Assembly (NCBI RefSeq): GCF_000012985.1 | Contig: NC_007645.1 | Span: 3,130,501-3,194,500, forward strand | DNA from: Hahella chejuensis KCTC 2396 | Lineage (GTDB): Bacteria > Pseudomonadota > Gammaproteobacteria > Pseudomonadales > Oleiphilaceae | DNA length: 64,000 nt | Reading direction: 5' to 3' | Part shown: piece after piece, positions 1-64,000 of the stretch | Layout: each line of letters starts with the position of its first letter | Position numbering within the stretch: the first letter of the stretch is position 1 | Position numbers and translations under genes: made by a program | Notes under the pieces: generated by a model | The model's input: the letters and a program-made list of their open reading frames with translations, nothing else | Database searches by the model: none | What the model was told of the DNA's origin: nothing

Positions 1-681
1 GCCACCGGGGACTTTCCCCATCAAAACGATTTTTCCCCTGACGGCAAGCGCATCTACAACACCAGTATCGGTAATGTTTTGTTGCCTCACGCTTTGAACT
101 TTATGAAAGGGGAGAGATCATTACGCATCGTGGACGCGCAATCGCTGCAACTGCTGCGCACGATCAAGTTTCCCCAGGGAGTGCGTCCCAACGTGTTTAC
201 GCCGGATGAGAAAACGCTATACGCCCAGCTTTCCTACTTACGCGGCTTCGTGAAAGTGGATCTGGAGCACGGCGCCATTACCCACACCGTGGAGTTGCCC
301 GCCAGCGCGTTCGGGAAAGCCAACTACCCGAACTACGATGACTTCCCTAAAAATTCCGCTCATCACGGACTGGCGTTGTCCGGCGACGGCAAGAAGCTGT
401 GTCTGGCTGGAACCATCGATAACTACGTCGCTATCGTCTCTACGGAAACCCTGGTCGCGGATCGCATTATGGATGGCTATGATCTTCCATATTGGGCGAC
501 GACCAGCGCTGACGGCGTCTACTGCTTCGTTTCCAATAGCGTGGAAGGGACGGTTGGCGTATTCGATTACGACACCACCCAGGAAGCCGCCCGTATTCCT
601 GTCGGCGAATTCCCCCAGCGTTCCCGCATGGGCAAAGCGCCGCAATCCGTGCTGGATAGCCTGGAGCCGATACAGGGTTAA
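1..681 (+). CDS. YncE-like beta-propeller protein, C-terminal part
   Basis: The reading frame is open from the first base, so the gene starts upstream of the window and only about 226 residues are present. Repeated blade-like units are visible (FSPDGKRIYN, FTPDEKTLYAQL, LSGDGKKLCLAG, TSADGVYCFVSN), the S/T-x-DG-K/x-x-hydrophobic pattern of YncE/surface-layer seven-bladed propellers. Proteins of this kind are usually periplasmic or secreted and act as binding scaffolds. No catalytic motif is visible, so substrate and role cannot be given. A hairpin follows the stop codon. Family call is fairly safe; function is unknown. Confidence 0.7.
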   Translation, partial: ATGDFPHQNDFSPDGKRIYNTSIGNVLLPHALNFMKGERSLRIVDAQSLQLLRTIKFPQGVRPNVFTPDEKTLYAQLSYLRGFVKVDLEHGAITHTVELPASAFGKANYPNYDDFPKNSAHHGLALSGDGKKLCLAGTIDNYVAIVSTETLVADRIMDGYDLPYWATTSADGVYCFVSNSVEGTVGVFDYDTTQEAARIPVGEFPQRSRMGKAPQSVLDSLEPIQG

Positions 682-696
682 GTTAGCTTAAATCAC

Positions 697-717
697 AGAC
701 GTCGTCGTGCGGCGTCT
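697..717 (+). terminator. Hairpin after the beta-propeller gene
   Basis: An 8-bp stem (AGACGTCG / CGGCGTCT, one G-T pair) with a 5-nt loop begins 16 nt after the stop codon. It is followed only by TTGTG, so the U-tract is weak; termination is likely but not certain. Confidence 0.5.
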
Positions 718-1154
718 TTGTGAACAACCAATGCATGAATATTCACGTTGTACACTTTTTTCTTTTCCATCAATCACATACAGCTTGAAAGCAGAGATAC
801 AATCACATAGTTGCATATCCCTTTTTATTCCCGTTTTTCGCCGCTTAAATGATGCATTAGAGTCTAGTCTCATTTGTATCGACCTTGTCTGAAAGCCTTG
901 TCGTTCCTGGTCTTGCCGGATGTCTCCCCGGCGTCGCGGGTAGGCCCTGGTTCCTAGCATATCTGTCCGAATTGTAGGCCACTTTGTGAGCGTGTTAGCT
1001 TGGTCAGGCTGGGCGCCGATTTGGTCAGCTGTTGCGGGAGCGTCGTTGTGTCCCGAAATTAGCGTTCAGAATCAAGCAGGTAGCCGTTGTCAGAATAATC
1101 TAGAAAAAGCTGCCTGATGTTATTAACACCAATCGCCAATGAACTGATAGAACT
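718..1154. other. Gene-free stretch before the protease gene
   Basis: About 440 bases with no convincing ORF; the short open frames lack a ribosome site and family resemblance. It presumably holds the promoter of the protease gene at 1155, but I see no clear -35/-10 pair. Confidence 0.4.
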
Positions 1155-3236
1155 ATGAAACCGTTTCAAAAGAACCTGCTGGCAGGGATGATTGCCGGCC
1201 TCACCTTTAGCGGCGTGAGCTATGCGAATCCAAGCGCGCCGGAAGATCTAAGCGTATATCGCAATTTGACGCCCAAGATCGTCGGCGGTGAAGACGCCGC
1301 CGAGGGCGAATTTCCCTTTATGGTGTATCTGCAATACAACGGCGGCCAATGGTGCGGCGCGTCGGTGATAGATGATTATTATGTGCTCACTGCGGCGCAC
1401 TGTACCGCAGGCATTTCCGCCGAAAGCTTCAAAGCCGTGATCGGTCTGCACGATCAGAACGACATGCGCGATGCGCAGAAAATCCAGGTGGTGGAGGTGA
1501 TCAATCACCCTGAGTTTAATGAGCAGACCCTGGAAAACGACATCGCTTTGCTGAAACTGTCGGAGAAGGTGGATGAGAAATATACCCGCATTACTCTGGG
1601 TGACTCCACAGACATAATGCCCGGCAGCGATGTGACCGTGATCGGCTGGGGTGCGCTGCGCGAAGGCGGCGGCTCGCCGGATGTTCTGCAAAAAGTGGAC
1701 GTGCCAGTGGTGTCGCTTGAAGAATGTCGTATGGCTTACGGTGACGGCGCCATTTATGACTATAGCCTGTGCGCGGGCTTGGAGCAGGGCGGAAAAGACT
1801 CTTGTCAGGGCGACTCCGGCGGGCCTTTGTTTGTCAATCAGGCAGGCGAATTCCGCCAGTTGGGTATTGTGAGCTGGGGCGACGGTTGCGCCAGACCAGG
1901 AAAATACGGTGTGTATACCTCTGTGCCCAGCTTCAAGGAATGGGTGGCTTCTTACGTGGGCGGCGATACGCCTGATCCCGGCGACCCGGATGATCCAGAC
2001 GGTCCTGATGACGGTGATGGCGACGACGATAATGTGCTCGGCAACGGTAAGCCGATTGACGATCTGAACGGCGTATCCGACAGCAAGGTGTATTACACCA
2101 TTGAAGTGCCTGAAGACGCCAAGAATCTGAGCGTCAAGATCGAAGGCGGACGCGGGGACGTCGATCTTTATGTTCGGGCGGAAGAAGATCCGACCTTAAC
2201 CGAATATGATTGCCGCCCTTACAAAAACGGAAATGAGGAAGTCTGTGACGATTTAGTTGTCAGAGCGGGCGTGTATCACATCATGTTGCATGGTTATCTG
2301 CGCTATAGCGGCGTTACTTTAACCGCTTCCTATGATGGCGATCCGACAGACCCAACCGATCCAACTGATCCAACTGATCCAACCGATCCAACCGATCCAA
2401 CCGATCCAACCGATCCAACCGATCCAACCGATCCAACCGATCCAACTGATCCAACTGATCCAACTGATCCAACTGATCCAACTGATCCAACTGATCCAAC
2501 TGATCCAACTGATCCAACCGATCCAACCGATCCAACCGATCCGACGGACCCAACTGATCCAACTGATCCAACTGATCCAACCGATCCAACCGATCCAACC
2601 GATCCAACCGATCCAACTGATCCAACTGATCCAACTGATCCAACTGATCCAACCGATCCGACGGACCCGACGGACCCGGACGATCCTGGATTTCCGACAG
2701 ATCCAAATGACCCTAATGATCCTAACGAGCCGGGTGAGCCAACCGATCCGACGGACCCAACTGATCCGACAGATCCAACGGACCCGACCGATCCCACTAA
2801 TCCGGACGATTGTGAACTGACCGAATCGCAAAAAGCTCTGTTGGAAGCCCATAACCAGGCGCGTAGCGAGGGCCGTAACTGCGGTTCAGCCTACTTCCCG
2901 GCTGCGGAGCCGCTGGTATGGAACTGTAAGCTTGGCGCCGCGGCGACCAAACACACTGAAGACATGGTCAACAACAACTTCTTCAGCCATACCGGTTCCG
3001 ACGGTTCTCAAGTTGGCGATCGCACCCGCGCGGAAGGCTATAACTCCTGGCGCGTAGGCGAGAACATCGCCGCGGGTTATGAGTCTACACAGCAAGTGAT
3101 GGCGGGCTGGCTGAAGAGCCCGGGTCATTGCTCCAATATCATGGGAGCGGAGTACACCGAAATGGGCGCGAAGAAAGTAAGCACGTCCTCGGCCAGTTAT
3201 CCGCATTATTGGACCTCCGTGTTCGGCGGGGAATAA
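1155..3236 (+). CDS. Secreted trypsin-PPC-(PTD)n-CAP fusion protein
   Basis: This is a 693-residue secreted protein with four parts. A signal peptide covers about residues 1-24. A trypsin-family (S1) domain runs from IVGG at 42 to about 270, with catalytic His82 (TAAHC), Asp129 (NDIALL) and Ser221 (GDSGGP). The mature N-terminus IVGG implies zymogen activation. A PPC (pre-peptidase C-terminal) beta domain lies at about 298-392, then a PTD repeat linker from 397 to 507 with more such units near 529-546. A CAP/SCP-PR1 domain follows at about 553-690 (AHNQAR, SHTGSDG, GENIAAGY, PGHCSNIM). Trypsin plus PPC is common in marine gammaproteobacteria; adding a CAP domain on a long acidic linker is unusual. 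Expected role: extracellular protein degradation or interaction with other cells. A strong terminator follows. Confidence 0.9.
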   Translation: MKPFQKNLLAGMIAGLTFSGVSYANPSAPEDLSVYRNLTPKIVGGEDAAEGEFPFMVYLQYNGGQWCGASVIDDYYVLTAAHCTAGISAESFKAVIGLHDQNDMRDAQKIQVVEVINHPEFNEQTLENDIALLKLSEKVDEKYTRITLGDSTDIMPGSDVTVIGWGALREGGGSPDVLQKVDVPVVSLEECRMAYGDGAIYDYSLCAGLEQGGKDSCQGDSGGPLFVNQAGEFRQLGIVSWGDGCARPGKYGVYTSVPSFKEWVASYVGGDTPDPGDPDDPDGPDDGDGDDDNVLGNGKPIDDLNGVSDSKVYYTIEVPEDAKNLSVKIEGGRGDVDLYVRAEEDPTLTEYDCRPYKNGNEEVCDDLVVRAGVYHIMLHGYLRYSGVTLTASYDGDPTDPTDPTDPTDPTDPTDPTDPTDPTDPTDPTDPTDPTDPTDPTDPTDPTDPTDPTDPTDPTDPTDPTDPTDPTDPTDPTDPTDPTDPTDPTDPTDPTDPTDPTDPTDPTDPDDPGFPTDPNDPNDPNEPGEPTDPTDPTDPTDPTDPTDPTNPDDCELTESQKALLEAHNQARSEGRNCGSAYFPAAEPLVWNCKLGAAATKHTEDMVNNNFFSHTGSDGSQVGDRTRAEGYNSWRVGENIAAGYESTQQVMAGWLKSPGHCSNIMGAEYTEMGAKKVSTSSASYPHYWTSVFGGE
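2343..2675 (+). repeat. 9-bp coding tandem repeat (Pro-Thr-Asp), 37 units
   Basis: The array encodes uninterrupted PTD in 9-bp units. Unit variants (CCAACCGAT and CCAACTGAT) occur in blocks, as expected from slippage or unequal exchange. Six further PTD units lie at 2739-2792 after a DPNDPNEPGEP stretch. Nearly every unit joins the next as GATCC, so GATC sites recur every 9 bp. Copy number is probably variable between strains. All six frames are open across it, so other apparent ORFs here are artefacts. Confidence 0.95.
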
Positions 3237-3249
3237 GTCCGGCATTATC

Positions 3250-3287
3250 ACCGCGCCGCCTGGACCCTCCTGCGGCGCGGTCTTTTT
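3250..3287 (+). terminator. Rho-independent terminator after the fusion protease
   Basis: A perfect 10-bp GC-rich stem (ACCGCGCCGC / GCGGCGCGGT) with a 12-nt loop is followed by CTTTTT, 14 nt after the stop codon. Confidence 0.9.
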
Positions 3288-3430
3288 ATGTTAACTCCTT
3301 CCTGAATCTCCACACTCTGCGACTGTCGGACAAAGGATACGCGCGCAATTAGCAATGAAGTTTTGTAAGATCAAAACCTGAAACGCGCCGAATTTCATTG
3401 TCATCACCTCAAAATAATAAGCACTGCGCC

Positions 3431-4138
3431 ATGCCCGACAAGCTGCTCATTCACGATTATTACGACCTGCTAAACCGCGGAGCCTGGTTTCGCGCTATCC
3501 CTGAAGATTTGAAAACAGAGCTGCTGAATCTGGCGCAGATAAAAGCGCTGCGGACGGGAGAATTTCTGTTTCAGCGTGGCGACAAACCCGCAGGTATTTA
3601 CGCCGTGGTGAAAGGGTCGTTGAGAGTCGCTGGCGTCAACGAAAATGGCAAGGAAGCGATCCTGGCGTTTGTCGAACCGCCTAACTGGTTCGGAGAAATC
3701 GCCTTATTTGACAGACTGGATCGCACTCACAGCGCCCTGGCGGAGTCCCCGACCACCTTGTTGCACTTACCGCAAAAAGGGCTGGAAACGCTACTGGCGG
3801 CGAAGCCGCATTTCTGGAGGGACTTTGGAGTTCTGCTTTGTTTCAAGCTGCGCCTGGCGTTTCGCGCGGTGGAAGACGCCACGCTGTTACCTGCGCCTCT
3901 GCGATTGGCGCGCAGGCTGGTGGTGATGGCGGAGGGTTATGGCGACTTCAGTGGACAGGCGCGACGCGTGATACATATACAACAGGAACAGCTGGGGATG
4001 ATGTTGGGGGTGTCCAGACAAACGGTGAACCAGATCCTGAAGGAGCTGGAGCAGAAAGGGCTGATCGCCACCTCCTATGGGGAAATCCAGATTCTGGATA
4101 TGGACGCGCTGAAGTCGCAGGCGGGCATGCTGGAATAG
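3431..4138 (+). CDS. Crp/Fnr-family transcriptional regulator
   Basis: The 235-residue protein has an N-terminal cyclic-nucleotide-binding-type beta barrel (about residues 20-135, GEFLFQRGDKPAGIYAVVKGSLRV) and a C-terminal winged helix (about 155-225, QEQLGMMLGVSRQTVNQILKEL), the Crp/Fnr layout. There is no N-terminal cysteine cluster for an Fe-S cluster, so it is not Fnr itself, and the ligand cannot be inferred. The ATG at 3431 is preferred; an in-frame TTG at 3398 would add 11 residues, and neither start has a strong ribosome site. It converges on the lipoprotein gene. Confidence 0.85.
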   Translation: MPDKLLIHDYYDLLNRGAWFRAIPEDLKTELLNLAQIKALRTGEFLFQRGDKPAGIYAVVKGSLRVAGVNENGKEAILAFVEPPNWFGEIALFDRLDRTHSALAESPTTLLHLPQKGLETLLAAKPHFWRDFGVLLCFKLRLAFRAVEDATLLPAPLRLARRLVVMAEGYGDFSGQARRVIHIQQEQLGMMLGVSRQTVNQILKELEQKGLIATSYGEIQILDMDALKSQAGMLE

Positions 4139-4145
4139 ACCGCAA

Positions 4146-4676
4146 TCACCACTGATAGCGGTCAATGCGTTCGCCTTCATAACGCACTACGGGACAATTC
4201 ACCACAATGTCCGTGCGCAGAATCTCCAGCTTTCCCTGACTCTCCGCCACGAAGATCTGCTCTTCGGATTTAAGCTCCACGGGCGTTGCGCCAGCCTTCC
4301 AGACGACCTCATACATCAGCCACAAAGGACTGTATTGTAAGTTGACATGGTTCGAACTCAGCGGCTCTGGCGCAGAGGGAAATATGCTGGGTTGATCAAA
4401 GTTGCGGACTCGGTAGACCCTCTCCAACACCGTACGAACCTGAGGCGGCTTGGGGTAATCCGGGATGGCGTCCCGCAAGCGGGGAGCGTAATTGGCTTGC
4501 ATGCTCTCCGCCATGGCCCGATCGGAGACATCAGTGGTGACATAGTAGACGCGTTCGCCATTGTACCAGGCGGGGTGCGCCGCCAGATTTACGTGGGCGC
4601 TGTGAGCATTGGAATAACCCTGTCCTGCACAACCGGTCATGGCGAGGATGAAGACCCCTATGGCTAGGCGCAGCAT
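4146..4676 (-). CDS. Small predicted lipoprotein of unknown function
   Basis: Starting at the ATG at 4676 the product is 176 residues. It opens with MLRLAIGVFILAMTGC, a hydrophobic segment ending in a lipobox-like MTGC, so Cys16 is probably lipidated. The start is fixed by a GGAG site 6-8 nt upstream; the longer frame from 4697 lacks one. The rest (QPSIFPSAPEPLSSNHVNLQYSPLWLMYEVVWKAG) resembles no family I recognise. Expected location: outer membrane, periplasmic side. It lies tail to tail with the Crp-type regulator and just downstream of the copper chaperone gene on the same strand. Confidence 0.7.
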   Translation of the reverse strand: MLRLAIGVFILAMTGCAGQGYSNAHSAHVNLAAHPAWYNGERVYYVTTDVSDRAMAESMQANYAPRLRDAIPDYPKPPQVRTVLERVYRVRNFDQPSIFPSAPEPLSSNHVNLQYSPLWLMYEVVWKAGATPVELKSEEQIFVAESQGKLEILRTDIVVNCPVVRYEGERIDRYQW

Positions 4677-4763
4677 GTCCAACTCCCTTGTTTGCATTCT
4701 TTTCCAGTGTAGACAAGGATACGGTCATACGCCCGCGGCCAGAAAAAGAGAGCGGGATTGGAT

Positions 4764-5231
4764 TCAGGGGCCTTCGTAAGAAATGGGCTTGACTTCAAAC
4801 TCCACCGAAATGGGGGCTCCGTCAGCAAGGTTCAGGGTGACGCTGACATGGTCGCCAGGGCTCAGCGGACGTTGCCGTTGCATCAGCATCAAATGCATGC
4901 CGCCGGGGTTGAAGGAAAGGGACTCGCCAGCTTTCAGTTCTAAGCCTTCCCCCATGTGCTGCATGCTCATCTGGCCGTTGTTGTTGATGGTTTGATGCAT
5001 CATAACCTGACCAAAATCCGCGCTTTCTGCGCTCGTAATAGTGATTGTCCGATCCGACGCATTGTTGAGGGTGAAGTAGCCCGCCATGGGAGTGGTTCCC
5101 GGCGTAAAGCGAATCCATGCGTCGCTGGTTTCGACGGCCTTCGCCTCTTCATTTTGCGCGGAGGCGAGAACTGGCGATGATATCAGGGTGGCGGTGAGGA
5201 GGGCTCGAATCAGGCTTTTTTTCATCATCAT
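4764..5231 (-). CDS. PCuAC-type periplasmic copper chaperone
   Basis: A 155-residue protein with a signal peptide (about 1-25, cleavage after ALASA-like residues). The core pattern DAWIRFTPGTTPMAGYF, then MMHQT, M-S-M-Q-H-M and GGMHLMLM, is that of the PCu(A)C/DUF461 family, whose His/Met ligands bind Cu(I) in the periplasm and feed the CuA site of cytochrome c oxidase. Length is typical. No oxidase or Sco gene lies beside it here. Several in-frame ATGs occur at the start (MMM), so the exact first residue is uncertain. Confidence 0.88.
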   Translation of the reverse strand: MMMKKSLIRALLTATLISSPVLASAQNEEAKAVETSDAWIRFTPGTTPMAGYFTLNNASDRTITITSAESADFGQVMMHQTINNNGQMSMQHMGEGLELKAGESLSFNPGGMHLMLMQRQRPLSPGDHVSVTLNLADGAPISVEFEVKPISYEGP

Positions 5232-5432
5232 TGAGAGCTATCAAGTGCGGTCACAAGGTTGAGGCGGCAACCATTCCGGGTATATAACTGGAGGCCAAGC
5301 CTACCACAGGGCGCACACTGAGAAAACGTAGCTTTAACGGGGAGTTATGCGTCCAATTGTCGCTGGACAATTTCTGATCCGAAAGGCACACTGCGCGGCC
5401 ACATCCTTCCCATCGTCAACGCGAATGAGGTT

Positions 5433-5924
5433 TTGAAGTTGCAGTTCAAGCGTTATTGGGTGCGAGGCGCAGCGTTGCTCGCCCTGGTCTTGTTTATGGT
5501 GGGGCTAAGCCTGGTGAGGCAGTGGCTTCCCGGCGTTGGTTCTCTTGATCTCGACCAGTTCGAGAATATCCATTATGTGAACGCCGTCGAGTGTACGCCT
5601 GGGCAAGGTGAGTGTCGGGTTCCTGTCAACGAAGGCAGTGTGAGCTTCTCATTTGGCGATGAGCCAATTCGTCCCGCGCGCGCGTTTCCAATTCGCCTTC
5701 AATTGCAGGGCGTAAAAGCGGATCAGATCCGAGTCGACTTTGAGGGGGCCGATATGTATATGGGCCTGAATCAAACCAGGCTGACGCAGATGGCGGATGG
5801 GTCCTATCAAGGTGAAGGGTATCTGCCTGTGTGCATTACCGGACGGATGGCGTGGCGGGCGACTATCTTTATCGCCAAAGGGAGCGACACGCTAGCGCTG
5901 GTGTTGGAGTTTGTCACGGAGTGA
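5433..5924 (+). CDS. Membrane-anchored periplasmic protein, possibly FixH/YtkA-like
   Basis: About 161-163 residues with one N-terminal membrane segment (about 10-30, ALLALVLFMVGLSLV) and a beta-rich periplasmic part. That part contains VECTPGQGECRVPVNEG, DMYMGLNQTRL and a terminal GYLPVCITGRMAWRATIFI. The latter recalls small oxidase-assembly proteins of the FixH/YtkA type, but the match is only by eye. The start is TTG at 5433 or TTG at 5439; the second is better spaced from GAGG at 5427. It is divergent from the copper chaperone gene, which fits a metal or respiratory link only loosely. Confidence 0.6.
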   Translation: MKLQFKRYWVRGAALLALVLFMVGLSLVRQWLPGVGSLDLDQFENIHYVNAVECTPGQGECRVPVNEGSVSFSFGDEPIRPARAFPIRLQLQGVKADQIRVDFEGADMYMGLNQTRLTQMADGSYQGEGYLPVCITGRMAWRATIFIAKGSDTLALVLEFVTE

Positions 5925-6052
5925 GTAAAAACGTCCCTGTTCGGTTGTAGTCGGGAGGGGTGTAATAAGAGTGTAAAAAATATCTACACTCTTCGCTGCG
6001 CCTTACACCTGTCACCCTGTTTCTATCGACTTATTATACGAATTTTCAGATA

Positions 6053-6790
6053 TCAGACTTTTTTACGACGGGAAAGACTCAGGCTCACCAGCCCCAGTCC
6101 CAACATTGCTAATGTGCCTGGCTCAGGAACGCTCAAGCCGCCTTCAATCACATCGTTAGCACAGGTAGCGGACCAACGCAGACCCAATGAAGTGGACTTG
6201 CTAAGATCGGTGATGCCCAGATCGGCCAAGGTTAAAGTAAATGACAGGACGCCCAGTGTGCCGACGGTATTGCTAACCCCGCTCAGGTCTGCGCTGGAAG
6301 TCTCGCCTGCAACCAATGTGGCTTTACTGGTGTTCACGCTGACTTCTTGATTCTGTCTTACACTGCTGCTGGCGCCAGTGATAACCAGTTGGTCCATGTA
6401 GTCAACCATGGATAAACTGTAAAGATCTCCGGTAGAAGCATCTAAAGCGTATTCCCATTTTTCACCGTTGCTGACGTCGTCGTCTTTGTAGCGATCTGCT
6501 GCGCTGCCAAAGGGGTTCCAGCCGTTAACGCTAATGAACAGGTCGCCATACATATGGCCAAGGCTATCTGCACCTTCGAAGAAGTTTGTGAATACAGACA
6601 CATAGAGATTGTCACTATCGTGAGTCACTTCCATATGAGTAATTTGGTAGACGTCTGCGTTACCATATACGTCGCCGTTGTATGAAAGACCGGCTCCGTT
6701 ATATCCATCATTGATCGTTACGGCATGTGCGCTGACTGCGGCTACGCTCAAAGACAGCGCTGTAAGGGCGTGCTTTATTCTTGAGGTCAT
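6053..6790 (-). CDS. PEP-CTERM sorted secreted protein
   Basis: 245 residues from the ATG at 6790, which has GGAG six bases upstream. A signal peptide (about 1-24, ending AVSAHA) opens it. The C-terminus carries the PEP-CTERM sorting tag: VPEPGTLAMLGLGL, a short hydrophobic helix and a basic end SRRKKV. Such proteins are processed by an exosortase and usually displayed or released with exopolysaccharide. The body is beta-rich with no enzyme motif. No exosortase gene is in this window. The upstream region is AT-rich. Confidence 0.85.
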   Translation of the reverse strand: MTSRIKHALTALSLSVAAVSAHAVTINDGYNGAGLSYNGDVYGNADVYQITHMEVTHDSDNLYVSVFTNFFEGADSLGHMYGDLFISVNGWNPFGSAADRYKDDDVSNGEKWEYALDASTGDLYSLSMVDYMDQLVITGASSSVRQNQEVSVNTSKATLVAGETSSADLSGVSNTVGTLGVLSFTLTLADLGITDLSKSTSLGLRWSATCANDVIEGGLSVPEPGTLAMLGLGLVSLSLSRRKKV

Positions 6791-7160
6791 AACCAACTCC
6801 TTTTCTTTTATTTGGGTAAAGTAGGTCTGAGTACATCACCGCTTTCTCAGGCATTGGTTGTGCCAAAACCAAATTAACCTTAATTTTCAATGTGACAGAC
6901 AGTCGCCAAATAGTCCGTATTATATAATCCGTAAAATTTACTGACAGTGAATAAGAAAAGTCTGAGAATGCAGACATATGAAAGTACTTAACAAAAATCA
7001 CATATATTATTGATAATAAAGAAATAAACGGGATGTTTTGAAAGGCCTTCGCACTTTTACATGTCAACAGGATCGGACAGATAAAAGGAAATTCTTAAAA
7101 TGAACGCTGTAAATTTTCTGACAACTGTACGTTATCCCGGACACTTTCATCGGCTTGTCT
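6791..7160. other. AT-rich gene-free stretch upstream of the PEP-CTERM gene
   Basis: About 370 bases, markedly AT-rich (runs such as TATTATATAATC near 6917). A minus-strand open frame across it has no ribosome site or recognisable product. It is probably promoter and regulatory DNA for the PEP-CTERM gene. Confidence 0.4.
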
Positions 7161-7165
7161 GAAAA

Positions 7166-7195
7166 GAAAAAGCGGCGCTAAGCGCCGCTTTTTAA
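7166..7195. terminator. Bidirectional terminator after the IMPa-like gene
   Basis: An 8-bp GC-rich stem (AGCGGCGC / GCGCCGCT, loop TAA) is flanked by an A-run on the left and TTTTT on the right, so it can stop transcription on both strands. It lies about 40 nt past the stop codon of the minus-strand peptidase gene. Confidence 0.85.
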
Positions 7196-7229
7196 TCACC
7201 ATACATTACCACGCTGGTGAGAAAAATTA

Positions 7230-10200
7230 TTACAGGCTAGGCCAGGTTTGCACGCCATCCACTAAGATGCTCGGTTTATCCAGGCCATAACAGAACTGGT
7301 CGCCGCCAGACGCATAGTACTTGCGCGGCGCTACAGGCAGGCTGAAGGATGCGACCTGGGCTGAGGCCTTGGCGCTAAACGGCAGCGCCCACATAGTCAG
7401 GTAGTCGCGGAAGTCCAGCCCGGTGGCATGGGACACGGCAACCGTCATCCAGTCGTTACTGTTAATGCTTTTTGCTTCCGCCAGACTGTATTGAGAGAAA
7501 CCAAGATTGCTTTTCGCCGCCGACCAGGCCTCTTCGCTCGCTAAAGCCGCATTGAAGTTGCGGTCGAGGATGTGCAGTCTCGGCAGCAAATTCCAGCCGT
7601 CATTCAACTTGCCTTCGCCCTGAGCGGTCATCATCATTTGTACCGTGATTCCTGCGCCGTTGGACCAGCCGGTTAACTTTTGGCTTTGCACGTAGGCTTG
7701 AGGGTTGGATTCACTGACGGAGTCGCGCAGCACCTTGAACATGCTTTCAAAAGGCAACGACTGACAGCCTGGGTTTTTGCCGGTATCGATGTAGTAATGC
7801 GACTTCGAGTAGTAGGAGTAGGGGTTGGTGCTTGCATGCCCATCCCAGCCGCTAAAGCGGAATCGGCCGCGCTCCAGACCATGCCCCAGCTCGTGGATGT
7901 CGCCGTGCCCGATAGGGCTGAATTCCCAATAGGCGTCATAGGGATTACCGGAACATCCGTAACCGCAGGTGGCCTGATCCGCATTCATGTGCTTCACGAT
8001 ATCGATATGCTCGATATCCAGGTTGTGTGCAGTGGCGAAATCATGAATCTCCGCCACCACGTCTATGCCCGGACCTTTGAAGCCGGCGAGAACATGAGGG
8101 AAGTTATGAATGTAACGCATGGTTCCCGCCGCTAAAGCTGCGCCGGTCTTCCAGTTTTCGTCCTGCATGGACTTACGCATTTTGTCCAGTTTGGAGTGGA
8201 CTTCGAAGCCAGGCGTCACTAACTCGGCCCAATCGTAGTCGCCTTGAGCTAACGCCTGCTCGAAGCTGGCGTTATCTTCTTCGCCGTTCCAGAAGGGGTG
8301 TTCGCCCACGTTCTCGAAACGGAAAGAGACGTTTTTGCCGTTGCCGCCAAACTCAATCTGCAGCGGGCCCCCGTAAGTGGAGGTGAAAGTGATGCTCTCG
8401 CCGGATTTAATACTGAATTTCGGCGTCTGCAGGAATTTAGGGCGTGTATATCCGTTCTTCTCAAACTGATGGGTGGCGCCGGAACGCTGTGTGTTTACGA
8501 AGATGGAGGTGGCCACATCGGCATTGTCCAGGCGGGTCACCTTCACTGTGTAACCCGGTAGGGCGTAGACGCCGGCGGCGCGGAAATAACGCTTACTTTC
8601 CATGTCTATGGTCTTGGTGACTGGCGAGACATGGTTGAAGCTGCTGCGGCTGAAGTTCCCCATGTCCTTTTGTGCGGGGTTCAGTGCGCGGTAATTGTAG
8701 ACAGAATAATCCGCGTACAGTGATTTCAGAAATGCGTTGTCTTCCGTCGTGATTTTGTCCATGGGATAGGTGACGCTGGCGCGGTAGTGGTCGCCCAATA
8801 AAGCGAGCAACTTCTGATAGCGTTTACCTTCGTCGGCGAAGATATTCGTTTTATTTTTGTCCAGATTGGACATGATGTTGCGCACTTGGTCGGCGCCTTC
8901 AAAGAAACCGGCATTCAGGCCGCTGACGGCGGAGCAATTTTCGCCGTCGCAGGCGGACCAGTCGAAAGCATAGTCTTCGCTTTCAAAGTGGGTCAGCATG
9001 GTCTTTACTTGCGCAACGCTCTCTGGGATTTCGCCCATATCGTCGATGGAGTCATAACCGCTCAGATAGAGCCTTTTCCAGTAGTTGTCTTCCTGGTAGG
9101 ACACGTTAAACAGTGTGAAGAGCTGGCCGCCCAAGCTGGTTAAATTACCGTCCCAATGAAGATACAGCACGGGCGTGCCCTTGGCCATGGCGGCGGCCAC
9201 CGTAGCGGTGATGGCGTCAACATCCGCTTCTTCGCTTTTTTGGGAAATAATCAGCAGGTCGGGATTGTCGTTGAGACAACCCGCCAGCTTGGCCCCGTCA
9301 CAATCTCCCTGTGCGTTGTAACTGACTGCTTCGCCGTAGCGATCATCCAGCCACTTGCGCACGCCGCTGGCGTCGTGAAACCAGTAGCTTTCATCCATTT
9401 GCGCCATGACGAGCTTCAAAGGTTTGGTATCGAAATTATCCCTGCCGCTCAGCCAGACGATGGCGTTGTGCATGAATTGATACATCTGCTCATTGGCGCT
9501 GCCGCGATTGCGCATGGGATTGCCGCCCAACACGAGATAACGCGCGTCGCTTTCACCGATAACGCCAAATCCGCGGTTATAGACGGTTTTTCCTTCATTG
9601 GCGGCATTGGATATTAAAATGGCTTCGTTTTCGCCGAACGTTGCGCTTATCTGCGCCGCATCATGAGTTGGGTCCCAGTCAATGGCGGTGAGGCTATCGC
9701 TTTTAGCGGCTCCATCGGTATTCAGTTGGAACAGTTCGATGCGGGCCTGAGCAAAGCGGCTGCGGTTGTTTTCTATGGTCCGTAACGCGGCGGACGCCAG
9801 ATCGCGGCTGTTCTCGACAACCATTGCATTGCCTGTGCGAATAGCTTGCTCTACGGGGTTGAAGGCGACTTCCAGGTCAAACTGCAGGTCGGCGGTTTTC
9901 TTCCCGTCGGATACGCGAATGACTATGCCTTTAGCCATGCCTAAGTCATCTGCGTCAGGGGAGCCGGAAATTTTACCTGTAGCGGCGTCGATGCTCAGCC
10001 AGGCTGGACCGTTCACTAACTGAAAGGAGAGCGTATCGCCTTCTGCGTCGCTGACGGTTGGGGTGAAGCTGAAGGGCTCGCCTTCTTTGGCGGCCGGGTC
10101 TGGGGTTCCGGAAATGGTTGGGGCCTGGTTGTCGCCTGTATCGGAGCTGTCGTCGCCGCTGTCGGTCCCTGTGTCGTCCGAATTATTTCCGCCGTCAACT

Positions 10201-10325
10201 TCTGATCCATTGTTGTCGCCGCTGTTATTACCGCCGGTCTTGGCGTCGTCGTCAGATCCGCAGCCGGTCAAGGCTATAGCGCTTACCAGGAGTATCGATC
10301 CGGCTAAAGGATGAAACCGCAACAT
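7230..10325 (-). CDS. IMPa-like (M88/M60-type) metallopeptidase lipoprotein
   Basis: 1031 residues. The N-terminus is a lipoprotein signal (LTGCGSDDD, Cys about 22) followed by a low-complexity Asn/Asp/Gly linker and a He_PIG/cadherin-like immunoglobulin fold at about 68-155. A long middle region matches the style of Pseudomonas IMPa N-terminal and helical domains. The zinc motif HELGH is at 811-815, with Glu818 just downstream. IMPa is a secreted protease that cleaves O-glycosylated host proteins; here the lipobox suggests surface anchoring. Assignment rests on the motif, size and overall pattern, without an alignment. The gene ends at a strong terminator and stands alone. Confidence 0.75.
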   Translation of the reverse strand: MLRFHPLAGSILLVSAIALTGCGSDDDAKTGGNNSGDNNGSEVDGGNNSDDTGTDSGDDSSDTGDNQAPTISGTPDPAAKEGEPFSFTPTVSDAEGDTLSFQLVNGPAWLSIDAATGKISGSPDADDLGMAKGIVIRVSDGKKTADLQFDLEVAFNPVEQAIRTGNAMVVENSRDLASAALRTIENNRSRFAQARIELFQLNTDGAAKSDSLTAIDWDPTHDAAQISATFGENEAILISNAANEGKTVYNRGFGVIGESDARYLVLGGNPMRNRGSANEQMYQFMHNAIVWLSGRDNFDTKPLKLVMAQMDESYWFHDASGVRKWLDDRYGEAVSYNAQGDCDGAKLAGCLNDNPDLLIISQKSEEADVDAITATVAAAMAKGTPVLYLHWDGNLTSLGGQLFTLFNVSYQEDNYWKRLYLSGYDSIDDMGEIPESVAQVKTMLTHFESEDYAFDWSACDGENCSAVSGLNAGFFEGADQVRNIMSNLDKNKTNIFADEGKRYQKLLALLGDHYRASVTYPMDKITTEDNAFLKSLYADYSVYNYRALNPAQKDMGNFSRSSFNHVSPVTKTIDMESKRYFRAAGVYALPGYTVKVTRLDNADVATSIFVNTQRSGATHQFEKNGYTRPKFLQTPKFSIKSGESITFTSTYGGPLQIEFGGNGKNVSFRFENVGEHPFWNGEEDNASFEQALAQGDYDWAELVTPGFEVHSKLDKMRKSMQDENWKTGAALAAGTMRYIHNFPHVLAGFKGPGIDVVAEIHDFATAHNLDIEHIDIVKHMNADQATCGYGCSGNPYDAYWEFSPIGHGDIHELGHGLERGRFRFSGWDGHASTNPYSYYSKSHYYIDTGKNPGCQSLPFESMFKVLRDSVSESNPQAYVQSQKLTGWSNGAGITVQMMMTAQGEGKLNDGWNLLPRLHILDRNFNAALASEEAWSAAKSNLGFSQYSLAEAKSINSNDWMTVAVSHATGLDFRDYLTMWALPFSAKASAQVASFSLPVAPRKYYASGGDQFCYGLDKPSILVDGVQTWPSL

Positions 10326-10733
10326 CTTATTTCCTCGTTTTCTACATTGGCGTTGATCAAAAAACCCGCAATATTACGTCGACGTATAAACGCGGGATAT
10401 AAGCGGCGTGACAACAATTATAAAATGTGAAGTCACGCCAATTTATATGTAATTATTTGTGTACTTATGTGTTATTGATTTACTGTTTTCGAATAAAACG
10501 TAACGAATATGTCGTAAACAGATAAAACTGAGGCGATATTTAAATATCGCATTTAAAAACAGATAATTAGAGAGATATAAAAAGAGAGTTGAAGAGGATA
10601 AAACATATCCATTAGGGGTTCATTAAGCCAAAAACATTAAATTAAATTAGTACTTTTGGCCTAATTGTTAATATATCTTGCCGAAAAACTATTTCGTTAT
10701 GAGTTTAATGTGACGACGTTGGCGTGATGAATG
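10326..10733. other. AT-rich gene-free stretch
   Basis: About 400 AT-rich bases between two minus-strand genes, with no supportable ORF. It should contain the promoter of the IMPa-like gene (right to left) and the 3' end of the CAP-lipoprotein transcript. No clear hairpin with a U-tract is visible. Confidence 0.4.
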
Positions 10734-11288
10734 TTATCTGTGTCCGAAAACCGTCGTCCAATAGGTCGGGTAGTCCGCGCCGGATGCGTCGACTTTGGCG
10801 GCCCCCATTTCTGTGTAACCTTTACTCATAATATTGGCGCAGTGACCCGGACTGTCCAGCCAGCCTTTCATGACCTGCGAGACGGAACCGTATCCGGCGG
10901 CGATGTTTTCTCCTACGCGTTGATAGAAGTACCCTTGTGATTTTACGCGTGCGCCTACGCTGAGGCCGTTGGAGCCGGTGTGGTTGAAGAAGTTGTTGTC
11001 CGCCATATCTTTGCTGTGGGCGCTGGCGGCCGCGGCGAGCTTGCAATTCCAGGTCAGCGCGGGGGCTTTGTCATAGTCTTCACCGCCGCAGGAGCGCGCT
11101 TGCGCCCGAGCTTCGTTGTGCGCCTTGAGCAACTGCTTGTCCAAGTCCGTCATCTGGCAATCAGTAGGAGTGGTGGTTCCGCCGTCGTCAGCGACGTTAT
11201 CTCCGCCGCTCCCGCCAGAGCCGCCGCAACCAACTAAAGTTACGGCGCCGGTCAGCAACAGAATACGGGCGATGTTGTTTAAATGCAT
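10734..11288 (-). CDS. CAP-domain (SCP/PR1-like) lipoprotein
   Basis: 184 residues from the ATG at 11288, which has GGAGGA seven bases upstream. A lipobox (LVGC, Cys about 21) and a Gly/Asp-rich linker precede a CAP domain at about 48-184 (KAHNEARAQARSCGG, FFNHTGSNG, GENIAAGY, DSPGHCANIM, YWTTVFG). Bacterial CAP proteins are extracellular; biochemical roles are poorly known and include lipid binding and peptidase-like activity. It is closely similar in motif order to the C-terminal domain of the fusion protease at 1155, so the two probably share an origin. Confidence 0.88.
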   Translation of the reverse strand: MHLNNIARILLLTGAVTLVGCGGSGGSGGDNVADDGGTTTPTDCQMTDLDKQLLKAHNEARAQARSCGGEDYDKAPALTWNCKLAAAASAHSKDMADNNFFNHTGSNGLSVGARVKSQGYFYQRVGENIAAGYGSVSQVMKGWLDSPGHCANIMSKGYTEMGAAKVDASGADYPTYWTTVFGHR

Positions 11289-11480
11289 TTGGAATTCCTC
11301 CAATAAATCATCTTTGCTTTGACAGACGGAGATACGGCGCTCCTTGCTCTATGAATCAATAAAATAAAGCATCTACTTAAAGCTATCATTAAGCCAAATA
11401 GGCTGTTTTATTAGTGCTTTGGGATGAGGACAGTTTGATATATAAAAGCTAAAGGGGGATTTGTTGTTTATGGGCCAGAC

Positions 11481-11500
11481 TTGACCTTCCCCTTGGGGCA
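11481..11500 (+). promoter_or_regulatory. MerR-type operator/promoter candidate
   Basis: TTGACCTTCCCCTTGGGGCA begins with a good -35 (TTGACC) running into an imperfect CCCC/GGGG dyad, the layout of MerR-family operators that lie inside an elongated spacer. The downstream -10 is not clear. It lies 48-67 nt before the MerR-type gene, so self-regulation is likely. Confidence 0.45.
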
Positions 11501-11547
11501 AGCTTCACGCTGTATGCGAGCATTCATTGACGGAGTTGAGAAATCAC

Positions 11548-12384
11548 ATGCTGACGATAGGGCAGATGGCCCGTTTATTCGATGTCACCACCAAGACGCT
11601 GCGTTATTACGAAAGCGCCGGCGTATTTTGTCCTGCGATTTACGGTCGCGAAAATGGCTATCGCTATTACGCGCCGTCGCAAATTGACGAGCTGCAGCGC
11701 ATTTTATGGCTGCGCGACATGGGCGTGCCGCTGGAAAGCATTCGCGGCCTTAAGGAGCAGGGCGCTTTAAGCGACGAGCATGTTTTGCGCAATAAACTGT
11801 GTGGACACGCCACGGCGTTGGAGCGGGAGATTGAAGACAAACGGAAACTTCTCAATGAATTGCTGATTTACCTGAAGCAACCCATCATGGAGAACATAAA
11901 TATGAATTCCACACAAGGCGCGGCGGTGGAACCGCAAGTCAAAGAGCTTCCTGCATTCACCCTTATTGGTATGGAGTACCGCAGCAGCGACGTCAGAGAC
12001 TCTATCCCCATGCTGTGGGGACGTTATTTGCCCAGGGAGGATGAGATTCGCGGCAGGGTTAATCACGAGGTGTCTTACGGGCTGTGTCTGCCGCTGGAGG
12101 ACGGTGAGTTTCGTTATATCGCCGGCGTCGAAGTCGAGAAGGGAACGCCAGTTCCCGAGGGAATGGTGTCGGTCACGGTGGCGGCGGCTCGCTACGCGGT
12201 GCTGACCCATACGGGGCCTGTGGCGGGACTTAATGCGACGTTCCGCAAAGCCTGTTCCCGCGACTTGCCGGAAAGCGGACTGGAAAGGGTCGATGGCCCG
12301 GACTTTGAGCTGTACGACAGGCGTTTCATGGGCCCCGATAGCGCAGAGTCACAGGTGGATATTTACTTGTCCATTGCTGAATAG
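11548..12384 (+). CDS. MerR-family regulator with GyrI-like effector domain
   Basis: About 278 residues. Residues 1-70 form a MerR winged helix (MLTIGQMARLFDVTTKTLRY then ENGYRYYAPSQIDELQRI), then a dimerisation helix (about 75-115) and a C-terminal GyrI-like/AraC effector-binding domain (about 130-275, ending in VDIYLSIAE). This is the BmrR/Mta-like plan, in which a bulky hydrophobic ligand is sensed. No efflux gene lies next to it, so the target is unknown. The ATG at 11548 aligns with the family start; an upstream TTG would add seven residues. Confidence 0.85.
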   Translation: MLTIGQMARLFDVTTKTLRYYESAGVFCPAIYGRENGYRYYAPSQIDELQRILWLRDMGVPLESIRGLKEQGALSDEHVLRNKLCGHATALEREIEDKRKLLNELLIYLKQPIMENINMNSTQGAAVEPQVKELPAFTLIGMEYRSSDVRDSIPMLWGRYLPREDEIRGRVNHEVSYGLCLPLEDGEFRYIAGVEVEKGTPVPEGMVSVTVAAARYAVLTHTGPVAGLNATFRKACSRDLPESGLERVDGPDFELYDRRFMGPDSAESQVDIYLSIAE

Positions 12385-12395
12385 CGTACTTAAGC

Positions 12396-12441
12396 GACCG
12401 AACTCAGCAGGTCTCAAAATGGCGACCTGCTGAGTTCGGTC
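12396..12441. terminator. Perfect 18-bp inverted repeat between convergent genes
   Basis: GACCGAACTCAGCAGGTC is followed after 10 nt by its exact reverse complement. It sits in the 64-bp gap between the MerR gene and pntB, both of which run into it. There is no T-run on either side, so it is an atypical terminator or a transcript-protecting hairpin. Confidence 0.6.
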
Positions 12442-12448
12442 CTCTACG

Positions 12449-13825
12449 TCAAATAGCTTTTAAAATGGCGTCGACGCTGGCTTTGGCGTCGCCGAACAAC
12501 ATAAAGGCGTTATCGCGGAAAAACAGCGGATTCTGAACGCCGGCATAGCCTGCGTTCATGCTGCGTTTGAATACGATAACGTTTTTCGCTTTCCACACTT
12601 CCAACACGGGCATGCCGGCGAGCGGACTCCCTGGATTTTCCGCCGCGGCGGGATTCACCGTGTCATTGGCGCCGATCACCAGCACGGTATCCGTCTCCGG
12701 AAAATCCTGATTGATCTCATCCATGCCCAGGACGATGTCGTAGGGCACTCTCGCTTCCGCCAGCAGCACGTTCATATGCCCTGGAAGGCGGCCCGCCACG
12801 GGATGAATGCCGAAACGAACTTCCACGCCATGCTCACGCAGCTTCTGGGTGATTTCATAGATAGGGTGTTGCGCCTGCGCCACCGCCATACCGTATCCCG
12901 GAGTGATAATCACGGAGTGCGATCCTTTCAGCATGTCCGCAACCCCTTCCGCATTAATCTCCTGGGGCTCGCCATATTCCGCGTCAGCGTCTTCAGGAGC
13001 GGGGTCATTCCCGAAGCCGCCGGCGATGACGCTTATGAAAGAGCGGTTCATCGCCTTACACATGATGTAGGAGAGAATCGCCCCTGAAGAGCCCACCAGC
13101 GCGCCGGTGATGATCAACAGGTCGTTGGACAGCATGAAACCCGCCGCCGCCGCGGCCCAGCCCGAATAGGAGTTGAGCATGGAGATGACGACAGGCATGT
13201 CCGCGCCGCCGATGGAGGACACCAGATGCCAGCCGATAAACAGGGCGATCAATGTCATCAGAATCAGACTGAAACCGCTGCCGCCGACTTTGACGAAATA
13301 CAACATGAGTAAAAAGGAAACGACGCCCGCGCCCAGATTGATTTTATGACGATGGGGCAGCATCAGGGCTTTGGAGCTGATGGAGCCGCGTAACTTCCCA
13401 AAAGCGACGACCGAGCCGGTAAAAGTAATTGCGCCGATAAAGACGCCCAAAAAGATCTCAGTCAAATGAATGCTGAGCAATGCGCCGCTTAGCGGTCCAT
13501 GCTCCAGATAACTGTTGTAGCCCACCAGAACCGCAGCGAGACCGACAAAGCTGTGCAGGATCGCCACCAGCTCCGGCATCTGCGTCATTTCCACCTTCAA
13601 AGCGACTTTAACGCCGACCACGGCGCCGACGGCCATGGCCAGGATGATCAACCAGACTGAAGTTACTTGCGGACTGGCGATAGTCGCCAGCAACGCCAGC
13701 GCCATACCAATAATGCCGTAGAGGTTGCCGGTTTTTGCAGTCTCCTGCTTGCTTAGCCCAGCCAGACTGAGAATGAACAGCACGGCGGAAATGATATAGG
13801 AGGCGGTGATTACACTGTATGACAT
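12449..13825 (-). CDS. pntB: NAD(P) transhydrogenase subunit beta
   Basis: 458 residues, close to the 462 of E. coli PntB. The N-terminal two thirds are membrane helices (domain II); the C-terminal third is the NADP(H)-binding domain III, with [11 protein letters not shown] near 315 and [12 protein letters not shown] near 390. With PntA it couples hydride transfer between NADH and NADP+ to proton entry across the inner membrane. It follows pntA by 12 nt, so the two are cotranscribed. Confidence 0.97.
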
Positions 13826-13837
13826 GAGTCGCTCCTC

Positions 13838-15361
13838 CTATTTCCGAAACATTTTCAGCATGCGTTGGGTGACGACAAATCCCCCGACGATATTGATGGT
13901 TGCGATCAGCGTCGCAGCGGCGGCCAATAAAGTCACCAACAGACTGTCGCTGCTGATTTGCAGTAACGCGCCGACCACGATAATGCCGCTGATGGCGTTG
14001 GTGACGCTCATCAATGGCGTATGCAGCGCATGGGTGACGCTCCAGACGACGTGGTAACCCACAATGCAGGCGAGTACGAAAACGGTGAAGTGAGATAGAA
14101 ACTCCGACGGCGCGGCGCTGGCGATCCACAGTAACGCCAGTGCTCCTGCGGCCTGCAGACCGTGTTTGAAGGAGCTCGACATCGGCTGGGACTTGGGCGG
14201 CGGGGCAGGTGCGGTTTTGGGTTGCTGCGGCGCCGCGCTGACTTTAACCGGGGGAGGGGGCCAGGTGATTTCGCTGTCTTTGACGACGGTGACGCCGCGA
14301 ATCACTTCGTCTTCGAAATTGATGTCGATGTTTCCATCTTTGTTCTTGCACAGCAGCTTCATCAGATTGACCAGATTATTGCTGTACAGCAGGCTGGCCT
14401 GAGTGGGGAGGCGCGAAGGGAGGTCGACATAGCCGACGATTTTCACTTCGTGAATCTCCGCCATTTCTCCAGGTTGGGTGAGCTCGCAATTACCGCCGTT
14501 GGGCGCCGCCAAGTCGACGATCACACTGCCGGGACGCATGGCTTTCACCATCTCTTCCGTGATCAGCTTGGGGGCTGGTTTGCCGGGAATCATGGCGGTG
14601 GTGATGATGATATCCACCTCTTTCGCCTGCTCCAGAAACAACTTCATTTCCGCCTCGATGAACGCCTTGCTCATCACTTTGGCGTAACCGTCGCCGCTGG
14701 AACTTTCTTCTTCCATGTCCACTTCCAGAAACTCCGCGCCCATGCTTTGAATCTGCTCTTTCACTTCCGGGCGTGTATCGAAGGCGCGCACAATGGCGCC
14801 GAGACTTCCCGCTGTGCCGATCGCCGCCAATCCCGCAACGCCAGCGCCGATGACCAGAATCTTGGCGGGTTGCACTTTGCCGGCGGCGGTGATTTGTCCG
14901 GTGAAAAAGCGCCCAAAGTGGTGAGAGGCTTCCACCACCGCTCTGTAACCGGCGATATTGGCCATTGAACTTAACGCGTCCATGGACTGGGCGCGGGAAA
15001 TGCGGGGGACGGAGTCCATCGCCAGTACGGTGATGTTCCGTTGCGCCAGTTTCTGCAGTAATTCCCCGTGCTGGGAGGGCCAGATAAATCCGATGAGGGT
15101 GGCGCCGGGCTTCAGCAGCTCGACTTCCTCATCATTGGGTTCGTTGACTCTGAGGACAATATCCGCTCCCCAGGCTTCTTCTCTCGTAACGATCTTGGCG
15201 CCGACTTCCTCATACATCCCGTCGCCGAAACTGGACAGCCAGCCGGCGTCGGCCTCAACCGCCACCGAAAACCCCAGTTTGATCAACTCCTCAACCGATT
15301 TGGGCGTCGCCGCCACACGCTTTTCATGAGGTCTACTCTCTTTGGGTATGCCTATTTGCAT
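13838..15361 (-). CDS. pntA: NAD(P) transhydrogenase subunit alpha
   Basis: 507 residues from the ATG at 15361, with GAGGAAG just upstream. Residues 1-380 are the NAD(H)-binding alanine-dehydrogenase-like domain I ([51 protein letters not shown]). A Pro/Ala-rich linker follows (about 385-400), then three to four membrane helices to the end. This is the undivided enterobacterial form rather than the split PntAA/PntAB form. First gene of the pntAB operon. Confidence 0.97.
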
Positions 15362-15906
15362 CGTCTTCCTCACTTTGTTGTTATTTCAATCCTTAGTCTG
15401 GATAACTCACAAGTGGTTATGGGTTAACCATAAGTTGTTCATTGTATACCCTTATTTTGGGATTGATGAGCGAATCTTGGGCTCAGTAAGTTTCCTGGGA
15501 TTGGGAAAATTGTGTCAGGCGGTTCGCTCATTCAGTCTGGGACCACGTAGTCTTTGAGTTGCGGAGAGCTGGCTTGTATGACGGACTGGAAGATATTGTT
15601 CCTTGTTAGCGGTTGCAGGTTAGATTTGCGCAAGATCAATATAAGCTATTGAATATAATTGATTTATCCTGACAAACGTGGCAGTTTGTTACCTGACGCT
15701 AGGGAATGTTTTGATAGCGCAGTAACTGCGCTGGCTACTGTGTATAGTCGACAACAACAAATAGCCCGCCGAAGTTATCCCACAATGACATGCCGAATAT
15801 TTTCCGAGTAACTCCTGGCTTCCGTTATATGAAGGGAGTGCAAGAGCTTCATTGGAAAATCATAGCTATAGTTAAGCAAGCAGAATCATGGAGTAAGGAG
15901 TAAAAG
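15362..15906. other. Divergent intergenic region, pntA / nuclease-like gene
   Basis: About 545 bases between divergent genes. No ORF is convincing. AAGGAG lies just before the ATG at 15907. Promoters for both genes must lie here; none can be assigned with confidence. Confidence 0.4.
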
Positions 15907-17751
15907 ATGAAACTGGCGCAAGTGCTCGGACAGCTGAACCAAATCGAGAAGTCAAAATTCATTAACTCTCTCGACAGAGTGTGCCAATCAGCCGGGGATG
16001 CGGATAAAAAGCTCGCGAAGGAGCTCAATAGTATTGATGGGCAACTGAAAAGCGCCTCTAGTAACGAAATAACCCGGCTCTTCTTCGCTGTGCGTGATCA
16101 CTATATCCAGTATTTACGTGATACTTTGGCGTTGGAAGGCCCGCAACTGACTCTGTTAACCAATATCCTTTCCAGAGATGGCAATTGCGTGGCCAGGACA
16201 AACTGGATTGAAGCACTTTACGATCAAGAGCATAAACGCTTGAGTAATATGTCCAAGGCGCTGGAAGCAGAGATCAAGGATGCAAGTGAGACCGACAGGT
16301 TTGACCGTGGCAATCGATTATCGATATATCAGGACTGCTTTAAAACAGCTTACTTTAATGATGAGCGTGTGAATCGTCAGGCGAGGATCAGCGATGATGA
16401 GCGCATGATACTGAATATCCTGATGGACAGGCTTGATATAAACCGTCAAGAGGCAGCGGCTATAGAACATTTGATCGTCCCTGTTCCAGCATCGGGAGTT
16501 CTGGATGCGCTTAATACTTTACGGGAGTATGGCGTTGTTTTTATCAGCAAGCGCAATAATAAAGTGTTTGTTCCTGACGAAGTGGTTCAAGTGCTGAATG
16601 GAATTCAGGGGAAGGCGCTTCCAGACAAATATCTGGTGCGTATCCTGCGTTCTATGTCCGATCCAGAGCTGTCAAACGTTCTCAAAGCTCACGATCAGCA
16701 AATACGAGGCGTTCATCGACAGGAGAAGATCAACTACATCATTCGCGCGGGATTTTCCGTCCACAACCTTTTGGCGGAAGATATGCATGACCCCAAAAGC
16801 GGAATCAGTGAACGTAAAGATCGACTGAAGACGATGATCGACGACCTTAACTTGGAAGTGGATAAACTGGGCTCCAAGATTGAGGAGAGAATTGAGCTGA
16901 TTGTCAGTGCTCTTAACGCCGCAGAGGAGGGTGAGTTTAACTCGCTGACTTCATCCGGTTTCAAAGAAATGCTCACCATGCTTGAGACCACCGAGCCTCC
17001 CGTGGCCAAACGGTTGCAAGAGACCTTTGAGATTGAGCCTTCTGACGCAATAGATACGGAGACAATGCGGGCGTTATCCATTTCACCGGTAGATATTCTG
17101 TATCTCTACTCAAATGAGGAAGTCAAAACTATTAGAAGCGAAATGGGGCTTTCCAAACGCAAAGAGCCAAGAATGGCGATACTGGAAAGCTTCGCCAGTG
17201 CGACTGATAAGATCATAGAAAATTATGAGCTATTGGCGCAAAGAGACCTGAAAGGCTTGGACACCGCTGGAGTGCAGATTCGCGAACCGGATTTAGGCGC
17301 AAAATTTGAGGAGGCCACCAGGGCGCTTTTAGGACAGCTCGGACTGAATGTTGACGAAGACCTACGTAAGCAGCTTGGCTCCGCCAAGGATAAAATGGAT
17401 ATCGTGGTGTCACTTTCCGATGACGATGTAATTGTCGGGGAGGCCAAATCTTTCAAAAGTGGTGAATACTCCAAATACAGCTCAACGTCACGACAAGTTA
17501 AAGCCTATGTAAACCGGTGTGAGGCGCAAGGTAAACGGGTGCAGCAAGTGCTTCTTGTGGCTCCGGCTTTTTCACAGGATTTTATTGAGGCGGCGGAGCT
17601 GGATGCCGATGTAAATATCTCCTTACTCGAAGCTACCGGGCTGAAAAAAATCGTGGAAGCCTACAAAGCGCGCCGAAATCCAAAATTTACAGCGAAGCTT
17701 CTGACTAAAGGCGGCTTGTTGAAAGCGGATCTAATCGCAAAATCTATATAA
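15907..17751 (+). CDS. Large protein with C-terminal PD-(D/E)XK nuclease-like domain
   Basis: 614 residues, with a good ribosome site (AAGGAG) before the ATG. Residues 1-460 are mostly helical and match no family I know. At about 290-320 there is a predicted coiled coil (KDRLKTMIDDLNLEVDKLGSKIEERIEL written here only as a span at 300-327). The C-terminal part (about 465-600) has the restriction-endonuclease fold signature: Asp498 in MDIVVSL, then Glu512-x-Lys514 in VGEAKS, and a following SRQVKAYV helix. A structure-specific or defensive nuclease is a reasonable inference; no methylase, helicase or ATPase partner is adjacent. It is monocistronic, ending in a strong terminator. Confidence 0.6.
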   Translation: MKLAQVLGQLNQIEKSKFINSLDRVCQSAGDADKKLAKELNSIDGQLKSASSNEITRLFFAVRDHYIQYLRDTLALEGPQLTLLTNILSRDGNCVARTNWIEALYDQEHKRLSNMSKALEAEIKDASETDRFDRGNRLSIYQDCFKTAYFNDERVNRQARISDDERMILNILMDRLDINRQEAAAIEHLIVPVPASGVLDALNTLREYGVVFISKRNNKVFVPDEVVQVLNGIQGKALPDKYLVRILRSMSDPELSNVLKAHDQQIRGVHRQEKINYIIRAGFSVHNLLAEDMHDPKSGISERKDRLKTMIDDLNLEVDKLGSKIEERIELIVSALNAAEEGEFNSLTSSGFKEMLTMLETTEPPVAKRLQETFEIEPSDAIDTETMRALSISPVDILYLYSNEEVKTIRSEMGLSKRKEPRMAILESFASATDKIIENYELLAQRDLKGLDTAGVQIREPDLGAKFEEATRALLGQLGLNVDEDLRKQLGSAKDKMDIVVSLSDDDVIVGEAKSFKSGEYSKYSSTSRQVKAYVNRCEAQGKRVQQVLLVAPAFSQDFIEAAELDADVNISLLEATGLKKIVEAYKARRNPKFTAKLLTKGGLLKADLIAKSI

Positions 17752-17767
17752 AGACTGCTCCTCAAAT

Positions 17768-17795
17768 AAAGCTGGCGGGCGCCAGCTTTACTCTT
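17768..17795 (+). terminator. Rho-independent terminator after the nuclease-like gene
   Basis: A 9-10-bp stem (AAAGCTGGC / GCCAGCTTT, short loop) starts 16 nt after the stop codon and is followed by TACTCTT. Confidence 0.75.
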
Positions 17796-17851
17796 ATTGC
17801 TCAAGATTGCCTCGACACTGAGTCAAATTAAAATTCCTAATAGAAAAAATC

Positions 17852-18208
17852 ATGATGTCCCCCACCGCCATTCTCATACACGTTAACGATATCGAATCAG
17901 GTTTGTCCTGGTACAAGAAAGCCTTTCCGGCAGCGCAGGAAAGGGTTGTTGATGGGTTTCGTTATCTTGACGTCGATGGCTTTCACATTGAGATTGTCTG
18001 GGCGGACGCCAAAGTGCCTGCCGGTAAGGCGGGTGCGGTGTTGTATTGGTCTGTCGCGAGTCTGGCGGATGAGATGGAGAGGTTTTTGGTCTTGGGATCG
18101 ACTGTTTACCGTGGACCTATACAGATTGAAAACGGGCTAGGCATGTGCCAGGTGACGGACCCGTTTGGTAATCTTATAGGCCTGAGAGGTCCTTATTCTG
18201 CGTCCTGA
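17852..18208 (+). CDS. Glyoxalase/VOC-family protein
   Basis: 118 residues with the vicinal-oxygen-chelate pattern: ILIHVNDIESGLSWYKKAF at the start, HIEIVW in the middle and VTDPFGNLIGL at the end. His and Glu ligands typical of the fold are present. Members include glyoxalase I, fosfomycin- and bleomycin-resistance proteins and dioxygenases; the substrate cannot be told from the sequence. Single gene. Confidence 0.85.
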   Translation: MMSPTAILIHVNDIESGLSWYKKAFPAAQERVVDGFRYLDVDGFHIEIVWADAKVPAGKAGAVLYWSVASLADEMERFLVLGSTVYRGPIQIENGLGMCQVTDPFGNLIGLRGPYSAS

Positions 18209-18274
18209 TTTTTCAGGTTGTTGCGCACCAATAGGCTGACTTTTCTCAGACGAACTCAAGCCAGCCTTATCCGA

Positions 18275-18616
18275 TTATTCGGTCACGTTAGCGCCGAGCG
18301 CGTCCCGGTATTTCTCGATCAACTCAATCCAGGTTTCTGAATTGGCCACTATGAAATGGTATGTATGATCGTTCAGCAATGTGATCTTGAAGCCCTCAGG
18401 CAATGAAGGCGGCAGGCTGTCTTTTTCCACTTTCGCGATATCAGTGAGGGGGATGTTGTAGGTTCCAGGTCCAAGGTCTTCGTTATAGGGCGCGAAGTGC
18501 AGGGTCTCTGCGGTCATCCACAACTTGCCGTCGGCTTTGGCGACGCCTTGCTGGATCGTGGAAGTAGAGGATTTGATCACCTTATTCGGAGCGGTGATGT
18601 CAGCTTGAGTTACCAT
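18275..18616 (-). CDS. Small GRAM/PH-like protein
   Basis: 113 residues, with AGGAGG well placed before the ATG. The stretch ADGKLWMTAETLHFAPYN, then IPLTDIAKVEKD and GFKITLLNDHTYHFIV, has the alternating strand pattern of GRAM/PH-like domains, which bind lipids or proteins. No signal peptide or membrane segment. The domain call is by eye and the function is unknown. Confidence 0.6.
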   Translation of the reverse strand: MVTQADITAPNKVIKSSTSTIQQGVAKADGKLWMTAETLHFAPYNEDLGPGTYNIPLTDIAKVEKDSLPPSLPEGFKITLLNDHTYHFIVANSETWIELIEKYRDALGANVTE

Positions 18617-18751
18617 TTTGGGTGCCTCCTTGTGGTGCTTGAGTGAGTAGCTGCGGCTTGAAATGACTGCATCAACGACAGCTCAATGTCCTGATAGCGA
18701 ATATAGAACGGCCCACGGCAAAGATAAAGCTCGGCGACAAGCACGTGAGGC

Positions 18752-18967
18752 TTATATGACGCCGGTCTCAAAGAAGGCGATCAGGGCGTCTGCAACCTTA
18801 CGCACTCGTGGAGATCGTCGCAGGTCCGGGTGGATGACCAGCCATAGCTCTCGCATAACCGGACAGGCGGGCTTATGGATATGCTGTAATTGAGGATAAA
18901 AACGCTCCGGGCAGCCCCCCGGCATGCTGGAGAACTTGCCTATGGAAACTGTGGCGCGGTCGATTCA
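18752..18967 (-). pseudogene. C-terminal remnant of a LysR-type regulator
   Basis: On the minus strand about 70 codons read RATVSIGK, then PERFYPQLQHIHKP, then RELWLVIHPDLRRSPRVRKV and ALIAFFETGVI before a TAA. The block ELWLVIHPDLRRSPRVR is the classic end of LysR substrate-binding domains. An in-frame stop lies just upstream at about 18968, and neither a DNA-binding domain nor a start codon is present, so this is a decayed fragment. Confidence 0.65.
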
Positions 18968-19124
18968 ATTCACCCGTCCCAGCGTACGGCTGCAAAGCGG
19001 GCAAACCGTTGGGGCGGTGATACTGTCGGTGTAAGGACAAGAGGCTGCGTCCAGTCGAGTGCGGCTGGACGCGAAGCTGTCAATCTTGTGCTGCGGCTGA
19101 TAGGCTTTGGCGCAATCAAGCCCT

Positions 19125-19709
19125 ATGACCAATAAGGATATTGTTGTGACCTCTACTGTCTCTGCCTTGCCGTTGCAAATTTCATGTTTATACCGTGTGG
19201 AAGCGCTGGCGAAAGCCTGGCCGGCGACACACGTTATTTCTCTGCTTGATCCTGATATCAGCGAACAGGCGATCCCCAAGCTGGCCGCCCATGTGGAAGC
19301 GCATCACATCATTAGAATATTTGACCAGGAGAGAGCGGAAGCCACCCACCACTTTGACGCGGTGATCAGCGACGTCTTGAACACCTTGCAGGCGATTCTT
19401 GAGGGCCCCGCAAACCGCCTGGTCATCCACTGTCATGCCGGCGTGAGTCGCTCTACGGCAATAGGGTATGGCGCTTTGGCGTTAATGCATGGGCAGGGGC
19501 GGGAGGCAGACGCTTTTAACGAGTTGCTCAAGATCACCTGCAAGCCCTGGCCGAACAGACGCATTGTTGAGGCTATCGACACCGCCTTGAATCGCGGCGG
19601 GACCATGTTGGCGCCGTTGGACGCCTATCGGGAGGCGAACCCTTATCGCTTGGATAGCTACAGACGGCTGAACCGAAAGCGTGGGATAGTATCGAAAGTT
19701 CAGCGTTGA
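19125..19709 (+). CDS. Tyrosine/dual-specificity phosphatase-like protein
   Basis: About 194 residues from the ATG at 19125. The active-site loop HCHAGVSRSTA (near residue 108) fits the HCx5R signature of Cys-dependent phosphatases, with Cys as nucleophile and Arg binding phosphate. Upstream, VISLLDPD and a DAV-helix resemble small bacterial protein-tyrosine-phosphatase-like enzymes. No signal peptide, so cytoplasmic. The start is uncertain: TTG at 19107 and GTG at 19145 are also in reach, none with a good ribosome site. Confidence 0.78.
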   Translation: MTNKDIVVTSTVSALPLQISCLYRVEALAKAWPATHVISLLDPDISEQAIPKLAAHVEAHHIIRIFDQERAEATHHFDAVISDVLNTLQAILEGPANRLVIHCHAGVSRSTAIGYGALALMHGQGREADAFNELLKITCKPWPNRRIVEAIDTALNRGGTMLAPLDAYREANPYRLDSYRRLNRKRGIVSKVQR

Positions 19710-19801
19710 AGGCGTTGGCGGGGGATCAAAGAGGCTCCAACTGACCTTGGCGAGCGTAGCTTTCTTCAGTTGGCGGATACCAGATGGTAGAGAGTAAAAA
19801 C

Positions 19802-19819
19802 GGGGGCTGGGCCGCCCCC
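19802..19819 (-). terminator. Orphan GC-rich hairpin
   Basis: GGGGGC / GCCCCC with a 6-nt loop; the A-run at its left would give a U-tract on the minus strand. No minus-strand gene ends here, so it may mark a lost gene or simply insulate its neighbours. The rest of 19710-20116 holds no gene I can support. Confidence 0.45.
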
Positions 19820-20116
19820 AAGAGGTGTTAGTTCAGTCTTCAGCATTTATGCGGAGGTGATTCCAGGTTAGCTTGAACCCTGTCACTCCTGGACTTCCCT
19901 TTTAGCAAGGCGGCGAAAGACGCCTCCTGATTCCGAGGTATTACTTACACAAAAGGTCTACCGCTAACCCTGTTAATTCTAGAAGCCGGCGTTGCGGTGT
20001 TTGTAGAATATTTGGTGAAACTTTTGTGGCGTTTTTGCAATAGAAGAGAGGGCTTTCTATGGAGAGGTCTCACTTCTGCGGCGAGGTGGGCCAAGAGCCG
20101 ACCAATCAGAAAAAAC

Positions 20117-20647
20117 ATGAAATATCGACAGGACTGTAGGGTGAATATCGCCAGACTCAAAGAAAAACTTGCCTCTGAAGATATTGACGACATTTATGAT
20201 GCGTTAATTGATATCGGCAAAACCGACTGTTACGAGCTGATGGAAGATGTCAGGCGCTTTCTGCAACACCTGGAGCCGGATCTCCAGCGCGCCGCCATCA
20301 TGGTGCTCGGTATATACTGGGCCGTACCGGACTTCAAACATGAACTAGTCCCTTTGATGAGCAAAGATGTGGACGATGACGTCAGAGCAACGGCGCTCAT
20401 CAATTGGGTGGGGTATTACGCAGGGACAAAAGACCCAGCAGTCCTTCTCAGGCTCAATGACCTGTTGCGGGATAAAACGGAAGATATTTTCGTACGCATG
20501 GAGGCGTTAAGAGGCTTATTCAGAGTGGCGCAGTCGGGTATCGACGATACTTTAATGCGCCAACTGGAGAGAGCGCCTTCTTATGCGGAATTTGAGTCTT
20601 TGATTCCGTGGGAGTTGGTGGACAAGCTCATTGAGAAAGCGAGCTAA
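20117..20647 (+). CDS. HEAT-repeat-like protein
   Basis: 176 residues from the ATG at 20117 (GTG at 20141 is an alternative). All-helical, with paired-helix units: LQRAAIMVLGIYWAVPDFKHELVPLMS, VRATALINWVGYYAG and VRMEALRGLFRVAQ spaced at about 35-40 residues, as in HEAT repeats. Such folds bind other proteins. No enzyme motif, no export signal. The longer frame reaching back to 19997 has a poor start. Confidence 0.65.
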   Translation: MKYRQDCRVNIARLKEKLASEDIDDIYDALIDIGKTDCYELMEDVRRFLQHLEPDLQRAAIMVLGIYWAVPDFKHELVPLMSKDVDDDVRATALINWVGYYAGTKDPAVLLRLNDLLRDKTEDIFVRMEALRGLFRVAQSGIDDTLMRQLERAPSYAEFESLIPWELVDKLIEKAS

Positions 20648-20698
20648 AAGCACTTGCCATGCTCCGTTTGTTCTTTTCCCAATAACTATGAGCGACTG

Positions 20699-20724
20699 AG
20701 CCGCCCCATTAATTCGAGGCGGCT
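20699..20724. terminator. Hairpin between convergent HEAT-like and hydrolase genes
   Basis: A 7-bp stem (AGCCGCC / GGCGGCT) with a 12-nt loop in the gap where two genes converge. Only weak T-content follows. Confidence 0.45.
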
Positions 20725-20736
20725 TGCTAGGTCAAC

Positions 20737-21693
20737 TTAATGTTGTAAAAAGCTCAGCAAATCCTGATTCAGCCGATCTTTATGAGTGTCTGTAATACCA
20801 TGAGGCGCGCCTGGGTATTCGATGAGTTCGGCGTTTTTGATCAGTTTCACCGCGGCGCGGGCGGAGGCGTCGATGGGGACTATCTGATCGTCGTCGCCGT
20901 GCACGATCAGCGTGGGAATGTCGAACTTCTTCAGGTCATCGCGAAAGTCTGTGGCGGAGAACGCGGCGATTGAGTCGTAGGTGTTCTTGTGTCCGCCTTG
21001 CATGCCCTGGGCCCAGAATGACTGAATCATCCCTTGAGATGTTTGAGCGCCGGGACGATTGAAGCCGAAGAAAGGGCCCGATGCGATATCCAGATAAAGC
21101 TGGGAGCGATCTTTGAGAGACGCATTGCGGATATCGTCAAACACTTGCAGCGGCAAACCGATGGGATTGCTGTCCGTCTTTAACATCAGAGGCGTCACTG
21201 CGGAGATCAGCGCCGCCTTTTTGACCCGCTGCGTTCCGTGTCGACCAATATAGCGCGCCACTTCGCCGCCGCCTGTGGAGAATCCCACCAGAGTGACGTC
21301 TTTCAGGTCCAGAGTTTCGATCACGGTGGCGAGGTCGTCCGCATAATGATCCATATCATTGCCTTCCCAAGGCTGACTGGAGCGGCCGTGGCCGCGGCGA
21401 TCATGCGCCACAACGCGATACCCCTTGTCAGCCAGGAACAGCATTTGCGACTCCCAGCTATCCGAACTCAGCGGCCAGCCATGACTGAAGACCACCACGG
21501 GCGCGCCTTTGGGCCCCCAGTCTTTATAGTAGATCTGTACGCCGTCACGGGTGGTGATGTAGTTCGCGGTCTGGGCGACTGCTGCGGCGGAATGCGTTGA
21601 TATGGATGTATCGGCGGCGGATGCCTGCGCGGAGCCGGCCAGTGTGAAAAATGCCAGAGTCAGTGCGCTGAGAGGGCGGGTAAGTGATTTCAT
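20737..21693 (-). CDS. Secreted alpha/beta hydrolase, haloperoxidase-like
   Basis: 318 residues, signal peptide about 1-27, AAGGAG five bases before the ATG. The sequence shows the cofactor-free chloroperoxidase/esterase pattern: [14 protein letters not shown] (oxyanion hole), [14 protein letters not shown], nucleophile elbow GFSTGGGE, acid in HGDDDQIVP and His in APHGITDTH. Natural substrates of such enzymes are esters or lactones. It is divergent from the AraC gene at 21822, which probably controls it. Confidence 0.88.
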
Positions 21694-21821
21694 GTTTTCT
21701 CCTTAATGCTTTGATGTTTATGGCGCCCGTGGTCTTGGCCAACAAGCAGGAGCAACTTTACCTATGTTTCCAATACGATATATCATAAATAGTCTGTCAA
21801 ATTTAACTTTGAGTATTTTTT

Positions 21822-22649
21822 ATGGTTGATCGCCTGGCGGCGTTGCTGGAGCACTTTTCGATTAACGCCCGTGTGTTCAATACCGGCCCTTTGTGCGGGG
21901 TCACTGACGTATACGGAAAGGATCAGTATGGGCAGCTTCATCTGGTGCGCCAGGGGGCGGTGGAAGTGCGGCATGGCAGGAAAGTCGTCGCCGAAGTGGC
22001 GGAGCCGAGTCTGTTGTTTTATCCGCGGCCTTTGCCTCATCGCTTTGTCACTGATCCAGTGTTCGGCGCCGACTTCGCCTGCGCCAATCTGAGTTTTGAG
22101 GGCGGGGCGAACAATCCTGTCGTCGCCGCGCTGCCGGAATTTATCTGCCTGCCTCTATCTTCATTGCCGGGCGCTGCGCCGGTGTTGGACTTACTATTTC
22201 AGGAAGCCTTCGCCGGTTATTGCGGACGACAGGCAGTGTTGGACCGCCTCTTTGAAGTCGTCCTGATACAGGTGCTGAGGTATCTAATGGAAGACGGACG
22301 CACCCAGGTCGGCATGCTGGCTGGAATGGCGCACCCGCGACTGCGACTGGCGTTGGTGGCCATGCATGAACAGCCTGGAGAGGACTGGTCACTGGAAAAA
22401 CTGGCTGATCATGCCGGTATGTCCCGTAGCGTATTCGCCAATCTGTTTCGCGACCGCGTCGGATGCACGCCGGGCGTTTACCTGCAACGCTGGCGTATCA
22501 GTCTTGCGCAACGGGCCTTGATGCAAGGGGAGCCGCTTAAGTTGATAGCCGGTGAGGTGGGCTATGGAAGCGAGGCGGCGTTATCGCGCGCGTTCAAGGC
22601 CTGTGTTGGATGCTCGCCAGGGGAGTGGCGCAAACACCAGGGACTTTAG
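21822..22649 (+). CDS. AraC-family regulator with cupin domain
   Basis: 275 residues. The N-terminal half is a cupin-like sensor of the AraC cupin_6 type (HLVRQGAVEVRHG, PSLLFYPRPLPHRF). The C-terminal third holds two helix-turn-helix motifs (WSLEKLADHAGMSRSVFANLF and LKLIAGEVGYGSEAALSRAF) and the family ending CSPGEWRKH. It is divergent from the haloperoxidase-like gene, whose promoter would share the 128-bp gap. Confidence 0.9.
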   Translation: MVDRLAALLEHFSINARVFNTGPLCGVTDVYGKDQYGQLHLVRQGAVEVRHGRKVVAEVAEPSLLFYPRPLPHRFVTDPVFGADFACANLSFEGGANNPVVAALPEFICLPLSSLPGAAPVLDLLFQEAFAGYCGRQAVLDRLFEVVLIQVLRYLMEDGRTQVGMLAGMAHPRLRLALVAMHEQPGEDWSLEKLADHAGMSRSVFANLFRDRVGCTPGVYLQRWRISLAQRALMQGEPLKLIAGEVGYGSEAALSRAFKACVGCSPGEWRKHQGL

Positions 22650-22928
22650 CTCCCCGTTGTCATCCATAATGCGCACAAAATTCAGCCAATATTGCGCCCC
22701 CTGATCGGGGCGTAGTCCGTTTGCGATATTGTGAAAGAGATCGCATCTGTTACTGTTTCGCCACTGAGTTTACTTGGTTAACTCCGCTTGAACATACATA
22801 ACAAATTGACTCTATTTCGCCATTTACCGGAAGGTCAAAAAGACGCGCTTACGCGATTGCGTTGCTGAATCTGAGTCATCGCACATAACGCATTAACCCG
22901 GCGAAATACAGATTTTTTAGTAGTAGAT

Positions 22929-23345
22929 ATGATTAAAAAAACGGCATTGTTTCTGGTTGTAATAGTTATTCTGGTCTTCCTTGTTTTTCGTGTGCTGGGT
23001 CCTTATTTGCGGGAACTTAAAAGCGATGAAACCGTCGCCCTCAAGGCCATTCCCGTCACCTATAACTGCGCGCGAGGAAACTGCATCGCTTTTGACGTCG
23101 AGTCCGTCGGCGCAGAAAAATATCAGCAGTACGTCAACAAGCTGATTTATCCCTACAGCGATTCGGAAGCGCAAGACGAGGTCGCTACACGCCTGGCGAA
23201 TCTGCTATCCGACAGCCAGATTTCCGTGTGCATGAAAGGCGTATTGCACCAGTTTCCCATCGACTACCTCCGTCCTTTCCACAAAGGCTATGGCGGGTAT
23301 GATTTTCAGTTGATGGAGATAGGGGAGAGCGCTTGTGAGGAGTGA
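22929..23345 (+). CDS. Small membrane-anchored protein of unknown function
   Basis: 138 residues with one N-terminal membrane helix (about 4-24) and a periplasmic part holding four Cys (NCARGNC, VCMK, SACEE). Paired cysteines suggest disulphides. It resembles no family I recognise, though its architecture is like that of the protein at 5433. Ribosome site weak. Single gene in a gene-poor stretch. Confidence 0.6.
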   Translation: MIKKTALFLVVIVILVFLVFRVLGPYLRELKSDETVALKAIPVTYNCARGNCIAFDVESVGAEKYQQYVNKLIYPYSDSEAQDEVATRLANLLSDSQISVCMKGVLHQFPIDYLRPFHKGYGGYDFQLMEIGESACEE

Positions 23346-23757
23346 TAGCGGCCTCTAAATGACTCTCACTCAAGGCTGAGATTACTGGAACGTCACCGAA
23401 GATGCTGCAACCATCTCTAAAGTATTAATAGTAAGGGAATTACCTGAACTTTTGACAAGTCGCCAATTCCGTTTAAACGAACAGACATAGACTCCAATGC
23501 AGAAGCCGCTACAGGTATCGGTTGAGAACCAATGGGCGCCGGTTAACGTACTTATTAGGAGGGCGTGGCAGTAGGTCGTATCCAGGGAATGTCGGTTCTG
23601 CGTGGGAGAGCTGAGTGTGATGGCGCAGGACCTGTGTGCGACTTGCGCTAACCCGGCGGACGTCTATGATTGTTAAGGGAGTATTCACTGGAGAAAGAGA
23701 GCTTGGCGTCCGTTGATTTAACGTTGTCGGTGATCATTTGATTAGGTGGCGCTGTCC
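23346..23757. other. Gene-free stretch
   Basis: About 410 bases with no supported ORF and no strong hairpin. It precedes the solute-binding protein gene and presumably contains its promoter. Confidence 0.4.
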
Positions 23758-24525
23758 ATGATTCGCTGTGTTTTATCTTGTGTGTTTGGCTTTTTACTGC
23801 TGCTTGCCGGTTACGGTTTCGCCGCTGATCAACCGTTTTCGCGCCAACTGGAATTAATCACGTCGTCTTCTATCGCACCTTATGTCATAGCCGAGGAAAA
23901 TCGGGGGCTGGTCGTGGATATCATTCGCGAAGCGCTGTCTGAGCGGGACTATGAAGTTAACTTCATATACACCACCAACCGGCGTTTGTTTGCGGAGTTA
24001 CGAAATCAGCGCGTGGATGGGGCCTTTAATCTGCCTCCGGGCAATTACTCCGAAGGCGGCTATTACCTTTCCGATCCGGTGGTTTACTACCAGAACGTAG
24101 TGGTGACGCTGAGCGACCATGCGGAAGGGATTATCAAGGTGGATGATCTCAAGGATAAACGTCTGGTTGTGTTCCAGAACGCGCCCCTTTATCTGCCCCC
24201 GGAATACGCCAGGATGGCGGCGCAAAATCCGCATATTGAAGAAGTCGTTAATCAGCAGTCGCAAGTGCAGATGCTGTTTCTGGAGCGCGCCGACGCGATC
24301 ATTCTTGATAAGCGCATTTTCCATTACTACTTGAATCAATTACAGTCGACCAGCCCGATTTACCAAGCGCCATACACCGTTCACCCCTTGTTCAACAGCG
24401 CTCCCCGTTACGCTATTTTCAAATCCGCCAAGCTGCGTGATTTATTCAATCAACGGCTACAGACGTTGAAAGATAATGGTCGCTATGAAGCCATCGCGGA
24501 CAACTATCTCAAGCTGGCGGAATAG
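23758..24525 (+). CDS. Periplasmic solute-binding protein, SBP_bac_3-like
   Basis: 255 residues from the ATG at 23758, with AGGTGG eight bases upstream. A signal peptide (about 1-23) is followed by a two-lobed type 3 binding domain: PYVIAEENRGLVVDIIREAL, LRNQRVDGAFNLPP, LKDKRLVVFQNA and a terminal DNGRYEAIADNYLKL, as in amino-acid binding proteins. No ABC permease or ATPase is adjacent, so it may be one of the stand-alone proteins common in marine gammaproteobacteria. Ligand unknown. Confidence 0.8.
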   Translation: MIRCVLSCVFGFLLLLAGYGFAADQPFSRQLELITSSSIAPYVIAEENRGLVVDIIREALSERDYEVNFIYTTNRRLFAELRNQRVDGAFNLPPGNYSEGGYYLSDPVVYYQNVVVTLSDHAEGIIKVDDLKDKRLVVFQNAPLYLPPEYARMAAQNPHIEEVVNQQSQVQMLFLERADAIILDKRIFHYYLNQLQSTSPIYQAPYTVHPLFNSAPRYAIFKSAKLRDLFNQRLQTLKDNGRYEAIADNYLKLAE

Positions 24526-24672
24526 TCCTGCAGTGTGCTTCGCACTGAGCTCTATGGGGGCTTAATATCTATCCGAATTTTTACGAAATTCGCGCCTGAA
24601 GTGATGCGCCTGGTTTGTCGGAGTCGGATTTGTCCATTGAGGTAAAGGGAGACCAGGTATACAAGGGCGCCT

Positions 24673-24915
24673 TCACCATCCACGGGATTTCATGCGTTTG
24701 AGCTGATACTCCATGGACGATTGATCCATCAGGCGGCTGATCTCTTTTAAGGACAGCTGTTTATAGCGTCTTTGTTCTTTGGAGGCGGGGGTATCGCCTA
24801 GCATCACCGGCTCTTCTTCAGACCATTTTTCGAGGTCTGTCAGATATTCAGAGCGATAACGTTGAATCGCTTCTTCGGCGAGTTGGCGAGGAGACTTTTG
24901 AGACTGCGTATCCAT
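24673..24915 (-). CDS. Small charged protein of unknown function
   Basis: 80 residues from the ATG at 24915, reading MDTQSQKSPRQLAEEAIQ and rich in Glu, Lys and Arg, probably helical. A longer frame to 24984 would add a hydrophobic start, but AGGTG lies better placed for the inner ATG. No family recognised. Confidence 0.5.
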   Translation of the reverse strand: MDTQSQKSPRQLAEEAIQRYRSEYLTDLEKWSEEEPVMLGDTPASKEQRRYKQLSLKEISRLMDQSSMEYQLKRMKSRGW

Positions 24916-25082
24916 ATGCAACACCTGGGCTGAAATACAAGTATAAGCAAGTTGGATTAAAAGGCATGACGGGATCGATGTCAAGTGTAATTGGCTTGTA
25001 TTTCAAGGGAAGATGGCCAAAAGGCGGATAGGTGACAACCTATATTGAAAGCGAAGTTGTATATTGAGTGAGCGCCAGGGGA

Positions 25083-25113
25083 AATAAAAACCTCGCCGGA
25101 CTCACCGACGAGG
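25083..25113 (-). terminator. Rho-independent terminator for the epimerase cluster
   Basis: Read on the minus strand, CCTCG-x-CGG pairs with CCG-x-CGAGG around a 5-nt loop and runs into TTTTTATTT. It lies 42 nt past the stop codon of the epimerase gene. Confidence 0.85.
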
Positions 25114-25154
25114 GAGCGATTTTCAGCGCGCAATCAATTGTTTAGCCTAAACGA

Positions 25155-26261
25155 TTAAGACGCCTTAAGGGATTCCGGCAGGGTAACGCCGTTGGTTTTA
25201 TACCAGCTTTGAGGATCTTTCTTTAAGTTGGCGATCAACTTCTCCAAGTCATCATATAAGGCGTGCCGGGGCTTCCAATCGAGAAGGTTGATGGCGCGGC
25301 TGATATCCAGCGCATAGTGATCCGACGACATATCCACCATAAAGGGCTTGATGAAAGGCTTTTCGCCTTTGTCGATGCTGTCGGGAATAATCGGCTCGGC
25401 CTTTTCCTCCAACCAGGCGCCGGCTTTGGCTACCGGTTTGGGAACCCGCAGAGTGCGCCAGTGTTCTTTGCCGTGAATCAATTCGCCAATGCGATCCTGT
25501 AATTCACCGTAGCTCACGGCATGGTCCTCACCAATCAACATGATGTTCTCTTTGGGCAGATCGCGGCGGCGCTGCAGCGTCTTTAAAAATGCCTGCATCA
25601 AGTCCTGGCGGTGCACATAGGCCTGGCCGGCGTCGGTGTCGCCAGGATACAAATGGCTTTCCAGATCTTTCTCATAGATACGCGCAATCTGTTGCGACAA
25701 GACCGGGGCGGCCTGTTTATCGTCATACAGCCCGGCGAGACGCAGGATACTGTAGGGCATGGCGCCGGCGTTCTCCTTGATGACGATTTCCGCTTTGGTT
25801 TTGTACTCGGGGTACACCCAGTCCGGGTCCAGAGGCGTTTCCTCGGTGATGGGGGCTCCATCAGGCTCGCTGGCGCGATGGACCAGCATGGTGCTGGAGT
25901 AAATGAAGCGTTCCACGTAGAAGTCCTGTAACGCCGTCATGAGATTGCGCGCGCCGTCCACATTGACTTTTTCATAGAGTGGAGAGTCTTCTCCCGTGAA
26001 GTCGAAATACGCAGCCAGATGAAAGACGGCGGCGATGTGACGGCCAAACTTTTCCCGAAATACGTCGAAGGTTTTCTTGACGTCATCCCAGGAAGTCAGG
26101 TCCAAGGTGTAGCTATGGTCGGCGAGAGGCGTTTCTTCACGGTCCATACCGATGACTTGGTATTTACCCGTCAAATTAAGAATAAGGCTGGAACCGATAT
26201 CGCCGGCGGAACCGGTGACGATAACCAGCGGGAGTGTTGAGGTGTTTGTAGTATCGGACAT
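25155..26261 (-). CDS. NAD-dependent epimerase/dehydratase (extended SDR)
   Basis: 368 residues from the ATG at 26261. A Rossmann fold opens it (VIVTGSAGDIGSSL), with the extended-SDR active site Ser-(Tyr)-Lys in SSTMLVH and YPEYKTKAE, and LRLAGLYDD downstream. Such enzymes modify nucleotide sugars or other carbonyls. Here it follows an SPW/VKOR membrane protein and a PfpI protein on the same strand, a combination that suggests a stress role rather than polysaccharide synthesis. The substrate is unknown. Confidence 0.85.
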   Translation of the reverse strand: MSDTTNTSTLPLVIVTGSAGDIGSSLILNLTGKYQVIGMDREETPLADHSYTLDLTSWDDVKKTFDVFREKFGRHIAAVFHLAAYFDFTGEDSPLYEKVNVDGARNLMTALQDFYVERFIYSSTMLVHRASEPDGAPITEETPLDPDWVYPEYKTKAEIVIKENAGAMPYSILRLAGLYDDKQAAPVLSQQIARIYEKDLESHLYPGDTDAGQAYVHRQDLMQAFLKTLQRRRDLPKENIMLIGEDHAVSYGELQDRIGELIHGKEHWRTLRVPKPVAKAGAWLEEKAEPIIPDSIDKGEKPFIKPFMVDMSSDHYALDISRAINLLDWKPRHALYDDLEKLIANLKKDPQSWYKTNGVTLPESLKAS

Positions 26262-26410
26262 GACTCTTTCCAATTTTCCTTTATCTAATGAGTGATGCGG
26301 CCGCTTCCTGCTGCGCACTGCGGTGGCGTGGCGCGGTGGATACGGATTGACCGCCGCCGTGAGAAAACGACCTCCTTGTCAGTTATCGGATACAAGGGCC
26401 GTGCCAGTCT

Positions 26411-26433
26411 AAAATGGGTGTCCTGGTAAGAAC
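26411..26433 (+). repeat. Dispersed GGACACCCA element, copy 1
   Basis: TGGGTGTCC core at 26415-26423 with flanks matching the consensus (AAAA before, CTGGTAAG after). It is the leftmost exact copy I found in the window, lying upstream of the epimerase gene. Confidence 0.75.
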
Positions 26434-26537
26434 TAAGGTGGGTGCGTCGGGTGGCATGGTCTGCCGTCAAAGAGAAGTATGTAAAGCGTGACTGGCGTTG
26501 GCGTCGCAAGTAGCGGCGTCTACTACTGTTCCTGCGG

Positions 26538-27929
26538 CTAGAACATCCAGCGATTCCAATTACCGTAATGCCTGTTGATGTCGCCGCGCGGCAGACTCAA
26601 CAGGATCAAGGCTACGCCGGCGGTGATGCTAGCGAGCGAGGCGTACAGGCCGGGTCCATAGGCGAAGGGCGTAAACAATAGACAGACGCCAAGCGGGATC
26701 AACAGAAAGCGCACTGGTCTGGCGACCTCCGTCAACGCGATCACCGCCACGGTAATGGTCAACGAACCAATCAGATGGTCCCAGTCCGCCATCCCTCCCT
26801 CGGTTCCGAACAGCAGTCGCGTGAACATCAAAGCCACGCCGATGAGTATGCTCACTGCGAGGTTCCATGGGAGTCCCACACCGCCGCCCACGATATCTTT
26901 CATAATGGCGGCCGGGCGTTGCTCGAAGCTGGGCTCCGGCGCGACGCGTCCGCCACTGTCCTCATCGCCGAGGAAAAACACTTTCCAAAGCGAGCGCCCC
27001 GCCTGTTTGCGTCGAAACAGAAATTGGCCTGTGGCCAACAACTCGTCCAGCGAGTAGGGGATCTGCAACAACATGGCGGTGGCCGCAATCAGACAGAGGG
27101 AGCACCAAGTCCCCAGCAAAATGGGCTGAATAATGATGAACGTGATGGAGACTATGCCCAGAGGCACAATCATGAATCCAAACAGCGCCACCAGCCAGGG
27201 CATGGTGCGCCAGCGTTTGGGGGAGCCCACCAGCCCTGAGAGGATTTCCAGCGCATAAGTTAATGCGCCCACGCCGGCGTCTGGAACCGGCCAGGCTTCG
27301 GACACATACGAAGTGATAATTTCCTCAGCGCCGTTTTGGGGATCGGTACGAGAGCCGGCGAAGAAGGGGTCCCACACTTCGGGAATATGCTGCAACTGAT
27401 ATGCGCACAGGTAAGTTGAAATTAGCAGTCCGACTATGGCCAAGGCGATTATCGGCAGACGTTGGAACCAGCTTGAGGGGTTGAAGTCCCACCCAGGGGG
27501 AATGTTGGTTTCATCCAGCTCCGCCCGTGATGAAACGCCGGGAGAGGGCGGTAGCCCGATAGCGAAGCCGATAACCAGAATGCCCGTCAGAGAGCTGTTC
27601 AAGTATGCAGCTGCGTTGGGTGTCCAGAATAGCAGCGGCGCGGACAACAGCCACAGTCCCACTATGGCGCAAACCCAGCGAGCGCAGCTCCACCGCCAGG
27701 ACAAGGACGCGGAGGCGAAGACTAACAATACGACGCCCGCCGCTATATCGCTGTAAACCATGCCTGGCTCCCTGTAGTCTCGCAGCGCCGGCGAACAGAC
27801 GAGCCAGAAAGCCAGGGCCATGTTCATGAAGTGAGCCCACAGGTTGCGGCTATGCAGGGCCCGGTATTGGTCGCGATGTACGATGGAGCGCGAAAATGGC
27901 GATGATGACCGGATAATCTGTTCCTGCAT
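26538..27929 (-). CDS. SPW-repeat / VKOR-like membrane protein
   Basis: 463 residues from the ATG at 27929 with AGGAG upstream. About ten membrane segments. The N-terminal part has the SPW repeat type (LWAHFMNMALAFWLVCSPAL, then LWLLSAPLLFW); the middle has a vitamin-K-epoxide-reductase-like domain with the redox motif CSLC (GTWCSLCLIAA) and partner cysteine YLCAY. VKOR proteins reoxidise disulphide-forming partners in the periplasm. A second SPW-like region ends the protein. It sits between the epimerase and PfpI genes in one transcription direction. Confidence 0.8.
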   Translation of the reverse strand: MQEQIIRSSSPFSRSIVHRDQYRALHSRNLWAHFMNMALAFWLVCSPALRDYREPGMVYSDIAAGVVLLVFASASLSWRWSCARWVCAIVGLWLLSAPLLFWTPNAAAYLNSSLTGILVIGFAIGLPPSPGVSSRAELDETNIPPGWDFNPSSWFQRLPIIALAIVGLLISTYLCAYQLQHIPEVWDPFFAGSRTDPQNGAEEIITSYVSEAWPVPDAGVGALTYALEILSGLVGSPKRWRTMPWLVALFGFMIVPLGIVSITFIIIQPILLGTWCSLCLIAATAMLLQIPYSLDELLATGQFLFRRKQAGRSLWKVFFLGDEDSGGRVAPEPSFEQRPAAIMKDIVGGGVGLPWNLAVSILIGVALMFTRLLFGTEGGMADWDHLIGSLTITVAVIALTEVARPVRFLLIPLGVCLLFTPFAYGPGLYASLASITAGVALILLSLPRGDINRHYGNWNRWMF

Positions 27930-27972
27930 AGCGGGCTCCTTTTGTGTGTTCACGGGCGGATACGATTAGTTG

Positions 27973-28509
27973 TCAGAGCGCGGAGATGGCGTCCTTTATA
28001 GCGCTCACGAAAGCGTCGAGGTCGCCGGGATGACGGGCGGTAATGATATTGCGGTCGCGCACCGTGGCTTCGTCCACCCATTCAGCGCCAGCGTTTTTCA
28101 TGTCGGTGATGATGGACTTGTAAGAGGTGGCGCGAATGCCGCGGACAATCTGAGCTTCAATCAATAGCCAGGGGCCGTGACAGATGGCGGCGATGGGTTT
28201 TTCGGCGATATTGAACTTGTGGATCAGATCTATCACTGTTTTTTCCACCCGCAGCAGATCAGGGTTGATCTGCCCTCCCGGCAACACAACTGCGTGATAA
28301 TCCTCGACATCAATATCCTGCACGGTTTTGTCCACCGGCGCTTCCTCGCCCCAGTCCTTGCCGCTCCATCCACGAATGCGACCGGATTCCAAAGAGGCTA
28401 CGTGAACCGTGGCGCCTGCGTTCCGCAGACGATCCCGGGGGACTTCCAGTTCGGATTGTTCGAACCCATGTGTGGCGATGATGAGAACCTTGGCTTCATT
28501 AATATTCAT
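27973..28509 (-). CDS. DJ-1/PfpI-family protein
   Basis: 178 residues from the ATG at 28509. Nucleophile elbow AAICHGPWLL (Cys), with Glu in HGFEQSELEVP and the trailing His of the family, as in PfpI/YhbO glyoxalase- or chaperone-like proteins. These protect against carbonyl and heat stress. It is probably the first gene of the PfpI-VKOR-epimerase transcription unit, with 43 nt to the next gene. Confidence 0.92.
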   Translation of the reverse strand: MNINEAKVLIIATHGFEQSELEVPRDRLRNAGATVHVASLESGRIRGWSGKDWGEEAPVDKTVQDIDVEDYHAVVLPGGQINPDLLRVEKTVIDLIHKFNIAEKPIAAICHGPWLLIEAQIVRGIRATSYKSIITDMKNAGAEWVDEATVRDRNIITARHPGDLDAFVSAIKDAISAL

Positions 28510-28837
28510 AGTGAATGCTTCCGTTTTTTGAGTTCCGTCTTGCGGCGCGGTTTCAAGTCCTGGAGCCACGCTGCGATGGGTGTCTTGATAGGTGCGGCAA
28601 ATTCCTTGCCATGGCTGGATTCAAGCAAGGTGGGGGGTGGGAGGGCTTGAGAGCGGTTAGAGCAGCATCTCGGATTTGTGATTTCGACGGAACTTTTTCC
28701 AACTGTCTTGTAAAGCTTACAATTAAAACTTCCCGACTTTCCCCTTGGAAGCGTGAAGGCATATACTGAGGTCAGGCCGCGGCTGGTAGGGCGGAAAAGA
28801 CACAACTTCGGGTAAGCGCATCGATGAATGGCGAACC

Positions 28838-29128
28838 ATGAAAAAGGCGACATTGGTTGACGAAGGTTGGCATAAACTTGGCGCGCCTGACTGTCGCCCC
28901 GAGCAGGCGACTGCGTACATCACTTGCAAGTTGAGACAGCTTGACGAGATAAGGAGCAAGGAGGACTTGTCCGATAACGTGCTGAATAATCTGGACGACT
29001 GCAAAGACCAGTTCTCTCTTCTGATGAAGAGTATTTCCACCGACGATTATTATCCCCAATACATTTTTACGAATCGCTTGCTTGAATTGATTCAGATAGA
29101 GATCGAACAAGTGCGCGAAGATGGATAA
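28838..29128 (+). CDS. Hypothetical protein, first of an overlapping pair
   Basis: 96 residues, helical, with Cys at three sites and no signal peptide. No family recognised. Its last 8 nt overlap the start of the next gene, so the two are translationally coupled and probably act together. Ribosome site poor; ATG chosen because the coding pattern begins there. The 28510-28837 region upstream has one mismatched GGACACCCA-like copy near 28577. Confidence 0.55.
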   Translation: MKKATLVDEGWHKLGAPDCRPEQATAYITCKLRQLDEIRSKEDLSDNVLNNLDDCKDQFSLLMKSISTDDYYPQYIFTNRLLELIQIEIEQVREDG

Positions 29129-29396
29129 AACCGCCTGTCTTAAATATCACTCCCTGAAAATGCTGATGACGCTGGATCTGAACAAAGCGTTAGAGCTCTT
29201 GGCGACTGAATATGGCGACTCTTTTTCATTGGACATTGTTTTGATGACCGATGCCGAGCGAGAGCGTTGCATGGATGTCTCTGAAGATGTAGTCATCATC
29301 AAAGAGCGATTCTGGATGTTTGAAAAGGAGGATGGCGGAGGCTTGATTCGCAGGGAGGATCTTGAGAAGAGGATTATCAACGAAGGCTGTAAGTAG
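29121..29396 (+). CDS. Hypothetical protein, second of an overlapping pair
   Basis: 91 residues, beginning inside the end of the previous gene (8-nt overlap). The sequence is acidic (DAERERCMDVSEDVVIIKE) and unlike any family I know. The tight pair is reminiscent of toxin-antitoxin or cofactor-pair operons, but no signature supports that. Confidence 0.55.
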   Translation: MDKTACLKYHSLKMLMTLDLNKALELLATEYGDSFSLDIVLMTDAERERCMDVSEDVVIIKERFWMFEKEDGGGLIRREDLEKRIINEGCK

Positions 29397-29413
29397 GACT
29401 TGGTTAGCGCTGA

Positions 29414-29446
29414 ACAAAAAAAGCCCCCAGGGCATCATGGGGGCTT
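29414..29446 (-). terminator. Rho-independent terminator after the LasA-like gene
   Basis: Read on the minus strand, AAGCCCCCA pairs with TGGGGGCTT around an 8-nt loop and is followed by seven T. It lies 17 nt past the stop codon of the protease gene and 17 nt after the plus-strand gene pair, which may also use the hairpin. Confidence 0.88.
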
Positions 29447-29462
29447 CGGATGACGGAAAATG

Positions 29463-31358
29463 TTATTCCTCCATATGCTCCGTCAAATTCATTGAGGCTC
29501 TGGCGCCAGAGCCCGTTTTATAAGTGGCCACCAGCTGTATGCCGGAATAAGGCTTAAAGGCGTGCAGCATGATGTGGAAGGTGCCGGCGTAGGGATAGCG
29601 CCAGGAGCACCATTCCATCTGCTTGGTGGAATAAGGACGACAGTGGTAGTTACTCAGCGTTGGTTGGGACTGGTGCATGACGTGCATGTCCGCGTCGCCG
29701 GTTCCGCCGGACATTTCGATGCGCAGATCCGTCGCGCCGGCGGGCACGTTCAGGCGGAAATATGACTTCTCACCCTGTGCGCCGGAGAGGTTGCGGTATA
29801 CCTGCCCATTGGACATTTCCCGGTTATTGCCCTGATCGTTGTCGTTTTCATAGCCAACCTGCAGAGAGATCCCTGAGTAGTTGGAGAAGGCGTGCAGCAT
29901 GATGTAGTACTTGCCAGCCTGAGGCGTGCGGTAGTAGCACAGCTCGTCCTGAGTGGTGGTGTAAGGGCGGCAGTTATAGTTGTTGAAGCCGGGGCGGCCG
30001 TCGCGTTTGACGTACATGTCCACGTCGCCGCGTCCACCGCTGATCTTGAAGTACAGATTGCGCGAGCCTGCTGGGACATCCAACACATAGTAGGTCAGGT
30101 CTTCTTTATTGGCGGACATGTTCTGTACGGTCTGGCCGTTGCGCAGGGTGGTTTCAGAACTGTTGTCGTCCCCGCCATCGTCGCCGCCGTTATCATCGCC
30201 TCCGTCAGTTGGATCGCCGCCGTTGGGGACGCCGGGGTTGCTCAGGGAGCGGTTGGCGCAGTAGCGGTAGTTGTCTTTGCTCAGCCAGAAGTAGTTACAG
30301 TCGCCATCGTAGCTCCAACGGCCGGTTTTCACTTTGTAGCCGGATAAGGAAACGCCTTCGAGGTGGAAGTAGCTGCCGTTGTATTTCAAGCTGAAATGCT
30401 GGTGCGGGCCCGTGGAGCTGCCGCCGTCGCAGAGCGCCTGAGACTGGTTGTTGGCATAGTTCGCCAGTTTCTGGTTTCTGGAAACGGTGGCGCGATTCTG
30501 GAATTGAATATTGTCCAGATGATAGTAAGTGGTGGACCAGCCGCCTTCGTGCAGTACTTCAACAAAACAGGAAGAGTGACGAATCGCGGTGCCTCCCGCT
30601 GACGCCGCCGCCCATTTGTTGGAGGTGTTGGAGCCCCAGTAGCCGCCGTTGTTCAAGTCCAGAGAAGACAGGGGATAGCTGCCGCTGCCGGTATAAGTGT
30701 GCGCGCCGCCAAAGTACCACTGTTCGCCCACAGGAAAAGGCAACTGCAGTAAGTTATCCGGCGGTAGGGCGTTGCGCGTGTACGCGGCGAAACGATTCAG
30801 TGCCGGAGCGGCTGAAGGCGTGGTGGATTGAGCGGTTTCCGGGAACAGGCGATGGTAAACTTCCTGGAATTCCTCAATATCGCCCTCTGAGTTGTTACGC
30901 AATTCATCTGACAAAGACTCTGTTGCGATGCCCTGACCGACGAAAGCCAGGTTCTGTTGCTCTTGTCCTACTGTTCTATAGTAGTTGGTGGCGAGACGGG
31001 TGGCGATGTCCTGCACCTGTGCATTGAAGCCGGATTCAGAAGACAGGTCTCCCATCGGCTGCTGCATGGCCGCAAACTGGCGCTCGCCCCGGCTGAGCAG
31101 GCCGCTCTGCATTTCGATCAAAGTTATCAGGACTTTGGGGCTGACGGAGCTGTAACCGGCCCAGTGAGTAATGACGTCCGCCTGATCTTTCAAATGCGGC
31201 GCATGTTCTTCCAGGTATGCCGCCACGTCAAAGTTAAGCATCTCGTCATAGGAGTATATGAACTGGTCGTCGGGAATTGCATTGCTATCGTAGGCCTGTG
31301 CGAAAAACGGCAGGGCGGTTAACGCGCAGGTCAGGATAGACTTAATCATCCTTTTCAT
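29463..31358 (-). CDS. LasA-like secreted M23 endopeptidase with two PPC domains
   Basis: 631 residues. Signal peptide about 1-22, a propeptide-like region to about 200, then an M23 domain with zinc ligands His220 and Asp234 (GGAHTYTG, SSLDL) and His319/His321 (GPHQHFSL), the LasA/staphylolysin layout. LasA cleaves pentaglycine bridges in staphylococcal walls and nicks elastin. A Gly/Asp linker (about 380-400) leads to two PPC domains (about 405-500 and 515-610) sharing GGRGDVDMYV / GGTGDADMHV and NYxCRPY motifs. PPC domains are usually clipped off during export. Monocistronic. Confidence 0.9.
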   Translation of the reverse strand: MKRMIKSILTCALTALPFFAQAYDSNAIPDDQFIYSYDEMLNFDVAAYLEEHAPHLKDQADVITHWAGYSSVSPKVLITLIEMQSGLLSRGERQFAAMQQPMGDLSSESGFNAQVQDIATRLATNYYRTVGQEQQNLAFVGQGIATESLSDELRNNSEGDIEEFQEVYHRLFPETAQSTTPSAAPALNRFAAYTRNALPPDNLLQLPFPVGEQWYFGGAHTYTGSGSYPLSSLDLNNGGYWGSNTSNKWAAASAGGTAIRHSSCFVEVLHEGGWSTTYYHLDNIQFQNRATVSRNQKLANYANNQSQALCDGGSSTGPHQHFSLKYNGSYFHLEGVSLSGYKVKTGRWSYDGDCNYFWLSKDNYRYCANRSLSNPGVPNGGDPTDGGDDNGGDDGGDDNSSETTLRNGQTVQNMSANKEDLTYYVLDVPAGSRNLYFKISGGRGDVDMYVKRDGRPGFNNYNCRPYTTTQDELCYYRTPQAGKYYIMLHAFSNYSGISLQVGYENDNDQGNNREMSNGQVYRNLSGAQGEKSYFRLNVPAGATDLRIEMSGGTGDADMHVMHQSQPTLSNYHCRPYSTKQMEWCSWRYPYAGTFHIMLHAFKPYSGIQLVATYKTGSGARASMNLTEHMEE

Positions 31359-31637
31359 GAGGTTTCTCTTTGGGATTGAGTTGTAAGTATTAGAGTTATC
31401 TTGCGCAGTCTGTATGAAGGACGGGTCCGGTGGTATCAGTAAAACGGCAGAAATTCGACTCGTCCGGTCAGGGGTGGGGTTATCTCTAAAGGGTTATCCT
31501 CTATACCGTTTAGGGTAAGTGGCGTAAACGTTATGGGTGAACTTTGAAACTTTAGTTGTGTTTGTGGAGACGAAAATGAGGTATGTGGCGTATTTTGGCG
31601 AATTGATGATGGTCGGGCTGATAAGGATAAGAACTAA

Positions 31638-31725
31638 AGATGGGTGTCCTGCTAAGCAACGAAAGTGAAATGGCGCGCTATCAATCTCAATGTGCTGTAA
31701 AAGTGGGTGTCCATTTAGAACACCC
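31638..31725 (+). repeat. Two dispersed GGACACCCA elements
   Basis: Cores TGGGTGTCC at 31641-31649 and 31704-31712. The second is followed by AGAACACCC, a partial inverted copy. Both lie in the 380-bp gap downstream of the LysR gene and upstream of the protease gene; the rest of that gap shows no gene. Confidence 0.8.
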
Positions 31726-31739
31726 GAGAAAATGCGGCT

Positions 31740-32639
31740 TTATCCCAAAGACTCCAGTTTCCATTTCAGCCGCTCCGTTGCCTGCCTGAGTATGAAGGGA
31801 AGGCGCTTGCCAAAGGAGTGCAAGGCGTACACGTCTCTGTCTTCCGCCTGCCAGTCCGGCGCGACTCTTTCCAATTCCCCCCGCCCAATGGCGTCCGCCA
31901 CGAAAATTGAGGGCGCCAGAAGCAGACCTAAGCCATGCCGGGCATAGTTGATGGCCGCCGGTAGCGTATTGACGTGCATTGCCTTGCCTGCTTGCAAAGG
32001 AACCTGCTCGCCGTTGCTGTATAGCGAGGCTTTGTGCTGCCAGGGCAGCAGGATGAGGGTGTGATTGTCCAGTTGTCTGGGGTCTGGCTTGCCATGGGTG
32101 TCCTGATAGGCTTGCGAAGCAACCAGAAACGAACGTAGGACACCCAGTTTTAGTGCGTGATAGTCGCTGTCTTTCTGGGGACCGACTGTAATCGCCATAT
32201 CCAGTTTATGTTCAAGCAGATCAAGTTTTTGATCAGAAAAAACAACATCGGCGGTGAGTTTAGGATACTGCCGACACAAGTCTGCGATGACTGACTCAAC
32301 CAACAGAGACTCAAAAGCGTGAGGGGCGGTAATCGCGATCCGACCCTGAGGTTCTTGCTCAAAGTCCTGCAACTCATCCACTGCCAACTGCAGCGTTTCC
32401 GCCATTTGTTCGCAGCGCAATGCGAATTGGCGTCCCGCAGGCGTCAGATGCAGTCGTCGGGTGCTACGACTCAGCAATTTCGTGCCGACTAATGTTTCCA
32501 GTTGACTGATATAGGTGCTGATGGCTGAACGGGTGTGTCCGAGGTTTTCCGCCGCCCCAGTGAAAGAGCCGCACTTCACCACTTCGTTAAACACCAGCAT
32601 ACGGTACGGTAGCGCCTTTTGTTCATTATTTCTAAACAT
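31740..32639 (-). CDS. LysR-family transcriptional regulator
   Basis: 299 residues. Winged helix at 8-67 (FNEVVKCGSFTGAAENLGHT and SAISTYISQLETLVGTKLL), then the two-lobed co-inducer domain from about 95. It is divergent from the SnoaL-like and esterase-like genes, 88 nt away, and probably controls them. An exact TGGGTGTCC (32095-32103) lies inside the coding region and is read as QDTHG. Near relatives regulate drug or aromatic ester metabolism, but the ligand is unknown. Confidence 0.9.
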   Translation of the reverse strand: MFRNNEQKALPYRMLVFNEVVKCGSFTGAAENLGHTRSAISTYISQLETLVGTKLLSRSTRRLHLTPAGRQFALRCEQMAETLQLAVDELQDFEQEPQGRIAITAPHAFESLLVESVIADLCRQYPKLTADVVFSDQKLDLLEHKLDMAITVGPQKDSDYHALKLGVLRSFLVASQAYQDTHGKPDPRQLDNHTLILLPWQHKASLYSNGEQVPLQAGKAMHVNTLPAAINYARHGLGLLLAPSIFVADAIGRGELERVAPDWQAEDRDVYALHSFGKRLPFILRQATERLKWKLESLG

Positions 32640-32727
32640 TGAGTTTTAAATAGGTCTAATTATTGCGTTATTGGATTCGAATATTATGCCTTCCGTTCCC
32701 AAAACAGCAAGTAGAGAGGAAAGTGAA

Positions 32728-33105
32728 ATGTCTCAAATCGTTATCGAAGAAGTACTAAACGCCAGTCGTAAATGGATCGCCAGCTTCAACCGTGGCGATG
32801 TGGAAGGTTGCCTCTCCGGCTACCTGCCCGACGCGGTCATGCGTGTGGACCCCGTTGGAGAGTTCAAAGGCGCTGGCGCTATCGCCTTATTCTGGCGCGA
32901 CTTCGCCAGTCTCAACCCCTCGCAGCTTGAGTATCTGGACGTAAACATTAAAGTCATCGACGCCAAGAGCGCTGTCCTTTCGGCTAACTGGCGCATGAAC
33001 ATCGCCAACGGCTTTATCAGCAAGGAGCTTTGGGTCAAGCAGGACAGCGGTGAATGGAAACTGGCGCAGGACGACTTCAGCGTTTTGAGCCTGACCCCAC
33101 AATAA
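32728..33105 (+). CDS. SnoaL/NTF2-like protein
   Basis: 125 residues from the ATG at 32728 (AGAGAGGA upstream). Pattern WIASFNRGDVEGCLSGYLPDAVMRV, then GAIALFWRDF and ELWVKQDSGEWKLAQDDF, as in the NTF2-like fold of SnoaL/DUF4440 proteins. These may be small isomerases or binding proteins. Cotranscription with the esterase-like gene 78 nt downstream is likely. Confidence 0.82.
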   Translation: MSQIVIEEVLNASRKWIASFNRGDVEGCLSGYLPDAVMRVDPVGEFKGAGAIALFWRDFASLNPSQLEYLDVNIKVIDAKSAVLSANWRMNIANGFISKELWVKQDSGEWKLAQDDFSVLSLTPQ

Positions 33106-33116
33106 AGCGACTGAGC

Positions 33117-33158
33117 TTATCAGGACACCCACATTATTAACCGGACACCCATTTCAAC
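33117..33158 (+). repeat. Tandem pair of GGACACCCA elements
   Basis: Two direct copies (cores 33123-33131 and 33143-33151), the first with the full TTATCA...ATTATTAA flanks. They occupy the gap between the SnoaL-like and hydrolase genes, so the transcript carries both. Confidence 0.85.
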
Positions 33159-33183
33159 GTTTGTCGATAACTCAGAGGTATCT

Positions 33184-33912
33184 ATGAAAAGCACTTATGT
33201 TCTTGTACACGCCGCATGGCTGGGCGCTTGGGCTTGGAAACCGGTTGCGGACCAACTGACGGCCATGGGGCACACTGTCATTGCGCCTGATTTGCCCGGC
33301 CACGGAGCGGATCAAACGCCAGCCAAGCTGGTCCGGTTGCAAAACTACGTGGCGACTGTGCTGGACGCGGTGGATCGCTCAGAGCAACCGGTTATTCTGG
33401 TGGGGCACAGTTTTGCGGGAGTCACCATCAGCCAAGTGGCGGAGGCGCGGCCAGAGAAAATTCGCGGTCTGGTTTACCTGGCCGCATTCCTGCTGCCCAA
33501 CGACGCTTCATTTGGCGATGCGGTGGCCGGTGTTACTGGGTCTTTGGCGGTGGATAACTTCTATTTGTCTGATGATAAAACTGAAGCCTATGTCGCTGCG
33601 GAGAAAGCTCACGCCGCCTTCGCGCAGGACGCTTCTGCAGAAGCCTTTGGCGAAGCCGCCAAGTATATGGTGGCGGAGCCCGCAGCTCCTTTGTTTGAAA
33701 AACTGAGCATCACTGAGACGCGCTGGGGAGCCATTCCCAAGTATTACATCGAAACCACTGAAGACAACGCAATTCCGTTGGCTGCGCAAAGGCAAATGGC
33801 TGAGCAGGGAGGCGTCCGCCGCACCTACTCATTAGCGACTGGTCATTGCCCAAACCTGACTCAGCCTGTGCAAGTGGCGGCATACTTGCAGTCGATTGCT
33901 GAAGACTTGTAA
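33184..33912 (+). CDS. Alpha/beta hydrolase, esterase-like
   Basis: 242 residues. Family pattern of plant methylesterase/salicylate-binding-protein-2-like hydrolases: YVLVHAAWLGAWAWKPV at the start, APDLPGHGADQTP, nucleophile elbow VGHSFAGVTI, acid in ETTEDNAIP and His in ATGHCPNLTQP. Cytoplasmic. Substrate is probably an ester of a small aromatic or aliphatic acid. Last gene of the LysR-controlled pair; a repeat hairpin serves as its terminator. Confidence 0.87.
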   Translation: MKSTYVLVHAAWLGAWAWKPVADQLTAMGHTVIAPDLPGHGADQTPAKLVRLQNYVATVLDAVDRSEQPVILVGHSFAGVTISQVAEARPEKIRGLVYLAAFLLPNDASFGDAVAGVTGSLAVDNFYLSDDKTEAYVAAEKAHAAFAQDASAEAFGEAAKYMVAEPAAPLFEKLSITETRWGAIPKYYIETTEDNAIPLAAQRQMAEQGGVRRTYSLATGHCPNLTQPVQVAAYLQSIAEDL

Positions 33913-33961
33913 CAGATTGAGACTGCGGGACATGCAGCGCTAATAGATACATGAGCCTATC

Positions 33962-33996
33962 AGGACATCCACTTTAATAAAGTGGATGTCCTTTTT
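33962..33996. repeat. Inverted pair of the dispersed element, acting as terminator
   Basis: AGGACATCCACTTT and its exact reverse complement are separated by AAT, giving a 14-bp stem followed by TTTT. The arms are the dispersed element with one change (GGACATCCA). It lies 49 nt after the hydrolase stop codon and 110 nt before the RAYT gene, so it can terminate the hydrolase transcript and marks the left flank of the transposase gene. Confidence 0.85.
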
Positions 33997-34106
33997 GGTT
34001 TTAATTCTTCTTGCTGGGTTGTTTGTCTGGCGTCAGGACTTGACGCTCACAAACAATGCTGTTTATATGGCCAGTAGTCTGGGTTGTTAGTTCAAGGAAG
34101 AAAACC

Positions 34107-35102
34107 ATGCCAAAGCCGCGGAAAGCGCAGATATCCATCGACGCCACCCCGTTTTATCACTGTATTTCCCGTTGTGTACGCCAGGCGTATTTATGCGGTC
34201 AGGATGTTGATGGCCGGGATTATTCGCATCGTCGGAAGTGGGTGGAGTCCAGAATCTTATTTCTCGCATCGGTATTCTCCATAGATGTATGCGCCTACGC
34301 GGTGATGAGCAACCACTTCCATGTCGTACTCCATATTAATCACAAACAAGTAGCCTCATGGAGTGATAGGGAAATTGTTAATCGCTGGAACAAGCTCTTC
34401 ACCGGGACTGAACTGAGCTGGCGTTACTTGCGGGGAGAACCGTTAGATGAGGTCGATCTCCAGCGTTTGCAGAAGCAGATTGCTATTTGGCGTCAGCGTC
34501 TTGCTTGCATCAGTTGGTTTATGCGCTGTCTGAATGAACCTATTGCAAGAATGGCGAACCGGGAAGACGGCTGCACTGGACGATTTTGGGAGGGACGCTT
34601 CAAGTCTCAGGCGCTGCTGGATGAAAAAGCATTACTGGCTTGCCTTGCTTATGTCGATTTGAATCCCGTGCGAGCCAATCTGGCCAGGACGCCGGAAGAA
34701 AGCGCGTACACGTCTGTTCAAAGGCGAATCAGTGCTTTAAAAAGCGAACAACCGCATCAGCCCGCTAAACTCATGCCGTTTGTGGGTCCTCAGCGAAATA
34801 TGGCCTCTCAGGGCATTCCCTTCGCCCTGGACGACTATTTGGCGCTCGTGGATTGGACGGGCAGGGCTCAAAGGGATGATAAACCTGGCTATATCCAGCA
34901 AAACTATCCGCCAATATTGCAACGCTTAAACTTCGAACCTAATCATTGGCTGACGGCCAGTCTTAAATTTGAGAGTCGCTTTAGTGGCTGGGTGGGAGCT
35001 TATTATCGTTTGAAGGCGGTCTGCGTCAAGTTGGGTTACACGCGGATTCCAGGCCGCGCCACATGCACATTGCTTTTGGCAGAGCAGAGCGCAGGGGCAT
35101 GA
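34107..35102 (+). CDS. REP-associated tyrosine transposase (RAYT), Y1 family
   Basis: 331 residues from the ATG at 34107 (GGAAG upstream). The Y1/HUH nuclease pattern is intact: H70-F-H72 in MSNHFHVVLH coordinates the metal, and a candidate catalytic Tyr182 sits in LAYVDLNPVRANL. The IS200-like domain is extended by REP-transposase features such as CTGRFWEGRFKSQALL. RAYTs cut and rejoin short palindromic REP sequences and are domesticated single-copy relatives of IS200/IS605. It is flanked at both sides by the dispersed GGACACCCA element, a candidate substrate. Confidence 0.88.
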   Translation: MPKPRKAQISIDATPFYHCISRCVRQAYLCGQDVDGRDYSHRRKWVESRILFLASVFSIDVCAYAVMSNHFHVVLHINHKQVASWSDREIVNRWNKLFTGTELSWRYLRGEPLDEVDLQRLQKQIAIWRQRLACISWFMRCLNEPIARMANREDGCTGRFWEGRFKSQALLDEKALLACLAYVDLNPVRANLARTPEESAYTSVQRRISALKSEQPHQPAKLMPFVGPQRNMASQGIPFALDDYLALVDWTGRAQRDDKPGYIQQNYPPILQRLNFEPNHWLTASLKFESRFSGWVGAYYRLKAVCVKLGYTRIPGRATCTLLLAEQSAGA

Positions 35103-35123
35103 AGAGCAAAATGAGCTGGATCT

Positions 35124-35146
35124 GTTAGAAGGACACCCACAATAAG
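35124..35146 (+). repeat. Dispersed GGACACCCA element, right flank of the RAYT gene
   Basis: GTTAGAAGGACACCCACAAT, a consensus copy 22 nt after the RAYT stop codon, in the 52-bp gap to the convergent phosphatase gene. With the inverted pair at 33962 it brackets the transposase gene. Confidence 0.82.
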
Positions 35147-35154
35147 CGCTGAGA

Positions 35155-35787
35155 TTAAACCCTTTTCACCAGCTTTTGTATGATTTCCTGGGGCGTTTCG
35201 AAACAATAATCCGGCTGTTCTTCTTTCAGGCGCGTGAAAGTGTTGTAGCCCCAGGCGACGGAACCGCATTTTAGTCCGGCTTTGCGCGCGGCCTCGATGT
35301 CTCTCAATTCGTCACCGATATAAATCGCTTCGTGGGCCTGTATTTTTTCGTTTTTTAGAAGGGCTTTCAGCTTGTGCGCCTTGCCCGATAAAGACATGCC
35401 GCAACTGAAGTAGTCGAATACTTCAAGGTCATTGTGTTTGAGAAACATGCGGATATTGCTCTCGGAGTTGGAGGAGCCGATGCCCAATTTGTAGTCATGA
35501 TCGCTTAAGCGACGCAGCGTTTCCTTAATGTGGGGAAACGGCTTGACGCTGGTCATCTTGCCGGCGGCGCGCTTCCTGAACTCTCTGGCTAACTGTGGCG
35601 TTCGCCAGGCGCTAATGCCCAAAAACTCCATGATTTCGCCGTAGGTTTTATCCCTCAGCGTTTCGCCTTCTTCTTCGGTGACATAGCGGAAATTATAAAT
35701 CCTGGACATGTCCTGAATGTTCTTGAGGAACCAGGAATAAGTGTCGGCGATAGTCCCATCAAAATCGAAAATAACGTAGGCAACCAC
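35155..35787 (-). CDS. HAD-family phosphatase, phosphoglycolate-phosphatase-like
   Basis: 210 residues, GTG start with AAGGAT six bases upstream. HAD motifs are complete: DFDGTIADT (nucleophile Asp about 8), SSNSES, Lys in SGKAHKL and YIGDELRDIEAA. The helical cap fits the Gph/PGP subfamily. Substrate not identifiable. It converges on the RAYT gene and lies downstream of the expansin-like gene, separated by a hairpin. Confidence 0.88.
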   Translation of the reverse strand: MVAYVIFDFDGTIADTYSWFLKNIQDMSRIYNFRYVTEEEGETLRDKTYGEIMEFLGISAWRTPQLAREFRKRAAGKMTSVKPFPHIKETLRRLSDHDYKLGIGSSNSESNIRMFLKHNDLEVFDYFSCGMSLSGKAHKLKALLKNEKIQAHEAIYIGDELRDIEAARKAGLKCGSVAWGYNTFTRLKEEQPDYCFETPQEIIQKLVKRV

Positions 35788-35894
35788 GTAAAAATCCTTT
35801 TTGTTCTAGTCGGACAACGAGTGGAAGACGGCGCTTAGACTTTAACGCGAGTAAAAAAGATAGCAGCTATTTGACGAAGGGAAAGCCGTTCAAG

Positions 35895-35924
35895 ATAAAT
35901 CCGGTGGTCGCCCACCGGATTTAT
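35895..35924 (-). terminator. Perfect 13-bp hairpin after the expansin-like gene
   Basis: ATAAATCCGGTGG and its exact complement with a 4-nt loop, 19 nt past the stop codon. No long U-tract follows, so it may be a weak terminator or an RNA-stabilising hairpin. Confidence 0.65.
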
Positions 35925-35943
35925 GGTTAGGAAAAGAAGAGCG

Positions 35944-37296
35944 TCAATCGCACACTTGCCATTGAACGTCGCCGTGGCCGGTTCCAAAACGCTGCATAGT
36001 GTATTTCTCGATATCGATGAGATACCCGGTGCGGCCCAGGTTTTGAGTGCAGCAGCCGTCACAGTCCGAGTCTGAGCACATGTCATACACCACGACATCA
36101 ATTTCCTTATCGCCCTGGCGAAGACGGAGGGTCTTGCCGTTCAGCCAGTTGAAATCCTTGGAGTGGACTGCGGCGATGTTATGCGCCTTGACCCAGCTTT
36201 CCGGTTGTACGCCATCCAGGCCAGCGAATTGTCCGGCCCATTGACAGCCATTGTATTTGATACATTCTTCACTGTTTGGGTCAGGGTATGACTCATAGTT
36301 GGTCAGGTTGGCTTCATTCCAGCTATTGATGGCGGAGCAGCTGGCGCCGTTGTCGCTTCCATCATCTGAGTCGCCTCCGTCATCATCCCCTCGATACTCA
36401 TCCCAAAACCAATGGCTGATCACTGGGTCATAACCAGGGTTGGGGTGAACGGCGATATACAGTTTTCCCTTGTAGCGGACAATGTTTCCTTCCACATAGT
36501 TATGTCCTGACCGCCAGTCTGGAAAATCATCGGAGTCTCCATTCGTCGTCTCCATTTTGGATACGCGTACGGAAGAAGCGTCATTGTCACGGCTTAACTC
36601 GGCTGCATCAGAGGTATAGAAGTCGCGTACGCCTTTGAAGTTATTGTGCTGGAATACCTCCAGCCTGAGCCCGCTTGGAACTCGGGCGGAGGAGAGGTCG
36701 TCGTTCAATGCGCCACGGGAAATCAGACTGGACAGATTATAATCGCCTACGGGAAGCTCAACGGAGTACCCCTTAAAGTGGGTGTCTTCATAGAGTTTGA
36801 CGGTTTTCTCTCCGTCGCCGCCTGATGCCGGTCCGTATACTTCCAGCTCCCACAGTGAATAGCCGTATTCTGTTCCGCGCTTTATGCCTTTGATGCGAAC
36901 ATAACGGCCGGAGGCGTTCAGATTGGTAAGGTCGTCAATGTCGCCATCCGCATTGGTGACTGAGCGGACTGTCGTCCAGGTTGAGGCGTCATTGGATACC
37001 TGCAAGTCATAGGCTTTCGCATAGGCGGCTTCCCACAAGAGCTTCACGCGGGATATGGAACGCTTCTCTCCCAAGTCGACATAGATCCAGGCTGTTCCGC
37101 CATAGGCGCTGCCCCAACGGGTGTTGGCGTCGCCATCCACCGCCATGTAACCGCTGAGATCACTTGATTCGATAGAAGAGGTCGTGACTGGTTGCATATG
37201 CGCCAGATTCTCTGCTGCGAAGACCGCGTGGCTCAAGGCTGCTCCCGCAGCGACGGATATGGCGAGAAAATGTTTACGCCAGTGGGATGAAATCAT
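35944..37296 (-). CDS. Secreted discoidin / crystallin / chitin-binding / expansin-like protein
   Basis: 450 residues, signal peptide about 1-27. Four modules follow in order. First, an F5/8 type C (discoidin-like) domain at about 30-155 (VTTSSIESSDLSGYMAVDGD, TRWGSAYGG). Second, a beta/gamma-crystallin-like domain at about 165-250 (LYEDTHFKGYSVELPVGDY). Third, a CBM5/12 chitin-binding module at about 256-298 (FPDWRSGHNYVEGNIVRYKG). Last, a double-psi beta-barrel of the expansin/barwin type (about 320-450) with a Cys cluster (DMCSDSDCDGCC) and HGDVQWQVC. Expected role: non-catalytic loosening or binding of polysaccharides outside the cell. Its start codon lies in a dispersed repeat. Confidence 0.8.
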   Translation of the reverse strand: MISSHWRKHFLAISVAAGAALSHAVFAAENLAHMQPVTTSSIESSDLSGYMAVDGDANTRWGSAYGGTAWIYVDLGEKRSISRVKLLWEAAYAKAYDLQVSNDASTWTTVRSVTNADGDIDDLTNLNASGRYVRIKGIKRGTEYGYSLWELEVYGPASGGDGEKTVKLYEDTHFKGYSVELPVGDYNLSSLISRGALNDDLSSARVPSGLRLEVFQHNNFKGVRDFYTSDAAELSRDNDASSVRVSKMETTNGDSDDFPDWRSGHNYVEGNIVRYKGKLYIAVHPNPGYDPVISHWFWDEYRGDDDGGDSDDGSDNGASCSAINSWNEANLTNYESYPDPNSEECIKYNGCQWAGQFAGLDGVQPESWVKAHNIAAVHSKDFNWLNGKTLRLRQGDKEIDVVVYDMCSDSDCDGCCTQNLGRTGYLIDIEKYTMQRFGTGHGDVQWQVCD

Positions 37297-37310
37297 GGGT
37301 GTCCTACCTT
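37288..37310 (-). promoter_or_regulatory. Translation start of the expansin-like gene built from a dispersed element
   Basis: Read on the minus strand, AAGGTAGGACACCCATGATT contains the element core with its final A forming the ATG start codon. AGGA of the same copy is the only Shine-Dalgarno-like stretch, about five bases from the ATG. Expression may therefore depend on the repeat. Confidence 0.7.
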
Positions 37311-37497
37311 ATTGCTTTAGTTGGGTTCATTGGCGGTCAGGCTGGGCGGCGCCTGTCTTTAACGTGATACGTTTTCGAGTCTAGGTTGGGAATCGTTCCC
37401 AAACGATTATCCAAAGGGGCTAAAAGGGATCTAGTCCAAAGGTGGGCCGCCTTCTGTCCAGATACAGGCATCTATTACCTCTGTTTAACTGGTTATT

Positions 37498-37680
37498 AGC
37501 ATGGCGATGATATTTGGCTGCCTGATTAATAATTAATTGTGGGTGTCCTGGTAATTTGTACGGCGGCGATGCGCTCATTGATATGAGAGCCTGCCTGACG
37601 GTAACTCGCTGAGGAAAAAAGTGGGTGTCCTATTTAAGTACTTGCTCAAATTCAACGCTAATATGGGTGTCCTGATAAGA
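37498..37680. repeat. Repeat cluster upstream of corA
   Basis: A degenerate half-copy of the deoB hairpin element (GATATTTGGCTGCCTGATTA, ending 37533) abuts a GGACACCCA copy (core 37539-37547). Two more follow (cores 37622-37630 and 37664-37672), all in the same orientation. The 468-bp gap between the divergent expansin-like and corA genes holds nothing else I can name. Confidence 0.8.
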
Positions 37681-37764
37681 GCAGGTTGACGCGACAGCCG
37701 TTGATAAAAAAGTCTAACCGCGCCACTCGACACAAACCGATCTGCACAACATAAGGGAATCAGC

Positions 37765-38709
37765 ATGCTGAGTTTGTTTACGATCAGGGACAACGGAGTT
37801 CATGAGTCTTCGAGTACTGTGTCCCTGGAGACGCTACAGGCGGCGTCCTGGATTGATGCGCAGGCGCCGGATGCGGCGGAGCGCGAGCTGTTGGATGCTT
37901 TATTACCAGAGGATCTGCCGGAGTCATCGGCGGTGGAGGAGATTGAGTCCTCCGCGCGCTTTTTCACCGACGCCAACGGCGTGCATGTGCACTCGCTGTT
38001 TTTGTCGAGCGGGGACGGCCGACCAAGAACGGTCACGGTGGCGTTTATATTACAAACACAGCGACTGATTACCCTGCGGCATAGCGATTGCGCCGACTTT
38101 GGGTTGTTCCTGACGCGGGCGGAGAAAGGTCAGGTGGAAGTGTCTGGCCCGGCTCAGTTGCTGGTGGCGCTATTGGAGCAAAAAGTGGGAAATCTGGCGG
38201 ATATAATCGAGGACACCCATCGTAAGCTTGACCATATCAGTCATCAGGTGCTGGAGCAGGGCGGCGATTTGCAGGCCGCCATCGGGGGACTGGCGCGAGT
38301 GGAGGATTTAAACGGCAAGGTGCGTCTGTGTCTGATGGATACGCAGCGCTCCATTTCCTTTCTACAGCGACACGCCAAACCCTGGCCGGAGATGCAGCAG
38401 ACTTGCCAGGAGATCATGCGCGATGTGGAGACGCTGATGTCCCACACCACATTTTTGTTCGAAAAGATCAACTACTTGATGGACTACACACAGGGGTTCA
38501 TCAATATTCATCAGAACCAGATCATTAAAATCTTCTCCATCGCCTCCGTGGTTTTGCTGCCGCCCACTCTCATTGCAAGTATCTATGGTATGAATTTCGA
38601 CTATATTCCTGAGCTGAAATGGCTGCTGGGATATCCCTGGGCGATTGGAGTGATGATTGTGTCCGCCGTGACGCCCTACTTGTATTTCAAGCGCAAGGGC
38701 TGGCTGTAG
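37765..38709 (+). CDS. corA: CorA-family divalent metal transporter
   Basis: 314 residues. A large cytoplasmic alpha/beta domain and long stalk helix end in two membrane segments with the family gate motif YGMNF (IASIYGMNFDY) and the positive C-terminus YFKRKGWL. CorA pentamers carry Mg2+, Ni2+ or Co2+; the ZntB subfamily exports zinc, but the YGMNF loop fits CorA. RBS AGGGAAT. One exact GGACACCCA copy (38211-38219) lies in the coding region, read as EDTHRK. Confidence 0.88.
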   Translation: MLSLFTIRDNGVHESSSTVSLETLQAASWIDAQAPDAAERELLDALLPEDLPESSAVEEIESSARFFTDANGVHVHSLFLSSGDGRPRTVTVAFILQTQRLITLRHSDCADFGLFLTRAEKGQVEVSGPAQLLVALLEQKVGNLADIIEDTHRKLDHISHQVLEQGGDLQAAIGGLARVEDLNGKVRLCLMDTQRSISFLQRHAKPWPEMQQTCQEIMRDVETLMSHTTFLFEKINYLMDYTQGFINIHQNQIIKIFSIASVVLLPPTLIASIYGMNFDYIPELKWLLGYPWAIGVMIVSAVTPYLYFKRKGWL

Positions 38710-38839
38710 ACCGCCATTGGAATAGAGGCTGAGAATTGCGATATTACGACGAAATTTGATGTATATCCGTTTTGAAGTGTTGCTATCTGCGCATAATAAT
38801 GCGCTTTTAGGATTTTTATATGTGACCAAGGAATCAGGA

Positions 38840-39607
38840 ATGAGACGTTTGACACTACAAGAAGCCGCACGATTATCAATCCCATTGTTGGACCTGACTT
38901 CGCTGAATGACGCGGATACGGACGCCAGCATCACCGCACTTTGCCAGAAAGCGCGCACCCCGGAAGGTTGGGTGGCGGCGGTGTGCGTATACCCCCGCTT
39001 TGTCGCTTTGGCGAAACAGATTTTGAGCGAGGCGCCTGTAAAAGTGGCGACGGTGGTCAATTTTCCTCACGGTGAAGCGCCAGCCGATGTGGTGATTGTG
39101 GAAACCACCGAAGCCATTCGCGCCGGCGCGGATGAGATCGACCTTGTGTTTCCATACAAAGCCCTGTTGGCGGGAGATGAAAACACCGGGCGCAAATTGG
39201 TGGCTGCCGTGAAAGCCGCCTGCGGCGAAGCTGTGCGGTTGAAGGTCATCATTGAATCCGGTGAATTGAAAACCCCGGATAATGTGCGACGCGCCAGCGA
39301 GTTGGCGATCGCCGCCGGCGCGGATTTTCTAAAGACATCCACCGGAAAAGTGAAGGTCAACGCGACCCTGGATGCGGCGGAAGTCATGCTTAATTGTATC
39401 CGGGAGTCCCGCGCGCCGGTGGGATTCAAAGCTGCTGGCGGCGTCAGCACGCCGGAGCAGGCGCGCCTCTATCTTAGTCTGGCGATGAACATCATGGGCG
39501 ATGATTGGGTGTCCCCGGATAACTTCCGTTTTGGCGCAAGCAGTCTGTTGCATAATTTGCTGGTGTTGCTGGGACACGGTTCCGACCACGCCACTCTGGA
39601 ATACTAA
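38840..39607 (+). CDS. deoC: Deoxyribose-phosphate aldolase
   Basis: 255 residues from the ATG at 38840 (AAGGA seven bases upstream), near the 259 of E. coli DeoC; a longer frame from 38756 is not needed. The class I aldolase pattern is clear: VCVYPRFVALAK, VVNFPHG, DEIDLVFPY, KVIIESG and the Schiff-base lysine in ADFLKTSTGK. It splits 2-deoxyribose 5-phosphate into glyceraldehyde 3-phosphate and acetaldehyde. It heads the deoC-deoB-deoD salvage group. A TGGGTGTCC copy (39506-39514) is read as WVS. Confidence 0.96.
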   Translation: MRRLTLQEAARLSIPLLDLTSLNDADTDASITALCQKARTPEGWVAAVCVYPRFVALAKQILSEAPVKVATVVNFPHGEAPADVVIVETTEAIRAGADEIDLVFPYKALLAGDENTGRKLVAAVKAACGEAVRLKVIIESGELKTPDNVRRASELAIAAGADFLKTSTGKVKVNATLDAAEVMLNCIRESRAPVGFKAAGGVSTPEQARLYLSLAMNIMGDDWVSPDNFRFGASSLLHNLLVLLGHGSDHATLEY

Positions 39608-39674
39608 TCCGCGTCGAGCGAACCGCGCTGGCGACACAATATTAATATGGCAATGATATTGGCATGTTAATAAT

Positions 39675-39743
39675 CAGGCGCATGGATGCGCCTGCGCGGC
39701 GGTCAGCCGCGGGAGACAGGGCCTGACATGTGCGGGCCCTGTC
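39675..39743. repeat. Two hairpins in the deoC-deoB gap
   Basis: CAGGCGC / GCGCCTG (39675-39693) and GACAGGGCC / GGCCCTGTC (39715-39743) precede the larger deoB-type element. Three hairpins in a row between deoC and deoB could attenuate read-through or protect mRNA ends. Confidence 0.65.
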
Positions 39744-39744
39744 G

Positions 39745-39790
39745 TTGCAGACAAATAGAAGGAAGCTATTTGTCTGCCTGATTAATAACA
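39745..39790 (+). repeat. deoB-type hairpin element, copy A
   Basis: A 12-bp stem (GCAGACAAATAG / CTATTTGTCTGC) with a 7-nt loop, then CCTGATTAATAA. The same about 45-bp block recurs at 41065 and, inverted, at 41899. Copy A spells Val-Ala-Asp-Lys-stop before the loop exactly as the end of deoB does, so the copies share ancestry. Confidence 0.85.
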
Positions 39791-39831
39791 ACGAGCCGTC
39801 ATGGAGACACAAGTACTTTTAAGGAGAGAGT

Positions 39832-41076
39832 GTGAGCAGGGCAATTTTGATCGTATTGGACAGCTTTGGCATTGGCGCCACCGCTGATGCGCAACGTTTT
39901 GGCGACGCCGGAGCCAATACCTTGTTACATATCGCTGAAGCCTGCGCCGCCGGCGCCTGCGACAGCCAAGGCAGAACAGGTCCATTGCGGCTCCCCAACC
40001 TGAACCGGCTGGGGCTGGGGAGAGCCGGGGAAGCCAGTTGCGGCGCTGCGGCGCCCGGATTGGAGCAGGCTCCGGAGATTATCGGCACTTACGGCTTCGC
40101 GGAAGAACTGAGTTCCGGCAAAGACACGCCTTCCGGTCATTGGGAAATCGCTGGCGTTCCCGTACTTTTCGATTGGGGGTATTTCACCGATAAGCAGCAA
40201 AGCTTTCCGCCGGAGCTGCTCGACGCCATTATCAAAGAGGCCAGACTACCCGGCGTACTGGGCAATGTTCACGCTTCCGGCACTCAGATCATCAAAGACC
40301 TGGGCATGGAGCATAGGGCCACGGGCAAGCCGATTTTTTACACCAGTGCGGACAGCGTCGTGCAGATTGCTTGTCATGAGGAAACTTTCGGTCTGCAGCG
40401 CCTGTATGAGCTGTGCCAGATCACCCGTAAACATATCGATCCCTATAACATCGCCCGCGTCATCGCGCGTCCCTTTGTCGGCGCATCGCCAGAGGGTTTT
40501 CGTCGCACCGGGGCCCGTCGCGACTTCGCCACGCCGCCGCACAAACCCACCTTGCTGGACAAACTGAACAACCATGGGAAGCAGGTGATCGCCATCGGTA
40601 AGATCTCTGATATCTACGCTGGCAAAGGCGTCAGCCGTTCTGTTAAAGCGGATGGTTTGGGAGCGCTGGTGGAGGCGACATTGACGGTGATGAACGAGAC
40701 CGATGAAGCCGCGGCTAAGCAGGACACCCTGATTTTCACCAACCTGGTGGACTTCGATATGCTTTACGGCCACCGTCGCGATGTAACTGGCTATGCGAAG
40801 GCGCTGGAAGATTTCGACGCCATGTTGCCCGACCTTCTCGGCGCCATGATGGATGATGATCTGCTGATTCTGACTGCGGACCACGGCTGCGACCCCACGT
40901 GGCCGGGAAGCGACCACACACGGGAGCACATTCCCATTCTGATGTACGGCAAGCGCGCGCCACATGGTTTTATCGGCGCCAGAAAAACCTTCGCCGATAT
41001 CGGACAGACCCTGGCGGAATATTTTCAGCTGGATCGACTGGACTTCGGCGAGTCATTTCTCGTTGCGGACAAATAG
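39832..41076 (+). CDS. deoB: Phosphopentomutase
   Basis: 414 residues, GTG start with AAGGAGAG upstream. Alkaline-phosphatase-superfamily motifs: metal site [12 protein letters not shown], phosphothreonine region [13 protein letters not shown], and [23 protein letters not shown] for metal ligands. It interconverts (deoxy)ribose 1- and 5-phosphate, linking DeoD to DeoC. Length matches the 407 of E. coli. Its final codons and stop lie in a hairpin element. Confidence 0.96.
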
Positions 41077-41106
41077 AAGAAAGCTATTTGTCCGCCTGAT
41101 TAATAA
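41065..41106 (+). repeat. deoB-type hairpin element, copy B, overlapping the deoB stop
   Basis: GCGGACAAATAG / CTATTTGTCCGC with a 7-nt loop, then CCTGATTAATAA. Compared with copy A, an A-T pair is replaced by G-C in both arms, a compensatory change that keeps the stem. The left arm encodes the last three residues and the TAG of deoB. Confidence 0.85.
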
Positions 41107-41168
41107 GTATCTCTGGGCGCCGGGATACGCGCCCATCAGTTTCACCTCATCACATAAGGAAGACGATT

Positions 41169-41879
41169 ATGGCTACTCCTCATATCGCCGCGAATCCCGG
41201 CGACTTTGCAGATACTGTCCTGATGCCCGGCGACCCGCTCAGAGCCAAACACATTGCGGAGACATACCTGGCGAACCCCGTGTTGGTGAACGACGTGCGC
41301 GGCATGCTGGGTTACACCGGCGAGTATCGTGGGCGTATGCTTTCAGTCATGGGGTCGGGCATGGGCGTGCCCTCCATTTCCATCTACGCCCATGAGCTGT
41401 TTACTCAGTTCAACGTGAAAAATATCGTTCGCATCGGCTCCTGCGGTTCCATTCGCGATGAAGTGAAAGTGCGGGATATCGTCATCGGAATGGGCGCCGG
41501 CACGGACTCCCTGGTGAACCGGGTGCGCCTGAATCATTATGATTTCGCCGCCATTGCTGACTACGACCTGCTGGAGCCGGTGGTTAACGCCGCCCGCCGC
41601 CGGGAAGCGCGCTTTCACGTCGGCGCCTTGTTCACCACCGACTTGTTCTATGCCGCTGACCCCGGCTTAACAGAGCGTCTCTCCGCCCACGGCGTCAAAG
41701 CGGTGGAAATGGAGGCCGCCGGTCTTTACGGCGTCGCTGCGGAATGCGGCGGCAAAGCCCTGGCGCTCTGCACGGTCAGCGATCATCTGCTGAGCGGCGA
41801 AAGACTGTCCCCGGAAGAGCGACGCACCAGCTTCAACGACATGGTGGAAATCGCCCTGGAAGCGGCGGTTGGGTTTTAG
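41169..41879 (+). CDS. deoD: Purine nucleoside phosphorylase, DeoD type
   Basis: 236 residues, AAGGAAGA before the ATG. Hexameric PNP pattern: [56 protein letters not shown] and [10 protein letters not shown]. It cleaves purine (deoxy)nucleosides with phosphate. Last gene of the deo group; an inverted hairpin element follows it. Confidence 0.97.
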
Positions 41880-41898
41880 CCTTCTCGCCCGCGCTCTT

Positions 41899-41957
41899 AA
41901 TATTAATCAGGCAGACAAATAGCTTCCTTCTATTTGTCTGCAACGACAGGGCCTGAC
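41899..41957 (-). repeat. deoB-type hairpin element, copy C (inverted)
   Basis: The same block as copy A in opposite orientation, including the adjoining CAACGACAGGGCCTGAC part, so it is the longest match to copy A. It begins about 20 nt after the deoD stop codon and can act as a terminator there. Confidence 0.85.
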
Positions 41958-41960
41958 TGA

Positions 41961-42090
41961 TAATAGGACACCCACTTTTTTGTATGACCGTCTTCGCACA
42001 CCTTAGCAGGACATCCATCTTTATGACGCAACGGGACCCCCTGGTTGGCGGGGGTCCAGCTCAAACGTTAACAGGACACCCATCCTAACG
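41961..42090 (+). repeat. Three GGACACCCA elements between deoD and nhaR
   Basis: Cores at about 41966-41974 and 42074-42082 (exact) and at 42009-42017 (GGACATCCA). All share one orientation and TTAnCA-type flanks. The remainder of the 334-bp gap has no gene. Confidence 0.85.
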
Positions 42091-42213
42091 GCCTGATTAT
42101 TGGCTGGCAAAAGGACTTGTGCATAACTTGCACATAAATGCTCTGCGGGTTTCAACAACCCCCTTCCTTCTGCTAAACAGAGAGGTAGCAGACAAGGAGG
42201 GAGAGCCGCATTC

Positions 42214-43107
42214 ATGCTGAAATCGCTGAACTTTAAACATCTTTATTACTTCTGGGTGATCGCCAGGGAAGGATCGTTAGTCGCCGCCAGTAAAGAGCTT
42301 AACCTGGCGCCGCAGACGCTCAGTGGGCAGCTGTCTTCCCTTGAGGAGTCCCTGGGCGGCTTATTGTTCAATCGTAAGGGGCGGCGCATGACGTTGACCC
42401 AGCTTGGCCGTCTGGTGCTCAGTTACGCCGATGACATGTTCCGGGTCGCCGGCGAGCTGCAACAGGTCGCGCTGCTAGTGACCAGCGGGCGCTCCATCAG
42501 TCTGGCGGTGGGTATTTCCGCTTCGATTCATAAACTGTTCGCCTATCGCATGCTGGAGCCAGCCCTGCATCTGGATCGGGAAGTGAAGCTCTCGTGTCGC
42601 TCGGGGACCGTCGAGCATCTGGTGCAGGAATTGCTGAGTTATCGCCTGGATATTGTGCTGGCGGATCGACTGCCGCCTCTGCAGCGGGACAGCCAGACCC
42701 ACTGGCGCGAACTGGAAAGCTCCAGCATCAGTTTATTCGCCAAGCCGGATCTGGCGCGTGTCTTACGCAAAAATTTCCCGCTTAGCTTAGATGGACAGCC
42801 ATTCTTGGCGACCACTCTGGAGTCGCCGTATTTTCAGCAGTTGATGAGGTGGCTAGGGGAGCATGGGGTTAAACCTGTGATTAAAGCGGAAATAGACGAT
42901 AGCGCACTGCTCAAAGTATTTGGCGCTCGCGGCCTGGGCGTATTCGCCGCCCCAACGGTTATCCGCGACGAAGTGTTGCGGCAGTATCAGGTGGAGTTGG
43001 TGGGCAGCATCGAAGCGGTGACGGAGCGACTCTACGCGGTCACCCGCAGTGTCCGTTCCGGTAACCCGGCCATTGAAGCGATCTGTATGCGGCATACGGC
43101 GTTCTGA
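42214..43107 (+). CDS. nhaR: NhaR-like LysR-family activator
   Basis: 297 residues, AAGGAGGGAG upstream. The N-terminus LNFKHLYYFWVIAREGSLVA followed by ASKELNLAPQTLSGQ is characteristic of NhaR, the Na+-responsive activator of nhaA and of exopolysaccharide and osmotic genes. The co-inducer domain is full length. No antiporter gene is adjacent. The symbol is given on N-terminal resemblance. Confidence 0.8.
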   Translation: MLKSLNFKHLYYFWVIAREGSLVAASKELNLAPQTLSGQLSSLEESLGGLLFNRKGRRMTLTQLGRLVLSYADDMFRVAGELQQVALLVTSGRSISLAVGISASIHKLFAYRMLEPALHLDREVKLSCRSGTVEHLVQELLSYRLDIVLADRLPPLQRDSQTHWRELESSSISLFAKPDLARVLRKNFPLSLDGQPFLATTLESPYFQQLMRWLGEHGVKPVIKAEIDDSALLKVFGARGLGVFAAPTVIRDEVLRQYQVELVGSIEAVTERLYAVTRSVRSGNPAIEAICMRHTAF

Positions 43108-43225
43108 ATCATTTAAGTCGTTCAGGCATCGGAAAAACCGTAGCAAACCGACGTTTAAATCTGCTTTTATCGATCCAGATGCTTTGTCAGACTGAAACTG
43201 AAGCAAGCAACAGGGAGACGCTACG

Positions 43226-43528
43226 ATGAAAGCTATCCACAAATACCGACTGGAAGGACCGCAAACCGCCAATCGAATCAAGTTGAAGGAGGGCGCGCGT
43301 ATTGTCCGATCTGAGTATCTGGTGACGGAGAAAGCCGTGTTTATCTGGGTGGAGGAGCCCTTGGCGGTAGAGATTCCCTCGCAACCCCGACTGTTTTACG
43401 TGGTGATGTCCGGTGAGCCGGTGCCGGAGGATTACTGTTATCTGGACACCGCGCTCGACCCATTTGGCCCGGAGGCCTATCACGTTTTTGAAGCGCCCGA
43501 GGAGGAGCTTAACCTCAGCGCAGCCTGA
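43226..43528 (+). CDS. Conserved-looking small protein of unknown function
   Basis: 100 residues, GGGAG before the ATG. No signal or membrane segment. It contains VFIWVEEPLAVE and FYVVMSGEPVPEDYCYLDTAL, a beta-strand-rich pattern seen in small uncharacterised proteins. Function unknown. Confidence 0.65.
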   Translation: MKAIHKYRLEGPQTANRIKLKEGARIVRSEYLVTEKAVFIWVEEPLAVEIPSQPRLFYVVMSGEPVPEDYCYLDTALDPFGPEAYHVFEAPEEELNLSAA

Positions 43529-43668
43529 TGAGGCTTTGTGAATGACGTTTCACTTGCGGCGGCGGGGTTGGCAGTCTGGAGCTGCATGTGGCGAACACTT
43601 TCATAACAAAATTGAATGTCGTAGTCTGGGCCGGATTACTTAACTATCTGTTTTTAATAGGCTACTTT

Positions 43669-44262
43669 ATGAAAGAACTATACGTTGTCACCCATGCTGA
43701 GTCCCGGCATCACGTTGATAACCTGGTTGGCGGTTGGTACAACTCTGAATTAACTGAACAAGGTCTTAAGGACGCTGAGGCGCTGGGACATCGCTTGCAA
43801 CAATGGGGCGCGCAGAAGGCGGATATCTATTCATCGGACTTGAAGCGAGCGGCGCAAACCGCAGAGCGCATCGCTGCAGCGATTAACTCAACCGTTGTGC
43901 TGAGCCCGCAACTGAGAGAAATGTCCTACGGAGTGGCTGAAGGACGTCCGCAGCAGTGGTTGGACGAGAGAATCGTTCCTGTTGCGGAAAACAATCGCCT
44001 GGATCATGCCGTCATTGAAGGCGGAGAAACCAAAAGAGCATTCGTCTCCCGCATCTTTAATTTTCTCGACAACCTGACCCTGGCGGACAAAACCATCATT
44101 TCCACCCACGCCTACGCCGCCACCTTCGTTATCGCCTGGTGGATCAAGATGCCGCTGGAATCCGTTGGCTATGTCAATTTCAATATCAAATCCGCCAAAG
44201 TCAGCAAGCTGATCGAAGATGACCTGTTCAAGAATCGAACGGTGGCGTTCCTCAATGGATGA
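43669..44262 (+). CDS. Histidine-phosphatase-superfamily protein
   Basis: 197 residues from the ATG at 43669. The branch-1 pattern is present, but the usual RHG core reads VVTHAESRHHVDN, so catalytic His9 is kept while the Arg before it is Thr. SSDLKRAAQTAERI, Glu in LREMSYGVAEG and STHAYAATFV (second His) follow. The substitution at the first Arg may weaken phosphate binding. Phosphoglycerate-mutase-like phosphatase or a divergent relative. Confidence 0.78.
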   Translation: MKELYVVTHAESRHHVDNLVGGWYNSELTEQGLKDAEALGHRLQQWGAQKADIYSSDLKRAAQTAERIAAAINSTVVLSPQLREMSYGVAEGRPQQWLDERIVPVAENNRLDHAVIEGGETKRAFVSRIFNFLDNLTLADKTIISTHAYAATFVIAWWIKMPLESVGYVNFNIKSAKVSKLIEDDLFKNRTVAFLNG

Positions 44263-44267
44263 GAAAC

Positions 44268-44292
44268 CTTAGCAGGACACCCATCTTTAAAA
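44268..44292 (+). repeat. Dispersed GGACACCCA element
   Basis: CTTAGCAGGACACCCATCTT, a full consensus copy six bases after the histidine-phosphatase stop codon. The rest of 44293-44439 shows no gene. Confidence 0.85.
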
Positions 44293-44439
44293 CGCTGAAA
44301 GCCAGTGCCTAGCTGCGCTGGTTTCTTGAGAAGCAGTGATTCTTTAGTTCTAGAATGTGAATTAATAAGTCTCTATACTTTGTTGAATATAAACAAATTA
44401 ATGCCTGCCTTTATCAGGCGGTTGCGTCGAAAACGCCCT

Positions 44440-44994
44440 TCAGGTCATATGTCGTTCTAACCAGGACACCCACACTTTCAACGGCGGCAATTCGAACTCT
44501 TCCGCCTTACCCAATTCGTCCAGTTCCCGTAATCGAATGGCGTCGCGAGAAGCGGGATCGGCTTCAAACTCACGGCATTGTTGCGATGTGAACGGGCCGC
44601 CTTGTTGCGCCAGGGTAGCCTTGCTGGCGGTGGATAGACCTTCCGCGTATTCAGGCCGGGTGGCCACCAGATAACGCTTCGCCTGTACATGCAGGGCAAT
44701 AGGCCTGACCAGACTTTCCGGCAGCCTGTGTTCACGCAGCCAGGACTCCGCCAGACTGTCGTGATGGACATAACCCCATCGGTCGCGACCTGGCAAATTG
44801 CGATCTTCAGCCAGTAAATGCCCGATATCGTGCAGAAAGGCGGCGCCGATCAATGCAGTAGAGCCGCCCTGGCGTTGCGCCCACCACCCGCATTGCGCCA
44901 TATGCTCGTATTGTGTGCAGTGTTCGCCGTAGTTCCTGTGTCCATACAGGTCGAACAGGCGCTCCAGTTCCGCCAGAAATTGAGAGCTAGCCAT
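44440..44994 (-). CDS. PhnZ-like HD-domain oxygenase of the phosphonate cluster
   Basis: 184 residues. HD-domain iron ligands line up with those of PhnZ with a constant offset: His31, His55-Asp56 (FLHDIGH), His77, His101 and Asp158; Glu24 in YGEHCTQYEHM matches the substrate-gating Glu. PhnZ is a mixed-valent di-iron oxygenase that splits 1-hydroxy-2-aminoethylphosphonate into glycine and phosphate. Its partner PhnY is not in this window. Last gene of the AEP operon, 2 nt after the HAD-IB gene. A GGACACCCA copy (44464-44472) encodes part of the C-terminus (KVWVSW). Confidence 0.8.
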   Translation of the reverse strand: MASSQFLAELERLFDLYGHRNYGEHCTQYEHMAQCGWWAQRQGGSTALIGAAFLHDIGHLLAEDRNLPGRDRWGYVHHDSLAESWLREHRLPESLVRPIALHVQAKRYLVATRPEYAEGLSTASKATLAQQGGPFTSQQCREFEADPASRDAIRLRELDELGKAEEFELPPLKVWVSWLERHMT

Positions 44995-44996
44995 GA

Positions 44997-45665
44997 TTAC
45001 GCCTTTTCATCTCGCAGCGACAGAATTTCCCAGCCCCGCTCGACGGCGATGCGGCGCAATACCGGGTCGGGGTCCACGGCGACCGGACGACGCACGGCTT
45101 CCAGCAGCGGCAGATCATTATGTGAGTCGCTGTAAAAAGCGGCGTCTTGATAATCCCAGCCATGCTGCGCCGCCCAAGCCTGCACCCGGGTCACTTTGCC
45201 TTCTCTAAAAGTGGGTGTCCCGATAAGAGAGCCGGTGATTACGCCGTCCCGGATCTCGATATCCACCGCCAGCACATGGGGCGCGCCGAGTCGCTCGGCG
45301 ATAGGCGCCACCAGATGCGCGCCGGTGGCGGATACAATAGCGATCTCGTCGCCGGCGCGGCGATGTTCATCCAACAGGGCGAGTGCGCGGGCGGGAATCA
45401 TGGCGTTAATGTGGGTGTCCACATAAGCGCGGATCAGCGTTTGCAGTTGCGTCGGCGGCAGTCCCACCAGCGGCGCCAGGGTGTAAGACATGTAGGCGTT
45501 GAAGTCCAGAGCGCCGGCTTCGTAGTCATCCATAAAGGCTTGGTTGCGCTGTAGAAAATTGTGCGGCGTGGGAATTTCGTCCTGGGCGGTGAGAAATTCC
45601 GAGAACGCCTGGGCGCTGTCGCCGGCCAGAAGAGTGTTGTCGAGATCAAAAAGCGCTAAGGACAT
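44997..45665 (-). CDS. HAD-IB (SerB-like) phosphatase of the phosphonate cluster
   Basis: 222 residues. Motifs: ALFDLDNTLLAGD (nucleophile Asp7), IVSATGAHLVAPIA, Lys in REGKVTRV and FYSDSHNDLPLLEAV, as in HAD subfamily IB phosphoserine-phosphatase-like enzymes. Within a phosphonate operon it may dephosphorylate a side product, but its substrate is unknown. Two TGGGTGTCC copies (45212-45220 and 45412-45420) lie in the coding region, read as IGTPTF and VDTHIN. Confidence 0.85.
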   Translation of the reverse strand: MSLALFDLDNTLLAGDSAQAFSEFLTAQDEIPTPHNFLQRNQAFMDDYEAGALDFNAYMSYTLAPLVGLPPTQLQTLIRAYVDTHINAMIPARALALLDEHRRAGDEIAIVSATGAHLVAPIAERLGAPHVLAVDIEIRDGVITGSLIGTPTFREGKVTRVQAWAAQHGWDYQDAAFYSDSHNDLPLLEAVRRPVAVDPDPVLRRIAVERGWEILSLRDEKA

Positions 45666-45705
45666 AGAGCAAACCTGAAGTCATAAATCATTTAGAAACA
45701 GTTAA

Positions 45706-46944
45706 TTATCCGGAAACCTTGCCTTCCCGCGCCAACGCGCAGCGCAGTCGAAAAACGGGATCAAAGGGATCGGTCTCCTGGGTGTTAAAACGAGTGGGGG
45801 CGTACAGCTCAGCGTTGGTGAAAGGCGTGACGCCGCTGATCAGTTCGGCGATCAAACGGCCAAAGCCGCCGGACGCGCCAACGCCGCCGCCACAGCATCC
45901 GGACGCCAGCCATAGTCCAGGGAGACTCAGCGCTCCGATCAGAAAACGACCATCCGGGGTGTAGCTGGATACGCCGCTGACGTAGGCGGCGATTCTTAAT
46001 TCGTCCAACAGGGGTAGCCAACGCTGGAGATCCTCGTAGCCGTCTTCCAGCGAGGCCACGCCATCGCTGTCCTGATCAAAACTAAAACGATGGATGTCCT
46101 CTGGTAGTTGCTCAGGCGAGCAATGCACACGCTGACGGTCGCGCAGCCCGAATAACAGGCCGCCAACTTCCGGCCGCGCGTATGCGTTAGCGTCCGGCAG
46201 CACCAGGACCGGCGTGTCCGGCTGGATGCGCGCGTCCGGGGCGGAGATCCAGTACTGGCTGCGCACCGGCGCCATGGCGGGCGCCAGACCCAGCGGACGT
46301 AATAACAACGCGCTCCAGGGGCCGCCTGTAACGACAATTTGTCGCGAGTGATAGGTCGCGCCGTCAGCGCTGCGTACGCCAGAGGCGCCCTGACTGTCAG
46401 TGAGAATCTCCGTCGCTTCCGTATCGAGCTGCAAGGTTGCGCCGCGACGCCGCGCCTGACGCAAGTAGGCGCTGGCCAAACGATAAGGATCGATATAACC
46501 GTCTTCTGGAACAAATACCGTGACAGCGTCCTGCGGCGCTTGCAGCCAGGGCAGACGCTTGCGCAAATCGTGGGTGTCCAGATAGTGGACGTTACGTCGG
46601 CGTACGCTGGTTTCCTCCGCCAGCGCGTGAAGCTTGGCGATGGCGTTTGCGCTGACGCCTGCGTGCAAACTGCCGCAGGCGCGCAGGTCCAGGTCTTCTT
46701 TCAGGTCGGTTTGCAGGCGTTCAATCGCCCGCCAGGTTTCGTCGACCATATCCAGAGCGGTGGCGTCGCCGCGGGCTCGCCCCAGCAGGGCGGCGGCCTG
46801 ACTGGTAGTGGCGCTGGCGGGCTGGAGACGGTCCAGCAGCAAGACTTTCTGTCCCTGTGCGCTCAAATAGTCGGCGCTGGCGCATCCGAGGATGCCTGCG
46901 CCGATGACAATGACGTCAAAATGTCGATTTATTGTGCTCATCAT
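45706..46944 (-). CDS. FAD-dependent amine oxidoreductase of the phosphonate cluster
   Basis: 412 residues, DAO family. FAD Rossmann motif DVIVIGAGILGCASADYLSA at about 10-30; substrate-domain signature GVSSYTPDGRFLIGAL and terminal GCCGGGVGASGGFGRLIAEL. Such oxidoreductases recur in AEP operons and are thought to act on N-alkylated or hydroxylated aminophosphonates to give phosphonoacetaldehyde. It follows the EamA gene by 25 nt. A TGGGTGTCC copy at 46571-46579 is read as LDTHD. Confidence 0.85.
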   Translation of the reverse strand: MMSTINRHFDVIVIGAGILGCASADYLSAQGQKVLLLDRLQPASATTSQAAALLGRARGDATALDMVDETWRAIERLQTDLKEDLDLRACGSLHAGVSANAIAKLHALAEETSVRRRNVHYLDTHDLRKRLPWLQAPQDAVTVFVPEDGYIDPYRLASAYLRQARRRGATLQLDTEATEILTDSQGASGVRSADGATYHSRQIVVTGGPWSALLLRPLGLAPAMAPVRSQYWISAPDARIQPDTPVLVLPDANAYARPEVGGLLFGLRDRQRVHCSPEQLPEDIHRFSFDQDSDGVASLEDGYEDLQRWLPLLDELRIAAYVSGVSSYTPDGRFLIGALSLPGLWLASGCCGGGVGASGGFGRLIAELISGVTPFTNAELYAPTRFNTQETDPFDPVFRLRCALAREGKVSG

Positions 46945-46969
46945 CTTTCATCAATCACGTTAACAGAGC

Positions 46970-47893
46970 TTACCCAAGCGCCACGGCGACCAGCCCGCAT
47001 ACGGTGGTGAAGACGCCTGCGACTTTGGGGGGATAGAGTTTCTCCTTGAATCCCACCACCGCCATCAGCACGCCCAAGGGAATGCTGACCTGACGAAACG
47101 CCACCACATAGCTGACGTTGCTGGCGAACGCCATAGCCAGAATCACCAGTGCGTAGGCCCCGGTCATAAACGCAGCAGTCCCTATGCATCTCACCAAAGA
47201 ATGACGCAGTAACGGCTTTAGACGTTCCCGTTCTTTGCTGACTACGGCGATTAACAAGGACATCCACAACGCAGCGCTCAGGCACTGCAGGGTGACGTAG
47301 ACCAGCGACACCTGCAGCGGGTCGGCCCAGGGGCGTGCGCTGATGGGGTCGACCAGCTCGCGCATCTGCGCCGTGGCGGCGTCATCCACTATGGAATACC
47401 CGGCAGTGGCGAACGCCGCCAGCAACGCGAAGGCGGTGGTGCGGTTGCCGTAGTTGGACCAGCGCAGATCGCTGAAACGGGTCATGGGGATAAACAGACA
47501 CCCACCCACGATCAACGCCACGCCAATGATCGCCTGTGTGCTGATGCTGTCGCGCTGGCCGAGGGCGAAGGCGGTCAGGCAGACGATAATCAACGGCGAC
47601 GAGCGCGCGATCGGGTAAGCGATAGACATCTCTCCCGCCTGGTAAGCCGCCGCCAATGCGCTTAAATAAACCGCCTGGAACAGTCCGGTGGCCAGCAACA
47701 GCAGCAGAATTTGCGTGTCGAAAGCGGCGATCAGCTCGGTATGCAGGGCCAGAATCGGCGCGAACAGCAGAAAACCGAACAAGGTCACCAGAAAGAAAAA
47801 CGCGATACTCGGGCTGGACTTCTTACCGTAGAAGTTCCAGCCAGCGTGGGCGACAGCGGAAATCAGCACCAGAACCAAAGCCGTCCATGTCAC
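46970..47893 (-). CDS. EamA/DMT-family transporter of the phosphonate cluster
   Basis: 307 residues from a GTG at 47893. Ten membrane helices in two EamA repeats, with the pattern YPIARSSPLIIV typical of drug/metabolite transporters. The GTG overlaps the phnX stop codon (GTGA), which implies translational coupling and a role in the same pathway, either uptake of a related phosphonate or export of a by-product. A longer reading frame to 47971 would run far into phnX and is unlikely. Confidence 0.85.
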   Translation of the reverse strand: MTWTALVLVLISAVAHAGWNFYGKKSSPSIAFFFLVTLFGFLLFAPILALHTELIAAFDTQILLLLLATGLFQAVYLSALAAAYQAGEMSIAYPIARSSPLIIVCLTAFALGQRDSISTQAIIGVALIVGGCLFIPMTRFSDLRWSNYGNRTTAFALLAAFATAGYSIVDDAATAQMRELVDPISARPWADPLQVSLVYVTLQCLSAALWMSLLIAVVSKERERLKPLLRHSLVRCIGTAAFMTGAYALVILAMAFASNVSYVVAFRQVSIPLGVLMAVVGFKEKLYPPKVAGVFTTVCGLVAVALG

Positions 47894-48774
47894 CGCAGGG
47901 AAACTCCCGCCGCGGTGAGGGTGACGCCCGCCAGACCGGTGGTGTCCGGGCCGTGGCCTTGCGCCAGCCAACGTTCGATATACTCTACGGCGGCGGGCAG
48001 GTCCGCGACGCTGCCGATAATGACGTGCGCGCCGCCGCGACGAAAGCGCTCCTGCGCCTGCTCGCGAAGCACGGTTTTACTGGCGCTGTCCAAGGCGGTC
48101 CAGTCTTCCTGGCTGAGTCCGACTTCATTGCCGGAGGTGGTGACGCCGACGGTCCACATGCCTGCGGCCAGGCCTTCTTCAATGCCGGGCAGGGTGTCGT
48201 CGACTTTGATGCAGGCGCGCACGTCGCCAACGCCTAACTCCAATGCGTTCTTGAGGCTCATATGCGGGTAGGGGCGACCTTTGGGCACGTCCGTCGCGCA
48301 CACGTTGCTGGCGGGACGATAGCCCTGAGCCGCGGCGATATCCGTCAGAACGTCCAGCATGTCACGGTTATAGCCGGTGTTCGCGCCGATCTTGATATTG
48401 CGCCGCTCCAGCCAGGCGACAGTTTCCATCAGGCCGGGGACGGGGCGGGCGCATTCGCGAATAGCTTCGATCTGCATCGGCACGAAGGCGTGATACAGGC
48501 GCTCGATGTCCGCTTCGCTCGCCAGTGCGCCGTATTTTTCTCTCCAGGCTTCGCGCACGCGGGGCATATTCAGAATACGGGTGATGTGCTCGCGTTTTTC
48601 CGTCCCCATGGGCTCACGGGCTTCCGCTAGCGTGATGGGAATCTCCTGTTCCGCAAACAGGTTTTGAAAGGCGCGAATCGGCGCCATCGAGCCGAAATCA
48701 TAGGTGGTGCCGGCCCAGTCGAAAATGACGGCTTCAATAGGGCCGCGGTAAAAACGTTGATAGGCGTAACTCAT
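47890..48774 (-). CDS. phnX: Phosphonoacetaldehyde hydrolase (phosphonatase)
   Basis: 294 residues. HAD core [12 protein letters not shown] with nucleophile Asp19, and cap-domain Lys60 in [12 protein letters not shown], which forms the Schiff base with phosphonoacetaldehyde; also [11 protein letters not shown] and [13 protein letters not shown]. It releases acetaldehyde and phosphate. The ATG overlaps the phnW stop (ATGA). A C-terminal extension of about 20 residues ([12 protein letters not shown]) is longer than usual. Confidence 0.96.
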
Positions 48775-49880
48775 GACAGTGAGATCTCCATAGCGATAAG
48801 GGTGTCTTTGACGGCTTGCAGCAGGCGCGCGACTTCAGGTGTGTCGATTTTGCCGATGCAGCCGATGCGGAAGCTTTCGGTCTGGGTCAGTTTGCCGGGA
48901 TAGATCACGAAGCCCCGCTGCTTCAGTTCTTGATAGAAGCGTTTGAAATCAAAATTGGGATCGGCGGGCGATAAGAAGGTGACGATGACCGGCGAAAGCC
49001 AGCGTTCTTCCAGCAGTGTCTGAAAACCCAACTGACGCATACCCGCGACGAGTTGATCGCGATTGCGGGTGTAGCGGGCCAGTCGCGCCGGCGCGTCGCC
49101 TTCTTCTTCATACTCCCGCAACGCCTGAGCGAAGGCCGCCACGGTGTGTGTGGGCGGGGTGTAGCGCCATTGTCCGGTTTTCTCCATATAGGCCCACTGG
49201 TCATGCAGATCCATGCTCAGGGAATGGGCGTTGCCTTTGGCCTGTTCCAGCAGGTCCCGGCGAATCAACGCGAAGCCAAAGCCTGGGACGCCTTCGAAAC
49301 ACTTGTTGGCGGAGGAGATCAGCGCGGCGTAGCCCAGCTTTTTGGCGTCGGCGGGCAGGGCGCCGAAAGCGCTCATGGAGTCGATGATCAACTTGCGTCC
49401 GGCGCCGTTAACCACTTCCGCAATCGCTTCCACCGGATTCAATATCCCGGAGCTGGTCTCGCAGTGCACCACCGCCACGGTAGTGATGCTGGCGTCCTGA
49501 CGCAGTAGCTCCGCCACTGCATTGGGGTCAGGAGGCAGATAGTCGCCGGTGTCGATGCAGACATAGGGGCGTTTAAGGTAGTCGCAGATGTTGGCGATGC
49601 GTTGCCCATAGGCTCCGTTCATCAGCACCAACAGCTTATCCTGCGGGCCAAGCAGAGTCCCCAGGGTCGCCTCTACCGCGAAAGTGCCGCTGCCCTGCAA
49701 GGGGACGCAAACATGGGTGTCCTGCGAATTGGCGACGGCCAGCAGCTTATCCCGCACTGTCTGGGTGACCTGGTTGAAGTCCTGATCCCAGGAACCCCAG
49801 TCATTCAGCATGGCTTCTTTAACCGTGCGGGAAGTGGTGATCGGGCCGGGGGTGAGCAGGTAATAGTTGGGTTGGTTCAT
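48771..49880 (-). CDS. phnW: 2-aminoethylphosphonate:pyruvate aminotransferase
   Basis: 369 residues, PLP fold type I. Family signatures: [50 protein letters not shown] lysine in [15 protein letters not shown] and [18 protein letters not shown]. It moves the amino group of AEP to pyruvate, giving alanine and phosphonoacetaldehyde. A TGGGTGTCC copy (49714-49722) is read as SQDTHV. It sits 53 nt after the permease gene. Confidence 0.97.
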
Positions 49881-49933
49881 GAATGAGCCCTCAAAAATCG
49901 AAAGAGAAAATCGTGCTGATCAATGGGCGGCCT

Positions 49934-51655
49934 TCAGGCGCAGCGCCATTTCTGGGTGCGCTTCAATAGCCGTCCGCCCAGCAGGGATTGCAGGAGTTTG
50001 GCCGCCAGACAAGTAACCATGATCATCACCGCCATCGCCGCGGCGGGCGCGATGTCGCCTGCGTCGTCCATATTCAGCACCGCCACGGACGCCAGCATGG
50101 TGTTGTGGGAATACAAAAAGATGACGGCGGACACGGTGGTCATGGCGTTGACGAACAAATAACCGCCGATCTCCAGTACCGCGGGCAGGCACACCGGCAA
50201 CGACACGCGCCAGAACGTCAACCACTGGGGCGCCTTCAACGAGGCGGATACCGCTTCGAACTCCGGGTCGATCTGCTTCAGCGCGGTGACTGCAGTGAGA
50301 TGGCAGACCGTGTAAAAGTGCGCGATGGTGCAAATCACCAGAATCGCCATGGTGGCGTACAGACCGTTCAAAGGGTTGGACGGCGCGTTGAAGAAAAAGA
50401 TGTACGCCAGCCCCAGCGCCATGCCGGGTACCGCCAGCGGCAGGATGGCGATAAAGTGGAACAGGGCGCGCAAGGGGCGGAAGCCTTGCAGCTTCTCCAC
50501 CAGATAGGCGTTGAAAAAGATGAAGATAGCGCCGAAAAATGCGGTATATGTCGCCATTCGTATGGAATTCCAGTAAGCCTCCCAACCGCCGCCGTCCATA
50601 AGATCGAACTGGTAGTTCTTCAGAGACAGAGACAAATTGTATGGCCAGAACGTCACCAGAGAGGCGTAGACCGCCATGGCGATGACGCCCAGGATCGTCA
50701 CCGTCAGCAGTAGCATGAACAATGCGCAGCCTTTATCCGTCCAGGGACGACGGGGCGGCGTCCAGGGCGCAGCCTTAGAGGTCAACGCCGCGGATTGGCG
50801 TCGCTGCGCCCAGCGATCCGCCAGGAAGGTCAGGATCGCCGGCAGCAGTAAGATCACGCTCACCACCGCTCCCATCTGAAAGTTCTGCTGGCCAATTACT
50901 TGTTTATAGATATCCGTGGCGAGCATGTTGTACTGGCCGCCGATCACCTTGGGAACGCCGAAGTCAGTGATGACCAGGGTGAACACCACAAAGGCGGCGC
51001 TGATCAGGCCGTATTTGGCGCCGGGCAGGGTGACGGTGAAAAACGTGCGCATAGGCGATGCGCCCAGCGCGGAGGCGGATTCATAGAGGCGTCCGTCTGT
51101 GTTGGAGAGCGCCGTCACCAGAATCATCAGGGCGTGGGGAAAGGTCCAGAAGCAGGAGCCGATCACGATGCCGATCGGGCCATAGATGCTCTCGCCCAGC
51201 AACCATTCTTTGAGGACGCCCTGATTGCCGAACAGATACACCAGACTGATGGCGGGCAGTAAAGAAGGCGCCAGAATCGGCGCCGTCAGCGCCATGCGGA
51301 ATAAGCCTTTGCCCGGCAAACGGGTGCGGGTCAGCGAGTAGGCGGCCAGAAACGCCATACTGGTCACAATTACGGTACTCAGTAATGCTATTGTCAGAGA
51401 ATTGCCGATCGACGCCACTAGAGATGGCGTGTTCGAGTAAGCGATGAAGTTTTCCAGGCCGATAAAGTCGCCAGCCTTGTTTTGCAGGCTTTTGGACAGC
51501 AGCGCATACAAAGGCGCGGCGACCGCCGCCAATAACGCCAGCAGACCCAATAGCATGGCGCCGCCAAGGACCCATTCGTCGCGGCTGCGACGCAAACTGA
51601 AGGTGGGTGAAGCAATGCGGGAGCGGGCAGGTAACGTCATAGTCGCTCTGCTCAT
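49934..51655 (-). CDS. phnU: AEP ABC transporter permease, fused two-domain type
   Basis: 573 residues with two complete BPD_transp_1 permease units (about 70-270 and 360-560), each ending in the EAA loop (LYESASALGASPMRTFF and DPEFEAVSASLKAPQWLTF). Single-chain permeases of this form occur in AEP and iron/thiamine importers. It overlaps the ATPase gene by four bases (ATGA). Substrate assigned from the operon. Gene symbol follows common usage for the phosphonate-cluster permease. Confidence 0.92.
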   Translation of the reverse strand: MSRATMTLPARSRIASPTFSLRRSRDEWVLGGAMLLGLLALLAAVAAPLYALLSKSLQNKAGDFIGLENFIAYSNTPSLVASIGNSLTIALLSTVIVTSMAFLAAYSLTRTRLPGKGLFRMALTAPILAPSLLPAISLVYLFGNQGVLKEWLLGESIYGPIGIVIGSCFWTFPHALMILVTALSNTDGRLYESASALGASPMRTFFTVTLPGAKYGLISAAFVVFTLVITDFGVPKVIGGQYNMLATDIYKQVIGQQNFQMGAVVSVILLLPAILTFLADRWAQRRQSAALTSKAAPWTPPRRPWTDKGCALFMLLLTVTILGVIAMAVYASLVTFWPYNLSLSLKNYQFDLMDGGGWEAYWNSIRMATYTAFFGAIFIFFNAYLVEKLQGFRPLRALFHFIAILPLAVPGMALGLAYIFFFNAPSNPLNGLYATMAILVICTIAHFYTVCHLTAVTALKQIDPEFEAVSASLKAPQWLTFWRVSLPVCLPAVLEIGGYLFVNAMTTVSAVIFLYSHNTMLASVAVLNMDDAGDIAPAAAMAVMIMVTCLAAKLLQSLLGGRLLKRTQKWRCA

Positions 51656-52734
51656 GACGCCTCCTCGAACAGGCGCAGGCGATCCCGGGGCAATTGGAAT
51701 TCCACGGACTGGCCTTGACGCAGTCCCAGCTCCGCCATCTCATTCATGGAAATATCCGCCACCAGCACCGCGTCCTGGCTGTCCAAAGCGAGACGGGAGC
51801 GCACGCGGGAACCGAGAAACTGAATGTCCAGAACACTGCCGCTGAGCACGTTGTGGCGATCACCGTTGAGACGCAGACGAATGTCTTCGGGACGCACGGC
51901 GATTTTTACCGGCGCGGACTGCCTCATCTCCGCGGCGCGGTTGCATTGCAGCGTCACCGGGCCGGCGCGCAGGGCGTGATTGGCGTCGACGCGTCCGGGC
52001 AGAAAGTTCATCTCGCCCACAAACTCCGCCACAAAGGGCGTGCGGGGGTGGGTGTAGATTTCCTGGGGCGATCCCACCTGTTCGATACGACCATGATTCA
52101 TCACGACAATGCGATCCGCCATGGTCAACGCTTCTTCCTGATCGTGGGTGACCATAATGGTGGTGACGCCAAGTCGCGCCTGCAGTTGTTTGATCTCCTG
52201 CCTTAAATGCGCGCGGACGCGGGCGTCCAGAGCGGATAAGGGCTCATCAAGCAAGAGCAGGCCAGGGGACGTGGCCAGCGCTCGCGCCAGGGCGACCCGC
52301 TGTTGCTGTCCGCCGGACAGTTGCGATGGATACTTGTCTTCACTGCCATCCAGGCCCACCACGCTCAGCAGCTCACGCACCCGCTGGCGTCGCTCATCCG
52401 CTTTCATCCCCTGAGACTTGAGGCCATAACCGACGTTATCCGCCACGGTCAGGTTAGGAAACAACGCGTAGGACTGGAAGACGATGCCGAAATCCCGCGC
52501 TTTCACCGGCGCGTGAGTGATGTCCCGCCCCCCCTGCGTCACTTGTCCCGCACTGAGGACATCCAACCCAGCGATAATACGCAACAGACTGGTCTTACCG
52601 CAGCCGGAAGGCCCCAGAAAGCAGACGAACTCGCCTTCCGTTACGGACAGCGAGACGGATTTCAGCGCCTGGAAATGGCCGAAGTATTGATCGATATCGG
52701 TCAACTGCAGATAAGGTGCGGGGGACTTGGACAT
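51652..52734 (-). CDS. phnT: AEP ABC transporter ATP-binding protein
   Basis: 360 residues. Walker A GPSGCGKTSLL, signature LSGGQQQRVALARAL, Walker B LLLLDEPLSALD and H-loop TIMVTHDQEEAL in the first 235 residues, then a TOBE domain (about 275-350) as in MalK/PotA-type ATPases. It drives the fused permease. Its start lies 499 nt after the phnS stop codon, an interval filled by repeats. Confidence 0.94.
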   Translation of the reverse strand: MSKSPAPYLQLTDIDQYFGHFQALKSVSLSVTEGEFVCFLGPSGCGKTSLLRIIAGLDVLSAGQVTQGGRDITHAPVKARDFGIVFQSYALFPNLTVADNVGYGLKSQGMKADERRQRVRELLSVVGLDGSEDKYPSQLSGGQQQRVALARALATSPGLLLLDEPLSALDARVRAHLRQEIKQLQARLGVTTIMVTHDQEEALTMADRIVVMNHGRIEQVGSPQEIYTHPRTPFVAEFVGEMNFLPGRVDANHALRAGPVTLQCNRAAEMRQSAPVKIAVRPEDIRLRLNGDRHNVLSGSVLDIQFLGSRVRSRLALDSQDAVLVADISMNEMAELGLRQGQSVEFQLPRDRLRLFEEAS

Positions 52735-52790
52735 CTCTTGTTACTCTTGTTCTGTCTATCAAAATTAAACCGGCGTCCGCTTAATGCTCT

Positions 52791-53226
52791 AAATGGACAC
52801 CCATGTTAAGCCAGGTTCGCCAGCCGCCCTTCGACAGGCTCAGGACGAACGGCGGTGTTAAATGGACACCCACTTTTAATTCCAAGCTCACCCGTTCGCG
52901 CTGAGCTTGTCGAAGCGCTCTTGTGGGTGTCCTGATAACTTCCTGTCATCATCAAAGTTGTTAAACGGACACCCACTTCAGAACCCGTTTGCCGGCCGCC
53001 CTTCGACAGGCTCAGGACGAACGGTGATGTTAAATGGACACCCACTTTTAATCTCAGACTCACCCGTTCGCGCTGAGCTTGTCGAAGCGCTCTTATGGGT
53101 GTCCTAATAACTTCCGGCCATCATCAAAGTCATTAAACGGACACCCACTTTAGACCGGGTTTGTCGGCCGCCCTTCGACAGGCTCAGGACGAACGGGGAA
53201 GGGTGTTTAAAGTGGGTGTCCTGTTA
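52791..53226. repeat. 172-bp tandem array of composite repeats between phnS and phnT
   Basis: Two and a half units (52791-52962, 52963-53134, 53135-53226). Each unit has a GGACACCCA element, then CCCTTCGACAGGCTCAGGAC and further to GAACGG, a second GGACACCCA element, the inverted partner CCGTTCGCGCTGAGCTTGTC to GAAG, and an inverted TGGGTGTCC element. The TTCGACAGGCTCAG-type palindrome is a widespread bacterial dispersed repeat. Strong secondary structure in the transcript is expected between the binding-protein and ATPase genes. Confidence 0.92.
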
Positions 53227-53233
53227 GTGCTGA

Positions 53234-54262
53234 TTACTTGGCTTCGCTTTTGCCGTCGAAGCGTTTTTGCCATTCCGCCAGGATGCGTTCGCGGTTGGCG
53301 GCGGCCCAGGTGAAGTTGTTGTCGATCATCAGGGCTTCGGCGTTTTCCGGAAAGTACTGCACCGGTTTGGCGACGCCGGGCATGGCGACGACGGCGTAGC
53401 CTTCGTTGTAGGTTTCATTGGCTTTGCGGGAGACGGTCCAGTCCACCAGGGTTTTGGCGGCGTCCATTTTCCTGGAGCCTTTCACGATAGCGGTGGCTTC
53501 CATGTCCCAGCCCAGGCCTTCCTGGGGGAAGATGATGTCCAGCGGCGCGCCGTCTTTCTTGGATTTTGCGGCGCGGAAGGCGAAGGAGATGCCGATGGGG
53601 GTTTCTCCGGCGGCGGCCATTTTGCAAGGCTTGGAGCCGGAATGAGTGTACCGGCTGATGTTCTGGTGCAGGTCGCTCATGTACTGCCAGCCTCTTTCTT
53701 CGCCGAACATTTGCAGCCAGCTGCTCACGTCCAGGAAGCCGGTGCCGGAGGAGTTGGGGTTAGGCATGATGATATGGCCCTGATATTCCGGCTTAGTCAG
53801 GTCTTTCCAGGACGTGGGTTTGGGCAGATTGAGTTTTTCTGCTTCCACGGTGTTGAAACACACTGCCGCCATCCAGGCGTCCATGCCAGTCCAGACCGGT
53901 TCCGCGCTGTTGTCGCGGAATTTGGGGGATAGGGCGTCATAGCCTTTGGGCTTGTAGGGCTGCAGCATGCCTTCGTCGTTAAGCAACATCAGGCTGGTGG
54001 CGGCCAGACCCCAGACCACGTCCGCCTGTGGGTTTTCTTTTTCCGCCAGCAGCTTGGCGGTGATGATGCCGGTGGAATCCCTCACCCAGTTGATCTTGAT
54101 GTCTGGATGCTCTTCATTAAAGCGCGCTGCGTATTTCTTCAGGTCTTCCGCTTCGATCGCGGTATATACGGTCAATTCAGTGGTCGCCGCCTGGGCCGCC
54201 AGGGAACACAGAGCTGCGCCGGCCAGGACGCTCACACGCTTCAACAGATACTTCAACGTCAT
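53234..54262 (-). CDS. phnS: AEP ABC transporter substrate-binding protein
   Basis: 342 residues with a signal peptide (about 1-25, ending LAAQA) and AGGAG seven bases before the ATG. Type 2 periplasmic-binding fold: TELTVYTAIEAEDLKKYAARFNE, WVRDSTGIITAKLLAEK and PNPNSSGTGFLDV, as in Fe3+/AEP binding proteins (SBP_bac_6-like). It is the first structural gene of the operon, with a regulator site 28-55 bases upstream. Placing it far from phnT lets it be made in excess. Confidence 0.93.
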   Translation of the reverse strand: MTLKYLLKRVSVLAGAALCSLAAQAATTELTVYTAIEAEDLKKYAARFNEEHPDIKINWVRDSTGIITAKLLAEKENPQADVVWGLAATSLMLLNDEGMLQPYKPKGYDALSPKFRDNSAEPVWTGMDAWMAAVCFNTVEAEKLNLPKPTSWKDLTKPEYQGHIIMPNPNSSGTGFLDVSSWLQMFGEERGWQYMSDLHQNISRYTHSGSKPCKMAAAGETPIGISFAFRAAKSKKDGAPLDIIFPQEGLGWDMEATAIVKGSRKMDAAKTLVDWTVSRKANETYNEGYAVVAMPGVAKPVQYFPENAEALMIDNNFTWAAANRERILAEWQKRFDGKSEAK

Positions 54263-54289
54263 TTTCAGTCTCCTTGGTGAGGGATGGAG

Positions 54290-54317
54290 GTTGCTTCTGG
54301 TCTATACCAGAAGCAAC
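54290..54317. promoter_or_regulatory. Palindromic operator upstream of phnS (PhnR-type)
   Basis: Arms GTTGCTTCTGG and CCAGAAGCAAC are exact complements around TCTATA. The centre TGGTCTATACCA (54298-54309) fits GntR/UTRA operators. It lies 28 bases upstream of the phnS start codon. The same core recurs, with one change, next to the regulator gene at 55148. Confidence 0.8.
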
Positions 54318-54415
54318 GGTAGCGACTGAATGTTGCAGAAAGGTGACGTTTTGAAGAACTTTATGATTAACGTGGCGGGGATATCGACAGGCTGATAGTC
54401 CTGCGTGCGGTTAGA

Positions 54416-55135
54416 TCAGGCGTCATTAACGTCGATCTGGATGGTCACGGCGTCATGACGCCAGTATTCGTAATCCAATTCCAGCACCCGCCCGGCGGCG
54501 TCGTAGTTGGTGCGCTCGATATGGAGGCCGGGCAGACCCGCCGCCGCGCCAAGTTCTCGGGCGGCGTCTTCCAGCAGGGCGGTGGATTTAAAAATCAGGT
54601 TCATGCTGTGATAGGCCTGCCCGTATTTGTTGCGCAACAGATGGGTCAGCGATTGCGACATGTCTTCTTTCTCAATACCGGGCAGCAGGGCGGTGTTGAT
54701 ATAAATGTGTTCGATCAACACGGGACGTCCATCGATAGAACGGCGGCGTTGCAAGAACAACAGGCGCGCGCCTTTGTCGACTTTCATCAGCTCCGCCATG
54801 CGCGCGTCCGCAGGATTGACGGTGACGCCGATCAGGTCGGTGCTGGGTTCAAAGCCCTGACTGGACACGTACTCAATAAAACTCTGCCGCCGCGCCGGGT
54901 TGTACACCACCGCCGGCGGCGAGACGAACCAGCCGCGGCGGTTCTGGCGATAGATCAATCCTTCGGCTTCCAGTGTCTGCAAACCCTGGCGCACGGTCAT
55001 GCGGGTGAGATTGAAGCGCTCGCCGATATCCCGTTCCGAGGGCAGCTTCTCTCCGGGAAGGAGCGCCTGCTGGCGGATTAAATAACTGAAGTGCTGTTGC
55101 AGGTAGCGGTAATGGTTGTCGATCTGCTTTTCCAT
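54416..55135 (-). CDS. GntR/UTRA-family regulator of phosphonate genes
   Basis: 239 residues from the ATG at 55135 (frame open to 55171). N-terminal GntR winged helix (about 18-70, LLPGEKLPSERDIGERFNLT followed by RMTVRQGLQTLEAEG) and C-terminal UTRA ligand domain (about 90-235, RLLFLQRRRSIDGRPVLIEH). This HutC-subfamily plan is that of PhnR/PhnF-type regulators of phosphonate genes. It is the first minus-strand gene of the AEP island, with a TGGTCTATTCCA site just upstream. Confidence 0.88.
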   Translation of the reverse strand: MEKQIDNHYRYLQQHFSYLIRQQALLPGEKLPSERDIGERFNLTRMTVRQGLQTLEAEGLIYRQNRRGWFVSPPAVVYNPARRQSFIEYVSSQGFEPSTDLIGVTVNPADARMAELMKVDKGARLLFLQRRRSIDGRPVLIEHIYINTALLPGIEKEDMSQSLTHLLRNKYGQAYHSMNLIFKSTALLEDAARELGAAAGLPGLHIERTNYDAAGRVLELDYEYWRHDAVTIQIDVNDA

Positions 55136-55147
55136 CAAAGGGTCTTC

Positions 55148-55159
55148 TGGTCTATTCCA
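55148..55159. promoter_or_regulatory. Operator-like site upstream of the GntR gene
   Basis: TTCTGGTCTATTCCA matches the phnS operator over 14 of 15 bases, and the core TGGTCTATTCCA lies 13-24 bases before the ATG of the regulator gene, consistent with autoregulation. Confidence 0.65.
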
Positions 55160-55171
55160 AAAATAAGACAA

Positions 55172-55737
55172 GGCTATTGAAGCTATATGACGATTCTATG
55201 ACGGACTGTCGAAGGCGAAGGCCGCTAACCGATGAGTCGACGTCGCTCCTTTTCTAATCCGGCGTTCCCGTCGCTTTGACCTTGTTTGCGAAGCTTAGCA
55301 CGAATCCTGGGGCGGCCGTCGCAAACCGCGAACGAGGGTTTTCGAATGGAAAGAGGACCTTGCGGCCCCGGCGCTTTGTGGCATGACGTTTCCTTAGAGC
55401 TGGTTACAAAGGAGGTGCTTCACTCATTATTAATCCAAGATCCTCCGTGTGAGATAAGCTACTTGACTACTAGTAATTGATGAGGAACGCGCAAGCCTTG
55501 CAATATGGTTGCAAGAATTACCCATGGGACTGTCAGAGGCGGTTATAGGCTTTTTGAGTGATTACCCTCGCCATGGCTTTTGAGTATGTTGTGAAAGCGC
55601 TTGCATGGTCGCTTTCCCAATAAGCGCGCGCGATCAGCAATAATACAAAACTTAAATATAAAGCCGAAGAGTACGCCGCAAGCGCCTTCCATCCGACCAG
55701 CACGACAAACATGACCTTAAAAGGACAGGTGATAATT
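55172..55737. other. Gene-free stretch between the GntR gene and chitinase
   Basis: About 565 bases with no ORF that has both a ribosome site and family resemblance; the open frames at 55286-55480 and 55533-55820 look accidental. Promoters of two divergent genes must be here. Confidence 0.4.
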
Positions 55738-57063
55738 ATGGCTATCAAGCTCAAACACATTGCATCGGCAGTCGCGCTGACCACCGCCATGACCGCCGCA
55801 CCGGCGATGGCTGAATTCAAAGTTGTGGGATACTTTCCGACCTGGCAGGGAGACGTGAACAGTATTCCCTACGATAAAGTCACTCACATTAACTACTCAT
55901 TCGTACTGCCCACCGCCAATGGCGGATTACAGCCCCTGGAAGGCGGGGAGCAGCGCCTGCGTACGCTGGTGCAGCGGGCGCGCGCCGCCGGGGTGAAAGT
56001 GCAGATTGCAGTGGGCGGATGGAATAACGGCGATGATTCCGCCTTCGTCGCGCTTTCCGGCAACAGCGGCAGTCGCGCCAACTTTATCCGCAATCTGATG
56101 AACATGGTGGACGCCTACGGCCTGGATGGTGTGGACCTGGATTGGGAATACCCGGAAGCCGGCGCCGAAGCCAATAACTTCAAAATCCTGATGCGGGAGC
56201 TGGGCTCAGCGCTGCATAGTCGGGGCAAGATACTCACCGCAGCGGTCACTGCAACGGACTTTCCTGGCAGTGTGGACGCGGACGTTATCAACAGCGTCGA
56301 CTTCCTCAATCTGATGGTGTACGACCTGGGATATCCGCATTCCACCTACCAGCACGCGCAGAATGCGCTGACTCACTGGAAGTACAACGAAGGCCTGCCC
56401 CAGCACAAGGCGGTGTTGGGCGTGCCGTTTTATTCCCATAAAGACTGGGTGGCCTACAAAGACGTGATCGCCCGTTACGGCGCCGGGGCGGCGCAAAGAG
56501 ATGACGCCGGCGGCCTCGACTATAACGGGCAGCCCACTATCCGGGCTAAGACTGAGCTGGCGCTGTCAGAAGCGGGCGGCGTCATGTTCTGGGAAATCTC
56601 CCAGGATACCCGTGACGATACCTCGTTGATGAAAACCATCTGGGAGACCGTGGATGGCGACACGCCCCCGAACCCGGGCGGAATCACCGTACAGGCGGAG
56701 AGCTACGCCTACATGAGCGGCGTACAGGTGGAGCCCACCACTGACGCGGGCGGCGGCCAGAATGTCGGCTATATCGACGCCAATGACTGGATGTCCTACC
56801 CGGCGGTGAACATTCCGCAAGCCGGAACTTACACCGTGGAATACCGGGTGGCGAGCCTGAACGGCGGCGGCAGACTGCAACTGGAGAAAGCCGGAGGCAG
56901 TCCTGTTTACGGCAGTGTGTCGATTCCCGCCACCGGAGCCTGGCAGAACTGGCGTACGGTGCAGCACAAAGTGAATCTGCCCGCCGGACCGCTGCAATTC
57001 GGCATCAAAGCGCTGTCCGGAGGCTGGAATATCAATTGGTTCAAAGTCAGCAAGAGCAATTAA
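55738..57063 (+). CDS. Secreted GH18 chitinase with CBM6-like domain
   Basis: 441 residues from the ATG at 55738 (AAAGGA upstream). Signal peptide about 1-25. GH18 barrel at about 26-310 with the catalytic motif DGVDLDWEYP (general acid Glu), KVQIAVGGWN and the end-barrel GGVMFWEISQDT. After a short PPNPGG linker comes a CBM6-like beta domain (about 322-441, VQAESYAYMSGVQVE, YIDANDWMSYPAVNI). It hydrolyses chitin outside the cell. Single gene, convergent with the recombinase. Confidence 0.95.
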   Translation: MAIKLKHIASAVALTTAMTAAPAMAEFKVVGYFPTWQGDVNSIPYDKVTHINYSFVLPTANGGLQPLEGGEQRLRTLVQRARAAGVKVQIAVGGWNNGDDSAFVALSGNSGSRANFIRNLMNMVDAYGLDGVDLDWEYPEAGAEANNFKILMRELGSALHSRGKILTAAVTATDFPGSVDADVINSVDFLNLMVYDLGYPHSTYQHAQNALTHWKYNEGLPQHKAVLGVPFYSHKDWVAYKDVIARYGAGAAQRDDAGGLDYNGQPTIRAKTELALSEAGGVMFWEISQDTRDDTSLMKTIWETVDGDTPPNPGGITVQAESYAYMSGVQVEPTTDAGGGQNVGYIDANDWMSYPAVNIPQAGTYTVEYRVASLNGGGRLQLEKAGGSPVYGSVSIPATGAWQNWRTVQHKVNLPAGPLQFGIKALSGGWNINWFKVSKSN

Positions 57064-57096
57064 GCCGGATAAATTCCGGGGTTTTTATAAAGACCC

Positions 57097-58422
57097 CTAA
57101 ACCTTGCGCGAGCGGCCGGTGGCTGCTCGTTCTTTCATGTCGGACTGAATATACACCCGGTCGGTCGTGCCCATGCTGGCGTGGCCGAGGTCATCCGCCA
57201 TGTGTTTGAGCGGGCGGTTGGCGATGTCCTGAGAGGCGCCGGTGTGACGCAACCAATGGGTGGTGGCTTTGCGCAGTTCTTTGGCGTCATTTTCGAAGCC
57301 GTCTTTCATCATACGGTGATAGGCCAGCTCAAAGGCCTCCCGCACCAAACGGGCGATCTGGCGACTGGTGAGCCCGCCGCCGCCGCGCATTTTCTGTAAC
57401 AACGGCTCCTTATCGCCGGGGGAAGGCGACGCAGTGAGGCCGCGATGCTCGCGGTAGCGACGAATGTACTCCCACATGGCGCTGGAAACAGAGACATCGC
57501 GGATCTTCAGGCCTTTGCCGAAGGCTTTGAACCACCAGTTACCGTCATGATCCTTCCATACATGCTCCCACATGGGTGTCCATTTAGGGCGGTCGGAGAG
57601 TTCGGAGATACGCAGGTACAGTGATTTCAGGCAGGCGATAATGAAGATAGTACGCTCATAGTTCGGCTGCTCCGCGGCTTTTTCCTTCAGGGTCTCCAGC
57701 ACATATTCCCATTGCAGCTCAGACAGGCGCTTGATCTGCTTCACCTGCGCATCTTTGATCAGATAGGGAGAGGCCTTGCGGATACCGGGGATAGGATTGC
57801 CGAGAACGATATCCTCCTGCACCAGGTGGTCATAAAACACGCTGATGGCGGAGTAGGCCAGGGCGGTGGCGCTGTTGCTCAAGCGGTAGCCTTTCTTTTC
57901 CGGCTGCAGAATGTCTTTCTTGTCCGATTTCTTGGGGGTTGTCCCGTCCTTCTCATCCTGCTTCGCTTCTCTCATGGACCTGGCGGTGTCCCGCATCACA
58001 AACGGACGCCACAGGGGGTTGCTGCGGAACATACCCTGTCCGCCGATATACTCAAAGCGCCGCACCGTCCCGGTTCCAATCCAGCCCGCTGGCGGCGCGT
58101 GTAGAAAATCGAAGTAATTCTCGATATGAGAACGGCGGAGCTGGGACACCGCTTTGCCTTCCACGGTCCAACTCCATAGCAGATAACGCTCCACCTCATT
58201 GCGGAAGCTGGTGAAGGTCTTCTCGCTTTTGCGGGAATAGCTTTTCAGAAAACGCTGGGCGCTGATGAAGTCTTCGTTCACGCCAGGGACGGTCTCTTTC
58301 AGCTTTGCAAGAAACTGTCTGCTGTCCGGGTAGTTATCCAGCATGGCGAGACCGAGAGGCAGCTTGACGAACTCGCGGTGGGCGTCAAAGAGGGGGAAAG
58401 CTGGAAAATCGGGGGCGGACAT
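57097..58422 (-). CDS. Tyrosine-type site-specific recombinase
   Basis: 441 residues. A core-binding N-domain (about 25-110, SYSRKSEKTFTSFRNEVERY) is followed by a catalytic domain with Arg in YLRISEL, His-x-x-Arg in HWLRHTGAS, His in DDLGHASMGTT and nucleophile Tyr in DRVYIQ, so it looks active. Such large integrases often move genomic islands, but no att sites or tRNA are visible nearby. A TGGGTGTCC copy (57573-57581) is read as KWTPMW. The neighbouring unknown gene is on the same strand. Confidence 0.88.
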   Translation of the reverse strand: MSAPDFPAFPLFDAHREFVKLPLGLAMLDNYPDSRQFLAKLKETVPGVNEDFISAQRFLKSYSRKSEKTFTSFRNEVERYLLWSWTVEGKAVSQLRRSHIENYFDFLHAPPAGWIGTGTVRRFEYIGGQGMFRSNPLWRPFVMRDTARSMREAKQDEKDGTTPKKSDKKDILQPEKKGYRLSNSATALAYSAISVFYDHLVQEDIVLGNPIPGIRKASPYLIKDAQVKQIKRLSELQWEYVLETLKEKAAEQPNYERTIFIIACLKSLYLRISELSDRPKWTPMWEHVWKDHDGNWWFKAFGKGLKIRDVSVSSAMWEYIRRYREHRGLTASPSPGDKEPLLQKMRGGGGLTSRQIARLVREAFELAYHRMMKDGFENDAKELRKATTHWLRHTGASQDIANRPLKHMADDLGHASMGTTDRVYIQSDMKERAATGRSRKV

Positions 58423-58534
58423 ACGTTTGGCTGACAACTAAGCTGATTTATGTTTAATAAAAACAATAATATAAAAGTTATATTTAATGTGTTTTGTAAC
58501 TTCTCGGCGAAAGAGTAACGCCACAAAATCGACG

Positions 58535-59113
58535 TTATTCTTTCATCACCTGCCACTCCACTTCCTGAATATCCAGGGTTCCCAGAGTAAGCTTGCACTT
58601 GGTGGACGGCTGGCCGCCATAACCACAGGCGGGAATCTTATAGGTCGCGCCATTGTCGTCCAGACGAAAGGCGGAGGCGGCCAGAAAACGAACGCCGGGA
58701 TTGGCGGCGATGATATTCTCTTCCGCGCAATAAGTGGCCTTATCAGAATTGATATCTAGGAAAGTTCTAAGTTCGTTCACTAAGTCTTTGTATTCAGAGC
58801 CAGAAAGTCGATAAACGCTGACCAGCTTTTTGGACTTCGGGAGGATGCCCACCATCACCGCGCCGGTTTTATTGGGGTTGCTCTGCGCGCCCTTCGACAT
58901 GGCTTTAGAGGTGGATTTAGTGCTCTTTTTATGGACGGTGACGAAGCCGTCATTCTCCGCGGCTTCCTGCTCCGCACTCTGAAAACTACGCGCCGCCAGC
59001 GTCATTTGGCGGTTGAGCTCCTCCCGTAACAGGCCTTTTTGCTCGCCAGACAGGCTGCTGAAGCCATTTTTCGGCGTGTAGGTCTTTAAGAATAGTTCTT
59101 CATCAAATGGCAT
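58535..59113 (-). CDS. Unknown protein with deaminase-like Cys-Ala-Glu / Cys pattern
   Basis: 192 residues, GGAG before the ATG. The N-terminal half is helical and Lys/Ser-rich (KKSTKSTSKAMSKG). The C-terminal half has YCAEENIIAANPGVRFLAASAF, and about 33 residues after Cys-Ala-Glu a PACGYGG and then a TKC. Cytidine-deaminase-fold enzymes show (H/C)AE followed at a similar distance by PCxxC; here the second motif is only partly kept. The call is speculative. It may belong with the recombinase gene. Confidence 0.5.
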   Translation of the reverse strand: MPFDEELFLKTYTPKNGFSSLSGEQKGLLREELNRQMTLAARSFQSAEQEAAENDGFVTVHKKSTKSTSKAMSKGAQSNPNKTGAVMVGILPKSKKLVSVYRLSGSEYKDLVNELRTFLDINSDKATYCAEENIIAANPGVRFLAASAFRLDDNGATYKIPACGYGGQPSTKCKLTLGTLDIQEVEWQVMKE

Positions 59114-59311
59114 AAATACTCCTTATCCATGCGCGGGATCAGTGATTGAATGGGCTTAAACGCCCTGATGGCAATGCTTGCTTTCGCGAGTTCGCGAGAA
59201 GGAAAGAGCAAGCATAGCGGAATGATCAGATGTCGACAATTGAATAATGGAAATTACTGCTTTATAAACAGATAGATAAGCAAGAAACTTAAAGTATAAA
59301 TGAGATGCTGC

Positions 59312-60805
59312 CTACGCGATAGGATGCATCTCCATCAGCCTTGTTCTGTACAACTTATAAGCGTTTTCGTATTCCTCCACAGCTTCCTGTGTTGGCGACA
59401 CGGCGGCGTCTTCATCCAGCTTCACAAAGCGCCGGCACAGGTCATGCAGACAGATGGCGTCGCCCTGGGCGCGTGCATCACACTAGGCCGCCTGAATCGC
59501 CCCGCCCAATGCTGCGCTTTCGCCAACCTGTGGACAAATGACGCGGGCGTTCATCATGTCCGCCACCATGTGGCGCCATAACCGGCTTTTCGAGCCGCCG
59601 CCGATCAATCTGATTTCCTGGCAATGGATGCCGGATGTCCGCAAAAGGTCCAGGCCGTAACGCAGCCCAAAGGTGACGCCTTCCAGCGCCGCGCGGCAAA
59701 CATTAGCGGGTTGCAGGTTCTGCATGTTCAGGCCCAGTAAGCTGCCTGTCGCATCGGGAAGCGGCGGCACGCGCTCGCCATTGAGAAACGGCAGCAGGGT
59801 GACGCCCTGAGCGCCGATGGGCGCTTGCGCGGCTTCCTGGTTGAAACGGTCCAGGTCGTAGCCGAACAGACCCCGCACCTGGTTAACCACCGCCGTCAGA
59901 TTCATGGTGCATATCAGGGGCAGCCAGCCGCCGCTGGAGGAGCAGAATGCCGCAAGGGATGGGTGTCCTTGCATTGGCGGCCGGTTTGAATGGGCGTATA
60001 GCGCGCCGGAAGTGCCCAGGCTGAGGGTCACCACGCCTTCATCTATATTGCCTGTGCCAATAGCGCCCATCATGTTGTCGCCGCCTCCGCTGGCCACCAA
60101 CACGTTATCCGACAGTCCCAACAGGCGGGCGACGGCGGAGCTGACCTTGCCTACGGCCTGCTGCGCCTGCAGTAACGGCGGCAAGGCGCTGGTCAAACGC
60201 CCATCGGGGGCGATGAGTTCGAGGGCTTCCGGGACCCAGCGTCGAGTGCGGATATCGAAATACCCGGTTCCCGAGCTGTCGCCGTATTCGGCGGCGATCT
60301 CTCTGGTCAGCCAGTAGTTGAGGTAGTCATGAGGCAGCAGAATATGGGCGATGCGTTGAAAGGCGTCCGGTTCATGCTGACGCAGCCAGAGCAGCTTGGA
60401 GAGGGTGTAGCCGGTAGCGAGCGTCAGTCCCAGCAGTTCGAGAGAGCCTTGCTCCCCGCCCATCTGTTCTAATAATGCCGCGTTTTGCGGCGTGGTCTCC
60501 GTATCGCACCACAGCTTCGCCGGCCGAATCACCTCACCATGAGAGTCCAACGCCACCAGTCCGTGCTGTTGTCCGGATACGCCGATAGCGCGAATATGAC
60601 GGCTGTCGATACCGGAGCGTTCAAGCGCCTGCCGGTAACTGTCGACGAAGGCCTGCGTCCACCACTCGGGATGCTGCTCGCGACGGCCATTGGCGTCGCT
60701 GATCAGCGCATGAGGCGCGTAGCCCTCTCCCAGGATGGTTTCTCGATCCGGGTCCAGCACCACCACCTTGGTTCCCTGAGTCCCACAATCCACGCCTACG
60801 TACAT
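59312..60805 (-). pseudogene. xylB: Xylulokinase interrupted by an in-frame amber codon
   Basis: The ATG at 60805 (GAGGAGA upstream) opens a FGGY kinase: YVGVDCGTQGTKVVVLD (phosphate binding), GVSGQQHGLVALD, CDTETTPQNAALLEQ, GTSGALYAHS and IRLIGGGSKSRLW. At codon 441 (59483-59485) a TAG follows AIQAA, after which the same frame continues for 56 codons (CDARAQGDAI to MEMHPIA) to the next TAG at 59312. The total of 497 codons including the amber matches full-length XylB, and many homologues have Trp at that place, so a TGG to TAG change is the simplest cause. Without read-through the last helices of the C-domain are lost. Confidence 0.85.
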
Positions 60806-60936
60806 ACCTGATTCTCCTCGGTTTCCGGCTGCAAGCCATTGAACGGCCACGGACAATATGACAGGGAGTGTAAGCTGAACCCGCCAACAATTGCGAATGC
60901 GCGACATGACTGGACGGCGGTTTGTTGGAGAGCCGC

Positions 60937-61024
60937 TTGTTGGATGGCGCTGCGCTTATCCAACCTACAAGAAACGAACAACCTATAACCAGGTTGGCCG
61001 GAAAAGCGCAGCGCCTTCCGACAG
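60937..61024. repeat. BIME-like pair of GC-rich palindromic repeats
   Basis: TTGGATGGCGCTGCGCTTAT followed by CCAACCTAC (60937-60969) and its inverted relative GGTTGGCCGGAAAAGCGCAG with CGCCTTCCGACAG (60990-61024). The GGTTGGATAAGCGCAGCGCC family is a common dispersed repeat in gammaproteobacteria. The pair is repeated at 63164-63253. Confidence 0.85.
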
Positions 61025-61215
61025 CGAAGGTCCGCTCACCACAGTGGTCCGTATAAATACTGAACGGTTCACGGGAATAGTTTCGCAGTTGGCCCCGCTC
61101 ATTGCGTTTGCGCGAATGGGCGGCCTACCAAAGACGCTGGTTTGTTCTATGATTGAAGTGTCCGCCGTCGCATATAAACTGAACAACAGGTCAATTATTT
61201 GAGGTATGGCGTTAT

Positions 61216-62532
61216 ATGTTCTCAATCAAGAAAAATAAACAGCAACAACACGACGCCCACAATTTAGCCAAAGCTTTGCAAGCTGAGCTGGGCAGCATTT
61301 CCAACTTCTGCGCCACTATTTATTTCACACCTTCGGGGGAGATACTCGACGCCAGCAAACTGTTTCTGGCGAGTGTGGGGTATCAATTGGATGAGATAAT
61401 CGGACGCCATCATCGACTTTTCTGTACGGACGACGTTATCAATACTGCGGAATATCGCCAGTTCTGGGCGGATCTGGCGAAAGGCGTTCCCCAGCGGGGG
61501 ACGTTCAGACGCCGACACAAGAACGGTTCGGATGTGTGGCTGGAGGCGACCTATATTCCCATTGTTCAGGACGGACAAGTGGTGCGCGTAATGAAGGTGG
61601 CCAATGACGTCACTAAAGACCATGAGCAGTCGGCGGATAACCAGGCTTTGGTCAAGGCCATCGATCGCGCCAACGCGGTCATTGAGTTTAAGCCGGACGG
61701 GACAATACTGAACGCCAATAAAAACTTCGTCAGAGCCTTAGGCTATAGCGATCTGGAGGAGATCAAGGGCAAACATCATGAGATATTCTGCCCCGACGAG
61801 TTTTACCAGGAGAATCCCAACTTCTGGCGCGAGTTGGCTCACGGCGAAATCAAGAATGGCCTGTTCCGCCGCGTCAGCAAACAGGGGCGTTCAGTCTGGA
61901 TAGAGGCCACTTACAATCCCGTGTTTGATCATCAGGGCAGGGTAGTCAAAATCACCAAGGTCGCCAGCGATGTAACGGAAAGAGTCGAGCGTCAGTTGGC
62001 GGTTCAGAAAGCCGCCGAAGTCGCCCACAGCACGTCCGTGGAAACCGCGCAGGTATCCCAGAAAGGCGCGCGTATTCTCAAGGAGAACATGGCCAACTCC
62101 GAGAAGATATCCACGGATATCGGACGTTCAGCCAAACTTGTCGAGGAATTGAACGAACAGTCCAGTCAGATCACCAATATCGTCACCACCATCAAATCCA
62201 TCGCGGAACAAACCAACCTGTTGGCGCTCAATGCCGCCATCGAAGCCGCGCGGGCGGGAGAACACGGCAGAGGCTTCTCCGTAGTGGCGGATGAAGTTCG
62301 CTCTCTGGCGGGTAGAACCACCAAATCGACGGAGGAAATCAACCAGATGGTGGATCGCAATAACCAACTGGTGCTGCAGGCGGGGGACAGCATGGATAAG
62401 GTCACCAAACAAGCGGAGAAAAACGCCGACCTGATCGCAGAAGCCTCCAGAATTATCGACGAAATCTTCAAAGGCGCGGAATACGTCTCCCAAGTGGTGG
62501 GCGACCTGGTGGATAACTCCAGCGAATCTTAA
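61216..62532 (+). CDS. Soluble PAS-PAS-MCP sensor, BdlA-like
   Basis: 438 residues with no membrane segment. Two PAS domains (about 25-135 and 150-255), each with the PAC signature ([19 protein letters not shown] and [19 protein letters not shown]), then a short MCP signalling hairpin (about 265-438) whose tip reads [20 protein letters not shown] near 330-350. This is the layout of BdlA, a biofilm-dispersion sensor of Pseudomonas, and of Aer-like receptors. It probably signals through CheA/CheW on redox or ligand binding. Confidence 0.9.
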
Positions 62533-62604
62533 CCTGAAATTGCCTGCTTCGTTGCAGGGACAAACTGGGACGACCTTCGAGGGCCGCGTGAGGCGTGAAA
62601 AGTC

Positions 62605-63144
62605 ATGGCGAATACAGATGACAAATGGGCGGCGGCGTCGAGCTATGACGCATTCATGGGGCGTTGGAGCCGACGCATCGCCGAAGATATGTGCATTGGC
62701 TGAATACGCCACCAGGGCTGCACTGGCTGGATATGGGTTGCGGCACGGGAGCGCTGACCCGTGCGATTTGCAATGTCGCTCAACCCGCCTCTGTCAGATG
62801 CGGCGACAGCGCACGATCCCGCCGCGAAAGAACTGGACGAAGGCTATCGTTTTCCTCTCTGTCATCACGAGAAACTCATCGAACTGTTCACCAAAACCGG
62901 CCTCGATGAACTCCAGTGCGAAACCGTGGAAATCCCAACCCTCTTCACCCACTTCGACGACTACTGGCTCCCCTTCCTAGGCGCAACCGGACCCGCACCC
63001 ACTTACATCGCCTCCCTCACGGCCGATCTAAGAAACGCCATAGCGGACAAATTAAGAGAAATATTCCCCATACAACCAAATGGAACCATCCCACTCAAAG
63101 CAAAAGCCTGGGCGATCCGAGGTGTTGTGCATCGAGCCAGATAG
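62605..63144 (+). pseudogene. Class I SAM methyltransferase, frameshifted and internally deleted
   Basis: The start frame reads MANTDDKWAAASSYDAFMGR then stops. The next frame continues the same protein (WLNTPPGLHWLDMGCGTGAL, the SAM-binding motif I). The original frame resumes at TAHDPAAKELDEGYRFPLCH and runs to WAIRGVVHRAR. At least one frameshift and loss of about 100 central residues separate the parts. Family ends and starts are recognisable, so this is decay. Confidence 0.85.
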
Positions 63145-63163
63145 GAGGTACATATTGAGTGTT

Positions 63164-63253
63164 GTAGGCTGGAAAAGCGCAGCGCCTTCCAACAAATGAG
63201 GTTACATTACATGGATTCAGCTGTCGGATGGCGCTACGCTTATCCAACCTACG
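63164..63253. repeat. Second BIME-like repeat pair
   Basis: GTAGGCTGGAAAAGCGCAGC with GCCTTCCAACA (63164-63194) and the inverted TGTCGGATGGCGCTACGCTT with ATCCAACCTACG (63222-63253). Same family as the pair at 60937; the two pairs bracket the MCP gene and the methyltransferase pseudogene. Confidence 0.85.
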
Positions 63254-63323
63254 TTTGCTTTACGATATCTCGTTCCACGGCGATGCTCGGCAGAAACAGT
63301 CAATCAAATAAGGAGTTTCCAAT

Positions 63324-63431
63324 ATGAGTTGCTACCCCTGGATGAATGCCGCTGATGAATAACTTACGCGGCTCTCGAATTGGCTCCCGGAAGAACTTAA
63401 ACCTGGGGCGGTTAGAGTGTTTAAAGTTTGA
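63324..63431 (+). pseudogene. Tiny ORF with an in-frame TAA
   Basis: AAGGAG precedes an ATG that reads MSCYPWMNAADE, then TAA, then LTRLSNWLPEELKPGAVRVF and KV before the next stop in the same frame. The sense of the downstream part suggests a small gene broken by one base change, or chance. No family recognised. Confidence 0.3.
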
Positions 63432-63563
63432 GATTATTGAGTAGTTAATGGTTTTGATTAATGGGGGTGGTGTTTTATATAAAATATAGTTATTAAATAT
63501 TGATGGTTGTAAGGCTTGAATGTTTAATTTTTTGGTTCCCTTTAATAATTTTAAGGTGTAAAT

Positions 63564-63956
63564 GTGAAGAAGATAGATTTTGACAAAGCATTAGATATTT
63601 TTTTTGAGAAATTTATGGAGTTGAATCCAGCTGAAACCCTCCCTGAATGGTTTAAGGACTCTACTATGTATGGTGGTAGCATTGTTGAGGGAAGGTATTG
63701 GGAGCTTTCCTTTATGGCGCATTTGAAAAGTTCGCTTGGAGAAAATGAATGCTGGGAGAAAGACAAAGACGGGAGGTATCGCTTGGTGAGTTATCACCCT
63801 GATACGGGAGAAAAACGATATATAATATCCGGCGGTGGAGGCGAAGCTGTAAAACTTTTTACGTTAAGGATTGATATCAACTCAGGAGAAGTGTCGGATA
63901 TAAGCCAAAGGAACTTTTCGGAAATAGATGGTGATGACTTATTGTCAACGAATTAA
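63564..63956 (+). CDS. AT-rich orphan gene, possibly an immunity-type protein
   Basis: 130 residues, GTG start with TTAAGG upstream. Small, acidic, with aromatic spacing (ETLPEWFKDSTMYGG, RYWELSFMAHL) and a Gly patch (IISGGGGEAVKLF), a style seen in polymorphic-toxin immunity proteins; the resemblance is of type only. It is clearly more AT-rich than the rest of the window, as is the 63430-63560 leader, which suggests horizontal gain. No toxin gene is visible before the window ends. Confidence 0.5.
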   Translation: MKKIDFDKALDIFFEKFMELNPAETLPEWFKDSTMYGGSIVEGRYWELSFMAHLKSSLGENECWEKDKDGRYRLVSYHPDTGEKRYIISGGGGEAVKLFTLRIDINSGEVSDISQRNFSEIDGDDLLSTN

Positions 63957-64000
63957 TGATTATATGAATAGGTTGTTTCTCATGCATACAGATGGTGTTC

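Follow-up and report, generated by a model that had tools for sequence, protein, structure and literature searches.

REPs are, in broad description, hairpins whose foot reads GT[AG]G and which are dispersed in the host genome; in the REPIN-RAYT systems or REPtrons outlined in PMC8049555 and PMC2817692, a tyrosine transposase inherited vertically goes together with many short sites. In TIRtrons, or TIRYT (Di Nocera et al. 2013, PMC3733652), terminal inverted repeats lie on either side of a Y1 transposase gene; some of these repeats form small families and some have the motif GGGGWSAS in common, 20 of the 26 examples belonging to subclass 2.1; the same article treats GTAG-23 of T. roseum as a REP family clustered in blocks, and its passage on that family describes no cloud around the family's own gene. 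For TnpA_Y1 subclass 2.3, characterized by the HuH motif NHYH, a median length of 325 and a median HuH-Y distance of 110, the survey of Quentin et al. (2018, PMC6006769) gives, in its account of the subclass, no REP-like sequence from either automatic or manual search. None of PMC6006769, PMC2817692 and PMC3733652 has the terms GGGTGTCC, GGACACCC or Hahella in its main text, and nothing on a GGACACCCA site was among the matches listed by a literature search by title.

We analysed a 64-kb window (that is, the whole stretch of DNA under study) of Hahella chejuensis, where comparison of sequences indicates that the 9-mer GGACACCCA is very probably the core of the recognition site of a transposase encoded at 34107–35102. 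This would provide a candidate DNA partner for a subclass to which the 2018 survey (PMC6006769), in its treatment of it, links no repeat. The Hahella transposase-site system is confined to one neighbourhood, and its spread, decay and selection can be read in four congeners.

The transposase gene within the cluster

The gene tnpA (34107..35102, +) encodes 331 amino acids from an ATG at 34107, in an ORF open from 34056, and its product is an HUH/Y1 tyrosine transposase that, by hallmarks of motif, spacing and length, is of the TnpA_Y1 subclass 2.3 type. It contains the motifs NHFH, RFWEGRFK and AYVDLNP, and thus both the W motif WE and the Y motif YVDLNP, the latter found in 39 of 40 aligned proteins (lengths 305–342); residues N69, H70 and H72 are invariant among the 40, and the HuH-Y distance of 110 is shared by 38 of them. 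Likeness to subclass 2.3 as presented in PMC6006769 extends to length, WE, YVDLNP, HuH-Y distance, occurrence in Gammaproteobacteria and several copies per genome, whereas the survey's HuH motif is NHYH and that of the window NHFH (the aligned set varies, with NHYHV in 9/40). The genes studied here further differ from the subclass as surveyed there by their short hairpin-free inverted sites, units of ~1.3 kb and local clouds.

A structure model of TnpA (pLDDT 86) had as its best PDB match 4er8, a REP-associated tyrosine transposase (E 1.3e-4), which was the only structure match at E 0.001; the IS608 and ISDra2 transposases followed with weak E-values. A sequence-profile search of PDB with TnpA returned no match, and the protein falls below the cut-offs of Pfam (Y1_Tnp, E 0.12) and NCBIfam (40.6 bits vs 80). 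The HUH/Y1 fold is shared with IS200/IS605 elements such as IS608 and ISDra2, but the Y motif here is Y---NP rather than Y---Q, and the element ends have no hairpin tendency.

The frame of tnpA is open over 325–331 codons in all four cluster-bearing Hahella genomes, and dN/dS was 0.09–0.10 in four pairs of these related genomes, pairs that share branches. Purifying selection acts on the gene, which has been inherited vertically at a single locus; as in REP/RAYT systems, the cluster has a cognate transposase kept by selection.

Two other candidate partners were considered and set aside. The H. chejuensis genome has three canonical Y1_Tnp genes, none of them in the cluster, and beside one of the three (L055) we found no GG[AT]CA[CT]CCA. 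Arm sites of the tyrosine-recombinase-like ORF at 57097–58437 were rejected on the absence of that ORF from the stretches of genomes G015 and G016; when 20-kb stretches were compared, tnpA was the only window gene common to the site clouds of these two genomes.

A local cluster of short sites

The window has 33 exact copies of GGACACCCA, all within 26415–59968, against 0.34 expected by shuffling (highest count among 100 shuffles, 5), which bears out an earlier note's estimate of ~30 in 34 kb and its view of a real element rather than a coding accident. With 31 ORFs taken as genes, 12 copies lie wholly inside ORFs and 21 do not, close to the 10 and 21 counted by eye; 14 are on the plus and 19 on the minus strand, with no clear orientation bias. 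Allowing one mismatch gave 56 window matches vs 11.6 expected; 23 of these are one-mismatch copies, 19 of them within the note's own interval (the note had reported at least six). The wider TTA-type flanks it had seen are likewise real: the mean match to the six TTA/TTA letters was 4.7 for intergenic copies, 2.9 for coding copies and 1.3 at random positions. For the flanked form TTANNNGGACACCCANNTTA, all 16 genome matches with at most one mismatch fall in the window, as do 26 of 35 with at most two (reversed control, 7).

Genome-wide (7,215,267 bp) there are 72 exact copies, 33 of them in 33.6 kb; the 39 others, in 7.18 Mb, are at chance level (the reversed pattern has 52 matches). The earlier note had proposed this count as a check, and the chance level elsewhere does not tell against the element because the signal is local. 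It does refute the reading of the cluster as the dense part of a DNA-uptake sequence or a genome-wide REP family: the copies are short, repeated, in both orientations and mostly intergenic, as that reading would have it, but with no excess outside the cluster and no hairpin tendency we give it practically no credence. Mean folding z, computed against approximate dinucleotide shuffles, was 0.02 on one strand and 0.09 on the other for the 33 Hahella sites, and near 0 also for 180 element ends of relatives. The note's suggestion of a DNA-uptake-like sequence therefore falls, genome-wide excess being absent; its suggestion of a REP family names the nearest known kind, that of repeats associated with a Y1 transposase, but neither a hairpin with a GT[AG]G foot nor many copies dispersed through the genome were found, the Hahella site showing no hairpin tendency and keeping within some tens of kb of the gene.

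The leftmost copy is an intergenic solo site with full TTA/TTA flanks (26415..26423, −), followed by one in a VKOR/SPW-domain gene (27617..27625, −), intergenic solo sites at 31641..31649 (−) and 31704..31712 (−), two sites in LysR-type coding sequence (32095..32103, −; 32138..32146, +), and an intergenic solo site with full flanks (33123..33131, +) that has a direct repeat 20 bp on (33143..33151, +). Upstream of tnpA, at its left end, two GGACATCCA variants form an inverted pair (33963..33971, +; 33983..33991, −) that could fold into a hairpin, with a T run after it; each arm has one core mismatch, the same C-to-T change setting both apart from the other three Hahella, which have GGACACCCA. 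A further site (35131..35139, +) lies 29 bp past the tnpA stop, oriented opposite to the site that forms the right end in mobile relatives; Hahella tnpA has no inverted right-end site close to its end, the next minus-strand copy with at most one mismatch being at 36779.

Beyond tnpA, one site overlaps the first base of an F5/8-type-C gene (37296..37304, −), and intergenic solo sites lie at 37540..37548 (−), 37622..37630 (−), 37664..37672 (−, full flanks), 41966..41974 (+), 42074..42082 (+) and 44275..44283 (+). Copies within genes are found in CorA (38211..38219, +), a DeoC-type gene (39506..39514, −), the gene 44440–44994 close to its end (44464..44472, +), HAD-type sequence (45212..45220, −; 45412..45420, −, full flanks), DAO (46571..46579, −), a class-V aminotransferase gene that we take to be phnW-like (49714..49722, −), a tyrosine-recombinase-like gene (57573..57581, −) and an FGGY kinase gene (59960..59968, −); at 39506 and 42074 congeners have AGACACCCA. 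Between transporter genes, 172-bp tandem units make up a dense array of eight sites at 52795..53221 (52795+, 52864+, 52924−, 52967+, 53036+, 53096−, 53139+ and 53213−), and a similar array recurs in the clusters of the other three Hahella genomes.

A role as terminus or macrodomain sites was rejected: the dif-like 24-mer is too far from the cluster (247–280 kb in G000, 204–237 kb in G001 and 175–211 kb in G005), and the clusters are not on the same side of it relative to its own orientation.

Sites around tnpA relatives in other genomes

A genome-contig scan showed relatives of TnpA to be encoded in at least 583 of 596 pattern-matched stretches; their hosts are many, mostly marine, Gammaproteobacteria. 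The best 80 of the at least 583 served as our locus set; as several of them come from one genus or genome, they are not independent. Sites were counted on 78 of these, of which 67 were scorable; L069 and L072 were left out, L072 (which overlaps the contig of L071) entering the totals for choosing NN but neither the end counts nor the distance decay. Enriched, non-A/T-rich 9-mers found without reference to the motif include GACACCCAC, AGACACCCA, GGACACCCA, GGACAGGCA and GACAGTCAC, and the NN set of the general pattern GACANNCAY (CC, GG, GT and GC) was picked once totals were seen. The pattern occurred within 500 bp upstream of 58/67 relatives, downstream of 49/67 and on both sides of 45/67 (reversed control: 4, 1 and 0), which leaves 9/67 without an upstream and 18/67 without a downstream site in that range. 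Orientation, unlike that in the Hahella cloud, was strongly polarized: within 250 bp of the gene, over the 78 loci, 95 upstream sites were on the plus and one on the minus strand, vs two and 65 downstream, at densities of 5.1 upstream and 3.6 downstream per kb (reversed control, 0.26 and 0). Inverted repeats thus bracket the gene in 45 of 67 relatives, as in TIRtrons, though not in the Hahella copy; TIRtrons differ in the GGGGWSAS motif of some of their repeats and in having mostly subclass 2.1 proteins, the site here being GACANNCAY and the protein type 2.3.

The NN letters track the protein tree, with 9 changes vs 18.8 under shuffling (none of 500 shuffles came down to 9; one locus labelled 'other' left out of the count), in a tree of 62 proteins comprising 61 stop-free, long-enough loci with a nearby site plus the window protein, labelled CC. 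Since these natural specificity variants (CC, GC and GG/GT) follow the protein tree, recognition is directly testable: TnpA is predicted to favour the target oligo TTATCAGGACACCCACTTTA, single- or double-stranded, over its swapped-NN version.

In four other genera, gene and both ends make up a ~1.3-kb unit, of which each genome has several copies, with boundaries at or near GACANNCAY sites, and extra solo sites around the relatives thin out over ~3.5 kb. The cloud sites in G015 and G016 are mostly right-end fragments with varying inner length and sharp outer edges; both genomes contain mobile units and partial copies, and the two G015 clouds also contain tnpA fragments. These features of G015 and G016 would be expected were the clouds a neutral graveyard, in which ends left behind as the tnpA unit transposed locally again and again have decayed and now serve no function, as would two small insertions in Hahella: a 22-bp one, equal to one further site unit, at the 26415 site in G005, and an extra copy next to the 37664 site in G004. 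We regard the graveyard as rather unlikely for the Hahella cluster, where the conservation described below speaks against it.

The genome G054, which is fragmented, has 17 exact copies on five stretches of 81 kb that were picked for holding sites, and eight TnpA queries found no relative on those five stretches; clouds are therefore not always beside a tnpA. This observation lowered our confidence in the main explanation and raised that in a reading where the sites are bound by a nucleoid protein or by some ordinary regulator of the host, and tnpA is a bystander. That reading is also in keeping with the placement of sites in and between everyday genes for metabolism and transport, and so is a footprint resembling that of a selected protein-binding site. 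We nonetheless judge it very unlikely, because G054 does have tnpA relatives, on other contigs, the same core brackets and surrounds tnpA genes in other genera, and in congeners that share the transport-gene block but lack this tnpA the block is free of sites. The earlier note's idea of a binding site for an abundant protein holds as to the footprint, but the site's probable partner is specific to it and has its gene in the cluster.

Conservation in Hahella and the LexA-like box

Comparison with congeners, which the earlier note had also proposed, found the cluster at the same locus in three of six (G001, G004 and G005), so that tnpA, at 83–100% identity, and the cloud occur together in four of seven Hahella genomes. 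G002, G003 and G006 have neither, their other relatives of tnpA lying elsewhere (51–57% identical); G003 and G006 have the same transport-gene block with zero GGACA[CT]CCA in 40 kb (G002 was left out of this empty-locus comparison, the orthologous block not being seen).

Among these four related genomes, site cores are conserved 2.4–3 times above other 9-mers of the same alignment: intergenic cores were exact in 17/19, 17/19 and 14/18 cases vs 0.30–0.32 for other 9-mers, and coding cores in 11/12, 11/13 and 11/13 vs 0.31–0.33. Ten of the 12 coding sites were usable for four-genome comparison (one is gapped in G001 and one is beyond the aligned range), and 7 of the 10 were identical in all four genomes, vs 0.17 (p 0.0003). 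Four-fold positions were kept in 55/59 cases in coding sites vs 8785/13012 in the background. The cloud of 33 sites is conserved at TTAnnnGGACACCCAnnTTA, inside genes too, and the footprint is discontinuous, its TTA, core and TTA parts being separated by letters that vary: identities were 0.57, 0.76 and 0.81 at offsets −3, −2 and −1, and 0.80, 0.81 and 0.69 at +9, +10 and +14, so that letters between the conserved ones or beside them do not clearly rise above the 0.80 of the intergenic background and in part fall below it. Core excess, discontinuity and four-fold positions all tell against the graveyard.

Three of the four coding sites that could be compared with G003 and G006 (45212, 45412 and 49714) were gained without insertion, by substitution in register, and local transposition therefore cannot account for every site. 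Such indel-free gains, together with a site frequency that falls locally with distance, would suit patch copying, in which TnpA would produce short single-stranded pieces of the ends and these would turn neighbouring near matches into the perfect site, conversion rather than selection keeping the cores alike. A copied patch would, however, carry along the in-between and just-outside letters, which are near or below background, and we think this process improbable.

The explanation that we consider probable as a whole is instead that TnpA binds the site, most likely as single-stranded DNA like other HUH enzymes; that local transposition or end-only events would have seeded end copies near the gene; that the Hahella tnpA copy has apparently been domesticated; that sites would be kept because the cell, or the persistence of the system itself, depends on TnpA binding there; and that the SOS response would release tnpA expression via a LexA-like box. 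Weighing against this explanation are the missing right end and the mismatched left-end arms in Hahella, the relatives that have no site on one side, the G054 stretches, the coding sites gained by substitution and the lack of a clear orientation bias in the Hahella cloud. More tentatively, and short of an even prospect, a damage-induced domesticated HUH transposase and about 33 to 50 selected solo sites may mark or process one 34–45-kb chromosomal domain; this would be a counterpart of REPIN-RAYT confined to one locus, with sites, coding ones included, that evolve in part through selected point mutations.

The palindrome in question, TGCTGTTTATATGGCCAGTA (34057..34076), resembles a LexA (SOS) box, lies 50 bp upstream of the tnpA ATG and suggests an SOS link, so that Hahella tnpA is perhaps SOS-inducible. 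Scored with a LexA matrix, it reached 19.4 and was the sole match of at least 14 in the window. Against an SOS link, boxes of this kind reached score 12 at 12 of 19 Oceanospirillales loci but at 2 of 36 Alteromonadales loci, and once the threshold is relaxed the control too yields boxes (22 vs 8 at 10; 22 vs 12 at 8). The box at 34057 has a counterpart in each of G001, G004 and G005.

A local site cluster in Hahella

The window contains 33 copies of the exact nine-nucleotide core GGACACCCA, against 0.34 expected, and all of them lie within 26415-59968. On the single 7,215,267-bp contig from which the window comes we counted 72 exact cores, 33 in this 33.6-kb cluster and 39 across the remaining 7.18 Mb (the reversed pattern, our control, gives 52 over the whole genome); when the site was taken with its flanks, allowing at most one mismatch, all 16 genome matches fell in the window. 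Searching 58 genomes for the flanked site, that of H. chejuensis included, we found the same cluster in three of the six congeners (G001, G004 and G005), each time as one block of 33-36 kb that aligns to the window and holds 24 of 24, 21 of 21 and 29 of 30 flanked matches, respectively. The same search gave no flanked matches in G002 and G006 and one in G003. Part of the block (window 44.4-55.2 kb) is held by G003 and G006, with 61-87% protein identity and the DAO gene missing, and GGACA[CT]CCA is absent from the 40 kb examined in each.

A transposase gene that accompanies the sites

Two other genomes of the family, G015 and G016, have dense site clusters of their own, with flanks that differ from those of Hahella; the only window gene common to both stretches is 34056-35102(+), at 56-57% identity. 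Its product (TnpA, start codon at 34107) matched no Pfam family at E 0.001, and matched the NCBIfam entry 'REP-associated tyrosine transposase' below threshold. It carries the motifs NHFH, FWEGRF and AYVDLNP, with 110 residues from HuH to Y, and the best PDB match of its AlphaFold2 model (pLDDT 86) is 4er8 (E 1.3e-4), a REP-associated tyrosine transposase in complex with a REP hairpin, other Y1 transposases including IS608 and ISDra2 ranking after it at weaker E-values. These features fit TnpA_Y1 subclass 2.3 of Quentin et al. 2018 (PMC6006769), whose HuH consensus is NHYH. We file TnpA in that subclass and consider the system of sites a new variant. In its working, the REPIN-RAYT pair would be the closest known system, although the Hahella site lacks both the hairpin and the genome-wide spread of REP; TIRtrons share the inverted ends, but differ in motif and protein subclass. 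No report of this site system was found in the open-access literature searched.

One scan of a species-genome collection with three family members returned at least 583 relatives among at least 596 candidates, and the best 80 of these relatives were kept with flanks of up to 10 kb. De novo 9-mer counts at these 80 loci yielded, besides A/T-rich words, GACACCCAC, AGACACCCA, GGACACCCA, GGACAGGCA and GACAGTCAC, which give the site the general form GACANNCAY, with totals for NN of CC 227, GG 95, GT 70 and GC 51 (26, 7, 15 and 20 for the reversed pattern). The sites bracket tnpA in inverted orientation: at 78 of the best 80 loci, they split 95 to 1 by orientation within 250 bp upstream, and 65 to 2 the opposite way within 250 bp downstream. 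Among the 67 scorable loci, a site within 500 bp was present upstream in 58, downstream in 49 and on both sides in 45 (control 4, 1 and 0). The NN class also tracks the protein tree, with nine changes against a shuffled mean of 18.8, and none of 500 shuffles was as low.

Mobile units and solo sites in other genera

Within each of G015, G016 and two further genomes (G024 and G043), tnpA copies are similar over about 1.2-1.33 kb. Ends were inspected for 20 copies, and for most of these the similarity stops no more than about 20 bp from a site or close variant, marking a mobile unit. Unit ends often stutter: their outermost letters recur in short series, which may have been left by several rounds of cleavage and rejoining. 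The stutters GATTAAAC, ATAAACAAGG, TGGTAAG and TGGTT adjoin sites at unit ends of G024, G043 and G015 (stretches L183-L198) and in Hahella G004 and G005.

Solo sites were counted at 78 of the best 80 loci after masking all tnpA-like stretches plus 400 bp on either side. Their density falls with distance, at 0.41, 0.37, 0.21, 0.09, 0.10 and 0.06 per kb (control 0.02-0.07), and 27 of the 78 loci have one in the first kb. In G016, 20 of 43 GGACACCCAY lie within 8.5 kb around one tnpA, and in G015, 14 and 21 of 66 lie at two tnpA places, both of which also contain tnpA fragments. In the G016 cloud and the first of the two in G015, right-end fragments, which differ in length, make up most of the sites. 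A counter-example to clouds at tnpA is G054, where five stretches chosen for holding sites (L039, L040, L043, L044 and L047; 81 kb) have 17 exact GGACACCCA and no TnpA relatives were found, the seven tnpA matches of this genome, assembled in about 110 contigs, lying on other contigs.

The Hahella copy, its sites and a possible mechanism

Searching 16 genomes with the protein, we found an 83-84% orthologue only in the three other cluster genomes, at the same locus, and the reading frame is open throughout (331 codons in the window, 325 in the others). With dN/dS of 0.09-0.10 in four pairs, the gene is under purifying selection, so that the protein has been kept although the unit looks immobile. 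An inverted site pair, whose two arms carry corresponding changes in H. chejuensis, lies upstream at 33963-33991; no inverted right-end site was found closely after Hahella tnpA. The pair is followed by a T run and resembles an intrinsic terminator for the preceding hydrolase gene.

We suggest that TnpA binds the site, likely as single-stranded DNA in the manner of HUH enzymes, the candidate target in Hahella being TTATCAGGACACCCACTTTA with CC at NN, that local transposition or end-only events may seed sites, and that the Hahella system may have been domesticated, its sites being retained by selection. The missing right end speaks against this scheme, as do the cluster sites of Hahella, which have no clear orientation bias, and those of G054 that lie away from tnpA. 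LexA may control tnpA: a LexA-box-like (SOS) palindrome at 34057-34076, 50 bp upstream of the ATG, is the only one in the window scoring 14 or more, and 120 kb of other Hahella sequence gave none at that score. From -150 to +50 of tnpA, such boxes occur at 17 of 76 relatives (control 0), rising to 21 at score 12 (control 2) and 22 at score 10 (control 8). Against regulation by LexA, most Alteromonadales loci are without boxes (2 of 36 with one at score 12, vs. 12 of 19 Oceanospirillales loci).

The sites themselves are conserved. In the four-genome alignment, where 79.6% of ungapped columns are identical, 23 of 61 site positions are shared by all four genomes, 19 by three, 7 by two and 12 by one. 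Intergenic cores of H. chejuensis are exact in 17/19, 17/19 and 14/18 cases (0.30-0.32 for other 9-mers), and coding cores in 11/12, 11/13 and 11/13 (0.31-0.33). The well conserved letters are TTAnnnGGACACCCAnnTTA, those in between staying close to the intergenic background (0.80) or under it. Within coding cores, four-fold positions are kept at 55 of 59 vs. 8785 of 13012 in the background, and of the 10 coding sites that could be used, 7 show no difference among the four genomes (background 0.17, P = 0.0003). Compared with G003 and G006, three of four coding sites differ by in-register substitutions, and at the fourth the proteins no longer align. Transposition leaves such substitution-born sites unexplained; in G005 and G004 new sites also arise as small insertions beside old ones.

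Some neighboring features were also recorded. Within the 172-bp tandem units at 52795-53221, sites alternate with the REP-like palindromic stretches GTTCGCGCTGAGCTTGTCGAAGCGC and CCGCCCTTCGCTCAGGACGAACGG. A tyrosine-recombinase-like ORF of 446 aa, at 57097-58437(-) within the cluster region, had no connection to the sites that we could find. The dif-like site CGCATAATATATATTATGTTAAAT, at 3437047-3437070 of the H. chejuensis contig, has one mismatch-free copy per genome in all seven Hahella, and its orientation relative to the cluster varies among them.
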